Shown here: piece after piece, positions 1-64,000 of the stretch
How positions within the stretch are numbered: position 1 is the first letter of the stretch
Layout of the letters: each line of letters starts with the position of its first letter
NCBI RefSeq assembly: GCF_021646685.1
Contig: NZ_JAKJHW010000001.1
Span: 496,001-560,000 of the forward strand
DNA: 64,000 nt
DNA from: Pseudalkalibacillus salsuginis
GTDB taxonomy: Bacteria; Bacillota; Bacilli; Bacillales; Fictibacillaceae
Reading direction: 5' to 3'
Made by a program: the position numbers and the translations under genes
The notes under the pieces: generated by a model
What the model was told of the DNA's origin: nothing
Seen by the model: only the letters and a program-made list of their open reading frames with translations
Database searches by the model: none

Positions 1-337
1 GATAACTGAAAAACTGCTCGTAAGTTTCTTCTGTATAGAACATTTTGAGAGCTTCTACGTTACAGTCAGGATTGATGTCTGCGATTCTATCCTTCATCAG
101 ATCAACCTTAGGATGGCCGACGGTTGATAATAAAGCATGAAGCTGTCTGTTGACGTTTGTGATATCGACGTCATCCTTATCGACCAGAATCAGCCGCCCG
201 ACACCTGACCGAGCCAGCGCTTCTGCTGAAAAGGACCCTACGCCTCCAACGCCCAATACTGCAACAGTTGAACCTCTAAGTACATCCAACCCTTCTTTAC
301 CTATTGCTAATTCATTACGTGAAAACTGATGTAACAT
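1..337 (-). CDS. tcdA: tRNA threonylcarbamoyladenosine dehydratase (partial, N-terminal part)
   Basis: The ATP-dependent dehydratase TcdA (YrvM, CsdL family) cyclises t6A37 of ANN-decoding tRNAs to ct6A. The visible 112 codons begin MLHQFSRNELAIG and carry the ThiF/MoeB/E1-like nucleotide-binding segment (VAVLGVGGVGSF, then LVDKDDVDITNVNRQ), which fits the N-terminal adenylation domain. The start at 337 is preceded by GGAGG nine bases upstream. The gene leaves the window at base 1, so roughly the last half is not seen. Its place downstream of aspS on the same strand matches the aspS-yrvM order of Bacillus. The identification rests on the E1-like motif plus synteny; MoeB/ThiF relatives are the only realistic alternative. 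Confidence 0.88.
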   Translation of the reverse strand, partial: MLHQFSRNELAIGKEGLDVLRGSTVAVLGVGGVGSFSAEALARSGVGRLILVDKDDVDITNVNRQLHALLSTVGHPKVDLMKDRIADINPDCNVEALKMFYTEETYEQFFSY

Positions 338-426
338 GTTGTATATTCCTCCAGTACTCCAAACAAATGTCCATAATAGCATATACGAAAGCCGAACTTG
401 ATTGCAATACCCCAAGGCAAATTAAA

Positions 427-452
427 AAGCAACCAGTTATACCTGATTGCTT
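427..452 (-). terminator. Rho-independent terminator-like hairpin, minus strand
   Basis: Read on the minus strand, a perfect 10-bp stem (AAGCAATCAG paired with CTGGTTGCTT, one G-U) with a 5-base loop is followed by a T-rich tail (TTTAATTT). It would end transcription coming from the unexplained stretch between aspS and tcdA, so tcdA may have its own promoter or rely on read-through. Confidence 0.6.
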
Positions 453-453
453 C

Positions 454-816
454 AGTGATTGAACTTACAAGAGTCCCATATGTGCCGTCGAAATCCTTCT
501 GTGTTGAACCTGCCTGAAAAGGTGGGTGTCCTGTTACAATCCTTATGCGTCCTTTCACCGAAGGCTTGCACGCAAAATCATAAACTCAGACTCCCATTTA
601 TAAAGTGTTGGCTCAAACGTTCGGCAGAAACGTACACCCCAGGACTCTTTGATATTGTAGTTATAGGATAGCATAGAAATTTACCGCTTTCAATCCATTT
701 ATCAATGTTTTCTAAAAAATCAAACTTCTTTACTAAGTAGTCCACTAAAGTGTCCAATGCCTTCAAATCCTATGTTTCCCAGGACCATGATCATATAACC
801 GTTTAAAGGTAATCCA
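454..816 (-). other. Intergenic stretch without a recognisable gene, possibly a decayed ORF
   Basis: No gene is recognised between the aspS terminator and the hairpin at 427-452. On the minus strand, short open frames lie end to end in different phases: about 60 codons at 578-766, and another frame crossing 470-558. A third frame around 737-800 reads protein-like (GFEGIGHFSGLLSKE) and then hits a stop. Together with the trailing terminator, this pattern suggests a small gene broken by frameshifts. I cannot name the ancestor, and chance open frames are an equally good explanation. Confidence 0.25.
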
Positions 817-847
817 TAAAAAAGCCACCCTCCAAAAGGAAGGTGAC
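817..847 (-). terminator. Terminator of the hisS-aspS operon
   Basis: On the minus strand, GTCACCTTCC pairs with GGAGGGTGGC across a TTTT loop and is followed by six T residues. It lies 8 bases after the aspS stop codon, so it closes the hisS-aspS transcription unit. Confidence 0.85.
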
Positions 848-854
848 CATGGAC

Positions 855-2639
855 TCATGATTTGTCACTTGCTGTCTTTTCTTTTACTTTAAGATGAAGG
901 TCAGAGAGTTGTTGGTCACTGACTTTGCTTGGCGCATTGGTTAACAAATCGCTTGCGCTTGCTGTCTTCGGAAAAGCGATCGTATCCCGGAGATTGCTAC
1001 GGCCAGCAATCAACATGACGAGGCGGTCAAGCCCAAGCGCGATTCCACCATGTGGAGGGGTCCCATATTCGAATGCTTCTAACAGGAATCCAAACTCTTT
1101 ATAAGCTTGCTCTAACGAAAACCCTAGCGCTTTGAACATGCGTTCTTGAACTTCTTTTTGGTAGATACGCTGTGAGCCGCCGCCTAATTCATAACCGTTC
1201 AAAACAAGGTCATATGCTTGTGCCCGAACCCTCACTGGATCTTCTTCAAGTAAATGGACGTCTTCCACTTTCGGCATGGTAAATGGATGGTGTGCTGCCA
1301 CATAACGATTTGCATCTTCATCGAATTCCAAGAGTGGGAAGTCTACAACCCACAAGAAATTGAATTTTTCTTTATCGATCAAATCCAATTCTTTTCCTAG
1401 CTTCAAGCGTAAAGCCCCCAGGCTTTCTGCAACCACCTTTGGCTGATCGGCAACAAACAGCAGCAAGTCTCCAGGTTTTGCATTGAATGCCCTGATCAAT
1501 TCTTTTTGCAATCCTTCATCAAAGAATTTGGCGATCGGACCTTTTAGGCCTTCCTCTTCGACCTTCAACCATGCAAGTCCTTTTGCACCATATACTTTTA
1601 CGAAGTCGGTCAATTGATCGATATCTTTTCTTGAGAATTGGTCTGCATGGCCACTTACATTGATTCCTTTTACAAATCCACCGTTTTCAACAGTAGAGAC
1701 AAATACTTTGAAGTCTGATCCTTCCACCAGGGATGAAACGTTCACCAGTTCCATTCCAAAACGTGTGTCCGGTTTATCAGAACCATATCGACCTATCGCT
1801 TCTTCATATGTCATGCGTGGTATCGGAGTTTCAAGGGTAATTCCTTTCGTCTCCTGCATGATTTTGCGTATCATTTCTTCGGTCATCTTGAAAAGGTCTT
1901 CTTTATCCATGAAAGAAGTTTCGATATCGACCTGGGTAAATTCCGGTTGGCGATCTGCACGAAGATCTTCATCCCGGAAACAACGGACAATTTGGTAATA
2001 GCGTTCAATGCCGGACACCATCAATAATTGCTTGAAAATTTGTGGGGATTGTGGCAACGCATAAAAATGACCTGGGTTCACACGGCTTGGCACAAGATAG
2101 TCACGCGCTCCTTCCGGTGTACTCTTCGTAAGCATCGGTGTTTCTATCTCAAGGAATTCATATCCGTCAAGGAAGTCTCTAATCAGTTTCGTCACTTTAC
2201 TTCTGGTCTTGAGTGTCTCTTGCATGAACGGACGACGAAGATCCAAATAACGATATCGCAACCGGACATCTTCCGTTATTTCTTCCTTATCTGAAATAAC
2301 AAAAGGCGGGGTCTTGGCAGCATTGAGAATCTCTACTTTTTCTGCTCGGATTTCAATTCTACCCGTCTCGATATTTTCATTGATCGTCGATTCATCACGT
2401 CCGACCACTGTCCCTACGACATCAAGGACATATTCGCTACGGACACGCTCTGCAAGGTCTGCTGCTTCCTTGGAGGTTTCGGGATTGAACACGACCTGTA
2501 CAATACCGGAACGATCACGAAGATCGATGAAGATGAGCCCGCCTAAGTCTCTTCGTTTTTGAACCCACCCTTTCAATTGTACTTCCACTCCGATTTCTTG
2601 TTCTGTTAGTTTCCCGCAATGATGCGTTCTTCCAATCAT
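855..2639 (-). CDS. aspS: Aspartate--tRNA ligase
   Basis: Class II aminoacyl-tRNA synthetase that charges tRNA-Asp in the cytoplasm. The 594 residues are full length for a bacterial-type enzyme. They show an N-terminal OB-fold anticodon-binding domain (about 1-110), motif 2 ([19 protein letters not shown], about 215-235), the bacterial GAD insertion (about 290-400) and motif 3 ([13 protein letters not shown] near 535). The start at 2639 has GGGAGG upstream and overlaps the hisS stop by four bases (ATGA), indicating translational coupling. The hisS-aspS pair shares the T-box leader upstream of hisS. Bacteria that lack AsnRS or GatCAB can use a non-discriminating AspRS; the sequence alone does not decide that here. 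Confidence 0.97.
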
Positions 2640-3922
2640 GATTGTGATCCTCCCTCAAGTTGTTTCAATATATAGTCTTTAGCATCTGTGAGTTGTACTT
2701 CCACTTGTTCACCTGTGGCCATATCTTTTACATTGATGATTCCGTTGTCGAGTTCATCCTCACCCAAAATAAGAACATATTTAGCGTTCAAGCGATCTGC
2801 TGCTTTAAACTGCGCCTTCATCTTTTTATCTAAGAAATCCTTGTCAGCCGTCAATCCGGCACTACGGAGTTCATTCAGGATCGACATACTCCGTTTCTTC
2901 GGCTTTTCACCTATTGAAACAAGGTAGCAGTCAATTCCTTTTTGAACAGGCAATTCAATTTGTTCAGCTTCTAGTGCGACTAGAAAACGTTCTAGGCTCA
3001 TTGCAAAACCGATGCCTGGTGTTTCAGGACCGCCGATCTCTTCAACTAAACCATTGTAACGGCCTCCACCGCTCAATGTGGTGATTGCCCCGAATCCTGG
3101 TGCTTCGCTCATGATTTCGAAAGCAGTGTGATTATAGTAATCCAGGCCTCTTACCAATGTCGGGTCCACTTCATACGGAACACCTAGTTCGTCCAGATAA
3201 GTTTTTACATTTTCAAAATATAACCGGGATGACTCATTCAAATAATCGAGGATCGAAGGTGCTGACTGCATTTTCGGATGATTTCGATCTTTTTTACAAT
3301 CCAGGATTCTGAGTGGATTCGTATTGATCCGATTCTGACAGTCTTCACAAAGTTCATCCAATACAGGTTTGAAGTGATCAACCAGCGCTCTCCTGTGAGC
3401 TGTACGACTTTCGTTATCACCAAGTGAATTGATGATCAGCTTCAGATGTTTCAAACCAAGCTCCTGATAAAGCTCCATCGCAAGTGCCATGACTTCGGCG
3501 TCAATCGCTGGATCATTACTTCCCAGCGCTTCGATTCCAAACTGTACAAATTGTCTTGTGCGTCCTTTCTGTGGCCGCTCATAACGGAACATCGGGCCGA
3601 TATAATAAAGTTTCGTCGGTTGCTGGGCTTCGCCGAATAGTTTGTTTTGTACAAAAGAACGGACCACGGAAGCGGTACCTTCTGGCCGCAATGTCAAGCT
3701 ACGTTCTCCCCGATCCTTGAACGTATACATCTCCTTCTGTACAATATCAGTCGTATCCCCGACACCACGTTGGAACAACTCCGTATACTCGAAAATAGGT
3801 GTGCGAATTTCATGGTAATTATATTTACGGCAAAGCTCCTTCGCCTTTTCTTCGATCAACTGCCATTTCTCGACTTCCCCTGGTAAAATATCCTGGGTTC
3901 CTCTAGGAATTTGAAAACTCAT
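2636..3922 (-). CDS. hisS: Histidine--tRNA ligase
   Basis: Class IIa synthetase that charges tRNA-His. The 428 residues are the usual length. Motif 1 and 2 region residues ([11 protein letters not shown], then [11 protein letters not shown] near 80) and the HisRS-specific histidine-binding stretches ([11 protein letters not shown] near 265, [14 protein letters not shown]) are all present, followed by the small C-terminal anticodon-binding domain (about 330-425). The start has an AGGAG site nine bases upstream. It is the first gene of hisS-aspS and lies about 230 bases downstream of the T-box terminator, a gap filled by a structured repeat. Nothing is missing or unusual in the protein. Confidence 0.97.
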
Positions 3923-4028
3923 CCCATTTCACTCCTCAACTTTTTTGAAAACGATAAATGATTGGTTGTGATTCATTAGTTAAATGTAATTTGCTTCTAT
4001 ATTAAGCGAAGTTCGCGACAAATAAAAA

Positions 4029-4143
4029 CAGCCTTAAAGGATAAAGAAAACTTGGCAAAGCCAAGCCATAGGTGTAGGCTGAGTCATAGTTGCACTTATA
4101 CTGAAGAAAGTATTTTATACTTTCTTCAAGTGTAACAAAGCCT
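4029..4143. repeat. Structured intergenic repeat inside the hisS leader
   Basis: This segment between the T-box terminator and hisS contains three nested or adjacent hairpins. An outer pair AGCCT/AGGCT (4030-4034, 4076-4080) encloses a short CTTGGC-AAA-GCCAAG hairpin (4051-4065). An 11-bp perfect hairpin, GAAGAAAGTAT/ATACTTTCTTC (4103-4127), is extended by CACTT/AAGTG. Similar sequences recur between genes in Bacillaceae genomes as far as I recall; no second copy is seen in this window. It would be transcribed as part of the hisS-aspS mRNA. Confidence 0.5.
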
Positions 4144-4151
4144 AAAACTAA

Positions 4152-4437
4152 AAATACTCCCGCCCCTAATAAATAAATTAGAAGGGACGAGAGTATTTAC
4201 CCGTGGTACCACCCTAGTTGAAGCAAATATTGCTCCCACTCAAGCTGCAGTTAACGCCTGCTTACGTTTGACCCCTACTGCAAGAGCATGTTATGTATGG
4301 TTCGGGATAAAACCTACGGAGTGTCTTTCGTCCAGGCTCTCTGTGGAAATGCTTCCAGCCAATGGCATTTCCTCTCTAGACATGAGTTTCTGAAGTACTT
4401 TTCTCCATCCATGGTTGTTTTCGTATCATTCGAATTG
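4152..4437 (-). promoter_or_regulatory. T-box riboswitch leader of hisS-aspS, with terminator
   Basis: On the minus strand the T-box core GGGTGGTACCACGG lies at 4201-4214. It is followed by a strong terminator (4152-4199) whose arms AAATACTCYCG and CGGGAGTATTT close on a T run. Upstream are the other conserved T-box pieces in order: an AGTA box, AGAGAGG, GGCTGGAAG and a GAAA-GAC-AC stretch at the specifier position (GACAC, plus-strand bases 4321-4325). GAC is an aspartate codon, and the frame two bases on reads CAC for histidine. The antiterminator bulge is TGGT, whose last base can wobble with the G73 of tRNA-Asp. The leader senses uncharged tRNA and allows hisS-aspS read-through on starvation. 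Confidence 0.9.
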
Positions 4438-4443
4438 ATTACT

Positions 4444-4472
4444 ATCATACGGACCTTTATTCCTGATGTCAA
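4444..4472 (-). promoter_or_regulatory. SigA-type promoter of hisS-aspS
   Basis: A consensus -35 TTGACA (4467-4472) and a -10 TATGAT (4444-4449) are separated by 17 bases on the minus strand. Transcription would start near 4437, immediately before the T-box stem I. Confidence 0.85.
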
Positions 4473-4525
4473 GAGTATTTTCCATTTTAAATTATCCCAT
4501 GCTTAATCTAAATAAATTTAGTCGG

Positions 4526-4699
4526 TTATCTATTCAATCGTTGTCTTAATTTTCTAACTGCCTCCAGGCTGACTCCGAACTCTTCGGCCAATTCGTCATT
4601 CGTCATCAAATGTTCTCTTTCAATGAATTTATGGAAATCCAGACCGAACAATGAATTTGAACGTTGTTCCAGCACATCATGTTTTAAGCTTTTCCTCAT
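4526..4699 (-). CDS. Small conserved helix-turn-helix-like protein (YrzK position)
   Basis: A 57-residue basic protein starting MRKSLKHDVLEQ and ending in a stretch (MTNDELAEEFGVSLEAVRKL) that reads like a sigma-70 region 4 or MarR-type helix-turn-helix. I chose the ATG at 4699 because AGGTGG lies about nine bases upstream; an in-frame ATG at 4738 has no such site. It sits between the hisS promoter and the amidase gene, the place of yrzK in B. subtilis. Its role is unknown. A DNA-binding function is inferred only from the helix-turn-helix-like pattern. Confidence 0.72.
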   Translation of the reverse strand: MRKSLKHDVLEQRSNSLFGLDFHKFIEREHLMTNDELAEEFGVSLEAVRKLRQRLNR

Positions 4700-4865
4700 C
4701 CTCTTTAACCACCTGTTTTTATATTTACTACCTATCATTGCCTTTTCATCTGATTTTTTTACATATTAGAAAGGTATTTTAATGAAATTGGAGAATCCCA
4801 TATATCAAAACCACCCCGGTCTGGACCGATATAAGGAATAGAGCTCAAGTCATGGAGGTGTATAG

Positions 4866-6644
4866 GTGAAAAGGTTTTGGAATGTTTTTATCGTGAGTTG
4901 GCTGGTTTTCGGAGCGGTAACCCCTGCTTTTACTAGTTCAGTATCAGCAGCAAATCAGGGATATGTAAAAATCAACGTCGATACATTGAATGTGCGGTCA
5001 GGTCCTGGACTCGACAACTCTGTTGTTGCTCAAGTACATAAGAATAAGGAGTACCTGATTCTTTCCGAAAAAGGGGAATGGCTTCAAATCCAGGTAGGCA
5101 ATAAAAAAGGTTGGATTGCCGGGTGGTTTGCAAGGAAAGTCAATAAATCCTCCAATGAATCCACTGGCAGTCCAACTGATCAATGGGTCTCGTCTATAGT
5201 GGATGGATTAAATGTCCGTTCAGGGCCCGATACATCCTTTTCGATTCTCGGGCAGATACACTCACATGAAAAGTATCAAGCAATCGAGACTAAAGAATCA
5301 TGGACAAAAATCCGTTACAAAAACTCTACCGGTTGGCTTGCTTCATGGCTGACCGAATCTGCTAATAAACGATCAACCAAACAAAATCCAACCTCAACGG
5401 GACAGTCTGTCGTCAATATACCGAACCTCAATGTACGGAGTGGCCCAGGAACAAATTACAATGTAATTGGGTCGATCAGTAAAGGTCATGGGGTTGAAAT
5501 ACTGAATATACAAAACGGCTGGTATGAGATCAAGCTGAAACAAGGGAAAGGATGGGTTGCAGGCAAATATGTAACAAAGGCACTGAACCCGGGTCGTTCT
5601 TCAGGGACACCATCAGCACCCCCTGCTTCATCACTTGCTGCCAAAGCAAAAGTGACTGCAAAGATATTGAATGTAAGAGACAAAGCAACCTTGAATGGAA
5701 AAGTCGTTGGTCAGGTAATGAAAGATTCCGAAGTCAAAATCGTGAAAAAAGAACACGATTGGGCATATATCGAATATGGAAACAAGAAGGGATGGGTCGC
5801 TTCCTGGTTTCTAGAAGAACTTAAATCATCAACAACTCCTTCTACTGAAAGAAATTTATCCAATAACCCATCGGTATCTTTACTTTATGATGGAACTAAC
5901 CTTAGGAACGGACCATCAACTAGTCATAAAGCTGTAGCTCGTGGAAATAAAGGAGATCAGTTTCCGGTTCTTTCGAAGCAAGGCGATTGGTATAAAATTA
6001 AGCTTTCAAAGCAGCAGGAAGCTTATGTTGCAGGCTGGATCGTTTCACTGAGCGGGACTTCGATGCCAGAAGTGACTCATCCGACTGTAGGGGACCACTT
6101 GAAAGGGAAAACCATCGTATTGGATTCCGGTCATGGCGGATATGACGGAGGAGCAGTTGGCATCACTTATGGTACAATTGAAAGAGATTTGAATTTAAGT
6201 GTTGCGAAAACCGTATCTTCAAAATTACAAGCTGCAGGTGCAAAAGTGGTTATGACGAGAAATGATCATCAATTTGTAAGTTTGCCATTCAGAGTTTATT
6301 TGTCCCATTCGAATAGTGCCGATGCGTTCATCAGCTTGCATTTCAATTCATCCATATTCCCAAGCGCGAAAGGCATCAACTCGTTTTATTATTCAAAATC
6401 GAAAGATGCACCGCTTGCAAGTTCCTTACAGGACGAGCTCGTAAGACAGACGGGATTATCGAATCGTGGAGTCGCACATGGGGATTTTCAAGTTTTGAGG
6501 AACAACCGTCAACCTGCTGTACTATTAGAGCTTGGCTTCCTGTCCAATTCACAGGAAGAACATTATTTACGAACTGCCACCTATAAAGATAAAGCAGGAC
6601 ATGCGATTTACAGGGGTCTTGCAAAATATTTTTCATCTAAATAA
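4866..6644 (+). CDS. Secreted N-acetylmuramoyl-L-alanine amidase with five SH3b domains
   Basis: Cell-wall hydrolase (YrvJ-type) that cuts the amide bond between MurNAc and the stem peptide. A signal peptide (about 1-29, ending SVSA) precedes five bacterial SH3 domains with LNVRSGP-like cores (about 30-95, 105-170, 180-245, 258-325, 335-400). These are the wall-binding modules. The C-terminal Amidase_3 domain (about 415-590) keeps the zinc and catalytic residues: LDSGHGG (His), GTIERDLN (Glu), SLHFNSS (His) and LELGFLSN (Glu). Translation starts at a GTG with GGAGGTG upstream. It is a single + strand gene closed by its own terminator at 6650. The fifth SH3b is the most diverged (LRNGPST). Confidence 0.93.
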   Translation: MKRFWNVFIVSWLVFGAVTPAFTSSVSAANQGYVKINVDTLNVRSGPGLDNSVVAQVHKNKEYLILSEKGEWLQIQVGNKKGWIAGWFARKVNKSSNESTGSPTDQWVSSIVDGLNVRSGPDTSFSILGQIHSHEKYQAIETKESWTKIRYKNSTGWLASWLTESANKRSTKQNPTSTGQSVVNIPNLNVRSGPGTNYNVIGSISKGHGVEILNIQNGWYEIKLKQGKGWVAGKYVTKALNPGRSSGTPSAPPASSLAAKAKVTAKILNVRDKATLNGKVVGQVMKDSEVKIVKKEHDWAYIEYGNKKGWVASWFLEELKSSTTPSTERNLSNNPSVSLLYDGTNLRNGPSTSHKAVARGNKGDQFPVLSKQGDWYKIKLSKQQEAYVAGWIVSLSGTSMPEVTHPTVGDHLKGKTIVLDSGHGGYDGGAVGITYGTIERDLNLSVAKTVSSKLQAAGAKVVMTRNDHQFVSLPFRVYLSHSNSADAFISLHFNSSIFPSAKGINSFYYSKSKDAPLASSLQDELVRQTGLSNRGVAHGDFQVLRNNRQPAVLLELGFLSNSQEEHYLRTATYKDKAGHAIYRGLAKYFSSK

Positions 6645-6649
6645 ATAAC

Positions 6650-6690
6650 AAGAACGGGCTTGTTGATCAAGCTCGTTCTTTATTTGATTG
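6650..6690 (+). terminator. Terminator of the amidase gene
   Basis: AAGAACGGGCTTG pairs with CAAGCTCGTTCTT across a five-base loop and is followed by a T-rich stretch, seven bases after the amidase stop codon. Confidence 0.85.
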
Positions 6691-6711
6691 TTTTATGACG
6701 ATTTTCCCACA

Positions 6712-6753
6712 TAAAAAAGCATGTTGTCTTCATCCTATAGCTCATGCTTTTTT
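6712..6753 (-). terminator. Terminator downstream of dtd
   Basis: On the minus strand AAAAAGCATG and CATGCTTTTTT flank a loop of about 18 bases and end in a T run, four bases after the dtd stop. It closes the relA-dtd unit and faces the + strand terminator of the amidase gene. Confidence 0.7.
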
Positions 6754-6757
6754 TCGC

Positions 6758-7210
6758 TTATTTTTTCATTTCAACGGTATCTAAAATTAAGGTGACTGGG
6801 CCATTGTTGTGGATCCGGACATCCATCAATGCACCGAACTTACCTGTTTCCACCTGGATCCCTTTATCCCGTAATCGTGAATTGAATTCTTCATAAAGTT
6901 CTTGTGCCTTCTCCGGTTTAGCTGCACTCATGAAATTCGGACGTCTTCCTTTCCTGCAATCCCCATGGAGTGTGAATTGTGATACAGAAAGGATCGCCCC
7001 CCCAATATCGATCAGGGAGAGATTCATCTTTCCTTCCCTGTCTTCAAAAATCCGCAGATTGGGTATTTTTTCAGCCAAGGATTTAACATCCGCTGTCGTA
7101 TCCTCATGTGAGATACCGACAAGAAGGACAAGTCCCTGTTCGATTTGACCTACTGTTTGGTCTTTCACAATGACCTCTCCGCTCGTCACCCGCTGTACGA
7201 CAATTCGCAT
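6758..7210 (-). CDS. dtd: D-aminoacyl-tRNA deacylase
   Basis: Proofreading enzyme that hydrolyses D-amino acids (and glycine mis-attached to tRNA-Ala) from tRNA. The 150 residues start [13 protein letters not shown] and match the family length. The two signature motifs are intact: SVSQFTL (near 77-83) and the cross-subunit GP motif (NNGPVTL near 136). The start at 7210 has AGGAGG nine bases upstream, whereas an open extension upstream in the same frame overlaps relA and has no supporting site. It follows relA by 13 bases, the order seen in Bacillus (relA-dtd). Confidence 0.95.
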
Positions 7211-7223
7211 TATGTGTAACCTC

Positions 7224-9395
7224 CTATTGCATAACTCTTCGGACTGCGTACACATCAGGGATACGCTTGATCCTCTCGACCACCTTTTGTAGATGACTGA
7301 CATTATGAATGGATATCGTCATGCTGATGGTAGCCATTTTATTCCTGTCTGATCGCCCAGACACTGCGCTGATGTTCGTTTTCGTTTCAGCAACTGCCTG
7401 AAGTACTTCATTCAACAAACCTCTGCGATCAAATCCATTAATTTCAATATCGACGCTATAATTTTTCGATTGGCCCGTACTGCCTTCCCATTCAACTGGT
7501 AAAAAGCGGCTCTCATCATCTTCAACTCTGATATTCGGGCAATCTTTACGGTGAATCGAAACACCACGGCCTTTCGTAATATAGCCGATGATATCATCAC
7601 CGGGAACCGGATTGCAGCATTTTGAGAGACGGATCAGAAGGTTGTCGATACCCTTTACCTGGACGCCAACTTCTGTTTTCCTTTTCTGTGGTGTACTTTT
7701 CGTTTCATTTATCGAATGGATCAGGCTTTCGGTTTCTTGATCCTTCTTCTTTCGTACTTTATCAGCAAGGCGGGTTGCAATTTGTGAGGCAGTAATTCCG
7801 CTATATCCCACTGCTGCGTACATATCCTCAATATTTGAGAAGTTATATTTCTGGGCCACCCTGTTCAAGTTTTCTTGAGTAAGGATATCTTTCAATTCAT
7901 AGCCGTCATTTTTGATCTCTTTTTCTACCAAATCTCTTCCTTTGGCTACATTCTCATCTCTTTTTTCTTTCTTGAACCATTGACGGATCTTATTTTTTGC
8001 ATGTGAACTTTGTGTCAACTTCAACCAGTCCTGGCTCGGACCATAGGAATGCTTAGATGTTAACACTTCAACGATATCACCGGTTTTCAGTTTATAATCA
8101 AGGGGAACCATTTTTCCGTTGATTTTCGCACCTATACACTTGTTGCCGATTTCAGTATGAATCCTATAAGCGAAATCCAAAGGGACGGAACCTGATGGAA
8201 GTTCGATGACGTCTCCTTTTGGAGTAAAGACGAAAACCATATCGGAGAAAAGATCGACTTTCAAGGATTCCATGAATTCTTCAGCATCTGTCGCATCATT
8301 CTGCCATTCGAGAATTTCACGAAACCAGGTAAGTTTCTCTTCGAATGTATGATTCTCGTTGTTTATACCTTCTTTATACGCCCAGTGGGCTGCAATCCCG
8401 TATTCTGCAACACGATGCATCTCCTCTGTGCGGATCTGTACTTCAAGCGGATCGCCTTTTGGTCCAATGACAGTCGTATGCAAGGATTGATACATGTTCG
8501 CCTTAGGCATCGCGATATAGTCTTTGAATCGGCCGGGCATCGGTTTCCAGCATGTGTGGATGATCCCAAGGACGGCATAGCAATCACGAATATTATCGAC
8601 AATCACACGTACAGCAAGCAAATCATAGATTTCGTTGAATTGCTTATTCTGTTTCGTCATTTTGCGATAAATACTGTAGATATGTTTCGGTCTTCCCCAG
8701 ATATCCGCATCAATGTTCACTTCACTCAATTTGGATTGGATATCATCTATAACTTCCTGGACATACTGCTCCCGCTCATTACGTTTCTGTTTCATCAAGT
8801 TTACGATCCGATAATATTGCTGGGGATTAAGATAACGTAGTGCAACATCTTCAAGCTCCCACTTGATTGTTGAAATACCGAGCCGATGGGCAAGCGGTGC
8901 AAATATTTCAAGCGTTTCATTCGCCTTTTGAATTTGTTTCTCCTTGGGCATATGCTTTAACGTACGCATATTATGAAGACGGTCCGCAAGCTTGATCAGA
9001 ATACAACGGATATCCTGAGCCATCGCTACAAACATTTTGCGGTGGTTCTCAGCTTGTTGTTCTTCTTTTGATTTGAATTTGATTTTCTTAAGCTTTGTGA
9101 CGCCATCGACTAACATGGCGACCTCTTCAGTAAAAGTTTCAGTCAGTTCCTCAAGGGTAACGTCTGTATCTTCAACGACATCATGAAGAAACCCTGCTGC
9201 AATCGTAGGTGCATCCATTTCCAGGTTCACAAGGATGTCTGCTACTTCAACAGGATGGTCAATATAAGGGTCGCCTGATTTCCGAAATTGCCCCTCATGA
9301 GCATCTCTGGCAAACACATACGCCCTCTGCAAAAAATCTGTATCTTTTTTCGGCAAATAGTTTGCCGCTTTTTTCATTACTTCTTGAATGGCCAT
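7224..9395 (-). CDS. relA: Bifunctional (p)ppGpp synthetase/hydrolase
   Basis: Long RSH-type enzyme of the stringent response; it makes (p)ppGpp on stalled ribosomes and also hydrolyses it. Of about 723 residues, the HD hydrolase domain (about 30-190) shows the HDVVEDTD metal motif and the synthetase domain lies at about 230-340. The TGS domain (about 385-450, [14 protein letters not shown]) and a C-terminal region follow, with a zinc-finger-like CCNPVPGDD and an ACT domain at the end. I chose the ATG at 9395 (MAIQEVMKK), with AGGTG upstream, over an in-frame ATG five codons earlier. Both catalytic halves look intact, so it should be bifunctional like Bacillus RelA. Confidence 0.96.
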
Positions 9396-9433
9396 GCAAT
9401 CACCTATCATATGTTGATTGGTATATAAATTCT

Positions 9434-9462
9434 ATTATCGTTAAAATTTGACTTCCTGTAAA
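9434..9462 (-). promoter_or_regulatory. SigA-type promoter of relA
   Basis: A -35 TTTACA (9457-9462) and a -10 GATAAT (9434-9439) are separated by 17 bases on the minus strand, about 38 bases before the relA start codon. Confidence 0.65.
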
Positions 9463-9543
9463 GCGAAAAGAGAAATTTGTCGAATCATTCTTTGTGAAAT
9501 GGGAACGCTCCGATAATTTATGTTGCTTTTATGCTGGCTAAAA

Positions 9544-9655
9544 GAAAAGCGGAAGCGACCTGCTTAGTCACGTAGGTCACTGGAAAACTGACGAGGAGGC
9601 TGTCACCGCCGCAGGAAGTTTGAAGTGATCCAAGTGACTGGTCGCTGAGCTAGAC
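9544..9655 (+). repeat. Structured intergenic repeat, copy A (full length)
   Basis: A 112-bp element from GAAAAGCGG to CTAGAC. It folds into one long interrupted hairpin. AGCGACC (9554-9560) pairs with GGTCGCT (9640-9646) and AGTCAC (9566-9571) with GTGACT (9634-9639). GGTCACT (9575-9581) pairs with AGTGATC (9624-9630, one wobble) and AAACT (9585-9589) with AGTTT (9617-9621). The apical loop is about 27 bases. It has no open reading frame of note. A truncated second copy follows after five A residues. It is the same family as the elements at 31570 and 63330. Confidence 0.9.
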
Positions 9656-9660
9656 AAAAA

Positions 9661-9733
9661 GAAAAGCGGAAGCGACCTGCTTAGTCACATAGGTCACTGG
9701 AAAACTGACGAGGAGGCTGTCGCCACCGCAGGA
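9661..9733 (+). repeat. Structured intergenic repeat, copy B (5' arm only)
   Basis: Nearly identical to the first 73 bases of copy A, in the same orientation, five bases downstream of it. It stops in the apical loop at CGCAGGA, exactly where a different repeat fragment begins. Without the 3' arm it cannot form the hairpin alone, although its 5' arm could pair with the 3' arm of copy A. Confidence 0.85.
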
Positions 9734-9752
9734 GTGTCACGAATTTTGCAGA
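9726..9752 (-). repeat. Fragment of a second repeat family
   Basis: On the minus strand this reads TTCGTGACACTCCTGCGG, sharing the core ACACTCCTGCKGG with segments near 14204 and 52142. Its end is fused to the truncated end of repeat copy B, so one element probably inserted into, or recombined with, the other. Confidence 0.6.
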
Positions 9753-9812
9753 AATCAGCTTTAAAGGATTTTCCCCTCACTTACTGTGAAATCCGGAGTT
9801 TCGAGTATTAGA

Positions 9813-9838
9813 AAAACGAGCCCTGCTACGAGCCCGTT
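9813..9838 (-). terminator. Terminator of the recJ-apt unit
   Basis: On the minus strand AACGGGCTC pairs with GGGCTCGTT (two wobbles) across six bases and ends in a T run, about 16 bases after the apt stop codon. Confidence 0.8.
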
Positions 9839-9853
9839 TGTTTGTCATCGAAT

Positions 9854-10366
9854 TTAATATTGCATGAGTGTGAAAATGTCATACCCGTCCAATTTTTCCC
9901 GTCCGTTCAAGTAAGTCAATTCAATCATGAATGCGATTCCAACTACAATCCCGCCAAGCTTTTCTACTAATTGGATCGTGGCTTCAATCGTCCCGCCTGT
10001 CGCAAGGAGATCATCTGTGATCAAAACCCGTTCGCCTGGTTTAATCGCATCCTTATGGATTGTCAATACATCTTTACCATATTCTTTCCCGTAGTCGACC
10101 TTTACCACTTCGCGGGGCAATTTCCCTTCTTTACGAATCGGCACGAATCCGACTTCCATCGCATATGCAACCGGGCATCCGACGATGAATCCCCTTGCTT
10201 CAGGTCCTACAACCACATCAATTTGTTTTTCCTTTGCATATGTAACGATATCATCCATCGCTTGTTTGTAGATTTGACCTTCTTGCATAAGTGTAGATAT
10301 GTCCTTGAAACGAATTCCTTTATGAGGGAAATCTTCAACAACTTCGATATATTGTTTATAATCCAT
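9854..10366 (-). CDS. apt: Adenine phosphoribosyltransferase
   Basis: Purine salvage enzyme that converts adenine plus PRPP to AMP and pyrophosphate. The 170 residues starting [14 protein letters not shown] are full length. The PRPP-binding loop [13 protein letters not shown] (near 118-130) and the adenine-binding region ([10 protein letters not shown] near 60) are intact. The start at 10366 lies four bases after the recJ stop codon, and its GAGGAGG site overlaps the last codons of recJ, so the two genes are coupled. An in-frame upstream ATG inside recJ would add sixteen basic residues not seen in the family. The recJ-apt-relA order is that of Bacillus. Confidence 0.96.
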
Positions 10367-10370
10367 CTTT

Positions 10371-12731
10371 CTAGTAAGCCTCCTCAAATCGAACAGCATC
10401 TTTTTCATCTTCAAAAAACCATCGCTTCAAATCACGATAGGAGGAGTAACATAAGTCATTCTCAAGACTTGCCTGCTCTTGTTTTCTCCTATACGTCGCG
10501 GATTCAGTAAGCGGTCGTTTCATTGGTTGGTCTGTCACTGTTATAACACCATTGTCTATTGTAACAAATTCAAGCTCAAAAAACACCTGTGACATGAAAT
10601 AGACAGACTCTTTCGTCCAACCTTTATAAGCTGCCAGATCTGCTGCACGTGTCTTATAATCAAAAGTACCCTGCTTTTTTAAAAAGGAATAATACCATTT
10701 GAAAGAATCCCTTGTCGGAATCGGATTGAAATAATGATCTTCTTCATGGTGGAAAACCGTATAGACCCGTTCTACGGAGGAACCATAGTTCATCAGTTGC
10801 TTCAATTGATCCTTACTGGAAGGCAAATCAAGAATAATCAAATATCGGCCTTCCAGTTCAAGTGATTCAAGGGAAACTTCCTCAGAAATTTGTATTATTC
10901 GATCCTCCCAATTCTTCAAGCTTAATGATTCTATCGTTTCTTCTTTAAAAGAAAGCAATTGGACCTTGTTCCGATCAAGGAGCTCCAATCGACTCGTAAG
11001 ATTTTTGATGCCACGGTAGTCGAAAAGCTGCTTTTCCTTGACTGCGATATCCTGTATCATCAATTGCGGCTTTCTAAAACCATTCCATTCATTGATCGAC
11101 AACTCGCCTACGACTGAAATCGAAGCGTTTGGAGTGATCTCTTCGAACACCTCCCCAAAATGAAAACCGATTACATCCAAATTGGAACGATCCCCTTTTA
11201 ACGATAGTTTCAAATGCTTGGAGTCGCTTCCTATCCTACGAATCTCTTTCAATCTGCATTGGTCGATGAGAAACCTCGGTTTAGGATTGTCAACTCCAAA
11301 GGGCTCCAACGCTTTTAGTTCTTCTATGACATCAAGTGAAATGTCATCAACAGAACATTGAAGGTCGATCGAGGTTGTCGGCGAAAAATCTTCCTCTGTC
11401 AATTTTTCTTTCGCCTGCCGATTGAGCCTTTCCCTCAACTGATCTAGGTATTCAAGCTGAAGTGTCATACCTGCTGCCATTGGATGCCCGCCGAAGTGCG
11501 GTAAGATATCCCGGCATTCTGATAAATTCTCAAACATATCAAATCCTGTGATGCTCCGAGCGGATCCTTTTGCGACACCTTTTTCCGGATCGATACTCAA
11601 AATGATCGTGGGCCGATAGAATTTCTCGACGATACGAGAGGCGACGATGCCGATCACACCAGGATTCCAATCTTCCTTCGCAATGACCAACACTGAATTG
11701 TCGTCTGGAGGATATTGTTTTTCTACAATTTCCACAGCTTCTTTCGTGATTCCATTGACCAGGTCTTGCCTTTCTTTATTCACTGCATCTATTTCTTGAG
11801 CGATCATCTTAGCTTGATCCGTGTCTGAAGTGGTAAACAGGTCAACAGCTGGATCAGCTGAGTCCAGTCTTCCAGCCGCATTGACACGTGGACCGATCCC
11901 GAACCCGATGTGTTCAGAGGAAAGTTGTTTATCTACTAATCCACAGACCTTCAATAAAGCTCGTAAACCAGGCTTAGGTGTGGTTTCTAGTTTCTGTATA
12001 CCGACCTTTACAATTAAACGGTTCTCATCCACAAGAGGGACAAGATCGGCAATTGTTCCAATACAAGCAATATCAAGTAAATGCAACGGGGCTTCTCCTA
12101 ATAGGGCGTGAGATACCTTGAACGCCACCCCTACCCCAGCCAGTCCTTTGAATGGATATGTACATCCCGGTTTCTTCGGATTGATCGTAGCATATGCATC
12201 CGGCAGTTCAGGCTGAGGTTCATGATGATCCGTTATGATCAAATCCAGTCCGATTTCCTTCGCTACTTCTGCCTCATGAATCGCAGATATACCCGTATCG
12301 ACCGTAACGATCAACGTATATCCCTGGTCCTGAGCCCATCTGAAAGCGGCTTCGTTAGGACCATATCCTTCCGTGAAACGATTGGGAATATAATAGTCAA
12401 AATCGGCTCCAAGCTCACGCAATGTATAAATCATGACCGATGTACTGCTGACACCATCTGCATCATAATCTCCAAAAATCAATATTTTTTCTTCTTGCTC
12501 GATTGCTTTCTTAATCCGTTCAACTGCTAAGTCCATTCCATCCATCAGGTAGGGGTCATAAAAATCAACATTTTCCGTATGTAAAAAGTTCGTGACTTCC
12601 TCTATATCTTGCTTACCTCTATTGACTAACAATCCCGCTACTAGCGGTGATAGACCGAGACTATCCACCAGTTCATTTCTTTTTGACTGGTCTACTTCCG
12701 CGACACACCATCGTGTCCTCGAATTCAACAT
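10371..12731 (-). CDS. recJ: Single-stranded-DNA-specific exonuclease RecJ
   Basis: 5'-to-3' ssDNA exonuclease of the DHH superfamily, used in RecF-type recombination and repair. Of 786 residues, the DHH part (about 60-230) holds [13 protein letters not shown] and TDHHEPQ and the DHHA1 part (about 340-460) ends in FGGHPMAAG. An OB-like domain (about 460-560) and the extra C-terminal RecJ_C region of Bacilli (about 570-780) follow. The start at 12731 (MLNSRTRW) has AGAGGTGG upstream; an earlier in-frame ATG lacks one. The invariant metal-binding aspartates and histidines are all in place. It is translationally linked to apt downstream. Confidence 0.95.
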
Positions 12732-12796
12732 AAAACCACCTCTTAACTCACTCATTATACAAGAGTGTTTCAAGAGGTGGCAAATTGTAATTTGGA

Positions 12797-13144
12797 CTAT
12801 GATATTGAGTTATCGGAAGAATTTGCAGTCTGAGACGTATTCTTTTTTGATACACGGTCTTTTTTAGTTTTATGGTCAGAGCTTCTCTGGTCATTGATCA
12901 AATGTTCGTTCCTTTTACGCAATGACCTTATTTCTTTTTTCATGGAATAGAGTCTTGCTGAGCCTGCAAAGCCGACAACCAGCGCTCCTAGCATAGCAGA
13001 GCCCAATATGACCAGGACTAACGGCCAATGGGCGGTCCCGACTAAATAATCCACTTCAACTGCCTTCACGTTAATGACAGCGAATACAGCGACAATAATT
13101 GAAAAGAGCAATACAATGATGAAGCTCCATTCTTTTCTCACCAT
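12797..13144 (-). CDS. lapA: LapA-domain membrane protein
   Basis: A small envelope protein (LapA/DUF1049 family, YrvD position). The 115 residues contain two transmembrane helices (about 8-28 and 43-65, the second in GSAMLGALVVGFAG). A charged cytoplasmic tail predicted to form a short coiled coil follows (MKKEIRSLRKRNEHL), then a polar end rich in Ser, Asn and Lys. The ATG at 13144 overlaps the stop of the upstream cation transporter by one base and carries GGTG upstream. Enterobacterial LapA/LapB link phospholipid and LPS control, but that pathway does not exist in a Gram-positive, so the role here is unknown. Confidence 0.85.
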   Translation of the reverse strand: MVRKEWSFIIVLLFSIIVAVFAVINVKAVEVDYLVGTAHWPLVLVILGSAMLGALVVGFAGSARLYSMKKEIRSLRKRNEHLINDQRSSDHKTKKDRVSKKNTSQTANSSDNSIS

Positions 13145-14055
13145 CAATCACCATCCTTTTCTTCCTGATACGGATTAATATGTACAAAAACGTCGCGGAC
13201 CAACGATTGTTCAATTAACCGTCTTTTCACCTCTTTCCCAATATCATGTCCCTGTTGTACTGAAATCTCAGGATCGACCGCTATTTTGATATCAATGATG
13301 ACATAGTACCCGTGTTCCCTGGCAAAAAATTCATCGAGGTTCATGACACCCTCGACACTTTCAACGATTTTCCTCATTTCTACTGTGTCTTCGTCATGAA
13401 GGACATGATCAAGCGTATTATGAATCGATTCCGCCCCAAGCTTCCATGCAATCCTTAGAACAAGAAGAGAAACAGCTAATCCAGCGATCGGATCGGCATA
13501 TTCGAGCCAATTGACGCCTAATTTTCCTCCGAGGACAGCTGCACCGATACCAATAAGTGCTGCTATGGAAGAAAAGACATCTGATCGATGTTCATATGCA
13601 TTTGTGATGATCGCGTCGCTATTTATTCTTTTACCCAGACGGTACTTATATTGAAACATCAATTCTTTTGAGATGATCGAAAATATGACAGCATAGATCG
13701 CCCAGATCCTGGGGGCTTCGATCGGATGGAAGAAGGATTCAACCGATGAATAACCAATTTCAAGACCAACGATGAATAAAAGGACAGCTACGATTATGGC
13801 AGCGATCGATTCAGCTTTCCCGTGTCCATAGGGATGATCACGGTCAGGAGGAAGCTTTGCAGCCCTAAGACCTAGCAATACCGCAAATGACCCCCCAACA
13901 TCCGATGCAGAATGAACCGCATCAGCCATCAATGCACGACTGTTCGAGATATACCCGACCACTCCTTTTATGACTGCCAGGATAAGATTTCCCACAATGC
14001 CTACCCAAGCGGCAAATTCTCCTTGACGGAAACGTTCTTTGTTCTGATTGTCCAC
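13144..14055 (-). CDS. Cation diffusion facilitator family transporter
   Basis: Membrane antiporter that exports divalent metals (Zn, Fe, Mn or Co) in exchange for protons. About 303 residues show six transmembrane helices (about 15-205) with the paired metal-site motifs ALMADAVHSASDVGGS and AYEHRSDVFSS. A cytoplasmic C-terminal ferredoxin-like domain (about 210-295) follows. I chose the GTG at 14055 (MDNQNKERF), which has GGAG eight bases upstream, over a TTG at 14076. The DxxxD/HxxxD pattern resembles the YdfM/FieF-like group. Substrate cannot be told from sequence. It ends in a one-base overlap with lapA. Confidence 0.88.
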   Translation of the reverse strand: MDNQNKERFRQGEFAAWVGIVGNLILAVIKGVVGYISNSRALMADAVHSASDVGGSFAVLLGLRAAKLPPDRDHPYGHGKAESIAAIIVAVLLFIVGLEIGYSSVESFFHPIEAPRIWAIYAVIFSIISKELMFQYKYRLGKRINSDAIITNAYEHRSDVFSSIAALIGIGAAVLGGKLGVNWLEYADPIAGLAVSLLVLRIAWKLGAESIHNTLDHVLHDEDTVEMRKIVESVEGVMNLDEFFAREHGYYVIIDIKIAVDPEISVQQGHDIGKEVKRRLIEQSLVRDVFVHINPYQEEKDGD

Positions 14056-14127
14056 GATATCCACTCCAAACAACAATCTCCATAATAACTTACGCTACCG
14101 CAGATGATTTTAAACATGTCTTGCTAC

Positions 14128-14233
14128 ACGGCAAAGAGCCACTGTCCTTTTTGGAGGCTCTGTTAAATTTTAATAGTGTTTACATATAGAAAATGGATTT
14201 ACGCGAAATTCACCACACTCCTGCGGGAAAAGC
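14128..14233 (+). repeat. Intergenic repeat mosaic, second family
   Basis: The gap between secDF and the cation transporter holds a GAGCC...GGCTC hairpin followed by GGCTCTGTTA, then an AT-rich spacer and CACACTCCTGCGGGAA. The last block matches segments near 9735 (opposite strand) and 52142. The GGCTCTGTTA block reappears near 52180 on the other strand. This looks like the debris of a widespread Bacillaceae intergenic repeat. Confidence 0.55.
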
Positions 14234-14234
14234 C

Positions 14235-14271
14235 AAAAAGGTTGACCGAAGAGTTCAATCTGGTCAACCTT
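14235..14271 (-). terminator. Terminator of secDF
   Basis: On the minus strand AAGGTTGACC pairs with GGTCAACCTT across a 17-base loop and ends in a T run, about eight bases after the secDF stop codon. Confidence 0.85.
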
Positions 14272-14278
14272 CTTTTAG

Positions 14279-16531
14279 TTAATCAGTAGATTGTGCTGGT
14301 TTCACACGTTTCTTTTTCAATTGCTTCGCTTTTAATACCAGCCATATTTGAGCAGCAATGAAGAGAGAAGAATAAGTACCTGCAACCAATCCGATCAACA
14401 GGGCAAATGAGAAATTCGTGATTGCCGGGCTTCCGAAAATCATAAGGGCTAACGCTGCAAAGACCGTACTGAGAACAGTGTTGATGGATCGGCCGAAGGT
14501 CTGTACAAGACTCACGTTTACAATCCTTGATAAATCTTCGAATGTCTTTACCTTCGAGTATTTCATGTTTTCCCTGATCCTATCGAAAGTGACGATCGTA
14601 TCATTGATCGAGTAACCGACGATGGTCAGCACGGCAGCAATGAACGGAAGATCCACCTCGAGCCTCAATAAACTGAAAATCGCTACAATGAAGAATGCAT
14701 CGTGCAGCAAGGCAATGATCGACGACAAAGCCATCAACCATTCGAAACGGATTGTCACATAGATGATGATCCCAATTGACGCAATCGCAATTGCATAAAG
14801 GGCATTCTTTGCTAGTTCCCTTCCGACTGTAGGGTCGACTGTACTTACGTTCGGTTCTTGCCCATATTTTTCATTGTAGTATGACTTCAATTCACCAATT
14901 TCATCTTGTTTCAAAACACCTACGTATCGTGCTACTGCAATATTTTGATTTTCCCCTGAAATAATGACTTCTTCTGCCTCTAAACCTAATGAACGAAGCT
15001 GATCATCAATCGTTTCTTTATCAAGGGCCTGATCTGCAGTGATTTCAACACGGCTCCCACTCTCAAAATCAATGCCCAGGTTCAGCTGGAAGATCACAAG
15101 GGAAAGCAAACCAAGTCCGAGTAATACGCCTGATAGTGTAAAGAATTTCTTGCGATGCTTTACAAAATTGATGTTCTTGAATTTATTTTTCGAAATATCA
15201 AGACGGTCTGTATCATCCAGATCACTGATTTGTTCTTCTTTAACTCCGAACAATCGAGGCTTTTTATTAAGGATACGGCTTTTCACCCATAAACCGAGGA
15301 AAAGTCGTGATCCATAGACTGCTGTCAAAAAGCTTGTCAAAATACTGATGATCAATACAAGGGCAAACCCTTTGACTGCGCTTGTTCCAAAAATGAAAAG
15401 GACCGTTGCTGCAAGTATCGTTGTAATATTCGCATCAAGAATCGTCGATAATGACCGTTTATTTCCTGCCTTGAAAGCAGACATGACCGACTTTCCTGAA
15501 CGAAGTTCTTCTTTGATCCTCTCATATGTGATGATATTCGCATCGACAGCCATACCGACCCCGAGGATCAAGGCTGCAATCCCAGGGAGTGTGAGTACAC
15601 CCTCCATCCATTCAAAAATAAGCAGGATCAGATAGATATAGGTAGATAAGGTAACAACCGCGATGATTCCTGGAACACGATAATAGAGGATCATGAACAG
15701 GAAGATGACCGCAATACCAATCGCACCAGCAGTCACTGTTTTATCTAGAGAGTCTTGCCCGAATTTCGCACCGACAGAAGTCGAATACACCTCTGTCAAC
15801 TTGACTGGAAGGGATCCAGCGTTTAACAGATCTGTAAGCTTTTGTGCTTCTTCTACAGATTCGATTCCTGTAATGGTTGCTTGTTTTGAATTAATGACCT
15901 CTGTTACCTTTGGAGCAGATATATATTTAGGTTCCCCTGGAGCGTTACCTTCTTTTTTAACTTCTTCCTTGAAGGAATCCTTGCCTTCTTCAAAGTCAAG
16001 CCAGATGGCGAGACGGTTATCCGGCGGTCCCATCTCCATGACTTCTTTGGTAACTTGGCCGAATTTATCCCCGTCTTTCAACTCCAGGGCTACAATCGGG
16101 CGGTTCGCTTGCTGTGCAAACTCGACTTTCGCTCCGCCTTCTTTCAGATCAGAACCTTTCAACATGACGTTATCATTCACATCGCGGAAAGTAAGCTCCG
16201 CTTGTGTAGATAACAATTCACGTGCTTTATTCTGATCATCAACACCTGCAAGTTGTACACGGATCCGATTGCCTTCGATTTGGATATTAGGTTCAGAGAC
16301 CCCGAGTACATTTACCCTTTTGTTAAGGGCACTTACAGTATTGTTCAATAATTGCTTGTCTACTTCCTGATCTTCATTCGTTGGTTCCACATCATATAGA
16401 ACCTCGAATCCGCCTTGTAGATCAAGACCAAGTTTGATGTTCTTGACGATGTCCTTCGTCGTCCCCCCGATTGCTCCAGCAATCAAGATGACAAGAAGGA
16501 AAAAGGCGACAATCCGTCCTCTTTTAACCAT
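14279..16531 (-). CDS. secDF: Fused protein translocase subunit SecDF
   Basis: Membrane-embedded RND-type accessory of the Sec translocon that uses the proton gradient to pull preproteins out. The 750 residues are a natural SecD-SecF fusion, as in Bacillus. The SecD half (about 1-420) has its first helix at 8-28, the P1 periplasmic domain with IRVQLAGV, and a TM4-6 block with GMAVDANIITYERIKEE. The SecF half (about 450-740) has GIDFESGSRVEI and VGYSINDTIVTFDRIRE. The acidic residues of these two DxN/ND motifs are the proton-relay positions of the family. GGGAGG precedes the start. It is separated from comN by about 95 bases and has its own terminator. Confidence 0.97.
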   Translation of the reverse strand: MVKRGRIVAFFLLVILIAGAIGGTTKDIVKNIKLGLDLQGGFEVLYDVEPTNEDQEVDKQLLNNTVSALNKRVNVLGVSEPNIQIEGNRIRVQLAGVDDQNKARELLSTQAELTFRDVNDNVMLKGSDLKEGGAKVEFAQQANRPIVALELKDGDKFGQVTKEVMEMGPPDNRLAIWLDFEEGKDSFKEEVKKEGNAPGEPKYISAPKVTEVINSKQATITGIESVEEAQKLTDLLNAGSLPVKLTEVYSTSVGAKFGQDSLDKTVTAGAIGIAVIFLFMILYYRVPGIIAVVTLSTYIYLILLIFEWMEGVLTLPGIAALILGVGMAVDANIITYERIKEELRSGKSVMSAFKAGNKRSLSTILDANITTILAATVLFIFGTSAVKGFALVLIISILTSFLTAVYGSRLFLGLWVKSRILNKKPRLFGVKEEQISDLDDTDRLDISKNKFKNINFVKHRKKFFTLSGVLLGLGLLSLVIFQLNLGIDFESGSRVEITADQALDKETIDDQLRSLGLEAEEVIISGENQNIAVARYVGVLKQDEIGELKSYYNEKYGQEPNVSTVDPTVGRELAKNALYAIAIASIGIIIYVTIRFEWLMALSSIIALLHDAFFIVAIFSLLRLEVDLPFIAAVLTIVGYSINDTIVTFDRIRENMKYSKVKTFEDLSRIVNVSLVQTFGRSINTVLSTVFAALALMIFGSPAITNFSFALLIGLVAGTYSSLFIAAQIWLVLKAKQLKKKRVKPAQSTD

Positions 16532-16627
16532 ATGTATTTTCCTCCCATTATGCCGACAATCTGGATGTCCGTCCTTATGTTATGTAATGACAATACACCC
16601 TATTATATCCATCAGATAAATTGCATG

Positions 16628-16924
16628 TCAATTTTCCTTCAGCGTATCAAATGAATACCAATTATCATCAGTGACAGCCTGTATAGTCAGCCAATTCATA
16701 AAATCATTCGTCGAAAGGGTTAAAATTTGGTTGACCACCTGGTGGATCATCCAATCATCATCTTTCGTTTTTTTGGCACGGGAGATGACACAATTCCAGA
16801 TTTCTTCTTCTGTCACACTCTCATAACCCATGAAATGAATTTCTTCTTTTTTACTAGCCAATGCAGGGCTCACTTTAGGTAACCATTCTTCAAGAACCAT
16901 CGTTTCACTGTTTTTCTCAGACAC
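16628..16924 (-). CDS. comN: Post-transcriptional regulator ComN family
   Basis: A 98-residue cytoplasmic protein of the ComN (YrzD) family. In B. subtilis it promotes accumulation of the comE mRNA and is found at cell poles with DivIVA. The sequence starts from a GTG with AAAGGAGGG upstream (MSEKNSETMVLEEW). It has the family's WLP...KKEEIHFMGYE and EEIWNCVI segments and an acidic C terminus. Its place next to secDF matches yrzD. Apart from short amphipathic helices no domain can be seen. Family assignment is from sequence and synteny; comC, a gene of the same competence process, lies elsewhere in the window. Confidence 0.82.
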   Translation of the reverse strand: MSEKNSETMVLEEWLPKVSPALASKKEEIHFMGYESVTEEEIWNCVISRAKKTKDDDWMIHQVVNQILTLSTNDFMNWLTIQAVTDDNWYSFDTLKEN

Positions 16925-16971
16925 AATGTTTTCCCTCCTTTACTTTAAGGGTTGTCGATTTTTTATTCGTC

Positions 16972-17457
16972 CTAAAAAATAGAATAGATGGCGAGACCGA
17001 CCCCTAATCCTGCGATCAAAACACCCGTCGCTACTGCTAGAAAAGCATAGTGGAAACGAATGTTGAACAGGGCAGCGGCTACACAGGCACTGTAGGCACC
17101 GGTAGTAGGAAGAGGTATAGCTGTAAACAAAATCAAACCGATTGCACCGAATCGCTCGACGTTCTTGCTGTTCTTCAATGTTCGTTCATATAGCCAATCG
17201 TAAAAACGTTTGTACCAGCGATATCGCATCAGAAAGGTGCTCAATGGACGGAACAAGATCAATAATGGGATGATCGGCAACAGATTACCAAGCACCGCCA
17301 AGCTGAATGCTGGCCAGAAATCAAATCCAAAACCATAGGCGAGCGGGAGACCACCACGTAACTCTAGTATCGGCATTGCAGATACAATTACCACGATCAA
17401 TTCATTCGGCAGAAAACTGAGATTCTCTACCAAAAACTGTTTAATAGCTTCCTTCAA
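16972..17457 (-). CDS. COG2426-type small multidrug-export-like membrane protein
   Basis: A 161-residue protein with about four to five hydrophobic segments (about 16-36, 45-65, 95-120, 125-158). The ELRGGLPLAYGFG stretch near 32 and AIPLPTTGAYS near 112 are hallmarks of the Sm_multidrug_ex (COG2426) family, distant relatives of DedA-like proteins. It begins at a TTG with GAGGTG six bases upstream. The family is named for drug export, but a direct transport activity is not established for this type. It is divergent from spoVB across a 130-base gap. Confidence 0.8.
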   Translation of the reverse strand: MKEAIKQFLVENLSFLPNELIVVIVSAMPILELRGGLPLAYGFGFDFWPAFSLAVLGNLLPIIPLLILFRPLSTFLMRYRWYKRFYDWLYERTLKNSKNVERFGAIGLILFTAIPLPTTGAYSACVAAALFNIRFHYAFLAVATGVLIAGLGVGLAIYSIF

Positions 17458-17482
17458 TGTCTACACCTCAAAATTTATACTT

Positions 17483-17513
17483 GTCATGCTTGGCCCACTT
17501 TTCTGCATATACA
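17483..17513 (+). promoter_or_regulatory. Candidate SigE-type promoter of spoVB
   Basis: GTCATGCT at 17483-17490 and CATATACA at 17506-17513, separated by 15 bases, resemble the mother-cell SigE consensus (GTCATATT, about 14, CATACAAT). B. subtilis spoVB is SigE-dependent, which supports the reading, but both boxes have mismatches. Confidence 0.35.
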
Positions 17514-17588
17514 TGAAAAGAAAAGGATGTTCAGTCACGATAACTGCTATGTACGAAGTATGCAGTAAAAGAAGGCAGGGGCGAATTC

Positions 17589-19136
17589 ATGTCAAAACAA
17601 ACGTTCATACAAGGAACAGTGATATTGATTGTAGCTGGTTTGATCACAAAAGTCCTAGGATTCATCAACCGGATCGTCATCGCCAGGATCATGGGACCTG
17701 AAGGCGTAGGATTATATATGATGGCAGTCCCGACCTTGTTGCTTACGATCGCTCTTACTCGACTTGGCCTGCCTGTAGCGATCTCAAAACTGGTCGCAGA
17801 GGCTGAAGCCCAGAAAAATCCAAGAAAAATCAAACAAATCCTCGTCGTGTCGTTGACAATAACAGGAATCCTAAGTCTTATTTTTACATTAGCGCTGATT
17901 GCACTTGCACCTATTTTATCACGAACCTTATTAACTGACCACAGAACTTATTACCCGCTGATCGCAATTGCACCGGTCGTCCCTATTGTCGCCCTTTCCT
18001 CTGTCTTGCGCGGCTACTTCCAGGGAAGACAGAATATGAAGCCTTCAGCATATTCACAAGTGATTGAACAAGTCGTACGGATAACACTTGTGGCATTGTT
18101 AACAAGCGCATTGCTGCCATATGGGGTCGAATATGCGGCTGCAGGCGCTATGATTTCTGTGGTGATCGGTGAGTTTGCATCCCTCCTTTATATGTTTTCG
18201 GCATTCAAACTCCAAAAGCGTATCCGAATAAGGAAAGGATTTTTCAATTATGTGACAAAAGGGAAAGAAACGTTCAATCAATTGATGAAGATTTCCTTAC
18301 CGACCACGGCCAGTCAGTTGGTCGGATCTGTTTCTTATTTTTTCGAACCGATTGTCGTAGCAAACAGTTTACTTCTGGCTGGTATCAGTGTAACAGTAGC
18401 TACCCAGCAATACGGGGCATTAGCAGGTTATGTCATTCCCTTTTTGACTCTGCCGATGTTCATCACCTATTCCCTATCTGTTTCACTCGTCCCTGCGATC
18501 AGCGAAGCTGCTGCCCAACAAAAGCATCACGTCGTGGAATACAGGCTTAATCAGGCACTTAGGATATCCATGCTCTCAGGTGGAGTGTCAGTCGTCATTA
18601 CGTATGTCCTAGCCGCTCCCTTAATGGATCTGATGTATAACACACCTGGAGTTGCGATCTATGTAAAATTGATGGCCCCATTTTTCTTCTTCCTCTATTT
18701 CCAAGGTCCTCTTCAGGCGGTACTCCAGGCCCTTGACCTGGCCAAAGCAGCAATGATCAATAGTATCGTCGGAGCGATCATCAAAATGGCAGCAATCTTC
18801 CTTCTCGCATCACGTCCTGATTTAGGCATCATAGGTGTCGCGCTTGCCATTGTCATCAATGTCGTTCTTGTGACCTTGCTTCATTTTGCCACAATCGTCA
18901 AAGCAATCAGTTACACGGTTGTCGTCAAGGATTATTTGAAAGCAATCATGGCCATTTCCATTACAGCTGTAGCCGTTACAGGTTTTTATCAAATGTTGGA
19001 CCTGGACTTGCTTTTCCGGACACTACTGACGATCGCTTTCACACTTTTATTGTACTTGCTCCTTGTGATCGGCCTCAAATTAGTCAAGAAGGAAGATGTC
19101 CAGTACATCCCTGTTTTGAAGAAAATCGTACGATAG
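17589..19136 (+). CDS. spoVB: Stage V sporulation protein B (MOP-family flippase)
   Basis: Polytopic membrane protein of the MATE/MOP flippase superfamily. Family members of the MurJ/SpoVB/Wzx group move lipid-linked sugars; SpoVB is needed for spore cortex formation, presumably moving cortex lipid II in the mother cell. The 515 residues carry about fourteen hydrophobic segments and the N-terminal GLITKVLGFINRIVIARIMG signature, with EGVGLYMMAVPTL following. AGGGG precedes the ATG. It is a single + strand gene with its own terminator. Close paralogues such as YtgP/MurJ-like Amj partners exist in Bacillus; the position next to secDF/comN and the YrbG-type gene favours spoVB. Confidence 0.93.
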   Translation: MSKQTFIQGTVILIVAGLITKVLGFINRIVIARIMGPEGVGLYMMAVPTLLLTIALTRLGLPVAISKLVAEAEAQKNPRKIKQILVVSLTITGILSLIFTLALIALAPILSRTLLTDHRTYYPLIAIAPVVPIVALSSVLRGYFQGRQNMKPSAYSQVIEQVVRITLVALLTSALLPYGVEYAAAGAMISVVIGEFASLLYMFSAFKLQKRIRIRKGFFNYVTKGKETFNQLMKISLPTTASQLVGSVSYFFEPIVVANSLLLAGISVTVATQQYGALAGYVIPFLTLPMFITYSLSVSLVPAISEAAAQQKHHVVEYRLNQALRISMLSGGVSVVITYVLAAPLMDLMYNTPGVAIYVKLMAPFFFFLYFQGPLQAVLQALDLAKAAMINSIVGAIIKMAAIFLLASRPDLGIIGVALAIVINVVLVTLLHFATIVKAISYTVVVKDYLKAIMAISITAVAVTGFYQMLDLDLLFRTLLTIAFTLLLYLLLVIGLKLVKKEDVQYIPVLKKIVR

Positions 19137-19145
19137 TACGGTCAA

Positions 19146-19183
19146 AAAAAATCAACCCGCATTCGATTCCAGGGTTGATTTTT
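19146..19183. terminator. Bidirectional terminator between spoVB and the DUF421 gene
   Basis: AAAATCAACCC pairs with GGGTTGATTTT across 13 bases, with an A run on one side and a T run on the other, so it can end both converging transcripts. It begins ten bases after the spoVB stop and abuts the stop of the minus-strand gene. Confidence 0.85.
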
Positions 19184-19849
19184 TCAATCGTTTTCTCTGA
19201 GGTCGATGAAAAAGATGCCATCGGACTCTAAAGAGCAAAAAGAAATCTTTTTTAAATCTCGGAAACCTAATTTCTTAAGCTCTTGGCGTAACCAAAATTC
19301 TGTTTTACCTAACCTTTCCAAATGATCTCCCTGGATTTTCCCATCCAAAACCAATGGTAATGGAAAGAGATTACTGCCAGGGTCCTCCTCTTTTTCTTCC
19401 TCTTCCTTCTTGATTACTGAAAGCCTTCCTGTCGGCTCAAGAATCGCAAACTCGACATCCGAAACTTTATTTACTCCATTTTCACGTAACTGTATCAATA
19501 AATCATCGAAGTTGTATCGTTGTTTTTTCATTTGTGCCTCATCAATCTGGCCCCGATCGATGATGACGGAAGGCTTCCCATCGATAATATGCCTCATCTT
19601 TTCACTTTTTAAGGAAACATAGGCAAAAAACACCTGTAGAACCAACAAGACGCCGATTCCGAGCAGTGAGTGCATCATCGGTTTTTCCGGACTTTCAATT
19701 GATATGACCGCCATTTCCGCAATCATGATGGAGACGACAAAGTCAACAATCGAAAGCTGTCCGATTTCTCGCTTCCCCATTAGACGGAAAACAACGATGA
19801 TGATGAAATAAATGAATAGGGTCCGAAACATTATAATCCCGATTTCCAT
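19184..19849 (-). CDS. DUF421 (YetF-family) membrane protein, YrbG-like
   Basis: The 221 residues have three N-terminal transmembrane helices (about 5-25, 35-55, 62-80). Two repeats of the DUF421 soluble module follow (about 85-155 with GKPSVIIDRGQIDEAQMKKQ; about 165-220), separated by a very acidic and basic linker (KKEEEEKEEDPG). GKREIGQLSIVDFVVSI in the membrane part is the family hallmark. GGAG lies nine bases before the ATG. B. subtilis YrbG, in the same place, belongs to this family. Relatives are linked to spore germination or envelope stress, but the biochemical role is not settled. Confidence 0.85.
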   Translation of the reverse strand: MEIGIIMFRTLFIYFIIIVVFRLMGKREIGQLSIVDFVVSIMIAEMAVISIESPEKPMMHSLLGIGVLLVLQVFFAYVSLKSEKMRHIIDGKPSVIIDRGQIDEAQMKKQRYNFDDLLIQLRENGVNKVSDVEFAILEPTGRLSVIKKEEEEKEEDPGSNLFPLPLVLDGKIQGDHLERLGKTEFWLRQELKKLGFRDLKKISFCSLESDGIFFIDLREND

Positions 19850-19922
19850 GGAAGTCTTCTCCTTTCTTTACATAGTCTCACCGACTAAGGAGAAGATATG
19901 AAAAGTTCCAAATGGTAAAATT

Positions 19923-21212
19923 TTAGAAGTAAGCCAACAAATAGCGTAAAACCAAATAGATCGTGGAAATGATTAATGAAACGATCACTACTGGAAATCC
20001 GATCAAAAAGAATTGTACAAAGCTGAACGTCTGTTTAGACTTTGACGCTAATCCTGCAACAATGACATTCGCTGATGCACCGATCAGTGTTGCATTTCCA
20101 CCTAGACATGAACCTAAGGCCAGCGCCCACCAGAGCGGGTCCAGATTTTGGATCCCGTATTCCTCGAACTCCATGATGACAGGTATCATAGCCGCTACAA
20201 ACGGGATATTATCGACAAAACCTGAAAGCAAACCGGATCCCCATAAAATGATGATCGCAGTTTTAGGGATATCCCCTTCTGTCCATGACAATATTCCTCT
20301 TGCCATCTCATCGATGATTCCGACTTCGATCAAACCTCCTACCAGGATAAACAACCCAATAAAGAAAAAGAGCGTCACCCATTCAATTGAACGAAAAACC
20401 TCTTCGATCTCTTGTTCTTCCGTTGTAATCAGTAATAATAATAACGCACCGCTCATGGCTACAGTCGTCAAATCCAAATGAAGGAGCGGATGAAGGAGAA
20501 ATCCGCATATCGTCAATAATAGGACTGTGACTGATTTATAAAGCATCGGCCCTTTCTTCAAAAATTCTTTTGGATCAAGCTGCATCAATTGTAACCGCTT
20601 TTCACTAGATATGAACAATGAACGCCGATAAAAAAGGGAGATCCCTCCGATGACCACGATATAGATAAGAAAGACAACTGGTCCAAGGTTCATGATAAAA
20701 TCATTGAAGTCCAAATGATCGACAGCCTGACCAATCATTATATTGGGAGGGTCCCCAATCAACGTCGCTGTCCCTCCGATATTCGCAAATAAGATAGCGC
20801 TGATCAAAAAAGGAGTACTGGACACATTCAACATATTCGTCAATGTAATGATGATAGGTACTAACAGCAATACTGTTGTAACATTATCTAAAAACGCTGA
20901 GCCGATAGCCGTAATCGTGGACATGACGATCAATAACGGTATCGGCTTTCCTTTAACTTGTCGGGCCAATAGGATCGCTATGTATTCAAAAACGCCATTC
21001 TGGCTTGTGATCGAGACGAGAACCATCATTGAGAATAACAATGCGATCGTATTCCAATCGACATGCTCGAAAAAAGCTTGTTCGACCTCTAAAAGACCAA
21101 GAACGAGCATGATTACGCCACCGCAGCAAGCTACAAGAGCACGATTGATTTTTTCAGTCATAATTCCAATATAACTAGCTAAAAAAATGATAAACGCTAA
21201 AGTTACGCTCAC
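19923..21212 (-). CDS. ArsB/NhaD-type ion transporter (citrate-transporter superfamily)
   Basis: About 429 residues with ten or more hydrophobic segments. Two symmetrical re-entrant signatures are visible: SAFLDNVTTVLLLVPI (near 108) with GGTATLIGDPPNIMI, and SGFVDNIPFVAAMIPV (near 330) with GGNATLIGASANVIV. This doubled pattern is that of the ion transporter superfamily that includes ArsB, NhaD and the P protein. I chose the GTG at 21212 because AGAGG then has normal spacing; an in-frame ATG three codons earlier would sit directly on it. Whether it carries Na+/H+, arsenite or an organic anion cannot be told. No arsenic genes are nearby. Confidence 0.85.
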   Translation of the reverse strand: MSVTLAFIIFLASYIGIMTEKINRALVACCGGVIMLVLGLLEVEQAFFEHVDWNTIALLFSMMVLVSITSQNGVFEYIAILLARQVKGKPIPLLIVMSTITAIGSAFLDNVTTVLLLVPIIITLTNMLNVSSTPFLISAILFANIGGTATLIGDPPNIMIGQAVDHLDFNDFIMNLGPVVFLIYIVVIGGISLFYRRSLFISSEKRLQLMQLDPKEFLKKGPMLYKSVTVLLLTICGFLLHPLLHLDLTTVAMSGALLLLLITTEEQEIEEVFRSIEWVTLFFFIGLFILVGGLIEVGIIDEMARGILSWTEGDIPKTAIIILWGSGLLSGFVDNIPFVAAMIPVIMEFEEYGIQNLDPLWWALALGSCLGGNATLIGASANVIVAGLASKSKQTFSFVQFFLIGFPVVIVSLIISTIYLVLRYLLAYF

Positions 21213-21345
21213 ATTTCCCATCCTCTACTTGTCCGTAATAGTACATGGTATGTAAGGAATCAAGTAAACATGTTCGACTTCTAATTTATCCTGAGGCTGA
21301 ATAAGTTGTACTAAAGAATATACATGCCTATAAGGGGTGAGGAAT

Positions 21346-21723
21346 ATGTCCAGACGTATGATTTCAGCAATGGGGTTCGGGCTTATCGTCGTATTAGCGA
21401 TCATCATGTCCAGCAGCTTCATACTTTCCATGATCCTTCGTTTTTCCAGCTTGACGGAGCAATCTTTGACCTGGGTAATTCTAGGACTATCGGTCATAGC
21501 TTTATTCATAGGAGGGATTGTCTCGGGGAGAAAAGGAAAGGAAAAAGGCTGGCTGCTTGGGGCAGGTACAGGACTGCTGTTTACGATTGTAGTCTTCCTT
21601 GTCCAATACCTTGGATACCAGATCAAATTCGATCCACAGCAATACATGCATCATCTCGGCTATTTGCTTGCATCCGCTTTAGGGGGGATGATGGGGGTGA
21701 ACCTCTCATCCCATAAAAATTAA
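21346..21723 (+). CDS. TIGR04086-type four-helix membrane protein (YrzE)
   Basis: The 125-residue protein MSRRMISAMGFG has four hydrophobic helices (about 8-28, 38-60, 66-88, 100-120), and the second pair includes GGIVSGRKGKEKGWLLG. That layout fits the YrzE/TIGR04086 family of Bacillales. I chose the ATG at 21346, which has AAGGGGTG six bases upstream, over a GTG nine bases earlier. It lies between yajC and the ion transporter, as yrzE does near yajC in B. subtilis, and is transcribed opposite to them. Function unknown. Confidence 0.8.
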   Translation: MSRRMISAMGFGLIVVLAIIMSSSFILSMILRFSSLTEQSLTWVILGLSVIALFIGGIVSGRKGKEKGWLLGAGTGLLFTIVVFLVQYLGYQIKFDPQQYMHHLGYLLASALGGMMGVNLSSHKN

Positions 21724-21750
21724 GGTACCATAACGAAAAGACAGCAACAA

Positions 21751-21816
21751 AAAAAGAGACTGATTCACCATGTGCTTGACCTTTTAGGCACATGCTTTGT
21801 TTCAGCCTCTTTTTTA
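21751..21816. terminator. Bidirectional terminator between the YrzE-type gene and yajC
   Basis: A long imperfect hairpin: AAAAAAGAG and CTCTTTTTT form the base and ATGTGC/GCACAT the top. It ends in T runs on both strands and lies between converging genes, two bases from the yajC stop. Confidence 0.8.
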
Positions 21817-21818
21817 GA

Positions 21819-22091
21819 TTACTGATTATTATCGACCACTTCGCGAATTGCAGAGCGATCGTATGTAAGTTTCGATCCATCTCCTGCACGAAGGACGACT
21901 GAGTTGTTTTCTTCGTCAATCGCTTCGACTGTAGCGTGTAAACCACCAATCGTAATGACGCGATTTCCCTTCTCAAGACTCGCCTGCATTTGAGCCGTCT
22001 TTTTCTGACGCTTTTGTTGAGGTCTGATCAAGATGAAATAGAAAATCACAAACATTAGAATAATTGGTATCAATCCACCTAAACCTTCCAT
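21819..22091 (-). CDS. yajC: Preprotein translocase subunit YajC
   Basis: Small single-helix membrane partner of SecDF in the holo-translocon. The 90 residues have one N-terminal transmembrane helix (about 6-24, PIILMFVIFYFILIRPQQK). The basic RPQQKRQKK stretch and a small soluble domain with GNRVITIGGLHATV follow, all diagnostic. It follows tgt on the same strand with a 33-base gap and ends at a terminator, giving the queA-tgt-yajC order found across bacteria; secDF is about 5 kb away. Confidence 0.96.
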   Translation of the reverse strand: MEGLGGLIPIILMFVIFYFILIRPQQKRQKKTAQMQASLEKGNRVITIGGLHATVEAIDEENNSVVLRAGDGSKLTYDRSAIREVVDNNQ

Positions 22092-22124
22092 GTGCTGTTC
22101 CCCCCTTTCAAATCATAGTATATG

Positions 22125-24313
<2,189 letters not shown>

Positions 24314-24371
24314 AATCGTTCACCTTATTCATAAGCTTTTTGTTTTTCATTGATGTGGTCAAGAGAGAGCA

Positions 24372-24563
24372 TTATCTGAATCGTCCGATCAAATAAAAGA
24401 TCAACGATAGGACAATGCTCACGACGATTGAGGTAACAATCGGAAAATAAAAGGTCGTATTCCCTTTTTTGAAAACAATGTCGCCTGGCAGCTTACCGAT
24501 AAAGCTGCCGATGATACCAAAAAGAATAAATACGATCCCGATTACGATGAAAATTTTACTCAT
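24372..24563 (-). CDS. DUF2905 small membrane protein
   Basis: A 63-residue protein with two hydrophobic helices (about 3-24 and 38-60) joined by a loop with [19 protein letters not shown], which is the DUF2905 signature. It overlaps the ruvB stop by four bases (ATGA) and is followed by queA, a position this family commonly holds. Function unknown; the tight coupling to ruvB may be only operonic. Confidence 0.88.
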
Positions 24564-25564
24564 GATCTTTTCGGTTCCTCCAAGTCAAAATGCTTGTAAG
24601 CAAGTCCCGTGGCCATGCGCCCCCTTGGTGTACGTTGAATGAACCCAATTTGGAGCAAGTAAGGTTCATATACATCCTCAATGGTTTGAGGCTCTTCCCC
24701 TATTGTTGCAGCGATGGTATTCAAACCGACAGGACCTCCCTTGTAATTTTCAATCATCCCTCTTAACAATTTATAGTCAATGTTGTCCAATCCTAAACGG
24801 TCCACCTGCAGTCTTTCAAGTGCTTGGACCGCAATATCCTTTGTTATGATCCCCTCACCTTGTACTTGTGCGAAGTCACGGACCCTTTTCAAAAGCCGGT
24901 TCACAATTCGTGGTGTCCCCCTTGCCCTTCGCCCCAGCTCTTCAGCAGCATCAGACTGTACTTGTATCTCAAAGAAATCCCCTGTCCGGATGACGATCTC
25001 TGTCAAATCTTCCAGTTCGTAATAATCAAGCCTGCTGTGGACACCAAAACGGTCACGAAGTGGCGCAGATAATAAACCTGCCCGGGTAGTCGCACCTACC
25101 AACGTGAACGGCGGGAGGTCCAAGCGTACAGATCTTGCAGTTTCACCTTTTCCAATAACAATGTCAAGGCAGAAATCTTCCATTGCAGGATATAACACTT
25201 CCTCCACAGAACGATGAAGTCTATGAATTTCATCAATGAATAGGACATCACCAGGTTCAAGCGCAGTCAAAACCGCTGCTAGATCACCAGGCCGCTCAAT
25301 GGCAGGACCACTGGTCGTTCGTATATTGACCCCCATTTCATTCGCGATGATGCAGGAAAGAGTCGTCTTTCCCAATCCTGGCGGTCCATAAAGGAGCACA
25401 TGATCGAGCGGTTCACTACGCATTTTCGCAGCTTCTATAAATACTTTAAGGTTTTCCTTCACCTTTTGTTGTCCGATATATTGCTGGAGATACTGCGGAC
25501 GTAAACTGAATTCAAGTGTTTCATCATCCTGATTGAGTTCATTTGAAATAATCCGTTCTTCCAT
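24560..25564 (-). CDS. ruvB: Holliday junction branch migration ATPase RuvB
   Basis: AAA+ motor that drives branch migration of Holliday junctions with RuvA. The 334 residues contain Walker A ([14 protein letters not shown], near 55-68), Walker B (FIDEIHRL, near 108), sensor 1 (GATTRAG), the arginine finger region (LRDRFG) and a C-terminal winged helix (about 260-330, [13 protein letters not shown]). It lies 18 bases downstream of ruvA. As in other Firmicutes, no ruvC follows; RecU does that job. Confidence 0.98.
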
Positions 25565-25582
25565 CTCACACCCACCTCAGGT

Positions 25583-26176
25583 TTAATTCAATAATAATTG
25601 TAAAGCTTTCTTGATGTATTGATCGGTTGTCAATTCACCTTCACCTTCTAGCTGAGGTGCAATCTTTTTGATTTCTCTATGACCATATCCTAGGGCCTCA
25701 AGCGCTTCAAACGCATCTTGCAAACCATCTTGAGGAACCTCGACCCTTGGCCTTTCCTCAATCTTCACTTCTGTCCAAGTCGTCAACTTCCCTTTCAAAT
25801 CTAAAATCATCTGTCTTGCTGTCTTTTTTCCAACTCCCGGAAAACGTGTCAAAAACTTTTCATCTTCATTCTCAACCGCAGAAACAACCTGATCCGGTTT
25901 CCCTGAAGCTAAAATGGCAAGTGCTCCCTTTGGCCCGATTCCCGAAACTTGAATCAATTTCATGAAAAGATCACGTTCATCCAGATTTTCAAACCCGTAT
26001 AACGCAAGAATATCTTCCCGGACATGCTGATAGGTATAAATTGTTGTAGTGTTTCCGATTTGCTTTTGATAAACGAACGGATTTGGACAATTTATTTTAT
26101 AACCGATGTTTCCGCATTCAATGACGACATGATCTGTATGTATGTATTTTACTTGACCAGTAATATAATCAATCAA
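25583..26176 (-). CDS. ruvA: Holliday junction branch migration protein RuvA
   Basis: Tetrameric junction-binding partner of RuvB. The 197 residues show the N-terminal OB fold (about 1-62). Tandem helix-hairpin-helix motifs follow (KLIQVSGIGPKGALAI near 75, FPGVGKKTARQMILDLK near 110), then the RuvB-binding C-terminal three-helix domain (about 150-197). The start is a TTG at 26176 with AGAAGG nine bases upstream; the family's MI[DE] start supports it. It heads the ruvA-ruvB-DUF2905-queA-tgt-yajC cluster. Confidence 0.96.
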   Translation of the reverse strand: MIDYITGQVKYIHTDHVVIECGNIGYKINCPNPFVYQKQIGNTTTIYTYQHVREDILALYGFENLDERDLFMKLIQVSGIGPKGALAILASGKPDQVVSAVENEDEKFLTRFPGVGKKTARQMILDLKGKLTTWTEVKIEERPRVEVPQDGLQDAFEALEALGYGHREIKKIAPQLEGEGELTTDQYIKKALQLLLN

Positions 26177-26231
26177 TGGTAGTAACCTTCTCCCCTATGT
26201 AGTGCGTATGATCTCTCTCCTATTGAAAATA

Positions 26232-26259
26232 CGAACGTTTCTTCTTATTTTTTATTGTA
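26232..26259 (-). promoter_or_regulatory. Candidate ruvA promoter with LexA/SOS-box-like operator
   Basis: On the minus strand a TACAAT -10 box (26254-26259) has no convincing -35. Just downstream, AGAAGAAACGTTCG (26232-26245) differs from the Bacillus LexA operator (CGAAC, four bases, GTTCG) at two positions only. ruvAB belongs to the LexA regulon in B. subtilis, which makes this placement sensible, but one half-site is weak. Confidence 0.4.
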
Positions 26260-26394
26260 GCATATCAGTTGAAGAAAAGTCGATGGAATATAGACCTGGA
26301 TAGGATGGATTCTCTAGATGTAAAACGACCCAAGTATGATCACTCATAAAATCAATTTAATATCCAGTTCAGTCCTTATAATGAACATTAAAAG

Positions 26395-26419
26395 ACCTAC
26401 TGCTAATAAGGCAGTAGGC
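26395..26419 (-). terminator. Terminator of bofC
   Basis: CCTACTGC and GCAGTAGG form a perfect 8-bp stem with a seven-base loop; read on the minus strand it ends in TCTTTT. It lies about 24 bases after the bofC stop codon. Confidence 0.75.
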
Positions 26420-26442
26420 CAAGGCTCCAGGTTATCAGCCCT

Positions 26443-27009
26443 TTATTCTTTTATTGCATAGGGTTTATATTGATTGATTACTTCTTGATAATTTGTCTTC
26501 GTCTCAACTCGAATACCCTCTCTTAACTTTTTCAGAAGGTTGCTTTCAAGTTTATGGACATCAATTTGATAGAACGATTGAATAACTTGGTCTTCATGGG
26601 GTCTACCGTTGAAGATCGTAAGGATACCATCTTCGGTCAAACCAAAATATCCATTTACTTTCAATAGTGGCGAGATATCGTCTATTTCCTGTTCAAATAT
26701 GATTCGACTCAAATCTTGGTCAACCAATTGCCAGTCTGCATATGCTGCCCAAAAGTCATCCATTGACCAGATCGTTTCATAGATGACTTCTTGACTGCTT
26801 TCCCCGTCTAAATAAGTTCGCTGTAGAAGAACTTCGACCGTAAGTGGCCCGGAAACAGTTTGTGCTTTTGGACTTCCTGTTTGAACCTGCGAAGGTAAAT
26901 TTGCTTTCACCTCATCCTCAAACGAATGAAACAAGAGTACATAAACTGCCCCTAAAACGGTCACAACTAATGGAAACACCCATGCTGTTTTCATGGAGAA
27001 GGCTTTCAC
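26443..27009 (-). CDS. bofC: Intercompartmental signalling factor BofC
   Basis: Forespore-secreted protein that, in B. subtilis, restrains the SpoIVB protease that triggers pro-SigK processing by SpoIVFB. About 188 residues show an N-terminal membrane anchor or signal segment (about 6-28) and the two BofC domains. These are the N-terminal TVEVLLQRTYLDGESSQE module and the C-terminal YFGLTEDGILTIFNGRP module. I chose the GTG at 27009 (AGGTG eight bases upstream); a TTG one codon earlier is possible. It lies upstream of ruvA as in B. subtilis. Its pathway partners spoIVFA and spoIVFB are about 10 kb away in this window. Confidence 0.92.
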   Translation of the reverse strand: MKAFSMKTAWVFPLVVTVLGAVYVLLFHSFEDEVKANLPSQVQTGSPKAQTVSGPLTVEVLLQRTYLDGESSQEVIYETIWSMDDFWAAYADWQLVDQDLSRIIFEQEIDDISPLLKVNGYFGLTEDGILTIFNGRPHEDQVIQSFYQIDVHKLESNLLKKLREGIRVETKTNYQEVINQYKPYAIKE

Positions 27010-27093
27010 CAACTATCACCTCTCGTTGTCTTCTTCAGACAATTATACATTCAGTAATAGTTTTACCGTATTAGGATAATTTATCCATCTTGT

Positions 27094-27849
27094 TCAAGAG
27101 AAATGCGCCTCGTATTCTTCATCATCTACTTCCAAGTTGTGATACACTTCTTGTACATCTTCCAGATCTTCCAACGCATCAATCAAACCAAACATCTTTT
27201 TAGCATCTTCACTTTCAAGCTTTGTGAGTGTTTGAGGGATCATTGTAATTTCTGAAATAGAAGGTGTATAACCTTTTGCCAGCAGTTCTTCTTTCACACT
27301 GGAAAAGTTCTCTGCATCAGTATGGATCTCATAGGTGTCTTCTTTTACTTCATACTCTTCTGCACCTGCTTCAATGATTTCCAGCATGAATTCATCTTCA
27401 GATAATGAAACATTTTCTTGAGGAATGATGATCAATCCTTTTCGATCAAACATGAAAGCGACGCATCCGGATTCTCCAAGGTTTCCTCCGTTTTTAGAAA
27501 ACGCATGTCTCACTTCAGCTGCAGTACGGTTTTTATTATCAGTCAACACTTCTACCATCACTGCTGTCCCTCCGACACCATACCCTTCATAGACGATTTC
27601 TTCGTAATTGGCACCTTCTATATTCCCAGTTGCCTTTTTGATGGCTCGATCGATGTTTTCATTCGGCATATTCGCGGATTTGGCTTTATCAATGGTTAAT
27701 CGCAGCGATGGGTTCGTTTCTGGATCGCCTCCACCCTCTTTCGCTGCTACGAAAATTTCTTTTGCAAGCTTCATGAATACTTTTCCGCGTTTCGCATCCT
27801 GTGCATTTTTCCGCCGCTGTATATTTTTCCATTTAGAATGTCCTGCCAT
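27094..27849 (-). CDS. yebC: YebC/PmpR-family protein
   Basis: Member of the YebC family, described as DNA-binding regulators in some bacteria and more recently as translation factors easing polyproline stalling. The 251 residues begin [15 protein letters not shown] and carry the three YebC domains in order: the basic N-terminal bundle (1-75), the [19 protein letters not shown] module (near 90) and the acidic C-terminal domain. An open frame continues about fifty codons upstream but crosses the terminator of the previous gene. The ATG at 27849 with GGGGAG is therefore the start. It matches yrbC of B. subtilis. Confidence 0.95.
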
Positions 27850-27917
27850 AATGTTTCTCCCCTTTTGATGCACTTCAGTATCAATATAGCACATATGTTT
27901 ATCTGTAAAAAGAAAAT

Positions 27918-27945
27918 GGGAGTGACACACTAAGTGCCACCTCCC
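27918..27945 (-). terminator. Terminator downstream of the spore lipoprotein gene
   Basis: On the minus strand GGGAGGTGGCAC pairs with GTGTCACTCCC (one bulged G) across five bases and leads into a T-rich stretch. It lies 13 bases after the stop codon at 27959. Confidence 0.75.
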
Positions 27946-27958
27946 GATCAACATCCGA

Positions 27959-28525
27959 TTAACGATTGTTTCCAAAAGGGCGTTGTACTTCATCGCCAAG
28001 ATCGTTCATAATTCCATTGACATCTGAACGCACCTCAGCGAAACCATTACCGCCCCTTAAGTCATCGTCGACGTTTCTGATTCTTGTAAACATATCTTCA
28101 TCCGTTGTTACACGAACATTTTTATCTGTCATTTGTTGCACAGTGTTTTTGACTTTGTCCCTGATCGTTTGATCATTACGATCGTTCGTATCGATACCTA
28201 TTAGAACTGTATCCCCATTTACGACGACACGAGCGTCATTAACGTCATTCATGCCCTTGACTCTATCACGGATCCGCTGCGCTAGATCTCCACCGTTGTA
28301 ATCGTCTGCATAATTGACTTCTGCTCTATCCAAGTCATTACGGTTGCGGTCACGATCAGCTATCTCAGTTAAAGGACCTTCACCATCAGTATTATTGGAG
28401 TAGTACCCGATTGGCCGCGTATCATTGTTGTAACGGGTATCCATTGCCTCATTACCGTCTGCATTACAGGCTGACATCGTAACTGTCAGCATAAGTGCCG
28501 AAGTCAAAACCATTGATTTTTTCAT
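27959..28525 (-). CDS. YhcN/YlaJ-family sporulation lipoprotein (CoxA/YrbB position)
   Basis: A 188-residue exported lipoprotein. The signal peptide ends in a lipobox-like MSAC with the acylated Cys at about residue 20. A hydrophilic, Asn/Asp/Arg-rich region follows ([20 protein letters not shown]). Then comes the YhcN/YlaJ fold with [22 protein letters not shown] and [10 protein letters not shown] (about 80-160). Members are found in spore inner membrane or cortex. B. subtilis has coxA (yrbB), a spore cortex protein, in exactly this place between yrbC and safA, so this is probably its counterpart. Confidence 0.82.
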
Positions 28526-28597
28526 AAAATAAACCTCCTTTCACCATTTAGAATGGCAATCAGAGGTTTAAAATAATCTCAATTACAATGGAAATGA

Positions 28598-30247
28598 TTA
28601 ACTTTTGTTTTTGCCCTTAGGTTCTTTTTTCTTTTCTTTTCGAGGCTGCATCTGGATGTCGATGTCCCAATAAGGATCTCTCCCAGGAGTTTGGCCCATA
28701 AATGGAAGCTGACCCATTCCGCCCTGATCTTGCTGCATCCACGGCATTTGTCCCGCTTGCTGGTCTTGGCCCATCATCGGAAATTGACCCATTCCCGCTT
28801 GCCCTTGCTGCATCCACGGCATTTGGCCTGCTCCTGCTTGATCTTGGCCCATCGTCGGAAACTGGCCCATTCCCGCTTGCCCTTGCTGTATCCACGGCAT
28901 TTGGCCTGCTCCTGCTTGATCTTGGCCCATCGTCGGAAACTGGCCCATTCCCGCTTGCCCTTGCTGCATCCACGGCATTTGGCCTGCTCCTGCTTGATCT
29001 TGGCCCATCGTCGGAAACTGGCCCATTCCCGCTTGCCCTTGTTGCATCCATGGCGATTGACCTGTGCCTTGCTGGCCTTGACCCATCGTCGGGAGCTGAC
29101 CCATTCCCGCTTGCCCTTGTTGCATCCATGGCGATTGACCTGTGCCTTGCTGGCCTTGACCCATCGTTGGGAACTGCCCCATTCCCGCTTGGTCCTGGGT
29201 TAGCCAGGGATTTTGTGCTTCATTATTTTGCCCATGTTGCATCCATGGCATCTGTCCTGCTCCCTGTTGATCTTGCTGCATCCATGGCATCTGCCCTGCT
29301 CCCTGCTGGCCATGTTGCATCCATGGCATCTGCCCTGCTCCCTGTTGATCTTGCTGCATCCATGGCATCTGCCCTGCTCCCTCCTGGCCATGTTGCATCC
29401 ATGGCATCTGCCCTGCTCCCTGCTGGCCATGTTGCATCCATGATTGACCCATTCCGCCATGACCTTGGCTCATCCATTGATAATCATCTGGAGCCATTTC
29501 TTCCATACCGTACATTCCTTGATGCCCCATGTAACCTGTTGGCATTTCTCCGTAATGGTCCATATGCCCATACATAGAGTAATCACCCATATGATGAGGC
29601 GAATATCCGTATGGTTGCATCATCGGATCACAGCAAGGATCCATCATTCCGTATGAATCATGGTAGCCCCATGGACCTGAACAAGGATCCGGCATGCAAT
29701 AATCGTCATATGGAACACATTCAACTGGAGGACATGGCTCTATAGGCTTTGGCTTTGGAATTTCATAAGTGGTCGTTTTTTCTTCCTGTTGTATGCCTAA
29801 TGTAATTTGAAACTCTTCCTCTGTAATCGGTGCCTTAGGTTTTTTAGGAACCGGTTTCTCCTTCACAATCGGCTTTTCCTTTATCGGTTTTTCTTTGATC
29901 GGCATCTCCTTTTTAATCGGCATTTCTTTTTTCACAGGCTTTTGAATAGGCATTTCTTTTTTCAGTTTAGGTATTGGCATTTCTTTTTTTGGTTTAGGAA
30001 TCGGTATTTCCTTTGCAATTGGCTTTTCTTTCATTTTCATATGAGGCTTGATATGGGGATTCAGATTGCCAGGTTTATTCGCTTTTCCGTGCGGATTACT
30101 TGCCGGTACATTTACTTTAGCACCTGGATAAATGATATCAGGTGTACTGATTTGGGGATTTGCTTTAATGACATCTTGTAACTCAACACCGTACATTTTA
30201 GATATTTTCCAGAGTGTATCCCCTTTTTTCACAATGTGAATTTTCAA
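28598..30247 (-). CDS. safA: Spore coat morphogenetic protein SafA, repeat-rich
   Basis: Inner-coat assembly protein that binds SpoVID and recruits coat proteins to the forming spore. The 549 residues start at a TTG (GGGAGGAGAT upstream) with a LysM domain (1-50, IHIVKKGDTLWKISKMYGV). A Lys/Pro/Glu linker made of KEMPI-type repeats follows (about 70-140). Then come a Cys/Met/Tyr/His-rich stretch (about 170-260) and a long tract of 13-residue Gln/Gly/Met repeats such as GAGQMPWMQQ (about 270-520). The tail is basic (PRKEKKKEPKGKNK). B. subtilis SafA also has a LysM head and a low-complexity body, but this repeat tract is distinctive. A TTG start limits expression. Confidence 0.9.
   Translation of the reverse strand: MKIHIVKKGDTLWKISKMYGVELQDVIKANPQISTPDIIYPGAKVNVPASNPHGKANKPGNLNPHIKPHMKMKEKPIAKEIPIPKPKKEMPIPKLKKEMPIQKPVKKEMPIKKEMPIKEKPIKEKPIVKEKPVPKKPKAPITEEEFQITLGIQQEEKTTTYEIPKPKPIEPCPPVECVPYDDYCMPDPCSGPWGYHDSYGMMDPCCDPMMQPYGYSPHHMGDYSMYGHMDHYGEMPTGYMGHQGMYGMEEMAPDDYQWMSQGHGGMGQSWMQHGQQGAGQMPWMQHGQEGAGQMPWMQQDQQGAGQMPWMQHGQQGAGQMPWMQQDQQGAGQMPWMQHGQNNEAQNPWLTQDQAGMGQFPTMGQGQQGTGQSPWMQQGQAGMGQLPTMGQGQQGTGQSPWMQQGQAGMGQFPTMGQDQAGAGQMPWMQQGQAGMGQFPTMGQDQAGAGQMPWIQQGQAGMGQFPTMGQDQAGAGQMPWMQQGQAGMGQFPMMGQDQQAGQMPWMQQDQGGMGQLPFMGQTPGRDPYWDIDIQMQPRKEKKKEPKGKNKS
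28740..29440 (-). repeat. Tandem repeats coding for the SafA Gln/Met/Gly tract
   Basis: A 39-bp unit coding for 13 residues (GAGQMPWMQQDQQ/HGQQ) is repeated head to tail in the upstream part. Further on it has become a 78-bp double unit alternating GAGQMPWMQQGQA with GMGQFPTMGQDQA; successive double units are spaced exactly 78 bp (28860, 28938). Near-identity between units at DNA level points to recent expansion. The periodicity keeps several other frames open, including on the opposite strand, which are not genes. Confidence 0.9.
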
Positions 30248-30446
30248 AACGATCTCCTCCCTGCCTAATTCATTACACAGTATATGAGAGATTGGGCATC
30301 TTGCTACAATTTTACAAACGCGCTGTTCACCATAATCAATATATGATTCCCATGAAATTCATATTCAATTTTGTTGGTAAAGCTCGTGATTCCCATAAGA
30401 GTTATGGTATTCTAAAAACGAAACTGTTGTTTTGGGAGGAGATACG

Positions 30447-30992
30447 ATGAAAGAAAGAGGAGACAAGGTCCTAGGTGAAGAACGGAGGGACCTTTTGCTA
30501 CAATGGCTGAAACAAAGCAATTCACCGTTGACTGGTAGTTATCTCGCAAAGCAAACAAATGTGAGCCGGCAGGTGATCGTTCAAGATATCTCGTTGTTGA
30601 AGGCTAGAAATGAACCAATCATGGCTACTTCGCATGGGTACCTATACTTTCAGGCAGGTCCTACAAATCAAAAATATACAAGGATCATCGCATGCCAGCA
30701 TTCTTCTGAAGAAACAATGGATGAATTGAACACGATTGTAGATTTTGGCGCAACTGTAAAAGATGTGACGATTGAACATCCTGTTTATGGAGATTTGACA
30801 GGGGCGATCATGCTCAAAAATCGACATGATGTTGAACAGTTCATAAATAAGGTACAGGAGACGAACGCTTCATATCTGCTTGAACTGACAGGCGGAGTCC
30901 ACTTGCACACGATAGAAGCAGATTCAGAAGATCAACTTGATCAAGTATGCCTTGCATTAGAGGATAAAGGTTATTTGTTGCCACGTTCATAA
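30447..30992 (+). CDS. nadR: NAD biosynthesis transcription repressor NadR (NiaR/YrxA)
   Basis: Nicotinate-responsive repressor. The 181 residues have an N-terminal winged helix (about 8-60, SGYLAKQTN-like region VSRQVIVQDISLLKA). The C-terminal 3H domain (about 75-175) keeps its conserved histidines in IEHPVYGDL and ELTGGVHLHTIEA, the metal and nicotinate site. The ATG at 30447 has GGGAGGAG five bases upstream. In B. subtilis it is divergent from nifS-nadBCA, which it represses. Here those genes are absent and it is divergent from safA, so its targets must lie outside the window. Confidence 0.92.
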   Translation: MKERGDKVLGEERRDLLLQWLKQSNSPLTGSYLAKQTNVSRQVIVQDISLLKARNEPIMATSHGYLYFQAGPTNQKYTRIIACQHSSEETMDELNTIVDFGATVKDVTIEHPVYGDLTGAIMLKNRHDVEQFINKVQETNASYLLELTGGVHLHTIEADSEDQLDQVCLALEDKGYLLPRS

Positions 30993-31010
30993 TTTTGAAT
31001 GGATAAGGGG

Positions 31011-31051
31011 GTGTTTTCAATTTTCAACCGACAGAGGTCCAATTGAAACAC
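31011..31051. terminator. Hairpin between converging nadR and pheB
   Basis: GTGTTTTCAATT and AATTGAAACAC pair with one bulged base around a loop of about 18 bases, between the two converging stop codons. T runs are poor, so termination is only suggested by position. Confidence 0.4.
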
Positions 31052-31052
31052 T

Positions 31053-31502
31053 CTATGCTCCAGACCCGATTATATTTACTTGCCTTACATGCTCCAGCTT
31101 TTCAAGCGATTTAAGAATGCCGTTTATGTCTTCCTTAGAAGAAGCTGTTTCAATCGACATCGTGATATTCGCTCTTCCTTGCAGTGGGATTGTCTGGTGA
31201 ATCGTCAATATATTACAACCTAACTCAGCTAGAATCCCCAATAAGGACGATAAAGATCCAGAACGATCTTCTAAATGAATGGAGATCGATACGATTTTCT
31301 TTTGGACCATCGTTTCAAAAGGAAAAATCCGATCACGATATTTATAAAATGCACTCCTGCTTAAATCTACAGCTTTAACTGCTTCATTGATTGTATTTAC
31401 TTTTCCCGTCTCCAATAGCATTTTCGCTTCAAGAGTTTTCGTCATGGCTTCTGAAAGGACATCCTCCCTTACCAGATAAAAACGTTCCCCTTTATAATTC
31501 AT
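31053..31502 (-). CDS. pheB: ACT-domain protein PheB (UPF0735)
   Basis: The 149 residues comprise an N-terminal helical, helix-turn-helix-like part (about 1-65, [20 protein letters not shown]) and a C-terminal ACT domain (about 70-148, [18 protein letters not shown]). The product was once proposed to be a chorismate mutase but is better viewed as an ACT-type amino-acid-sensing protein of unknown target. In B. subtilis it precedes pheA (prephenate dehydratase); here pheA is missing and a repeat doublet separates pheB from obg. Confidence 0.9.
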
Positions 31503-31569
31503 CTTAAAGCCTCCTGTCAGGAATTATTACTTCAGTATAAAATGATTAGCATTTGTTAGCAAGCATCAA

Positions 31570-31738
31570 GAAAAGCGCAAACGCCCTGATCAACTACGAA
31601 GGTCACTGGAAGTCCGACGAGGAGGCTCGAACCAAACAAAGTTCGGTTCTGCGTGGGCAAATACTTCAAACTAAATCAATGTGTCGGCCGCCGCAGGAGG
31701 ATTGAAGTGATCCAAGTGGTTGGGCGATGGAGCTAGAC
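31570..31738 (+). repeat. Structured intergenic repeat, copy C (with apical insertion)
   Basis: Same family as 9544-9655. The 5' arm runs from GAAAAGCGC to about 31626, followed by roughly 60 bases of extra sequence in the apical loop that include a GAACC/GGTTC hairpin. The 3' arm then runs from CGCAGGAGG to CTAGAC. Pairings are conserved through changes on both sides: CGCCC/GGGCG, AACTAC/GTGGTT, GGTCACT/AGTGATC and AGTCC/GGATT. Confidence 0.85.
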
Positions 31739-31743
31739 AATAA

Positions 31744-31762
31744 GAAAAGCGTAAACGCCCTT
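31744..31762 (+). repeat. Structured intergenic repeat, copy D (19-bp stub)
   Basis: GAAAAGCGTAAACGCCCTT repeats the first bases of copy C five bases downstream of it. It is the remnant of the second member of a head-to-tail doublet. Confidence 0.7.
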
Positions 31763-31791
31763 CGAAACAGAATTTATATACTTCTTATCTT

Positions 31792-31817
31792 TAAAAAAGA
31801 CTGTCATAGCGACAGTC
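31792..31817 (-). terminator. Terminator of the spo0B-obg operon
   Basis: On the minus strand GACTGTC and GACAGTC form a perfect stem with a five-base loop followed by six T residues. The stem starts at the obg stop codon itself. Confidence 0.85.
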
Positions 31818-33103
31818 TATTCGATAAATTCAAATTCATAATCCATTATCCGGACGATATCCCCATCTTCAGCACCGCGTTTCCTCAGCGCTTCATCAAT
31901 TCCCATCCTTCTCATTTGTTGAGCAAATCGTCGAACCGATTCATCTCTAGAAAAGTCCGTCATTTTGAAGAGACGTTCAATTTTCAATCCGGAGATGACA
32001 AAGGTTCCATCATCTTCTCTGGAAAGTTCAAATGGCTGCTCTTCACGTTGATGCTTATATAGGACTCTATCATCCTTTTCTTCTTCATCTTCAATCAATG
32101 GAAACTCTGGGGTCGTTTCCAGCTTATTCGCAATTTCAAATAACAGATCCCTGACCCCATCTTTTGTAATCGCGGAGATTGGGAAAACTGGGTATTCATC
32201 ACCGACCTGTTCTTTGAATAGTTCCAAGTTTTCCTGTGCATCCGGCATATCCATTTTGTTTGCAACCACAAGTTGCGGCCGTTCGGTCAACCGTAAATTA
32301 TATTGCCTTAGCTCTTCATTGATCTTCAAAAAGTCCTCGTAAGGATCTCTACCTTCTATCCCTGACATATCAAGGACATGCACGATGACTCGTGTCCGTT
32401 CGATATGCCTTAAAAATTGATGGCCCAAGCCTACTCCTTCATGCGCTCCTTCAATCAGACCTGGCAAATCAGCCATGACAAAGCTCCGGTTATCATCTGT
32501 TTCAACAACACCTAGATTTGGGCTCAAAGTTGTAAAATGGTACTCTGCAATCTTGGGTTTAGCTGCTGAAACAACGGATAAGAGCGTGGATTTCCCTACA
32601 CTAGGAAAGCCTACAAGCCCAACATCTGCAAGCAGCTTCAATTCTAACGTAACTTCTCTTTCTTCACCTGGTTCACCATTTTCAGACAGTTCTGGTGCTG
32701 GGTTTTTAGGAGTTGCGAAACGTGTATTCCCGCGTCCACCACGGCCGCCTTTTGCAATAACTGCTTGCTGGCCGTGATCGACGAGATCAGCAATAGCCTT
32801 CCCTGTCCTGGCATCCGTCACGACTGTGCCCGGGGGAACTTTAATAATCATATTTTCCGCATTGCGGCCATGCATATTTTTAGACATTCCATTTTCTCCA
32901 CGGGGAGCTTTGAAGTGACGGTTGTAACGGAAATCCATTAATGTCCTTAACCCTTCTTCCACTTGGAAAATGACATCTCCGCCTTTTCCCCCGTCTCCTC
33001 CTGCCGGGCCACCGTCGGGTACATATTTCTCTCTTCGGAAAGCGACCATTCCATTACCGCCATCCCCAGATTTTATAAAAACCGTTACCTGATCGACAAA
33101 CAT
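31817..33103 (-). CDS. obgE: GTPase Obg
   Basis: Essential GTPase linked to 50S ribosome assembly, stress signalling and, in Bacillus, Spo0A activation. The 428 residues have the glycine-rich Obg fold (1-158, [18 protein letters not shown]). The G domain follows, with G1 [12 protein letters not shown]3 [16 protein letters not shown] and G4 NKMD (about 160-330). The OCT domain of Gram-positives lies at about 350-428. AGGTGAGG precedes the ATG. It lies 20 bases after spo0B, the classical spo0B-obg pair. Confidence 0.98.
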
Positions 33104-33123
33104 GATATTTTCACCTCACCTTT

Positions 33124-33657
33124 TTATCCTATCTCAAGGATATACAACAGTTCATTTTCCTGACAGTAGCTTTCGACGATTCTGATTGAATTATGTAATG
33201 TATTCAGTGAGTCTAACGCCTTCCCATGATCCATATTGATCTTTCCAGCGAAATCATATGCAATTCTTGTCCTGTCATGCACCAACTGGATCGTAATCAT
33301 CAAATGTGGTTCACCGTCATCCCCCACCAAATTGTCAAGATGCCCGATGAATTCTTTCGTCCAATCATATATGGCGTCATCAAACGTGGATAGGTCCTTT
33401 TCTTCACCAATCACTTCGTAATCCATTCGATAGGCATTTTGCTGCCAATTATACGTCAATAAAAATTCAGCCATTTTGGGCATTCGAAGGTTAGAAACCT
33501 TCGCTTCGTTTTTCGCCTCTCGGACAACCTTGTCAATTATTTCTTTAGCGCGGTCAGTACGGTCCAGTGCCAAATTCCCTTTTATCAATTGAAGATGGTT
33601 CAGCCAATCATGCCGTGCATGACGCAATAGACTTACAGGATCCCAATTTCCCTTCAT
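33124..33657 (-). CDS. spo0B: Sporulation initiation phosphotransferase Spo0B
   Basis: Passes phosphate from Spo0F to Spo0A in the sporulation phosphorelay. The 177 residues open with the helical-hairpin dimerisation part, in which the phospho-accepting His sits in LLRHARHDWLNHLQLI, followed by a degenerate ATPase-like C-terminal domain. I chose the ATG at 33657 (GGGAG eight bases upstream) over a TTG six codons earlier. Low sequence conservation outside the His motif is normal for this family. Operon partner of obg. Confidence 0.93.
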   Translation of the reverse strand: MKGNWDPVSLLRHARHDWLNHLQLIKGNLALDRTDRAKEIIDKVVREAKNEAKVSNLRMPKMAEFLLTYNWQQNAYRMDYEVIGEEKDLSTFDDAIYDWTKEFIGHLDNLVGDDGEPHLMITIQLVHDRTRIAYDFAGKINMDHGKALDSLNTLHNSIRIVESYCQENELLYILEIG

Positions 33658-33883
33658 ATCAGCACTCCCAAACAATTAATCGTTTCCCATCTGGTCATTG
33701 AAAGTCATGCTGTGACTTTTTGATTTCAGCCCATTCACGCTCCATTTCATCACCATGAAGATCTTTTTCTAATTCCAGTAACGATCAACCATGATGAAAG
33801 ACGCGTAAAAAAAATATATATTCACACGAAGGAGCTGAAAATCAAATAAACGAACAAGCTTCATGATCAAAACTGTATAAGAA

Positions 33884-33914
33884 GAAAAAAACTCTAACCA
33901 GTCCGGTTAGAGTT
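33884..33914 (-). terminator. Terminator of the rplU-prp-rpmA operon
   Basis: On the minus strand AACTCTAACC and GGTTAGAGTT pair perfectly across five bases and end in seven T residues, just after the rpmA stop codon. Confidence 0.9.
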
Positions 33915-33920
33915 TAAGTG

Positions 33921-34211
33921 TTACGCTTCTTTGGCTACTGGGTAAACACTTACTTGCTTACGGTTACGTCCAAGGCGTTCAAAACGAACGACTCCGTCAA
34001 CCTTAGCGAATAAAGTGTCATCCCCGCCGCGGCCAACGTTATTACCAGGGTAGATCTTTGTTCCGCGTTGACGGAAAAGAATTGAACCACCTGTAACAGT
34101 TTGTCCGTCAGCTCTCTTAGCTCCTAGACGCTTAGAGATTGAGTCACGACCGTTCTTTGTACTACCAACACCCTTTTTGGATGCGAAGTACTGCAAGTTC
34201 ATTTTAAGCAT
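33921..34211 (-). CDS. rpmA: 50S ribosomal protein L27 (with cleavable N-terminal extension)
   Basis: L27 reaches the peptidyl-transferase centre with its N-terminal tail. The 96 residues begin [17 protein letters not shown]. The first residues up to the paired aromatic/small position are the Firmicute extension (LQFF-ASK type) that the protease Prp removes to expose the active tail. The rest is canonical ([32 protein letters not shown]). AAGGAGGTG precedes the ATG. The gene for the processing enzyme is immediately upstream. Confidence 0.98.
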
Positions 34212-34231
34212 GAGATGCACCTCCTTAAAAC

Positions 34232-34555
34232 CTAATTAATTTTAATATATTGTCCATAGTCACGTTCGATTGACTTCAATGCTATCAGCATACCTTCAAG
34301 TAAAAGCTGTATCTTCTCTGATGTCTGTTTACTTACAGAGGAAGGTGTTTTGAATGTGAAATAGCCGCCGTCCTCCAAGGTCTCCACTTCAGGTTCAACC
34401 TCGCAGAGCTCTTCAATGGCATTGACAGCACCGAAGGAAACAGCTGTAACCGCTGCGCAGACGAGATCATGGCCATATGGACCAGATTCCGCATGCCCCG
34501 TTATGCTGAACGATACGATTTTACGCTGATCCCGAACTACATTGACATTTAACAT
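34232..34555 (-). CDS. prp: Ribosomal-processing cysteine protease Prp
   Basis: Cleaves the N-terminal extension of L27. The 107 residues carry the family's catalytic pair, His21 in TGHAESG and Cys33 in [15 protein letters not shown], with the acidic C-terminal half ([16 protein letters not shown]). The gene lies between rplU and rpmA (ysxB position), two bases after rplU and 20 bases before rpmA. The essential protease is thus made with its substrate. Confidence 0.95.
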
Positions 34556-34557
34556 GA

Positions 34558-34866
34558 TTAAACGTTGATTTTCTCAATCACAACTTTAGTGTATGGTTGG
34601 CGATGTCCTTGTTTACGACGATAGTTCTTTTTAGGCTTGAACTTGTAAACAACCACTTTTTTCGCACGACCTTGCTTATCGACCTTTGCTGTTACAGTCG
34701 CTCCGTCTACTAGCGGACTTCCGACTTTAACGTCATTTCCACCTACCATCAATATACGGTCGAATGTAATTGTGTCACCAGCTTCTGCACTCACTTTCTC
34801 AATGTAAAGCTCTTGTCCTTCTTGGACACGGAATTGTTTTCCGCCAGTTTCAATAATTGCGTACAT
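34558..34866 (-). CDS. rplU: 50S ribosomal protein L21
   Basis: Early-assembling 23S rRNA-binding protein. The 102 residues run from [14 protein letters not shown] to the basic end ([19 protein letters not shown]), typical for the family. The ATG at 34866 has AGGAGGTG at the right distance; an in-frame ATG three codons earlier lies too close to that site. First gene of rplU-prp-rpmA, behind a long structured leader. Confidence 0.98.
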
Positions 34867-35127
34867 TATTTGCACCTCCTGTTTTACTCAGACTCGCCAT
34901 CGCAGGTGCTTCTGAATCAATATAGCCATCGTATTTCGTTGATGCGCCGTTACTGCGGTCCTCAAATAGAGCTTCCTATTATCTGGTCCTCAACTTTCGC
35001 ACCTCGAACTACTCGATTCTATTGGTTCAATTTCACATAAATTGAGCGTCGAATTCTGTGCTCAATTTAAGGGTTAAGCTTGAAAACCTGCTTTGTGCGG
35101 TTGGAGCATGAGGCTCCAAAGACTAAC
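34867..35127 (-). promoter_or_regulatory. Ribosomal protein L21 leader-like 5' region
   Basis: About 260 bases of transcribed leader precede rplU. On the minus strand it contains GGAGCC/GGCTCC-type pairing, the string CCGCACAAAGCAGG, and a long AAATTGAGC/GCTCAATTT hairpin, followed by further short inverted repeats. Bacillus species carry an autoregulatory L21 leader RNA in this position; the arrangement fits, but I could not fold it formally. Confidence 0.65.
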
Positions 35128-35133
35128 GAAAAA

Positions 35134-35163
35134 ATCATACCATAAAACAAAAGGTATTGTCAA
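35134..35163 (-). promoter_or_regulatory. SigA-type promoter of rplU
   Basis: TTGACA (35158-35163) and TATGAT (35134-35139) with an 18-base spacer on the minus strand; the -35 box abuts the stop codon of rng. Confidence 0.8.
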
Positions 35164-35165
35164 TG

Positions 35166-36623
35166 CTATTCCATACTTATACGAGATTCAATCTCACCGC
35201 ATCGACCAATTTGACGGATATGGAACATGGGATATTCAACATCCTTTTTTTCAGTTATATACAGTTTAGCAGATACCAGGCTCGAGAGTCTATCCTCCCT
35301 GTTTTCTCCTGGATCTGTTATAAAAAGCAGCAATGGATTCGTCGCTTCGATCCAAATGCCTTCCTCATCTGTATTCCGATGTTCGAATAATGTCCGTTCA
35401 AATGCATAATAGACCGATTCCACCGACAGCTGTCTATGACTTGCTTTACAGAGAAGACATTTTTCTGTCATTAATGCAGAGAGGCTGTCTTTTACCTTCT
35501 GTCGGGTGAGTTCCAATAATCCGAGTGCTGTAAATCCATGTACTCTCGTTCGAATTGGATCTTGATTAAGCCGATCTTCAAGAAGTTGGAGGACTTTCTT
35601 TTGTTGATCTTGATTGTCCATCCGGATGAAATCGATGACGATCATACCGCTTATATTGCGAAGCCGCAACTGTTTCGCGGCCTCGTCTGCAGCGTATAGA
35701 TTCGTCTCTAAAATCGATTGGCTACGATCTTGTTTACCAATATACTTTCCAGTGTTCACATCAATTACCGTTAAAGCTTCAGTCGGATCGATATTGATAT
35801 ACCCGCCATTCTTCAGCCAAACAACTGACTGCAGAGCTTTATGTATCGACTGCTCGATATCATAATGGGAGAAAATATTCTCGAATCTTTTATATAGCTG
35901 GGTCTGCTTAGAGAATTCCGGATAATTTTGTTTAAAGGATTGGTAATAGGTGAAATCATCAAAAATATATGCTGCTTGCTCATTAGATGTATGTGCCAAA
36001 GCGCGCTCAATCAGCGTGTTCCCTTCAAACAAGAGCGAAACCCGCTTCATGTTTCGCGCTTTTCCAGATAATGAGGTCCATTGCTCCCTGAGTCTCGATA
36101 CTTCTTGCTCTAGGATGTCAACAGATGTTTCTGTACTTGATGTCCGCATAATCAACCCTTCTTGACCGGTTATAAGACTAGTCCCAACGTCTTTCATACG
36201 AATTGTTTCCTCATCTGAGAGCTTTTTAGAAACCGCTGTATAGTTCCCGAACGGCAAATAAACAAGGTTTTCCCCGGGCAGTGTGATGTTTTCTGTAAGG
36301 AGAGGTCCCTTGCTTTTTGAAGCTTCCTTTTTAACTTGTACTATGATCCATTGGCCTTCATGAATCTTTTCAGATATAGAGTCCGTTTTCTTTCCTTTAT
36401 TTTTATCAACCAGATCAGTGTCATGGATGAAACCATTTTGCTCAAAACCAACATCCACAAAGGCAGCTTGTATACCAGGCAAAACTTTTGCAATACGGCC
36501 TAAATAAATATTTCCTGCTTTTGGATAGGCATTGGGTCGTTCAATCATCACTTCGATCAATTTTCCATCTTTGACAATCGCAGCTCTCTTTTCAGATGTC
36601 GTTACATTAAATAAAATCTGCAT
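35166..36623 (-). CDS. rng: Ribonuclease E/G family protein
   Basis: Endoribonuclease of the RNase G type, acting on AU-rich single-stranded RNA and 5' ends of rRNA. The 485 residues have the S1/RNase-H-like N-terminal region (about 35-125, YLGRIAKVLPGIQAAFVDVG). The DNase-I-like catalytic part holds the two metal-binding aspartates in DVNTGKYIG and IVIDFIRMD (about 290-345). A CLLC zinc-link-like pair lies near 410. The ATG at 36623 is preferred to an adjacent TTG. B. subtilis 168 lacks this gene and uses RNase Y and J instead. Confidence 0.93.
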   Translation of the reverse strand: MQILFNVTTSEKRAAIVKDGKLIEVMIERPNAYPKAGNIYLGRIAKVLPGIQAAFVDVGFEQNGFIHDTDLVDKNKGKKTDSISEKIHEGQWIIVQVKKEASKSKGPLLTENITLPGENLVYLPFGNYTAVSKKLSDEETIRMKDVGTSLITGQEGLIMRTSSTETSVDILEQEVSRLREQWTSLSGKARNMKRVSLLFEGNTLIERALAHTSNEQAAYIFDDFTYYQSFKQNYPEFSKQTQLYKRFENIFSHYDIEQSIHKALQSVVWLKNGGYINIDPTEALTVIDVNTGKYIGKQDRSQSILETNLYAADEAAKQLRLRNISGMIVIDFIRMDNQDQQKKVLQLLEDRLNQDPIRTRVHGFTALGLLELTRQKVKDSLSALMTEKCLLCKASHRQLSVESVYYAFERTLFEHRNTDEEGIWIEATNPLLLFITDPGENREDRLSSLVSAKLYITEKKDVEYPMFHIRQIGRCGEIESRISME

Positions 36624-36683
36624 CAATATGCTTCCTCACTTCTAAAAGTCAACGTTTACTTGAAATATGAATCTGTTTATATT

Positions 36684-37526
36684 TTAACGAAAAAGATCTT
36701 CGATTGCACATGTGCCAGCACTCTGCTTGAAATAAGCAGTCAATATATCTTTTTCTTTGCACATGTAAGGAGAAGCAGATTTTATTAATATATCATGACT
36801 GCAGCCTTTATAGAATCCTGACAGCACATTCTCTACAGTTGTCGTCGGCTGCACAGTAAGGATCTTGGATCGCATCGTTTTTTCCTTTCCAGTCATCCGT
36901 TCAAGCAAAAAGCGTATATATACATACGGCTGGTGTTTCCATTCAAAATAGTGGGCATAAAGCAAGAAGGATAAAATGATGATCAAGTTCAAGTGGACGG
37001 TAAACCAAATAAATGACACCACTGCAAAAATAAGAAGAAATCCGAAAGAGAGCATCAACATGGATTCCTTTGCTTTTTTATAAGGGAAAAACAATGTAAG
37101 CAATAGAAACAGGAGTTTCCCACCGTCCAGCGGCCAGATCGGAAGAAGGTTGAACAAAAATATCATCCAATTCATTTCTATGAGAAGTTCAAGCAATTGA
37201 GGATCCCCAATGCCAGCAGAGAGACAGGTCATACCACCTGCAATCATCCATATATGCTGGAGAGGTCCGGCTGCTGTTACAATGATCTCCTCATGATAAG
37301 GACGATTTCCGTATTCATCCATTTCTGCTACTCCGCCAAAGGGGAGCAATTCGACTTTAACCAATCGCCACTTAAAAAAGCTTGCAGCTAAAGCATGACC
37401 GAGCTCGTGAATAAGAATTACGAGAAATAAGATAAGGAATTCACGAAAATGACCGGTGATGACGCCAATCAAAGCAATCAGCCAAAGAAGCGGGTTTATT
37501 CGAATTAATTTGAGTACCGATAACAT
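36684..37526 (-). CDS. spoIVFB: Stage IV sporulation intramembrane metalloprotease SpoIVFB
   Basis: Site-2-protease that cleaves pro-SigK at the outer forespore membrane. Of 280 residues, six hydrophobic segments (about 10-200) hold the zinc motif LIHELGHAL (near 40-48) and the third ligand in NLLPIWPLDGGK (near 130). A C-terminal CBS domain (about 215-280), thought to sense ATP, follows. It overlaps the spoIVFA stop by one base, so the protease and its inhibitor are made together. Confidence 0.96.
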   Translation of the reverse strand: MLSVLKLIRINPLLWLIALIGVITGHFREFLILFLVILIHELGHALAASFFKWRLVKVELLPFGGVAEMDEYGNRPYHEEIIVTAAGPLQHIWMIAGGMTCLSAGIGDPQLLELLIEMNWMIFLFNLLPIWPLDGGKLLFLLLTLFFPYKKAKESMLMLSFGFLLIFAVVSFIWFTVHLNLIIILSFLLYAHYFEWKHQPYVYIRFLLERMTGKEKTMRSKILTVQPTTTVENVLSGFYKGCSHDILIKSASPYMCKEKDILTAYFKQSAGTCAIEDLFR

Positions 37527-38260
37527 TACTCAGATGACAGTACTTTCAAAGGATCTACAAACCCGCCGTCATCTTTGATTGCAAAATAGAACATCCCCGC
37601 TTCTGAACCTTCTTCTCTTGTCACTTTACCAATATTCGTACCCAAATCGATGTAATTATAAAGTTTGATGCTATCGGCAATTTTATCTAACTTTCCATAC
37701 CACGATTCACTTCCGTCAAAATGTTGGACAACAACAGTTTTACCTAATTCATCTTTTTCACCTACAAAAATGACAAAGCCCTCTTTAATGGCCGAGACAT
37801 CGGTTTGGTTCCCTGTCTCCAACAAAATGCCTTGTCCGTTGTCTTCAAAGGATTGAAGGACTTTCGTGTTTGCAGGTAATGCGTAACTTTGCATCTTCTT
37901 ACTCGTGCCGGCAACATTTTTATCTTTGTTTTCAGTGGGAAACAAGGCGATCGGCTGACCGAACCGATCTTCGTACCAACTTGCAATGGAGGCAAATTGA
38001 AATTCCTGTTCAAATGAATTATGGACAAAAGTACGCACAGGATTAAGGTTTTCGGATGGGTTCCTAAATACAATTCCTACAATCAAAAATAAACAAACGG
38101 CTGCCATTACTCGAAAAAGGAACCCTTGAGATGAAAATAAAGGGTGTCCCCCATTATTTGGACCTTTGTCATAGTTTGGGTAGGAATGATTGGTACCAGG
38201 CTTTTGGCTTTTTATATGATTGTGATACTTTTTCCGTATCTCATCTGCTCTGCTTTTCAT
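37526..38260 (-). CDS. spoIVFA: Stage IV sporulation protein SpoIVFA
   Basis: Membrane-anchored partner that holds SpoIVFB inactive with BofA until SpoIVB arrives from the forespore. The 244 residues have a basic, Asn/His-rich cytoplasmic N-terminal part and one transmembrane helix (about 60-80, FRVMAAVCLFLIVGIVF). A degenerate M23/LytM-like extracellular domain (about 140-240) reads VVQHFDGSESWYG, where a true peptidase has its HxH site; the zinc ligands are lost. I chose the ATG at 38260 (MKSRADEIRKK). Confidence 0.94.
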   Translation of the reverse strand: MKSRADEIRKKYHNHIKSQKPGTNHSYPNYDKGPNNGGHPLFSSQGFLFRVMAAVCLFLIVGIVFRNPSENLNPVRTFVHNSFEQEFQFASIASWYEDRFGQPIALFPTENKDKNVAGTSKKMQSYALPANTKVLQSFEDNGQGILLETGNQTDVSAIKEGFVIFVGEKDELGKTVVVQHFDGSESWYGKLDKIADSIKLYNYIDLGTNIGKVTREEGSEAGMFYFAIKDDGGFVDPLKVLSSE

Positions 38261-38291
38261 AAACACCCATCCTCTACATCAAGTTTGTACA

Positions 38292-38321
38292 TGTTTATGA
38301 CTTGTCCGGAGTGTTTATGAC
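38292..38321 (-). promoter_or_regulatory. Candidate SigE promoter of spoIVFA-spoIVFB
   Basis: GTCATAAA (38314-38321) and CATAAACA (38292-38299) with a 14-base spacer on the minus strand fit the SigE -35/-10 pattern and lie about 31 bases before the spoIVFA start. B. subtilis spoIVF is SigE-controlled. Confidence 0.5.
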
Positions 38322-38510
38322 AGGTTAAGAAGACGATATCGTTCAGGACCGGATAAAATGCCACTTCAACGATGAAGCCAGAATAAACCGGGATACGTTA
38401 GTTCATTTTTCATCATCATTATTCCGTATGTGAATTACTGGTAGTGCCAAGGATTGCGGAATCAATATGTTTAACTGTTTATCTTTCAACCTTCCATGAC
38501 CCAAATACAA

Positions 38511-38548
38511 AAGCCGGATCATCAGGATATCCTGCAGGATCCGGCTTA
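38511..38548 (-). terminator. Terminator of the mre-min operon
   Basis: On the minus strand AAGCCGGATC pairs with GATCCGGCTT, with further internal pairing, and is followed by TTTGTATTT; it lies four bases after the minD stop codon. Confidence 0.8.
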
Positions 38549-38551
38549 GGT

Positions 38552-39349
38552 TTATGTTCTCATTCCAAAGAATTGCTTCACTTTTTTCAATAGTCCTTTA
38601 TCTTCCTCTAAAGACATTAATGGAACGGATTCACCAAGAATCCTGCGCGCAATGTTCCGGTATGCCTGTGAGGCTTTCGTATCCGGATTTAGTGCAATCG
38701 GTTCTCCTCGGTTTGAGGCACGAATCACAAGTTCATCATCCGTTACGATTCCCAATAGTTCCACTGCTAAAATCGATACGATTTCCTCGACATCCAAGGA
38801 GTCCCCATTTTCCATCATATGTGCCTTCAATCGGTTAATGATCAACTTAGGAGCTTCGATATCCTCTTGTTCCAACAGACCGATAATTCGATCGGCATCC
38901 CGGACCGAAGAGGTTTCAGGATTCGTCACGACAATTGATTTATCGGCTCCTGCAATTGCATTCTTGAATCCTTGTTCAATACCTGCAGGGCAATCGATGA
39001 TGACGTAATCATAATCCTGTTTTAGTTCTGTGACCATTTTCTTCATTTGCTCAGGTTTAACGGCACTTTTATCCTTTGTTTGAGCTGCCGGCAACAGATA
39101 TAGACACTCAAATCTCTTATCTTTTATCAAAGCTTGATGCAGCTTGCAACGGTTATGAGCAACATCTACCAAATCATAGATGATACGGTTTTCAAGCCCC
39201 ATGATCACATCCAGGTTTCGAAGGCCGATGTCAGTATCGATCAAACAAACCTTCTTTCCAAGAAGTGCAAGTGATGTCCCAATGTTGGCTGTGGTTGTGG
39301 TTTTTCCAACTCCGCCTTTTCCAGATGTAATAACGATAGCTTCACCCAC
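38552..39349 (-). CDS. minD: Septum site-determining ATPase MinD
   Basis: Membrane-cycling ATPase that recruits MinC to block FtsZ ring assembly near poles. The 265 residues start from a GTG (AGGGGAA upstream). They hold the deviant Walker A GKGGVGKTTTT (near 10-20), Walker B (YDYVIIDCPAG) and the C-terminal amphipathic membrane helix (LLKKVKQFFGMRT). It lies 17 bases after minC. As usual in spore formers no minE is present; MinJ/DivIVA place it. Confidence 0.97.
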   Translation of the reverse strand: MGEAIVITSGKGGVGKTTTTANIGTSLALLGKKVCLIDTDIGLRNLDVIMGLENRIIYDLVDVAHNRCKLHQALIKDKRFECLYLLPAAQTKDKSAVKPEQMKKMVTELKQDYDYVIIDCPAGIEQGFKNAIAGADKSIVVTNPETSSVRDADRIIGLLEQEDIEAPKLIINRLKAHMMENGDSLDVEEIVSILAVELLGIVTDDELVIRASNRGEPIALNPDTKASQAYRNIARRILGESVPLMSLEEDKGLLKKVKQFFGMRT

Positions 39350-39366
39350 AAAACATTCCCCTTTCC

Positions 39367-40056
39367 CTACAATCGGTTTAAACCCGGTCTCATCTGGTGT
39401 AAGATGTGCAAACGATCGAATTTGATCGTATTGTCCTCTTCATCTAAATAGGCACACTCACCAGAATACGCTTGATCATTTTCTTCCTCATTTATAAATT
39501 GGTCTGCTATACGAACTAAGGTTGGATTCAATACAGAAGCTGTAATAACGGCTGATTTACGTCCTTCACAGCCAGCATGTACATTTCCTTTCAGAGTTCC
39601 CATCACAAATATATTTCCGGTAGCTGCGACGGTCCCTCCAGGATTCACGTCGCCTACCAATAGTAAGTCGCCCTGGACCTTCAATATCTGACCAGACCGT
39701 ATCATCCGGCATACAGAAGTGATTTCATTCTCTTTTTTCATGAACTCTGCTTCTTCACGCGTAATAACATCTGATTCGACCATATCGACGATCAGATTCT
39801 TCTTCTGATAAATGATATTTCTCAAGATCTCTTCTTGAGGTTTATTCAAATATCGCTTACCCACTTTCACTTTTACGGTGATTTTCGGGCTCTCTGAAGA
39901 ATCCTCGGTCCCTGGATGGATCAGCTTCGTTTCAAGCTCTTCAAGAAGCTGATCAAATGAGCAGGTATCATCAAGATGAAGGATGAGTCCTTCTTTCGTC
40001 CCCTTTATGGTTACGTAATGCGTATTTGATTTTTTTTGTCTTTGTTTCTGTGCCAT
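39367..40056 (-). CDS. minC: Septum site-determining protein MinC
   Basis: FtsZ polymerisation inhibitor. The 229 residues comprise the N-terminal FtsZ-inhibitory domain (about 1-100) and the C-terminal beta-helix (about 120-220). The beta-helix shows the typical ladder ILKVQGDLLLVGDVNPGGTV and GNIFVMGTLKG used for MinD binding. The ATG at 40056 has AGGTG upstream; the frame stays open for 34 more codons into the mreD end but without supporting signals. Confidence 0.95.
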   Translation of the reverse strand: MAQKQRQKKSNTHYVTIKGTKEGLILHLDDTCSFDQLLEELETKLIHPGTEDSSESPKITVKVKVGKRYLNKPQEEILRNIIYQKKNLIVDMVESDVITREEAEFMKKENEITSVCRMIRSGQILKVQGDLLLVGDVNPGGTVAATGNIFVMGTLKGNVHAGCEGRKSAVITASVLNPTLVRIADQFINEEENDQAYSGECAYLDEEDNTIKFDRLHILHQMRPGLNRL

Positions 40057-40118
40057 TACCCTGTTCACCTCAACATACACAAATTCGACAATGTCAAATG
40101 GGATTCCTTTTTTCCACT

Positions 40119-40637
40119 CTATTTTTCTTGAAGTTCCATGGCTATATCGAGCAGCCATTTCCGGAGTGGGTAATAGACCAAAACGACGAATACGCCATTT
40201 AAAATCAAGGTTGGAAGATAACGCTGATAGATGAAGGTTTCCAACATAACCTTCGATACACCAATTAAGCTATATAATCCATAAACCAAGAATTCAAACG
40301 CAGAAAGGCCTATAAGCATGATGAACAATGTCACAAATATGTTTCTATGAAAATACCTGGCTATGAAAGCTGTCACATATGCTGTCAAACCCATGGAAAA
40401 CATGTATACGCCAATCAAATCAGTGAAGATCACATCGTATAACAATCCGAAAGCAATCCCGTAAACAACACCCCGGATCGGTGAAATATACATGGCGATA
40501 AAGCAAACCATGACCACAACGAAACGAGGTATTAGAATTGTCTCATTTTCCATATGTTGCGGGGTGAACACTTGCATGACCGTACTTTCACTTATAAAAA
40601 CAAGGTATGTAACAAAAGGAAGAAGAAATCGGATCAT
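40119..40637 (-). CDS. mreD: Rod shape-determining protein MreD
   Basis: Integral membrane part of the elongasome that links MreB/MreC to wall synthesis. The 172 residues have about five hydrophobic segments and the family's SPIRGVVYGIAFGLLYDVIF and GVYMFSMGLTAY stretches. The start overlaps the mreC stop by four bases. Sequence conservation is low outside these, as usual for MreD; operon position makes it firm. Confidence 0.94.
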   Translation of the reverse strand: MIRFLLPFVTYLVFISESTVMQVFTPQHMENETILIPRFVVVMVCFIAMYISPIRGVVYGIAFGLLYDVIFTDLIGVYMFSMGLTAYVTAFIARYFHRNIFVTLFIMLIGLSAFEFLVYGLYSLIGVSKVMLETFIYQRYLPTLILNGVFVVLVYYPLRKWLLDIAMELQEK

Positions 40638-41527
40638 GGCATTTCTTCCTCCTCTATTTGATCGGAATCATCAAGTTCGATATCCACTTCTTCCATCTTC
40701 CGCTTGACCACCATCACATGATCGATATCATAAAGATCTGCAGCAGGCTCTATGTAAGCAGTTTGCGTAGGTTCAACCTTATCAGGTATTATTTCGACGA
40801 TTTTACCGATCTCCAAGCCTTTTGGAAAGATGCCGCCCATACCGGATGTCGTGACCGTTTGGCCTTCCTTCAATTCCCTGTCGATCGGAATCATTTTCAT
40901 CAACAATACTTTCTTTTTCTCATCGAATCCTTGGATCAGGCCATGGACTCGGCCTTTATCAGTGTTGACCACAGCTGAAATACGGCTGTTCGGGTCATGA
41001 CTGCTAACGAGCTCGACACTTGAATGGAAGGCTGATACCTTATCGATCTTTCCAATCAACCCTTTGGAGGAAATCACAGGCATATTCGGTTCAATTCCAG
41101 CCTGCTTCCCTTTATTGATTTTGACGGATTGGTACCATCTCTCTGGGGACCTTCCGACGATGGTTGCTTGCCAAACTGTATAATCTGTCAGGCTTTCCTC
41201 TTTCTCTAGCGTATCTCTTAACGTCTCATTTTCTTTTTTTAAATCTTTCACACGACTTGCGAGTTTATCATATTCATTCAACTGTAATTTCAGGACTCTG
41301 TTTTGTTCATAGATTTCTTTCATCTCTACTACATTCCCAAAGAAACCCGCTACAAAGTGTGCGGGTTTATAAAAGACAGATTGAGTCCATCCAACGGTAT
41401 CATGCAAAAATTGTTCGGGCCATGAAATGTTTTCCCTTTCTTTCATTGAAAATCCGATCATAGCCACCAGGACAATCATACTTACAAGTAAAATAATCAA
41501 TCGTTTATTAGAGAAAAACTGCGGCAC
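40634..41527 (-). CDS. mreC: Rod shape-determining protein MreC
   Basis: Bitopic elongasome protein. The 297 residues have an N-terminal transmembrane helix (about 8-26) and a coiled coil (about 65-105, KDLKKENETLRDTLEKE). The extracytoplasmic double beta-barrel (about 110-275) contains VISSKGLIGKI and TSGMGGIFPKGLEIG. An acidic tail (DDSDQIEEEEM) follows. It begins at a GTG with AGAGGTG upstream, 12 bases after mreB. Confidence 0.96.
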   Translation of the reverse strand: MPQFFSNKRLIILLVSMIVLVAMIGFSMKERENISWPEQFLHDTVGWTQSVFYKPAHFVAGFFGNVVEMKEIYEQNRVLKLQLNEYDKLASRVKDLKKENETLRDTLEKEESLTDYTVWQATIVGRSPERWYQSVKINKGKQAGIEPNMPVISSKGLIGKIDKVSAFHSSVELVSSHDPNSRISAVVNTDKGRVHGLIQGFDEKKKVLLMKMIPIDRELKEGQTVTTSGMGGIFPKGLEIGKIVEIIPDKVEPTQTAYIEPAADLYDIDHVMVVKRKMEEVDIELDDSDQIEEEEMP

Positions 41528-41539
41528 GGCTTACACCTC

Positions 41540-42583
41540 TTACGATTTTAATTTAGATCGGCCGCCGCCAAATCCTGGTTTACTGCTGATTTGTTGATAG
41601 TTTTCGATTGCACGACCAGTGCCAATCGCAACACAGTCCAATGCGTTCTCAGCAACGATGACAGGCATTTTAGTTTCTTCGCTGATGACACGGTCAAGGT
41701 TACGAAGAAGCGCACCACCGCCAGTCAACACAATACCACGATCCATGATATCAGCTGCAAGCTCAGGTGGAGTCTTTTCTAGTGCGAGTTTGACTGCATC
41801 CATAATCGTATCGACTGTATCCTTCAACGCCCCAGCAATTTCTTCCCCAGAAATCGTAATCGTTTTCGGTAATCCTGTGAGGAGATCTCGCCCACGGATG
41901 TCCATTTCTTCTGCACCGTCTGATACATCTGCAGAGCCGATGTCGAGCTTGATGGTTTCTGCTGTACGTTCACCGATGATGACATTATATGTCTTCTTGA
42001 TGTATTGGATGATGGCATCATCCATTTCGTCACCAGCAACACGAATCGACTGCTTTTCAACGATCCCGCCAAGGGAGATGATCGCGACTTCTGTTGTTCC
42101 TCCACCGATATCTACCACCATACTTCCAGTAGGCTCCCAAACTGGCAGATCGGCACCGATAGCAGCTGCAAGAGGTTCTTCAATCGTTTCGACCTCGCGA
42201 GCTCCTGCTTGCTTTGTCGCTTCTTTCACTGCACGCTCTTCCACATGTGTGATTCCGGATGGTACACAAACCATGACAAATGGCTTCCTCGAAAAGACCG
42301 AACGATTCTTCTGAGCCTGTTGAATATAGTACTTCATCATCGTGGCAGTCGTGTCATAATCTGCAATGACTCCGTCTTTCATCGGACGTCGAGCAACGAT
42401 GTTTCCAGGTGTACGTCCTATCATATTCTTTGCAGCATTACCGACGGCTTCAATATCCCCGCTTTTCGTATTGATTGCGACTACGGAAGGTTCACGTACA
42501 ACTACACCCTTCCCTTTCACATATACAAGTGTATTTGCTGTACCTAAATCAATTCCCATATCTCTTGAAAATCCACCAAACAT
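41540..42583 (-). CDS. mreB: Rod shape-determining actin homologue MreB
   Basis: Bacterial actin that guides lateral wall synthesis in short membrane-bound filaments. The 347 residues show phosphate 1 ([13 protein letters not shown]), phosphate 2 ([11 protein letters not shown]) and adenosine ([13 protein letters not shown]) motifs. Bacillus has three MreB-like proteins (MreB, Mbl, MreBH); the mreBCD context identifies this one as MreB. AAGGGAG precedes the ATG. Confidence 0.97.
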
Positions 42584-42657
42584 TTATGTAAATCTCCCTT
42601 CATAACTAGCAAAACTCATAACTTTGATTATACTCCAAACAGTAAAGCTTGAACAGT

Positions 42658-43347
42658 CTAAACGTAGCCTTTTTCTTTAAGACTTACGAATTTTTGATCA
42701 CCGATGATTATATGGTCCAACAAATCGATTCCGATGATTTTTCCGCACTCTGCCAATCGCTGAGTCACTTCAATATCTTCACGACTCGGATTCGGATCAC
42801 CACTCGGATGATTATGGAAACAGATGATTGAAGCCGCTGAACGGCGCATCGCTTCTTTATATACCTCTCTCGGGTGTACGATCGATGCATTCAAACTTCC
42901 GATAAAAACCGTCTGTTTATGCAACACTTGATTTTTCGTGTTCAAATAGATACATACGAAATGCTCTTGTGACAAGAAACGCATTTCATCCATTACATAC
43001 TTGGCTCCATCATCAGGTGAACGAATGATATATCGCTCATCAATCTGAAGCCTGTTTACTCGTTTTCCAAGTTCAAGAGACGCCAGAATTTCAACTGCTT
43101 TTGCATTCCCTATGCCTCTGACAGCAATAAGTTCATCGATCGTGGCGTCCTTCAAAAGGTTTAATCCTTCAAACTGCTGGATCAATCTATGTGAGAGTTG
43201 AAGAACAGATTCTTCTTTTGTTCCTGAACGTAATATGATTGCAAGCAGTTCTTGGTTAGAGAGGACGCTGGCACCTTCTTTCAGCATACGCTCTCTTGGC
43301 CTTTCGCTCAATGGAAAATCACGGATTGTAAGGGGTTTGATTCCCAA
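42658..43347 (-). CDS. radC: RadC family protein (JAMM domain)
   Basis: Member of the former RadC DNA-repair family, now of uncertain role. The 229 residues have an N-terminal helix-hairpin-helix-like part (about 1-95, LIAVRGIGNAKAVEILAS). The JAMM/MPN-like metal domain (about 105-229) shows HNHPSGDPNPSREDIEVT, so the metal ligands are intact. I place the start at a TTG (43347) with AAGGAGG upstream. An upstream in-frame ATG would place that site inside the gene. Confidence 0.94.
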   Translation of the reverse strand: MGIKPLTIRDFPLSERPRERMLKEGASVLSNQELLAIILRSGTKEESVLQLSHRLIQQFEGLNLLKDATIDELIAVRGIGNAKAVEILASLELGKRVNRLQIDERYIIRSPDDGAKYVMDEMRFLSQEHFVCIYLNTKNQVLHKQTVFIGSLNASIVHPREVYKEAMRRSAASIICFHNHPSGDPNPSREDIEVTQRLAECGKIIGIDLLDHIIIGDQKFVSLKEKGYV

Positions 43348-43360
43348 ATATACATCCTCC

Positions 43361-43954
43361 TTAGGATTTATTCCGTGACTGACTAAGATCATTGGTTATT
43401 CCGAATTTTTTCAATTCACGCACTGTCCGTGCTAATGGCAAACCGACTACATTAAAAAAATCCCCCTTGATTTCTTTCACCAAGGTTGAACCATAGCCTT
43501 GAATCCCATATGCTCCTGCCTTATCCGAGCTTTCTCCAGTACTCACGTATTCTTCTATTTCCTCCGAAGTAAGATTCCAAAACTTCACTTCAGTTATTCC
43601 ATGAAAAATTATCTCTTTTTCTTCAGAAATAATAGCAGTTCCTGTGAATACATGATGGGTTTGCCCCGATAACTCCGCCAGCATGTCGAAAGCTTCTTTG
43701 TCGTTTTCGGGCTTCCCTAGAATCTGATTATTGAACACAACAACAGTATCCGCCCCTAATACAACATGAGACGGGTTCTTCCTGTAGATGTCTTGAGCTT
43801 TATGTAGAGCCAATAGTTCGACAAATTGCGCCGGAGTGAAGTCACCAGTTATGTTTTCGGATACAGAACTTTTTTGGACAGTAAAAGATAGGTGGGCAAT
43901 TTCGAGTAATTCTTTACGTCGAGGTGAGCCTGAGGCTAAAATGAGGCTTTTCAT
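43361..43954 (-). CDS. maf: Maf-type nucleotide pyrophosphatase
   Basis: House-cleaning enzyme that hydrolyses dTTP, UTP and modified pyrimidine nucleotides; overproduction blocks septation in B. subtilis. The 197 residues carry the family blocks LASGSPRRKELL at the N terminus, GADTVV (near 70), GKPENDKEAFDML and YGIQGYGSTLV (near 155). The maf-radC-mreB order is classical. Confidence 0.96.
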   Translation of the reverse strand: MKSLILASGSPRRKELLEIAHLSFTVQKSSVSENITGDFTPAQFVELLALHKAQDIYRKNPSHVVLGADTVVVFNNQILGKPENDKEAFDMLAELSGQTHHVFTGTAIISEEKEIIFHGITEVKFWNLTSEEIEEYVSTGESSDKAGAYGIQGYGSTLVKEIKGDFFNVVGLPLARTVRELKKFGITNDLSQSRNKS

Positions 43955-44068
43955 GCAATCACCCTTTACGTCTTAGAGTAGAGGTTATGATTGTCATTTC
44001 ACTACTATTGAAGGGATTATTTACAGAATATCAAATCTCTTCCAGTTAGACAACCAAAATTAGTCATT

Positions 44069-44100
44069 ACCCTCCTTTTTTATAATTCGTAAAGGAGGGC
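44069..44100. other. Hairpin sequestering a Shine-Dalgarno-like sequence
   Basis: CCCTCCTTT and AAAGGAGGG form a perfect 9-bp inverted repeat around about 12 bases, in the 218-base gap between maf and spoIIB. On the + strand it holds AAAGGAGG nine bases before an ATG at 44107 that opens a 62-codon frame running antisense into the spoIIB 3' end. No T run follows on either strand, so it is a poor terminator. Confidence 0.4.
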
Positions 44101-44172
44101 CGCTTTATGACTATATTTTTGTCGAATCATAAAAGAATTTTGGAGGTTATCGACTGTAAATGTCGTGGGAGA

Positions 44173-45207
44173 TTAGTCAAAGCTTTTAATCAAGGACTTA
44201 TAGTGGATGACTGCATCCAGTTTTGCCTGCTGGAGGTCCCATTTGTTGTTGGTATTTTCGGATATTGTGTTCAGGGCATTGATAAACGCCACTGATTTTT
44301 GCTGTTGTCCAGTTGAAAGGACAGAGATCGAGTCCAACGATTCATCCTTCCACTTCAATAATTCTGGTTGCAAATTATTGATTTCAGACGCCTCTGCAAT
44401 CAATAGTTTCTCAAAAAGTTCTTTTCCCCCTTTGAGCCATTGAAGTTTATTCTCACCTGTAACTGAAATAACGTCCCTTGAAATGGTCCATTCTTTTGCA
44501 TAGGCATCTTCAACGATTGCCTGATAATCAGAAGCAAGACTTTTCACAATATCCATTGACCCACCGACTCCGATCAAGACTCGGTTATCTTCTGGGTCCA
44601 TAGCGGCTGCAAAGCCACTTGCTTTTATTTTCTCAACAAACTCTTTACCATTTTCACTTGTAGAAAACACCCCCCCTTGAACTATATAAGTAGAGACATT
44701 GACATCCATGGCAGCAGTCCCGGCTGGAGTCTCGGATGATCCTGTAGCGATACCAGAATCATCCTGTTCTACCATAGCTGGTTGAGTTTGGGATTGTGAC
44801 TGGAACTCTTCTCCCGTGAAAATCATCAAAACGATCAATCCGATCATACATCCGATGATGACCGCGCCTCCAATAGGGAATAGCATGCGTCTCGGAAATT
44901 GGAAAGGTACTTTTGGAGTCGGAAGCTGTCCTTTGAAAGACATGTGCTGTTTCTTTCTATGGATCGGCAGACCTGGTTTACGGTCATAAGATATCGGCTC
45001 GTAATCTTCCAATTGCTTTTCACTGCGGCTTTGATGAAAAAAATAGGCATTCGATGATTGTATATCTTTTGGGAGAACCCATTCAAAGGGAGTATCAATG
45101 GATTCTCGATCAATTGCTGCTGCTATTTCCTGCTCTTGCTTTATCTCGGTCACAGGCCTGTCCTTCCCGTTCACTTTGATCGATATTTTGTTCGGATCAT
45201 TCTGCAT
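44173..45207 (-). CDS. spoIIB: Stage II sporulation protein B (SPOR domain)
   Basis: SpoIIB helps thin septal peptidoglycan and localises SpoIIDMP during engulfment. The 344 residues have a polar cytoplasmic N-terminal part, a single transmembrane helix (about 110-132, LFPIGGAVIIGCMIGLIVLM) and an extracytoplasmic SPOR-like domain (about 165-240, YIVQGGVFSTSENGKEFVEK). A helical tail follows. ATG at 45207 has AGGAG eight bases upstream. The maf-spoIIB-comC order is as in B. subtilis. Confidence 0.9.
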   Translation of the reverse strand: MQNDPNKISIKVNGKDRPVTEIKQEQEIAAAIDRESIDTPFEWVLPKDIQSSNAYFFHQSRSEKQLEDYEPISYDRKPGLPIHRKKQHMSFKGQLPTPKVPFQFPRRMLFPIGGAVIIGCMIGLIVLMIFTGEEFQSQSQTQPAMVEQDDSGIATGSSETPAGTAAMDVNVSTYIVQGGVFSTSENGKEFVEKIKASGFAAAMDPEDNRVLIGVGGSMDIVKSLASDYQAIVEDAYAKEWTISRDVISVTGENKLQWLKGGKELFEKLLIAEASEINNLQPELLKWKDESLDSISVLSTGQQQKSVAFINALNTISENTNNKWDLQQAKLDAVIHYKSLIKSFD

Positions 45208-45308
45208 CCCTATCAACTCCTTCTATGCTCAATGTCATTCTATGTACAAGAGTCCCCTGTTAGAACTCGGATGGTAGAGTAGTAGGGTGAGCATAACATA
45301 TCGGAATT

Positions 45309-45339
45309 AAAAAAGAACAAGACCTCTGTCGTCTTGTCC
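45309..45339 (-). terminator. Terminator downstream of comC
   Basis: On the minus strand ACAAGAC and GTCTTGT pair around six bases and end in a TCTTTTTT run, about 68 bases after the comC stop codon. Confidence 0.75.
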
Positions 45340-45406
45340 TTAAAAGCGTTCGAGTTTTTTTGACAGCCTCTCATATTGAAATGCACGTTTAATCGTCAAT
45401 TTCCTT

Positions 45407-46141
45407 TCAATTTAAGTACCATCGTAAAATTGGATCACCCCAAAACAAAGTTATGATTGAAGCAAGTACAATGAAGGGGCCAAACGGGACATGTTGTTTA
45501 CGTTTGACCTTTTTCATCATGAAAAGGGCGATTCCTATAACGGATCCAGACAGGGATGCTAAAAATAAAACAAGCAAAATTCCTTTGACACCGAACATCA
45601 TGCCCAAAAGCGCAAATAATTTAATATCACCGCCCCCCATTCCGCCTTTACTAATTATTGCAATAAAAAATAACAGGAGGAATCCTAAGATACTTCCTAA
45701 CCACGCATCCACCCAAGGGTCTGTCGGTAACCATAACCTGTAGAAAATAATAAATGGCGCGAAAAATAGTAGCACTTTATCCGGAATCAACATATAGGAA
45801 AGATCACTAACGAAGGTAATCATTAAAAGAGAAACTAAAATGAGACTACCGAAAAGCATCGAAGACCATCCAAATTGGTAGTAACTATAGGCAAATAGCA
45901 ATCCAGTCGACAATTCAGTTATAGGATAAATACGACAGATTCGGTTCTGGCAATGACGGCATCTTCCATTTGTTAAGATATAAGATAAAACTGGAATAAG
46001 GTCGATCAGTTCTAATGTTCTCTTACAGGAGGCACAATGTGATCCTGGATGTACAACTGATTGCTTTTTCGGAACTCTTAATCCAACAACGTTAAAAAAC
46101 GATCCCATCACCAATCCTAAAATAAAAAACAACATGTACAT
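45407..46141 (-). CDS. comC: Prepilin peptidase ComC
   Basis: Aspartic membrane protease that processes the type IV pilin-like ComG pseudopilins needed for DNA uptake. The 244 residues have about eight hydrophobic segments. The cytoplasmic zinc-type Cys quartet is present (CASCKR near 37, CRHCQN near 60). Both catalytic aspartates are visible, in VSDLSYMLIPDK (near 112) and GMGGGDIKLFALLG (near 172). All residues needed for activity are present, so competence pilus maturation should work. Confidence 0.95.
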   Translation of the reverse strand: MYMLFFILGLVMGSFFNVVGLRVPKKQSVVHPGSHCASCKRTLELIDLIPVLSYILTNGRCRHCQNRICRIYPITELSTGLLFAYSYYQFGWSSMLFGSLILVSLLMITFVSDLSYMLIPDKVLLFFAPFIIFYRLWLPTDPWVDAWLGSILGFLLLFFIAIISKGGMGGGDIKLFALLGMMFGVKGILLVLFLASLSGSVIGIALFMMKKVKRKQHVPFGPFIVLASIITLFWGDPILRWYLN

Positions 46142-46210
46142 TCTATCTACTCCATAGTTAACAATTAGCCTCTCCGTTGGAAAGGATGTTTTAATTATTC
46201 AACACTTTTT

Positions 46211-47908
46211 CTAGCCGCTATAGCTTGCAACTTTATTGCGGCCTTGCTGTTTTGCACCTGTATACATCGCTCTGTCAGCATTTCTGATCAATGTCAATGG
46301 ATCCTCACCTTGTAACGGTGCAGTTGAGACACCAATGCTGACTGTTAGGCGGATCCGTTTAATACGCATGTCTCCAAGGTCATTTTTAATGGTGAATGGT
46401 GTAATTGAAATGTCTTCCCTGATGGCCTCTGCAAAGTCCAGGCTCTCTTCATGATCCATATTCGGGAGGACGATGACAAATTCTTCACCCCCATATCTGG
46501 CAACAGTTCCATATTTACCTATGATTTCCACGAGCCTGTCCGCCACCTGGCATAACACGATGTTTCCTGACTGGTGGCCATACGTATCATTGACTCGTTT
46601 GAAATGATCAATATCAAGCAAGATGAGTGAAAAAGGTTCATGTGACTTTTCATAATTCACATACATCTCCGATAGCATATCTTCAAAATACCGGTAATTG
46701 TAAAGGTTTGTCAGATGACACCGCTCACTTTTATTTTTTGTTGCCTCATAATTCTTTGCCTTGTCGATCGCGACAGCAAGATAATTTGATAATATTTCTA
46801 GTATCATAACATGAGCTTTGTCATAAGCTTTCTTTTGATTCGAAGCAAATGTGATGACACCTACGACTTCATGATTCCGGATCATAGGTACGGACAGTAC
46901 TGATTGCGATATCATAGGAAGATGGCCTTTTGAATATTTCCGCCATTGGTGCCGGGCAGTAAAACGAAGACTGTGACCGCTCTCCCATACCTTTCCACTG
47001 ATTCCTTCACCTTTGAACAAGTAAGGAAGATTTACATTTTGTGCTTTCTTTGACTCATATTTACGGATGACCCTAAGCTGTGTTGTATCCTTGATATCCA
47101 AAATGTAAGCATGATCCACCTTCAACATTCTTGTAATCCGGTTCAAATAGATATCTAGTATTTCATCCACTTTTAAGCTTTCCGTCAATTCTTGACCGAT
47201 TTTACTAGTAAACTTCAGCAGGTGATTGATTTTTTGGCTGGAATGATACATATTCATGAATAATGAGATGACCACAAACGGGATACCGACAAATAGAATT
47301 GCAGTTGTACCAAGCTGGGAATAAAGAATATAGAAGGTGATTCCCACAGGAAGGATGAAAGATTCCAGGAACATCTCCCAAAGGAAATCCTTATCAAACA
47401 ATGAACTCGATTCTTGGTATATGTATCTTCGTAGTAAATAAAGAATGATATGATTCGTAAGGATGGCAGTAAGGGAGTACCCGATAACCGGCAAAATTTT
47501 CGGGTACTCATTCATAGCCAATCCGCCGACCTCACCACCAAGCAAGTAATAAACCAATGCAGCAGAAGCAGAGACGATCATGAACATGATAGAACTTGAA
47601 CCAATCCGGTATAAAGGGTATTTTAGACGGATCATCGAAGCCACGATCGTAACCTGTACGAGGACCAATTCAACTAATAGCCCGAAATGCAGGAATACGG
47701 CGAGGGAAATTCCTTGGATCAACGATATGTTTGTCCCTTTCACGTGGATCGGAAACAAAGCCACGACCACCATCATGATTAACATGCCGATAATATCCAA
47801 CCAATAACCTTCCAGCGAAGGAACCGAGGATGAAAAAAATGCCCAAAGGACCATGACCCAAGCTAACGTACAGACTATGATGAGTATTTGTTTTGCACCT
47901 TTCGCCAT
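46211..47908 (-). CDS. Membrane-anchored GAF-GGDEF diguanylate cyclase
   Basis: Predicted to make cyclic di-GMP from two GTP. The 565 residues start with about seven hydrophobic helices (about 5-220). A short coiled region, a GAF sensor domain (about 240-390) and a GGDEF domain (about 405-560) follow. The active-site loop is ARYGGEEF, a catalytically competent form, and the metal and substrate residues (LLDIDHFKRVNDTYGH) are present. The RxxD inhibitory site usually found just upstream is absent (GKYGTVARYGG). ATG at 47908 has AAGGGGG upstream. The B. subtilis comC-folC gap has no such gene. Confidence 0.9.
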   Translation of the reverse strand: MAKGAKQILIIVCTLAWVMVLWAFFSSSVPSLEGYWLDIIGMLIMMVVVALFPIHVKGTNISLIQGISLAVFLHFGLLVELVLVQVTIVASMIRLKYPLYRIGSSSIMFMIVSASAALVYYLLGGEVGGLAMNEYPKILPVIGYSLTAILTNHIILYLLRRYIYQESSSLFDKDFLWEMFLESFILPVGITFYILYSQLGTTAILFVGIPFVVISLFMNMYHSSQKINHLLKFTSKIGQELTESLKVDEILDIYLNRITRMLKVDHAYILDIKDTTQLRVIRKYESKKAQNVNLPYLFKGEGISGKVWESGHSLRFTARHQWRKYSKGHLPMISQSVLSVPMIRNHEVVGVITFASNQKKAYDKAHVMILEILSNYLAVAIDKAKNYEATKNKSERCHLTNLYNYRYFEDMLSEMYVNYEKSHEPFSLILLDIDHFKRVNDTYGHQSGNIVLCQVADRLVEIIGKYGTVARYGGEEFVIVLPNMDHEESLDFAEAIREDISITPFTIKNDLGDMRIKRIRLTVSIGVSTAPLQGEDPLTLIRNADRAMYTGAKQQGRNKVASYSG

Positions 47909-47975
47909 GTTCATCCCCCTTCGCCTTTATGCCTAACATCCACTTAAGTCTAACGTCCTAGTTAACCTTAATCAT

Positions 47976-48004
47976 ATTTTATCAAATGTTCTTTGGAATT
48001 GTAA
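47976..48004 (-). promoter_or_regulatory. Candidate promoter of the diguanylate cyclase gene
   Basis: TTACAA (47999-48004) and TAAAAT (47976-47981) with a 17-base spacer on the minus strand, about 68 bases before the start codon. Both boxes are one or two bases off consensus. Confidence 0.4.
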
Positions 48005-48018
48005 TTAAAATATTCTAT

Positions 48019-49317
48019 TTATTTCATATTTTTCAAAATTTCCCTTGCTATTGATATGAAATACAGGGAACCGGTTACGATCAGGACATCCTCCCTCTCC
48101 ATTCGGTCCAATTCCTTCCTCAATGCAGTTTCAAAATCTTCTTCTAGGTCTTTTGAATCATAAATACATCTATCATATAAAGATGATGCAGAACTTGCGC
48201 GCGGAAAGTTGAATGAGGTGAACATGATGTGATCAATACAATCATAAAGTTCTGAAAGCATCTCATTAACCGGTTTGTCTGATAACGCACTGAAGATCAT
48301 TCTTTTACGCCGCTCAGGATAATGGGTGATCAAGGTTTGCCTCAGACTTGCAATCCCTTCTTTATTATGAGCGCCATCCAATATGATCAAGGGTTCCTGA
48401 CTCATCTTTTCGAACCGGCCTGGCCATTCGGCTTGAAGCAATCCGTTCTGAATATGATTGTGTTGGATATCAAACTCGGAATGTTCCTTCAACACCTCAA
48501 TCATGATGATTCCCATTGCCGCATTTTTAACCTGATGAAAGCCCTTCATTTTGATGTGCAGATTTTCATAGGTCCGATTTTGGGTCCAAAGTGTAAACAA
48601 TTCCCCGTCTTGTAACACCTCATGTCCTTTTATGAAATAATCCTTATTGAGCCGGGTGACAGGAACATTTTTCGCCTTCGCCTTTTCTTCAACGACTTGA
48701 ATGGCTTCCTCCTGTTCGACCCCAGTAACTAATGGAGCCCCTTTTTTGATGATGCCGCTTTTCTCGTAGGCTATTTCATGTAAGGCATTTCCTAAAATCG
48801 CAGTGTGGTCATACCCTACATTGGTGATTCCAGTTAGAATCGGATGGATTACATTTGTTGAGTCGAGCCTGCCTCCGAGACCTGTTTCGAATAGGATAAT
48901 GTCCGCTTTCCGATACCTTGCGAAATAAACAATCGAGAGGATCGTGACCACTTCGAATTCTGTGGGTGTTCCCAAATCAGTAGCAGCCAGCGTTTCCGCT
49001 ATCGGTCTTACATCGTTTGCAACCATAACAAGCTCTTCATCTGTAATCGGTTCACCGTTTATGGAGATTCGTTCATTAAACCGTTCTATATAAGGGGAGG
49101 TGAACGTACCGACAGTATATCCAGCCTCCTGTAAAATACAACGCATGTAGGTCAATGTAGAACCTTTTCCATTGGTGCCTGCGAGATGTATGGACGTCAA
49201 TTCTTTTTCAGGATGGCCAAGTTCTTTCAGCATCCATTCCATTCTCAGCAGCCCTGGTTTCATACCGAATGCCAGGAGTTCATGAATCCAATGCAATGTC
49301 TCTTCATATGTTTTCAT
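48019..49317 (-). CDS. folC: Folylpolyglutamate synthase / dihydrofolate synthase
   Basis: Adds glutamates to folates and, in many bacteria, joins glutamate to dihydropteroate. The 432 residues are Mur-ligase-like: P-loop HLAGTNGKGSTLTYM (near 43-57), LFETGLGGRLDSTNVI (near 142) and the C-terminal Rossmann domain with ILDGAHNKEGI (near 312). It follows valS by about 60 bases on the same strand, giving the valS-folC pair of Bacillus. Confidence 0.96.
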   Translation of the reverse strand: MKTYEETLHWIHELLAFGMKPGLLRMEWMLKELGHPEKELTSIHLAGTNGKGSTLTYMRCILQEAGYTVGTFTSPYIERFNERISINGEPITDEELVMVANDVRPIAETLAATDLGTPTEFEVVTILSIVYFARYRKADIILFETGLGGRLDSTNVIHPILTGITNVGYDHTAILGNALHEIAYEKSGIIKKGAPLVTGVEQEEAIQVVEEKAKAKNVPVTRLNKDYFIKGHEVLQDGELFTLWTQNRTYENLHIKMKGFHQVKNAAMGIIMIEVLKEHSEFDIQHNHIQNGLLQAEWPGRFEKMSQEPLIILDGAHNKEGIASLRQTLITHYPERRKRMIFSALSDKPVNEMLSELYDCIDHIMFTSFNFPRASSASSLYDRCIYDSKDLEEDFETALRKELDRMEREDVLIVTGSLYFISIAREILKNMK

Positions 49318-49376
49318 TTTCCCGTTTCTCCTTGCAACTGTGAAGAAGACGAATCATATGATCCGCCTCCCTACAC

Positions 49377-52025
49377 TTAATTCTTTAATTCTTTGATTCT
49401 TTCCTCAACCTTTTGTCGGTTATCAAGATACGTTTTCTCTTTTTGACGCTCTTCTTCCACGACTTTTGCAGGTGCTTTCTTGATGAATCCTTCGTTACTC
49501 AGTTTTTTCTGAACACGTTGAACTTCCGAATCCCATTTCTTATATTCATTTTCCAACCGTTTTATTTCTTCTTCAATATCGATCAGTCCTTCGAGGGGTA
49601 AAAAGATTTCTACACCACTTACGATAGAGGTCATAGCCTTTTCTGGTGCCTCTAGTTCAAGCCCCATGGTCAAAGGTTCTGGATTACAAAAACGATCCAA
49701 ATACGAACGGTTTTTCTCTAGCTGCTCAAGGACGTCCCCATTATGTGGTTTAAGCTGGATTTCGATCGGTTTACTTGGAGGTACGTTCATTTCTGATCGC
49801 GTATTACGAACCGAACGGATAATTTCAGTTAGGATCTTCATTTCTTTCGCCGACTCCTCAAAATGTAGATCTTTACGCTTTTCCGGCCAGGAAGCGACAG
49901 TAATGGATTCGCCCTTATGTGGGATATGCTGCCATATTTCTTCTGTGATGAATGGCATGAATGGATGAAGCAATCGTAACGTTTGATCGAGGACATAAGC
50001 AAGAACAGATCTGGTCGTTCTCTTTCTTCCATCATCCTCACCATAAAGAGGAAGCTTCGCCATTTCGATATACCAATCACAGAAATCGTCCCAGATGAAA
50101 TTGTACAAGGCTCTGCCAACTTCTCCGAACTCGTAGGCATCAATCAATTTCGTAACGGATTCGATCGTTTCATTCAAACGGGTCAGGATCCATTCATCAG
50201 CAAGTGATTTCTTACCACTGAGGTCAATTTCGTCTGCTGTCATCCCCTCCATGTTCATCAATGCAAACCTAGACGCGTTCCAAATCTTGTTCCCGAAATT
50301 CCAAGTCGACTCAACCTTCTCCCAATAAAAACGAAGATCGTTTCCAGGTGAGCTTCCTGTAGAAAGGAAGAAACGTAATGAGTCAGCACCATACTTATCA
50401 ATGACATCCATCGGATCGACGCCGTTACCAAGTGATTTACTCATCTTGCGCCCTTCAGAATCCCGTACCAATCCGTGGATCAGAACATCTTTAAACGGAC
50501 GCTCCCCGGTGAATTCAAGTCCCTGGAAAATCATACGTGCAACCCAGAAGAATATGATATCGTAACCTGTCACTAATAAATCAGTTGAATAATAACGCTT
50601 GAAATCAGCAGCGTTTTCATCCGGCCAGCCCATCGTCGAAAATGGCCAAAGGGCAGAACTGAACCATGTATCGAGTACATCTTCATCCTGATTCCATTTT
50701 TCCGGATGCTCTGGAGCTGTACGACCAACGTAGATTTCACCAGTTTCTTTATGGTACCAGGCTGGAATTCGATGTCCCCACCATAATTGACGACTGATAC
50801 ACCAATCGCGGATATTCTCTATCCAATGCATATAAGTCTTTTCGAAGCGTTCCGGAACGAAATGAACTTTGTTTTCTTTTTTCTGGAGCTGGATTGCTTG
50901 GTCAGCTAATGGTTGCATTTTGACAAACCATTGTGTGGAAAGATAAGGTTCTACAACAGCCCCACTTCTCTCTGAATGTCCTACTGAATGCATGTGCTCT
51001 TCAATTTTGAAAAGGACTCCCTGATCTTGAAGGTCCTTGACGATCCTCTTTCGACATTCAAAGCGATCCAATCCCTGATAAGGCCCCGCCTCTTCATTCA
51101 TCGTTCCTCCTTCATCCATGACAAGGATTCTTTGAAGTTTATGACGGTTTCCGATTTCAAAGTCATTTGGATCATGTGCTGGCGTAATTTTTACAGCACC
51201 TGATCCGAATTCCATATCGACATAATCGTCCGCTACGATTTCTATTTTCCGGTTCGTAATCGGCAGCTTGACTTTCTTGCCGATCAGATCCTTGTACCGA
51301 TCATCCTCAGGATGGACAGCTACCGCAGTATCCCCAAGCATCGTTTCCGGACGGGTAGTCGCTACCTCAATATGACCGCTTCCATCCGCTAACGGGTATT
51401 TCATGTGGTAAAGAGAACCCTGTACGTCCTGGTAAATAACCTCGATATCTGATAAAGCTGTCTTTGTTTGAGGATCCCAGTTGATGATGTATTCACCTCG
51501 GTAAATAAGATCCTTTTCGTATAGTGAAACGAAAACCTCTTTAACCGCGTCAGATAATCTTTCGTCAAGCGTGAAACGTTCACGTGAATAATCAAGGGAC
51601 AGCCCTAATTTCGACCATTGTTTACGGATGAACTCAGCATATTTATGTTTCCATTCCCAAGATACCTCAAGAAATTTCTCGCGGCCGAGATCGTATCTAG
51701 AGGTTCCTTCCTCCTTTAGTTTCCCTTCAACCTTCGCCTGTGTAGCGATTCCTGCATGATCCATCCCTGGCAACCATAATGCATCATAGCCCTGCATACG
51801 CTTGGTACGGATCATGATATCTTGTAACGTCGTATCCCATGCATGCCCTAGGTGTAGCTTTCCTGTTACGTTCGGGGGTGGTATGACAATGGTGTAAGGC
51901 TTCTTGTCTTCACCGCCCTTTGCTTCGAAAAACTTTCCATCCAACCAATATTGATACCATTTTTCTTCTGTCTTTTGTGGATCATATTTAGTCGGCATCG
52001 ATATCTCTTGTTCCTGCTTAGCCAT
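49377..52025 (-). CDS. valS: Valine--tRNA ligase
   Basis: Class Ia synthetase for tRNA-Val with editing of threonine. The 882 residues hold the HIGH region ([16 protein letters not shown], near 48), the CP1 editing domain (about 190-340), the KMSKS loop ([11 protein letters not shown], near 525), the anticodon-binding helical domain and the C-terminal ValRS coiled coil (about 815-882). GGAGGAG precedes the ATG at 52025. It is controlled by the T-box leader upstream, with a repeat between leader and gene. Confidence 0.97.
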
Positions 52026-52131
52026 TTTTTACTCCTCCTTAAAACCTTTCTACACTGTTAAAATTTTTTTGAAATACTGGAAGGGTTGAAACTATAGTAG
52101 ATCCTGTTGACTTTTTAATTGGGATTTTTTA

Positions 52132-52200
52132 AGCAAAATATGCGACACTCCTGCTGGAACAGCGAAGCCAGTGTTCAACGATCAAGAATAACAGAGCCAA
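52132..52200 (+). repeat. Second-family repeat between the valS T-box and valS
   Basis: GCAAAATATGCGACACTCCTGCTGG on the + strand (written here only by its core ACACTCCTGCTGG) matches fragments at 9726-9752 (opposite strand) and 14204-14222. Its right end TAACAGAGCC is the reverse complement of the GGCTCTGTTA block near 14149. It lies after the leader terminator, so it is transcribed only when valS is on. Confidence 0.55.
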
Positions 52201-52203
52201 AAA

Positions 52204-52469
52204 ACAAAAAAACCTCTTTCGCATCCTCAAAGGACGAAAGAAGTTCGCGGTACCACCTTTGTTTACAGCACAAATCATATTAGGCTGCACACCTCAAATC
52301 GATAACGGTTTCAATACCGACTCCTCTTACTGATTGGTTCAGAGAAGTTGCTCAAGGGCGACGTTCAACTGTTACCTCCTGAGAAATCTTTCAGCAGATG
52401 ATTTCTCTCTCTTTAGGTTTCACAATTTACTCTTCCCTATCGAAGCTTACTATTTAGGATTTATTAGTA
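52204..52469 (-). promoter_or_regulatory. T-box riboswitch leader of valS, with terminator
   Basis: On the minus strand the T-box AAAGGTGGTACCGCG lies at about 52246-52260. The terminator (CTTTCG/CGAAAG with TCCT/AGGA above, 52216-52240) follows and ends in a T run. Upstream lie AGTA and AGAGAG elements, a CTGCTGAAAG loop and the string GAACGTCGCC. There the specifier GTC (52360-52362), a valine codon, follows GAAC exactly as in other T-boxes. Uncharged tRNA-Val should stabilise the antiterminator and turn valS (and folC) on. Confidence 0.93.
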
Positions 52470-52475
52470 GTATAT

Positions 52476-52505
52476 AGTTTACCTTTTGAATTGTCTTATC
52501 GTCAA
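52476..52505 (-). promoter_or_regulatory. Promoter of valS
   Basis: TTGACG (52500-52505) and TAAACT (52476-52481) with an 18-base spacer on the minus strand, directly upstream of the T-box leader. Confidence 0.6.
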
Positions 52506-52544
52506 TAGGCTTTCCACAAATTTTCTCTTTTAAACGAAAATGGT

Positions 52545-52572
52545 ACGGAAAATGGGTAGGTGTCATACCATA
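52545..52572 (+). promoter_or_regulatory. Candidate SigK promoter of the small + strand gene
   Basis: CATACCATA (52564-52572) fits the SigK -10 consensus CATANNNTA, with an AC dinucleotide 17 bases upstream (52545-52546) as -35. It lies 35 bases before the ATG of the 65-codon gene. The consensus is short, so chance matches are common. Confidence 0.3.
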
Positions 52573-52607
52573 TAGTATAGCCACTAAATAGAGAAAGGAG
52601 CATTCCG

Positions 52608-52805
52608 ATGAGGAAACGCCGAGGATTCAACAAATATCGTTTTCAATATCATCTACGCCAGTTTCGGAGCATCTGTGAACAATTTGTCTTTCCACTATTG
52701 ATTTTCCAAGCGATCCGGACCCTCCTATTCCCCTCTGCGTTCGATATCATCCTTGTGGTTATCCTTTTAGCGCTCCATTTAGCGATTTATTATGAATTCT
52801 GGTGA
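52608..52805 (+). CDS. Small basic membrane protein, unknown
   Basis: The 65 residues have a very basic N-terminal half (MRKRRGFNKYRFQYHLRQF) and two closely spaced hydrophobic segments (about 27-42 and 44-63) ending YYEFW. A strong AGAAAGGAG lies eight bases before the ATG, and the reading frame has no overlap with another gene, so it is probably real. It is the only + strand gene between mreB and the far end of hem. Function unknown; a sporulation role is suggested only by the possible SigK promoter and by its neighbours ysxE and spoVID. Confidence 0.65.
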   Translation: MRKRRGFNKYRFQYHLRQFRSICEQFVFPLLIFQAIRTLLFPSAFDIILVVILLALHLAIYYEFW

Positions 52806-52853
52806 CACGCCTGTCTGAATTCCAATCCAAACCTATTCTCTTTATAGACACCA

Positions 52854-52876
52854 AAAAACCCTGCCATAAGCAGAGT
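52854..52876 (-). terminator. Terminator of the spoVID-ysxE unit
   Basis: On the minus strand CTCTGC pairs with GCAGGG (one wobble) across about six bases, followed by six T residues, three bases after the ysxE stop codon. Confidence 0.75.
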
Positions 52877-52878
52877 TA

Positions 52879-53880
52879 TTAATTTGGTATCGTATAAAGG
52901 AATTGATCGGCAAATCGATCGAGTGATTTCATCACATTCAGTTTCCGGTCCAATTTACGGACAAGTTCAAGCTGGGAGATGTCAGAAGAACCTTGGTACA
53001 GCTGGATTGTCGAGAATACTGGTTCCGGGAACTTCAAGTAACTTGCTAATAAGACTTTTTCTTCCGGCAATAATGGGAGATGGGATTCATATCGCCCTAG
53101 CCACTCTATAGCCCTTTGCTCACTCCATTCCGGATACTGGGCAGCGGTTCTGAAGAAATATGCCAGGTCCCTGACCGGGGTATCCAGAATTGCCCTTTCG
53201 AAATTGATGAAACTTCCTTCGCCAAGTCCATCCTGGACGACGTGCCCTCTGAATGGACGTCCATGGCATAAGGCACTTCGATAGCGTTCATTCTCCTCGC
53301 AACCTTTATACCATTCTGAGACTTTCTGTTTCGCCTCTTCAGCAATCCGCATCATTTTATGAAACTGCGAAAGATATCGAAGTTCAAATGGAGAAATATA
53401 CGTTTGTCGCTCGGCTAATTCTGTGAATCTCTCCATTTCAAGCTGCCGTTGTTCAAAACGTGTTGAAAGTCCGTTGAAAGAATCCTTGATCACATCTACA
53501 GTAAACGACTGGGCTTTAACCGTATTCGCATGTAGTTTTCCGAGCTCATCTATAATGAAATCTTCATATGGGAAGCTTGAACGGGAGTCGCTTTCATACC
53601 ACCTTGTCACATAAAAGTAACGGTTTTTCGCAATGACATAGGGATCACCATATTTAGTCAAGGTCAATGGAACAACATGGTCGTATCCAAGCTCATTGAG
53701 CCGATCCATACAATGTAAAAACCAATCCATCTGCTCTTTGTTCATCGTCGTTTCCTTAAGAGCAAAAGTCCCCCGCTTTGTGGTGATACGCTGAACTCGA
53801 CCATAGGACTCGATCTTTTCAGGGAACAGATCATAATAATATAAGATGATTCCGTCTACTGACATTGATGCTGCTTTCAT
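52879..53880 (-). CDS. ysxE: CotS-family spore coat kinase-like protein YsxE
   Basis: Kinase-fold protein of the spore coat CotS/YutH/YsxE family. The 333 residues resemble aminoglycoside phosphotransferases: an N-lobe with RGTFALKET (the ATP-lysine strand) and a C-lobe with ALCHGRPFRGHVV. Instead of the usual HGDLHxxN catalytic loop it reads HGRPFRGH, so the catalytic aspartate is not evident. INFERAILDTPVRDLAYFFR stands at the metal-binding DxD position without its first Asp. It may be a pseudokinase with a structural coat role. ATG at 53880 has AAGGTG upstream; it overlaps the previous gene by four bases. Confidence 0.9.
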   Translation of the reverse strand: MKAASMSVDGIILYYYDLFPEKIESYGRVQRITTKRGTFALKETTMNKEQMDWFLHCMDRLNELGYDHVVPLTLTKYGDPYVIAKNRYFYVTRWYESDSRSSFPYEDFIIDELGKLHANTVKAQSFTVDVIKDSFNGLSTRFEQRQLEMERFTELAERQTYISPFELRYLSQFHKMMRIAEEAKQKVSEWYKGCEENERYRSALCHGRPFRGHVVQDGLGEGSFINFERAILDTPVRDLAYFFRTAAQYPEWSEQRAIEWLGRYESHLPLLPEEKVLLASYLKFPEPVFSTIQLYQGSSDISQLELVRKLDRKLNVMKSLDRFADQFLYTIPN

Positions 53881-54788
53881 CGTATCACCTTCTTTGCCCT
53901 GTGCTCTATCCAGCGACAAACTTCTTCAACGAGGGTCCGATTCGATTCCCATTCCCTTTCAAACTGATCCAAGATCTCACTGACAGAATGATCATCTGTC
54001 GAGTCGAGCCGACGTACACACCTCTGCACCTCTCGTGGAGCAATAAGGTCAGCAGCCAACAATTGATCATAACCGCCTTCAAGCGGAAAGTGATCATGAA
54101 TGGCATCCAACAATTTATACATAGATTTGGTATCAGTGGCTAACCGCCAATCTGAAAGAAAATCGCATAAACCGTACATGCTTCTCTCAGGAGGCTCATT
54201 ACCACCTTGCCAAAACAATCTTCCATGGACACGCTTTCCTTGATGGGTCAGGATTGAAGGCTCTAATGACGGGATTTTCAAATGTCTATACCGGTTTCTT
54301 ATCGTTTCAACGGTCCTGATTCGTCTCTTCGCCTCAGGTAAGCTTCGGTTAAGAATCGGTATGTTCAGGTCTGAGCGGTCTACACCATATTGCTGCACCA
54401 TTTGTTCCCTTGTTTCAGAGAAATGCTCATTTTCATATATTGGTTGTTCAATCCCCTGGGACAATAATTTCCCGAGCAACATACCCCATGTTTGTTCATG
54501 GCTATGCTTCGGAAAAGGTTCATACCGTTCATCATGGAGGGTCAGGAAATGGTCTTCAAAAGGGAGGAACCAATTCGCATCCAATGTCCGTATCATACGA
54601 TCTGTCAACAATGTATTGCTCTCCAGCTGCTCCCTCCAATTAAAATGCCAAGTCATCGTCCTCTCATCTGTCCAGATGCGGACTCTTTTCGTACCGGCAT
54701 CTGTTTCAAGAACTTCATTTTTATGTTTCCAATGTAAAGGTTTTAATGGGTAGTGTTTTTCGATGAGCTCCAGTATATCCATGCTCAT
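53877..54788 (-). CDS. Unknown protein in the spoVID-ysxE operon
   Basis: A 303-residue soluble protein, with no signal peptide or membrane helix, that I do not recognise. It has an N-terminal beta-rich part (VRIWTDERTMTWHFNWREQL) and a long basic helical middle (NRSLPEAKRRIRTVETIRNRYRHL). A His/Asp-containing end follows (LLDAIHDHFPLEGGYDQLL). The layout is reminiscent of the kinase-like fold of its neighbour YsxE, but no kinase motif is kept. It starts 12 bases after the spoVID stop and overlaps ysxE by four bases, so it is co-expressed with two spore coat genes. A coat-assembly role is the natural inference. Confidence 0.8.
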   Translation of the reverse strand: MSMDILELIEKHYPLKPLHWKHKNEVLETDAGTKRVRIWTDERTMTWHFNWREQLESNTLLTDRMIRTLDANWFLPFEDHFLTLHDERYEPFPKHSHEQTWGMLLGKLLSQGIEQPIYENEHFSETREQMVQQYGVDRSDLNIPILNRSLPEAKRRIRTVETIRNRYRHLKIPSLEPSILTHQGKRVHGRLFWQGGNEPPERSMYGLCDFLSDWRLATDTKSMYKLLDAIHDHFPLEGGYDQLLAADLIAPREVQRCVRRLDSTDDHSVSEILDQFEREWESNRTLVEEVCRWIEHRAKKVIR

Positions 54789-54800
54789 AACAACACCGTC

Positions 54801-55907
54801 CTAACGTACGGAGACTGGTATATATAAAATTTGTCCTTCTTCAATCTCTTCGCTCTCCAAGCGATTGACCCTCATAAGTTGGCTTGCCGGGATATCATAT
54901 CTTCCAGCGATTGAATCCAATGAATCGCCTGCTTGGATGATACACATTTTCATTTTCGTTAGTTCTTCATCTTCCCTTGTCAGCATTTTTGTTAAATATA
55001 GTGCATTCTCTTCACGCGGCGGACGATGCGAGGAGCTCTCCACTTCCTCATGATCATCATTTTCTTCAATTTCTTCCTCGTAATCATACTCCTCGTCATT
55101 TTCCTCGTACTCATACTCATCAGGACGATAAGGCTCTTCCTCTTCTTCATACTCTTCCTCATATTCAGAGGTATCCGAGTTACGCAGGTCACTGAGATGG
55201 CCATATGCGTCAGAATAATCATAGCGCTCTTCGCTTCTGCTTAAAAATTCTACTTGAGGTTCTCTTCTTTCGGCCTTATACTCCATCTCTTCTTCGTGTT
55301 CGTCAGGTTCCGGAGACCTGCGTGATTCGAACTCTAAAATCGGGAATGGATTTGATCCACCTTCGTATAACTCATGATCGTCCTCGTCATCTTCTTCACG
55401 AGTCTCATACACGTCATCATTTTCATAAACCGATTCTTGGTTCTCGAATCCTTCACTAACATATCCTTGATTTTCATATACACCTGATACACTGACGGCT
55501 GCAAAAACTTCAATACACGAAGGAGTAGGCATTTCATAATTGAAATCATCAACTGTAACGGTAAGTTCATCTTTATCAAGCACGCGATTTTTCGGCAGGG
55601 TGATATCCACTGGAAAACGGTGGTCCAGTTTCACTACATCATCGGAGACCTCATTCAATTGGGAAAATGAACGATAACCAAGATAAGTAGATTCTTCTGA
55701 GGCAGTCTCTTCCTCAGTTTGATCCGCACACCTGTATTCCCCCGTTAAGCAGAGATAGCCTTTAATGCATATTTGATCATCCACCTCTTCGATTGTAACT
55801 TCAGGATTCAAATCGACCGTGTAAAGTTCCTCAACCTCCTGTCCCTTATTGAGCCATACTGATTCCTCTATTGAAAACTCTAACGTAGACTGATTACGCT
55901 CTGTCAA
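54801..55907 (-). CDS. spoVID: Spore coat morphogenetic protein SpoVID
   Basis: Drives encasement of the spore by the coat; its N-terminal domain contacts SpoIVA and it binds SafA. The 368 residues have an N-terminal beta-rich domain (about 1-145, LEFSIEESVWLNKGQEV). A long highly acidic middle region dominated by Glu, Asp and Tyr follows (about 150-315). A LysM domain closes the protein (about 320-368, KMCIIQAGDSLDSIAGRYDIP). It starts at a TTG with GGGGGAG six bases upstream. Its partner SafA is encoded about 25 kb away in this window. Confidence 0.94.
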   Translation of the reverse strand: MTERNQSTLEFSIEESVWLNKGQEVEELYTVDLNPEVTIEEVDDQICIKGYLCLTGEYRCADQTEEETASEESTYLGYRSFSQLNEVSDDVVKLDHRFPVDITLPKNRVLDKDELTVTVDDFNYEMPTPSCIEVFAAVSVSGVYENQGYVSEGFENQESVYENDDVYETREEDDEDDHELYEGGSNPFPILEFESRRSPEPDEHEEEMEYKAERREPQVEFLSRSEERYDYSDAYGHLSDLRNSDTSEYEEEYEEEEEPYRPDEYEYEENDEEYDYEEEIEENDDHEEVESSSHRPPREENALYLTKMLTREDEELTKMKMCIIQAGDSLDSIAGRYDIPASQLMRVNRLESEEIEEGQILYIPVSVR

Positions 55908-55931
55908 AGCAAGCTCCCCCTCTCAACACAA

Positions 55932-56123
55932 TTATTCCTGTACAATACAGGTGTATGTATGAGCTAAGATTTTATGCTTAAAAATGACATAGAGAAGATA
56001 GATTGTCCCTGCCTTCTCGGTGATTAGGTGAATAAACTCCCCATGATGTCTTACAGCCTCATAGGACCCTCGAAAATCGGAATTTGAGGTACTCATAATG
56101 ACTTCGTGTGACCCTTGAAACAA
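55932..56123 (-). CDS. Doubtful small ORF between hemL terminator and spoVID
   Basis: A 63-codon frame from a TTG, or from an internal ATG about 27 bases later with a distant AAGGG. The product (SYEAVRHHGEFIHLITEKAG then a hydrophobic run LLYVIF) is not recognised. It occupies most of the region that should hold the spoVID promoter and has no convincing start signal. It may be non-coding. Confidence 0.22.
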   Translation of the reverse strand: MFQGSHEVIMSTSNSDFRGSYEAVRHHGEFIHLITEKAGTIYLLYVIFKHKILAHTYTCIVQE

Positions 56124-56126
56124 AAA

Positions 56127-56160
56127 AGCAGACCGGATACCATTGATATCCTGCCTGCTT
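56127..56160 (-). terminator. Terminator of the hemAXCDBL operon
   Basis: On the minus strand AGCAGGCAGGATA pairs with TATCCGGTCTGCT around seven bases (one mismatched pair) and ends in a T run, 12 bases after the hemL stop codon. Confidence 0.9.
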
Positions 56161-56172
56161 TATTTTTAGTAT

Positions 56173-57480
56173 TCACTTTTGCAAAAATTCTGCGACTGCC
56201 TTGAATGCATTTTCGCTTGCTTCGATCGTACGTTCGATATCTTCATCGGAGTGTTTTGTAGATAAGAATAAGCCTTCAAATTGTGATGGAGGAATCGAGA
56301 TGCCTTGATTGATCATCGACTTGAAATAGACGGTGAATGCTCCGAGATTTGATGAACTGGCTGTTTCATAGTTGATGACTTCATTGTCAGTGAAGAACAG
56401 TCCGACCATTGAACCTGCCCGGTTGATATGATGAGGAACCCCATACTTTTCTGCAGCTTCAGAAAGACCCTGTTCCAGACGATCTGCTTTCTTCCCAAAT
56501 TCGATATAAGACTCCTCAGTCAACTGGCGAAGGGTTTCATAACCTGCTGTCATCGCCAATGGATTTCCTGATAATGTTCCAGCCTGGTAGATCGGTCCGC
56601 TCGGGGCAATTTGATCCATGATTTCTTTTTTACCGCCATACGCTCCAACCGGAAGACCACCACCAATCACTTTTCCAAGACAGGTCAAGTCAGGTGTCAC
56701 ACCGAAATGGCCTTGTGCACATTGATAACCGACACGGAAACCAGTCATTACTTCATCAAAAATCAATAAGGTGCCGTGGTCCGTGGTGATTTCCCGTAAG
56801 AATTCCAAGAAACCATCTTTAGGAGGAACAACGCCCATATTCCCTGCTACAGGTTCAACGATGACCCCAGCAATATCATCACTGTATTGCTCAAAAGCAT
56901 AACGTACGCTTTCTTGATCATTGTAAGGGACCGCAATCGTATTTTGTGCAATCGATTCAGGTACACCCGGGCTATCCGGCAATCCAAGTGTTGCTACACC
57001 AGAGCCAGCTTTGATAAGGAGGGAATCCCCATGCCCGTGATAACACCCTCCAAATTTCAAAATCTTGTTTCGGCCAGTATAACCGCGCGCCAGACGAAGA
57101 GCACTCATTGTAGCTTCGGTTCCTGAGTTCACCATTCTTACGACATCAATAGATGGGACACGCTCTATCACCAATTCGGCCAATTTGGTCTCCATTTCAT
57201 GTGGGGCACCGAAACTTGTTCCAAACTCAGTCACTTTTTTCAATGCTTCAACAACTTGATCATCCGCATGACCGAGGATCAAAGGTCCCCAGCTCAACAC
57301 ATAATCGATGTATTCATTGTCATCCAAGTCATAGATCTTCGAATCTTTTCCGCGTTTCATATAAATCGGATCCATATCAACAGACTTGAAGGCACGGACT
57401 GGACTGTTCACTCCTCCTGGCATAAGCGGTGTCGCTTCTGAAAAAGCTTCCTTTGATTTTTCAAATGTACGATTATTCAT
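56173..57480 (-). CDS. hemL: Glutamate-1-semialdehyde 2,1-aminomutase
   Basis: PLP enzyme that moves the amino group of glutamate-1-semialdehyde to give 5-aminolevulinate, second step of the C5 pathway. The 435 residues show [13 protein letters not shown] at the N terminus, the cofactor-binding [14 protein letters not shown] (near 245) and the Schiff-base lysine in [17 protein letters not shown] (near 270). ATG at 57480 has GGAAGGG upstream. It is the last gene of the hem operon. Bacillus also has a paralogue (GsaB) elsewhere; operon position identifies this as HemL. Confidence 0.97.
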
Positions 57481-57500
57481 CTTAACACCCTTCCTATCCA

Positions 57501-58478
57501 TTATCTTTCATCAATGTATCGTGCTGCATCTTTTGCAAAATAAGTAATAATCAAGTCTGCACCAGCCCGTTTCATCCCCGTAAGCTTTTCAAGGACAATA
57601 TCCTTTTCATCGATCCAGCCATTTTGTGAGGCGGCTTTGATCATCGAGTACTCCCCGCTGACATTGTAAGCTACAAGAGGAAGCGGGAAACGATCCTTTA
57701 ACTCGCGCAGAATATCGAGATAAGCGAGCGCAGGCTTGACCATAAGAAAGTCTGCCCCTTCTTCGTAATCCGATTGAGCTTCGCGAATCGCTTCGAGACG
57801 ATTAGGCGGATCCATCTGATAGGTTTTACGATCACCGAATTGTGGTGAACTATGTGCAGCATCACGGAATGGACCGTAGAAAGCAGATGCATATTTGACC
57901 GCATAGGACATGATCGGGATATCTTCAAATCCGGCTTCATCAAGTCCTGCACGTATAGCCGCTACGAACCCATCCATCATGTTGGAGGGTGCAATGATAT
58001 CTGCTCCAGCCTGAGCTTGTGAGACTGCGGTCTGTGACAATAACTCCAACGACTGGTCATTCAAAACATCTCCATCATGGATGACACCACAATGGCCGTG
58101 ATCTGTGTACTGACAGAGGCACGTATCGGCAATCACTGTCAATGATGGATAGTTTTCCTTGATGTACGTGATTGAGCGTTGAACGATCCCATTTACTTCG
58201 TAAGCAGAAGTACCACGTTCATCTTTATGCTTCGGAACCCCGAAAACGATGACGGATTGAAGACCTACTCCTGTAATCTCATCAAGCTCTTCATGAAGAC
58301 GGTCTAAGGAATAATGGAAAACGCCTGGCATCGAACCAACCTCTTCTTTTATCCCTTCACCTTCTACAATAAAAAGCGGGTAAATCATATCTTCTTTTCG
58401 TAAAAAGGTTTCTCGTACTAACGAACGCATACTTGCAGTTCTTCTTAATCGGCGATGTCGCTGAAAGGCATTGTTCAT
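57501..58478 (-). CDS. hemB: Porphobilinogen synthase (ALA dehydratase)
   Basis: Condenses two 5-aminolevulinate molecules to porphobilinogen. The 325 residues form a TIM barrel with the metal-binding cysteine cluster [16 protein letters not shown] (near 118-135), a zinc-type site. The two Schiff-base lysines lie in [16 protein letters not shown] (near 195) and [13 protein letters not shown] (near 250). It overlaps hemD by four bases and precedes hemL by 20. Confidence 0.97.
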
Positions 58479-59263
58479 CGTCGTTCCTCCTTTTGCAAAT
58501 AAGACTCGATCGAAGCAACCAAGCCTTCAGTTGTATATTCGTCTGCAACAATATCTGCAGTTACTCCATATCCTTTGAGTGTCTCAGCTGTAATCGGTCC
58601 GATACACGCCCATATCCGATCCTTCAGAATGACTTCTTCTTCCCCCAACTGAAAGAAAAAATGAACGGTTGATGGGCTAGTGAAAGTAAGAATGTCGACA
58701 TCACCCCTTCTCATCATCTCTTTCAGATCTATTCGCATATTATCGTTCGGCACAGTTTCATAAGTGATGACGGCTTCAACATTTCTTCCTGCCTCACCCA
58801 GGTTATCAATGATGATGCTGCGCGATAAATTCCCATGTGGGAGCAAAATGCGGTCGCCAATTTTCGTATGATTGATGAATTCCTCTGTAAATATTTCTGC
58901 TACAAATTTAGTAGGGACGAAGTCAACTTCTATACCCCACTTCTCTAAAAGTTCTACGGTTTTTTTGCCTATCGCAGCTATCTTCACTGTATCCAGAAGT
59001 TCAAACGGACGTCCTTCTTTCTCCATTTGACTCTTGAAAAACCGGACCGTGTTCTGACTTGTAAAAACGACCCACTGGAAATGTTCAATCTCGTGGATCG
59101 CTCTTCTTAATGCTGTATTATCACTTGGAGTCTTAAAAGAGAGCAGGGGAACCACGACAGCCTCCCCTCCTCTTTGTTCAATTGAATGGACAAGCGGAAG
59201 AGCCTGTTCTTCAGATCTTGTTATTAATATTTTATGACCTGAAAACGGCGATCCTGTATCCAT
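58475..59263 (-). CDS. hemD: Uroporphyrinogen-III synthase
   Basis: Closes and inverts ring D of hydroxymethylbilane to uroporphyrinogen III. The 262 residues have the two-lobed fold with poor overall conservation typical of the family. Recognisable parts are [12 protein letters not shown] at the N terminus, [12 protein letters not shown] (near 70), ITYETVPND (near 160) and [15 protein letters not shown] (near 185). The start overlaps the hemC stop by one base and its end overlaps hemB by four. Confidence 0.95.
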
Positions 59264-60198
59264 TACTGATCAAGCTCCTTTTTTACTCGATCTAAAATAT
59301 CCTTGGCACCCCGTTCACTTAGTCTGTTAGCTAGTTCGATGCCGATTTCCTCTGGATTAGTGCCTTGAATGGTATCTTTAATTATCGTTTTTCCATCTGG
59401 AGTTGAAACGAATCCTGTCAGGGTGATCGTTCTTGAGTCATGAGCCAATTCTGCAAGACCACCGATCGGTACTTGGCAGCCACCTTCAAGTGTACGTAGG
59501 AACGCTCTTTCAGCACGGACTGTATCGAAGGTATCAGGACAGTTGATTTTTTCCAACCAATCTTTCAATTCCTGATCACTTTCCCGGCATTCAATGGCAA
59601 GAGAACCTTGCCCAACAGCGGGGATACAAACATCCTTCTCCAAATATTGAGTGACCACATCATCTGACCATCCCATACGCTTCAACCCGGCAGCTGCTAA
59701 CACAATGGCATCATAGTCTTCATTCTGAAGCTTTGCAAGCCTTGTATCAATGTTTCCTCTGATCCATTTTATAGAGAGGTCCGGACGTTTCGCAAGTAAT
59801 TGTGCTCCTCTTCTAAGACTGCTCGTTCCAACGATTGCACCATCAGGTAATTTTTCAAAAGGAACATGATTCTCTGAAATGAGCGCATCGCGATCATCCT
59901 CCCTCGGTGGTGTACAAGCTAATTCAAGCCCTTCCGGAAGGACAGACGGCATGTCTTTCATACTGTGGACAGCAAAATCGATTTCCTTATCCATCATCGC
60001 CTGTTCAATTTCTTTGACGAAAAGACCTTTTCCGCCGACTTTTGAAAGGGTGACGTTCAAAATCTGGTCTCCCTTCGTTACAATCTCCTTGATTTCAAAC
60101 TCGAATGGCGCCCCCGCTTTTTTCAATTGATCGATTACCCAACGCGTTTGAGTAAGAGCAAGTTTACTTCTTCGAGAACCGATAATGAGCTTGCGCAT
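59263..60198 (-). CDS. hemC: Hydroxymethylbilane synthase (porphobilinogen deaminase)
   Basis: Polymerises four porphobilinogens on a dipyrromethane cofactor. The 311 residues begin [17 protein letters not shown]. They contain [11 protein letters not shown] (catalytic Asp, near 80), [21 protein letters not shown] (near 150) and the cofactor-bearing Cys in [11 protein letters not shown] (near 241). GGAGG precedes the ATG at 60198. The frame stays open 32 codons further upstream, but that part is encoded by an intergenic repeat and is not conserved protein. Confidence 0.97.
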
Positions 60199-60229
60199 AA
60201 TTGACCTCCAAATGTAGATTCGAATTTCA

Positions 60230-60299
60230 GACGGTGCCAGGCACGACAATTTGACCCTTGTGCCCCAAGCGATCCAGAAAAGTGCCTGGTACATGCGTC
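60230..60299. repeat. GGTGCCAGGCAC-type inverted repeat within the hem operon
   Basis: GACGGTGCCAGGCAC (60230-60244) and the imperfect complement GTGCCTGGTAC...GCGTC (60282-60299) can form a 70-base hairpin in the hemX-hemC gap. This motif is familiar from intergenic repeats of many Bacillales. It would be in the middle of the hemAXCDBL transcript and might act as a pause or partial terminator, or stabilise the downstream message. Confidence 0.7.
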
Positions 60300-60358
60300 A
60301 TGTCCTATGACAAAGACAGTATCAGCTTATCCAGTGTGGTGGATATCCGCTAAACCTT

Positions 60359-61186
60359 CTAATACCATAGGTGAAACTCCGTAAGTGTAGCAGCTAAAAA
60401 ATAATTGATGAGGATGACGAGAAGACCGGCGACATTCCAATAAGCCAGCTGCCTCCCGTACGCCTCTTTTCCTACTTTCAGATACAAATAGATTCCATAT
60501 ACAGATAATACAATGAACGAACTAATCACTTTTGCATCTACGAAGATTGCTAGTGTCATGTATACTTTGTATCCATAAATCAAGCCTAGTACCAGACTGA
60601 GAAACAGGATCGGGACACCGATCATATTCAATATGAAAGGCAACCTTTCAAGTCGTGTAAGACTTTCGAAACGCCATAGCCATTTCCCTACTTTCTTCTT
60701 TTTCAACAGGTTGTATTGAACCAGGTACATGACCGATAGGATACTCGATACCGTAAAAGCGCCATACGCAATGAATGCCATCGTAATATGTATGATCGCT
60801 AATTCATTGATCAGTTGATCTGAAAATGCTTCAGATACTTGGCTGTTCGGAGCAAACCAGCTGACAGCCATGAGTATGAATCCGATGATATTCGTAAAAA
60901 ACACGAAGAAATGTACCCTGAAAAACCAGTTGATCAAAAGGGAAAGTGTGACAATTACCCAGGAATAAAAAAATAACCCTTCCGTAGGTGTGAGTATCGG
61001 AAAGCGGTCAGCTTCAAAAATCCGTAATATTAGAACGAATGATTGCAATACCCAGACAATAGAAAGCAACCAGAAGGCTATTCGGTTCGCCTTCCGGTTG
61101 TTTTGCAGGAAATCCATGAAATATCCTAGTACACTGAGTGCATATAAAATGATTGTAATATCGTAAATCCACCTGATAATACTCAC
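60359..61186 (-). CDS. hemX: HemX, CcsA-like membrane protein
   Basis: Integral membrane protein that lowers the amount of HemA in B. subtilis. The 275 residues have about eight hydrophobic segments and belong to the cytochrome c assembly (CcsA/CcmC) family, but the tryptophan-rich haem-handling signature of true CcsA is reduced. It starts at a GTG with GGAG upstream, 27 bases after hemA, and is followed by hemC after a repeat-bearing gap. Confidence 0.93.
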   Translation of the reverse strand: MSIIRWIYDITIILYALSVLGYFMDFLQNNRKANRIAFWLLSIVWVLQSFVLILRIFEADRFPILTPTEGLFFYSWVIVTLSLLINWFFRVHFFVFFTNIIGFILMAVSWFAPNSQVSEAFSDQLINELAIIHITMAFIAYGAFTVSSILSVMYLVQYNLLKKKKVGKWLWRFESLTRLERLPFILNMIGVPILFLSLVLGLIYGYKVYMTLAIFVDAKVISSFIVLSVYGIYLYLKVGKEAYGRQLAYWNVAGLLVILINYFLAATLTEFHLWY

Positions 61187-61213
61187 GATACAACTCCTCT
61201 CCTGGGAGCAAGA

Positions 61214-62584
61214 CTAATTCGTCGCTGGGTTGGAGATCGTTTGAAAAGACTTCTCTCCTTCTACCTCAGGCAACTTTTGTTCGCGAGCAAGACGCTCCTC
61301 TTTTAATACCTGTTCCAACTCTTCTTCAATTCCGAACAGCTGTGTGAAAAGATCTATATGCTTATTGGAATCAGGTTCAGCTGCCAACTCTTTCACACGT
61401 GTGATCGGATCACGAAGCAATTGATTGATGATACTTTTTGTATGTTTGCTGAGTACCTTCCGTTCACGCTCCGTAAGATCAGGTATTTTACGTTCGATGC
61501 TTTTCATCGTTTCAGCCTGGATGGAAAGTGCTTTCTGTCTTAAGGCTGTGATGACAGGAACAACTCCGAGGGTATTGATCCAGTTCAAAAATGCAAGCAG
61601 TTCTTCTTCAATAAATAAACGGATCTTAGCCGCTTCTTCTTGTCGCTCAGCTAAGTTCGCCTCGACAATTCCTTCTAAATCATCAATATCATATAGGAAG
61701 ACACCTTCAAGCTCCTGCAGATCTGGAGAAAGGTCTCTTGGTACCGCAATGTCCATCATGAACAACGGTTTCCCTTTTCGTTTCTTCAAAACTGGGGCAA
61801 CGTTCGCTTTCGTAAGCACAAACTCTGTTGAACCAGTAGAACTGATCACAATATCCGCTTTCTTCAACGAAGATTCCAGCTCTTCCATAGTAGAAGCTTG
61901 CCCATTAAAACGAGCTGCTACTTCCTGCGCTTTTGCATATGTCCGATTGAGGACGGAAATTTGATCGACACCGTTACTGCATAGGTGTTTTGCAGTAAGT
62001 TCACCCATCTTCCCGGCACCAATGATCAATACATTCTTTCCTTCAAGTCCATCGAAAATTTTCTTAGCCAGTTCGACTGCAGCATAGCTCACAGATACTG
62101 CATTCTCTCCAATTTCAGTTTCGGAATGAGAGCGCTTTGCCAACGTGATCGCCTTTTTGAACAACTCGTTGAACACAGTACCGGTTGTCCCTGTTTCTTG
62201 TGCAGTCAAAAAGCTTGAACGCACTTGTCCAAGGATTTGGGTTTCCCCCAGGATCATCGAGTCCAGTCCACAAACCACCTTGAAGAGATGGTCTATGGCA
62301 TCCTCCCGTTCACGAATTTGTAAGTATGGGTTCAACAAATCTTTATCTAATGAAAACCAATCCGCTAAAAATGCTTTTATATAATATCGCCCTGTATGCA
62401 ACTGATCAGCGACGGCGTAGATTTCAGTACGGTTGCAGGTCGATACGATCACACATTCCAGTACGCTTTTCGTGTTTCTAAGCGACTGTAAAGCCAACTC
62501 CAATTCACCAGGTTGAAAAGATACTTTTTCCCGTATTTCAACCGGAGCTGTCTTATGGTTCAGCCCAACTTTTAAAATGTGCAT
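61214..62584 (-). CDS. hemA: Glutamyl-tRNA reductase
   Basis: First committed enzyme of tetrapyrrole synthesis; it reduces glutamyl-tRNA(Glu) to glutamate-1-semialdehyde with NADPH. The 456 residues have the catalytic Cys50 in [12 protein letters not shown], the NADP-binding [13 protein letters not shown] (near 190) and a long C-terminal dimerisation helix region (about 310-420). GGGGGTG precedes the ATG. It heads the hem operon. Its substrate is charged by GltX, not in this window. Confidence 0.98.
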
Positions 62585-62638
62585 CGTCCGTCACCCCCTG
62601 TATTTATGTAAATGAGTATATATAATTTCCCAATAGCC

Positions 62639-62667
62639 ATTATAGCATGTCCAATCAATTATTATTC
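62639..62667 (-). promoter_or_regulatory. Promoter of the hem operon with PerR-box-like core
   Basis: An extended -10 (TGCTATAAT, minus strand, -10 box at 62639-62644) lies about 55 bases before hemA; the -35 is poor. Overlapping the -35 area (62653-62667) is GAATAATAATTGATT, whose centre ATAATAATT matches the core of the PerR operator but whose ends do not. B. subtilis hemA is PerR-regulated. Confidence 0.4.
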
Positions 62668-62853
62668 GAAACAAATGTGAACAGTGTTTGAAAGTCTTAT
62701 GGTATGATTTTTAATAGATAAAATCAGCATTCCCTTTTACACCAAATTTTAGTATCTCATAGGTTTCCAAGCTCCATACAAATCTAATGTACCAAATTTC
62801 GAAGGTTTTCGCAAAAGAACAGCATGATTTTTGAGCTCTGTGAGGAGGAGATT

Positions 62854-63318
62854 ATGAAACAAGGTATTTTTCCAGGAACATTGATTGCAGGTTTAGGTGT
62901 CTATTTTTTGTCAAAGCAATGGTCTGTTCCTTTTATTAGTGAGATCGATGCCCTTCCTGCATTCTTATTGATCATCGGGATAGCATTCCTATTACAAAGG
63001 AATGAACCTTACGCTCTGTTTTCCGGTGTAGTCATTTGCGGTATTGCTTTCCATTACTATGCCAGCGGTAATATCGCCAATTGGCCAGCCTTATGGATCG
63101 TATATTTTCTTAGTATCGGCACAGGATTTCTTCTGCAATATAATCGAACGAAGCAGAGCGGCTTATGGATCGGTGCAGTCCTGACTATCATTTCCCTGAT
63201 TGCACTTTTTTCAACTAATACAAAGGGAATCATCCGTACGATCATCAATTATACCGAACAATTTTGGGCAGTAATCCTGATTGTCATCGGATTTTATTTG
63301 ATTAAACGAAAAAAATGA
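62854..63318 (+). CDS. LiaF-like transmembrane-domain protein
   Basis: The 154 residues have five to six hydrophobic helices over nearly the whole length (about 7-22, 30-48, 52-70, 76-96, 102-122, 128-150). They resemble the LiaF/DUF5668-type membrane module without its C-terminal soluble domain. I chose the ATG at 62854 with GAGGAGGAG upstream over one ten codons earlier. It is divergent from hemA. Function unknown. Confidence 0.75.
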   Translation: MKQGIFPGTLIAGLGVYFLSKQWSVPFISEIDALPAFLLIIGIAFLLQRNEPYALFSGVVICGIAFHYYASGNIANWPALWIVYFLSIGTGFLLQYNRTKQSGLWIGAVLTIISLIALFSTNTKGIIRTIINYTEQFWAVILIVIGFYLIKRKK

Positions 63319-63329
63319 CTCTTGCCTAT

Positions 63330-63441
63330 AAAAGCGGAATCGCCCTGTTTAGCCACGAAGGTCACTGGAAGTCCGACGAGGAGGCTGTCGCCGCAGCAGG
63401 AGGACTGAAGTGATCCGAGTGGTTGGGCGGTGAAGCTGGAC
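63330..63441 (+). repeat. Structured intergenic repeat, copy E (full length)
   Basis: Same family and length as 9544-9655. CGCCC (63341-63345) pairs with GGGCG (63425-63429) and AGCCAC (63351-63356) with GTGGTT (63419-63424, one wobble). GGTCACT (63360-63366) pairs with AGTGATC (63409-63415), and AGTCC (63370-63374) with GGACT (63402-63406). Compared with copy A, several pairs have changed on both sides. Confidence 0.9.
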
Positions 63442-63444
63442 ATC

Positions 63445-63557
63445 AAAAGCGGAATCGCCCCTGGTTAGCCACGAAGGTCACTGGAAGTCTGACGAGGAGG
63501 CTGTCACCGGCGAAGGAGGACTGAAGTGATCCGAGTGGTTGGGCGGTGAAGCTGGAC
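63445..63557 (+). repeat. Structured intergenic repeat, copy F (full length)
   Basis: Second member of the doublet, three bases after copy E in the same orientation and nearly identical to it. Differences lie mainly in the apical loop and in one position of the inner stem (AGTCT/GGACT, a tolerated wobble). Confidence 0.9.
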
Positions 63558-63592
63558 ATCACTTCACCGAAATTTTTGCTTTCTTATCTTTG

Positions 63593-63627
63593 AAAAAAGG
63601 TGTGACCAGTGATGGTCACACCTTTTA
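63593..63627 (-). terminator. Terminator of the amino-acid ABC transporter unit
   Basis: GGTGTGACC and GGTCACACC form a perfect 9-bp stem with a six-base loop and A/T runs on both sides, three bases after the ATPase stop codon; it could also stop + strand transcription. Confidence 0.9.
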
Positions 63628-63629
63628 CT

Positions 63630-64000
63630 TTAGAGTATGGAACTTAAGAAATCCTTCGTACGTTGTTCTTTCGGGTTGTTGAAAAGTTCTTGCGGCTCGC
63701 CCCGTTCAACAATTCGTCCATCATGCATATAAAAGACCCAATCACCTACTTCACGGGCAAAGCCCATTTCATGGGTAACGACGACCATCGTCATCCCTTC
63801 TCTCGCCAGCTGTTTCATTGTCGATAAGACTTCCCCGACAAGCTCAGGATCTAATGCTGATGTAGGCTCGTCAAAAAGCATGATGTCCGGTTTCATCGCC
63901 AATGCCCTTGCAATAGCTACACGCTGTTTCTGTCCACCAGAAAGTTTAGATGGATAGACATCCGCTTTTTCAGCGAGCCCGACTTTTTCCAGTAATTCTT
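63630..64000 (-). CDS. Polar amino acid ABC transporter ATP-binding protein (partial, C-terminal half)
   Basis: ATPase subunit of a GlnQ/ArtM/TcyN-type importer. The visible C-terminal part of about 120 residues contains the ABC signature [16 protein letters not shown], Walker B with D-loop ([17 protein letters not shown]) and the switch histidine ([15 protein letters not shown]). The family tail [19 protein letters not shown] follows. The Walker A end lies beyond base 64000. Substrate cannot be set from this subunit alone; glutamine, arginine or cystine are typical. Confidence 0.93.

Follow-up and report, generated by a model that had tools for sequence, protein, structure and literature searches.

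Several families of small repeats have been described in Bacillus-type and other bacteria. The bcr repeats of the Bacillus cereus group are 100-400 bp long and mobile, with bcr1 averaging 39 copies per strain; mobility is linked to TTTAT repeats, and the first element is described as restricted to the B. cereus group (PMC6542083). In Bacillus halodurans, the stem-loop families Bhal-1 and Bhal-2 measure 74 and 76 bp and have 36 and 50 copies, respectively (PMC2267715). The BOX repeats of Streptococcus pneumoniae are modular, with boxB lying as the optional middle module between the end modules boxA and boxC and module number varying among strains (PMC3049150). REP sequences are described as tagged palindromes of 20-40 bp (PMC3733652) and as high-copy extragenic hairpins that keep complementary changes, including a family without a larger target duplication and a RAYT gene situated between two inverted repeat copies (PMC2817692). 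Finally, endonuclease-less group II introns are described as taking their primer from the replication fork (PMC4424553).

We analyzed a window of 64,000 nucleotides from the genome of Pseudalkalibacillus salsuginis (G000), in which a first-pass annotation had recognized an intergenic repeat at three loci. The window repeats are real members of a large family that gives at least 169 matches in this genome. Within the order, 230 of the 397 genomes and 82 of the 135 genera contain matches; none of the 295 sampled genomes outside the order matched. Searches of 50,697 phage records with one query copy gave no match, whereas 72,556 plasmid records searched with three queries gave two matching records, with nothing found for a copy of family f47, indicating that the element is largely chromosomal. 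No Rfam 15 match coincided with the repeats, as the only window hits above the gathering threshold were two T-box leaders and a 6S RNA, and we found no published description in the open PubMed Central literature, which lacks most subscription papers.

The copy positions given by the first-pass annotation proved right to within 1-2 bases (Table 1). The units it delimited were correct, but the extent was too small, because a typical locus continues into a 3' tail with an intrinsic terminator next to it, and the full copy of the second locus is a long form carrying an extra apical domain. In the first locus, the sequence from about position 9734 (GTGTCACGAATTTTGCAGAAATCAGC) resembles by eye the end of another interspersed repeat (compare L101 and L145), and the 9545-9733 locus looks chimeric. 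The variant tail of the second locus had no match in a scan of the window allowing two mismatches. The match at 63575-63588 in the third locus (two mismatches) is not significant alone, with 0.68 expected by chance in the window.

Table 1. Features of the three repeat loci, in window coordinates.
Feature	Position	Strand	Basis
S unit, full length	9545..9655	+	model match, 120.1 bits
Second S unit, incomplete	9662..9733	+	locus comparison and model search
L unit, S-type stems plus extra apical domain	31571..31738	+	114.9 bits
Extra apical domain of L unit, about 54 nt	31628..31681	+	hairpin and further stem predicted
Initial 16 nt of second unit, joined to tail	31745..31760	+	sequence; similar fusions at L040, L006 and L173
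3' tail, variant (TTCGAAACAGAATTTATATACTTCTTATCTTT)	31761..31792	+	placed by comparison with other loci
A-tract and hairpin, likely intrinsic terminator at end of ORF 31817-33103 (-)	31793..31818	-	inspection
S unit, full length, query copy E	63330..63441	+	132.6 bits
Second S unit, full length	63445..63557	+	108.5 bits
3' tail (ATCACTTCACCGAAATTTTTGCTTTCTTATCTTTG)	63558..63592	+	sequence, comparison with other loci
A-tract, GGTGTGACC...GGTCACACC hairpin and T-run, likely intrinsic terminator at insertion point	63593..63626	.	inspection

The element is about 160 nt upwards in length: a single hairpin unit or a few in succession and then, in this genus, a 3' tail that ends close to TATACTTTCTTATCC. 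Units start with AAAAGCG and are either short (S, about 112 nt) or long (L, about 168 nt). Adjacent units are joined head to tail, with a 6-nt gap in 17 of 23 joins, and no inverted unit pairs were found among the loci examined by same-strand grouping and locus reading. The claim that the repeats always occur as head-to-tail doublets was wrong. When the 150 covariance-model matches in this genome were grouped by strand into 127 loci, 107 had a single unit, 18 had two, one had three, and one had four, a doublet count affected by strongly truncated second units (as in two of the three window loci), which the model mostly leaves unscored. The tail string TTATACTTTCTTATC has 28 exact matches in this genome against none for the reversed control. 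The loci reached through the tail pattern were elements, bare tails, or members of another short repeat family, with which the element shares its tail end. Among other genomes, some of the same genus, the tail motif is clear (at most three mismatches) at only 6 of 29 loci.

As the first-pass annotation had stated, each full copy folds into one interrupted hairpin, with predicted energies of -45.1 to -58.5 kcal/mol for the + strand of the four full window copies and -26.3 to -45.8 kcal/mol for their complements; in 67 of 71 distinct copies, the + strand is predicted to fold with lower energy than its complement. The compensatory changes that it had reported between copies were also borne out: they are sparse within this genome and its near relative and strong across genera. 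In the copies of two close genomes (set A1), 6 of 34 pairs had two-sided changes against a shuffled mean of 2.4, with 2 of 500 shuffles as high, which taken alone is modest covariation. Among 20 L units (set A2), two-sided changes were found in none of 43 predicted pairs, including those of the extra apical domain. In the wider set A3 (77 matches, 74 distinct), 32 of 34 pairs had changed on both sides compared to 23.2 after shuffling, and the covariation score reached 0.508, where shuffling gave 0.177 and sliding the partners no more than 0.120.

A gap-free cross-genus set was made up of 21 distinct copies, one per locus. Here 94.0% of pair cells were paired (79% after shuffling), 23 of 34 pairs had two-sided changes (shuffled mean 12.7, maximum 17 in 1000), and 118 cells were two-sided (shuffled 39.7, maximum 59). 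Unpaired positions were more conserved than paired ones, with entropies of 0.49 and 0.65, respectively. G-U pairs outnumbered A-C mismatches 30 to 6 (21 to 5 without the G-U-majority column), and therefore the + strand is the folded molecule. The asymmetry was weaker in A1 (G-U 34, A-C 30 among changed pairs, G-U-majority columns excluded) and in all of A3 (77 versus 38), as if individual copies were drifting. The excess of paired changes across genera, together with the strand asymmetry, supports the annotation's proposal of selection on, or copying through, a folded single strand.

Orthologous sites in relatives back mobility of the repeat. In Alkalihalobacillus sp. YIM B00296 (G005), whose flank pieces are 90-99% and mostly about 97% identical, 19 orthologous sites were searched with model R1; 7 hold the element and 12 lack it, which indicates recent activity. 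In a more distant relative (G006), it was found by model R1 at 0 of 17 sites, with both flanks recognized at 15 and one or both unrecognized at L013 and L011. The copies are recent insertions, as shown by these empty sites. Unit number and S or L type also vary at sites common to two close genomes, through unit gain or loss and S/L switches. Readable empty junctions include CAGT|AAAAAAGCTGCC (L008/L135), AATGAC|AAGAAAAAACGC (L011/L139), and TTCC|AAAAAAACACC (L035/L141), and no target duplication was consistent across the six that could be read.

The elements usually lie next to an intrinsic terminator, at its A/T-tract, and their folded strand is in most cases antisense to the gene that ends there. 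Of 60 last units, 39 are followed within 130 nt by an A-tract and hairpin; the corresponding counts for two control stretches are 7 and 5 of 60. Over 57 loci, the right neighbor gene is on the minus strand in 45 and on the plus strand in 12, at a median distance of 97 nt, and the left neighbor is minus in 33, plus in 18, and not found in 6. Several copies of the f13 group lie inside rRNA operon spacers in the sense direction. Most matches (138 of 150) share the majority orientation of their contig. We rejected this bias as proof of replication coupling, since it is confounded with gene orientation; in the window, 52 of 56 ORFs lie on one strand.

On these observations, the repeat is probably a mobile element whose substrate is a folded single strand, mobilized in trans and targeted to terminators, and it is best read as non-autonomous. 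A trans-acting enzyme would recognize and copy the folded + strand, and the target would be the terminator hairpin and T-tract, as for group IIC introns. Reverse transcription of a + strand RNA may start at the 3' end of the terminator T-tract, with pairing through an A-tract, which would give insertion without target duplication. Taken by itself, this is the most likely mechanism, and we propose it tentatively. It is possible but rather doubtful that the repeat is a bacterial SINE-like retroelement, that is, an order-wide structured non-coding + strand RNA that is reverse transcribed in trans at the 3' end of terminator T-tracts, has no gene of its own, and has reached gene ends in more than a hundred copies.

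Target-primed reverse transcription is expected to leave a bias toward 5' truncation. No such SINE-like bias was found in a test anchored on the L insert, where, among the best 30 of 40 hits, 1 was truncated at the 5' side (L239) and 3 had lost sequence in the 3' part (L246, L250, and L257), a choice of hits that under-represents partial copies. Automatic flags (2 of 30 and 5 of 30, respectively) were reduced to these numbers after reading the sequences, and the tail motif went unrecognized at 10 of the 30, in two of them because another unit follows. The 5' truncation shown by tail-anchored loci was discarded as a retroposition signature, being an ascertainment effect that the L-insert test removed.

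No enzyme partner was identified, as neither reverse transcriptases nor Y1 transposases track the repeat in the genomes tested. Within the genus, PF00078 reverse transcriptase matches number two in G000, one in G001, nine in G002, one in G003, and four in G005, with none in G004, G006, and G007. The three repeat-richest genomes of the genus (G000, G002, and G005) are also the richest in reverse transcriptases, but repeat-rich genomes of other families have none: PF00078 is absent from G035, G070, G054, G229, and G344, in each of which R1 matched 9 of 9 scored candidates. Despite the genus pattern, we claim no correlation. The reverse transcriptase loci examined are group II introns whose ends lack the tail; a group II reverse transcriptase was rejected as partner.

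A REP- or IS200/IS605-like route, in which the hairpin would act as single-stranded DNA for a HUH tyrosine transposase at the replication fork and be pasted without target duplication, is unlikely. The conserved hairpin, the precise joins without consistent target duplication, and the strong orientation bias agree with it, and this genome does have a Y1-domain gene, its only Y1 match, about 440 bp from an element at C17:285195. However, only this one of 15 fetched Y1 regions holds an element, a single copy, and the Y1/RAYT-like gene there has other repeats (GGTGCCAGGCAC) next to it. We treated the proximity as coincidence and rejected this transposase as partner. Y1 genes, the kind of REP-type transposase that the annotation suggested looking for, do not track the repeat: seven examined genomes of genus g4 have one Y1 match each yet 0-1 model match, and no Y1 match was found in G035, G229, and G284, where 9 of 9 scored candidates matched. 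Moreover, to judge from GC skew and gene strand, the lagging template exposed here would be the minus strand, whereas it is the + strand that folds better.

Less probable again is a functional RNA of 3' regions and rRNA spacers (an RNase target, mRNA stabilizer, or readthrough block), maintained by selection with spreading as a secondary matter. Conserved loops and pairing, the location at gene ends, and the sense copies of the f13 group in rRNA operon spacers are in its favor. It fits poorly with the difference between two close genomes at 12 of 19 sites, the variable type and number of units at shared sites, and the little strand asymmetry of recent changes; in addition, 33 of 57 left neighbors read away, so that transcription of the + strand would often depend on a separate promoter. 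MITEs of DDE insertion sequences have terminal inverted repeats, target duplications, and a parent with matching ends. It is very improbable that the repeat is such an element, a deletion derivative moved by a DDE transposase, for although it is small, intergenic, recently inserted, and without a long ORF, its terminal inverted repeats are unconvincing by eye (5' AAGAAAAGCG versus the reverse complement of the 3' end, AAGGATAAGAAAGTAT), the six readable empty sites have no consistent target duplication, and no parent was met among loci reached through the tail pattern.

The reading as a trans-mobilized, terminator-targeted element bears on a structured repeat that is very widespread in Bacillus-like bacteria, shows compensatory evolution across genera, and has no Rfam 15 match in the window. 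Should the folded + strand be an RNA intermediate, bacteria would have an equivalent of SINEs; should it be DNA, a hairpin-recognizing recombination system would be aimed at terminators. Either answer would explain many intergenic sequences of these genomes and, in one family group, of parts of rRNA operon spacers.

Compared to the described systems, the family resembles bcr repeats as a small mobile repeat of Bacillus-type bacteria, but it matches in 82 of 135 genera of the order and lies beside terminators. Bhal-1 and Bhal-2 are, by description alone, similar stem-loop repeats of a Bacillus-type bacterium. Unlike BOX, the present repeat consists of whole hairpin units joined head to tail, with S and L forms that differ at the apex, and its insertions adjoin terminators. 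REP units lie in alternating orientation (BIMEs). The family shares with REP a hairpin with compensatory changes, high copy number, extragenic location, and, with one REP family, insertion without larger target duplication, but its units are 112-168 nt long and arranged head to tail and not as inverted pairs, and beside the Y1/RAYT-like gene we saw a single element copy and other repeats where RAYT has two inverted copies, leaving the REP comparison of the first-pass annotation unsupported. Finally, insertion at intrinsic terminators is shared with group IIC introns. Nothing in the window, however, reached the Rfam gathering threshold for group II introns, and the present repeat further differs from them in its much smaller units, which are unable to hold a reverse transcriptase, and in a folded strand that is antisense to the terminated gene.

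The hairpin repeat is genuine: a structured, covarying element that is spread across the order, has moved recently and appears to be targeted to terminators. Folding of the + strand gave, for every full copy in the window, the single interrupted hairpin that the first-pass annotation had described, and the copy positions given there agreed with ours within a base or two. Two unit types were distinguished, a short (S) unit of ~112 nt (AAAAGCG...GAGCTAGAC) and a long (L) unit of ~168 nt, composed of S plus an extra apical domain of ~54 nt. Units in arrays lie head to tail, with a gap of 6 nt in 17 of 23 joins. A tail, typically ATCACTTCACCGCAACCAAAATTTTTATACTTTCTTATCC, is usually present 3' of the last unit, followed by an intrinsic terminator (A-tract plus hairpin) that varies in sequence between loci. 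The 15-mer TTATACTTTCTTATC occurs 28 times in the P. salsuginis genome (4.29 Mb in 19 contigs) and its reversed control 0 times. A unit found by the covariance model R1 or by the L insert is near 17 of these occurrences; the other 11 include some bare or truncated tails (e.g. loci L175, L184, L192) and some further element copies (e.g. L171, L185). In other genomes, including members of the same genus, the tail motif was present within 3 mismatches at 6 of 29 loci. At the gathering threshold, Rfam gave no match at the repeat positions in the 64-kb window, its sole matches there being two T-box leaders and 6S RNA.

Features in the window and at selected loci elsewhere
Feature	Location	Strand	Remark
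S, then truncated S	window 9545-9655		full S
L, then 16 nt of second unit	window 31571-31738		L
S-S	window 63330-63557		
6S RNA and two T-box leaders	window 469-648, 4180-4420, 52227-52452	-	Rfam
Sequence resembling a third repeat family, by eye	window 9734-9765		
Tandem repeat, 39-bp period	window 28678-29490		within the ORF below
ORF, 549 codons	window 28598-30247	-	predicted repetitive protein
Second subtype, rRNA spacer	L114:1379-1494		beside a copy
Second subtype, rRNA spacer	L116:184-297		beside a copy
Second subtype, outside rRNA	L110:1619-1738		
RAYT-like Y1 transposase gene, 195 aa	L279:2207-2794		beside tandem GGTGCCAGGCAC repeats

With a single copy as query, BLAST gave at least 76 matches in P. 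salsuginis (40 candidates scored out of 256). R1, for which 55 S copies were taken from this genome and a near relative, gave at least 150 (150 scored of 1505 candidates), and a 72-nt query from the L insert at least 40 (40 of 163 candidates scored). As 19 of these 40 hits are absent from the 150 R1 matches, the genome holds at least 169 element matches. The 150 R1 matches form 127 loci, with 107 single, 18 double, 1 triple and 1 quadruple, so the earlier statement that every locus is a doublet does not hold.

The co-varying pairs proposed from the window copies were borne out by a covariation test in three sets of copies, each with two-sided changes above the shuffled level; all shuffles take no account of relatedness among copies. 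Among copies of the two close genomes (A1), both sides had changed in 6 of 34 pairs (mean 2.4 after shuffling, with 2 of 500 shuffles reaching that count). A wider cross-genus set (A3), composed of 77 matches from 50 sources (74 distinct) aligned to R1, showed changes on both sides in 32 of 34 pairs (shuffled 23.2) and 446 two-sided cells (shuffled 125), with a covariation score of 0.508 compared to 0.177 when shuffled and at most 0.120 when the pairing partners were slid. Because A3 was fitted to the model, the count was redone on copies needing no gap, one per locus (21 distinct sequences). This gap-free set was 94.0% paired (shuffled 78.7%, maximum 82.1%), with 23 of 34 pairs two-sided (shuffled mean 12.7, maximum 17) and 118 two-sided cells (shuffled 39.7, maximum 59).

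The + strand is the folded molecule, since the gap-free set contains 30 G-U cells and 6 A-C cells (21 and 5 without the single column in which G-U is commonest). Predicted energy is lower on this strand in 67 of 71 distinct copies, and unpaired positions are less variable than paired ones (entropy 0.49 and 0.65). With G-U-majority columns left out, the asymmetry is weaker in the whole of A3 (G-U 77, A-C 38) and little in A1 (34 and 30), which suggests that single copies may drift, with selection on the active lineage.

For comparison of insertion sites, 20 flank pieces of P. salsuginis loci were combined as a single query, identifying 19 orthologous sites in the close relative Alkalihalobacillus sp. 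YIM B00296 (flank-piece identity 90-99%, mostly about 97%) and 17 in a more distant one (mostly about 77-86%). R1 detected the element at 7 of the 19 sites and at 0 of the 17, with both flanks recognised at 15 of the latter. By parsimony, the occupied site is the derived state; the sites were picked as occupied in P. salsuginis, which makes losses in that genome invisible to the comparison. Junctions were readable on both sides at 6 of the 12 empty sites in YIM B00296 (P. salsuginis locus first: L008/L135, L011/L139, L035/L141, L030/L142, L013/L149, L032/L153), and at the remaining ones the left flank had diverged or another repeat was present. The element usually starts with (A)AAG AAAAGCG and ends with the tail, joined at the A-tract or a few bases before it. 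A 4-base duplication was readable at two junctions (L035, L030) and at three (L008, L011, L032) none was, so target duplication is not consistent. Shared occupied sites differ between the two genomes in unit number (L003, L018, L033) or in S versus L type (L007, L029, L038).

An A-tract plus hairpin was found within 130 nt of the last unit in 39 of 60 cases, compared to 7 and 5 of 60 in two control stretches; among the 21 misses, several are followed by a further unit or show, by eye, a longer hairpin. Neighbour genes were taken as ORFs of at least 80 codons, without annotation. The right neighbour is on the minus strand at 45 of 57 loci (plus at 12), its gene end a median of 97 nt away, and therefore the element lies mostly past this gene's terminator and antisense to the gene. 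The left neighbour is minus at 33, plus at 18 and not found at 6 of the 57. Element orientation is near uniform within contigs (138 of 150 R1 matches) and inseparable in these data from gene orientation, ORFs in the window being likewise biased (52 of 56; GC skew -0.085 to -0.134).

Other repeats occupy this neighborhood. A second short family, about GAAAACTTGGCAAAGCCAAGCC...GGCTGAGCCTTAGTTGC...GAAAGTATTTTATACTTTCTT, ends in the motif TACTTTCTT common to the hairpin element and sits at similar terminator sites (L025, L075, L145, L150, L154, L161, L163, L165, L180, L197), at L180 and L197 between the element and the terminator. In a third, larger family (...TTTCTGCGAAATTCACTCCCTTTCCGCGGGCG...GCAGGAGTGTCGCGAATTTCGC...; also at L023, L101, L145, L234, L249, L256), a hairpin unit is apparently fused or inserted, as judged by eye.

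BLAST matched all 8 genomes of the genus and none of the family's 16 remaining genomes; R1 gave one match each in five genomes from the family's other genera. Across the order, with 9 candidates scored per genome under strict filters, R1 matched at least 230 of 397 genomes and at least 82 of 135 genera. A phylum sample of 299 genomes (12 candidates scored each) gave 3 matching genomes, all of the same order, one further same-order genome without a match, and 0 matches in the 295 outside it. A 30-base scan of genome contigs matched only YIM B00296, in 36 stretches. Three queries against 72,556 plasmid records hit two, from Geobacillus subterraneus and Anoxybacillus amylolyticus, and one query against 50,697 phage records gave no match.

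In one family group within the order (f13), Rfam models placed copies in rRNA operons, before 16S (L113, L124), between 16S and 23S (L114) and before 5S (L112). Flank reading added L109 and L115-L117, from what we take to be rRNA ends. Copies L119, L121 and L123 of this group adjoin a tail and terminator, as in P. salsuginis. A second subtype, sharing the outer stems but differing in the inner part, is also seen in f13.

Regarding machinery, the REP-type TnpA partner suggested at first pass found no support, as Y1 transposases did not track the repeat across the genomes tested and the Y1 gene of P. salsuginis is adjoined by repeats of its own. A RAYT-like gene, named by resemblance, is tabulated; the Y1 region of genome G007 (L281) carries GGGTCGAGGGACCTGTCCC...GACCC repeats. 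Reverse transcriptases did not track the repeat outside the genus, and those whose loci were inspected belong with group II intron families by match. P. salsuginis and YIM B00296 carry group II introns that encode reverse transcriptases of ~430-440 aa (L204, L205, L216). A test anchored on the L-unit middle gave no excess of 5' truncation. The reverse transcriptase and 5' truncation results count against an RNA intermediate, which is nevertheless tentatively favoured over DNA, because joins occur at a T-tract, target duplication is not consistent, and the folded strand is + but GC skew and gene strand predict that, at most loci, the lagging template exposed as single strand is the minus strand.

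The proposed likeness to REP elements failed the tests made here, as did identity with a group II intron or a classical MITE. The repeats bcr1-bcr18 were reportedly described in a 2011 paper. The portions consulted of PMC1590033, PMC2267715, PMC10969869, PMC3049150, PMC4424553, PMC2817692, PMC6542083 and PMC4342826 contain no description of the hairpin repeat. Broadly, the element belongs to the small interspersed structured repeats, and Bhal-1 and Bhal-2 of Bacillus halodurans, tabulated in PMC2267715, might be related to it.
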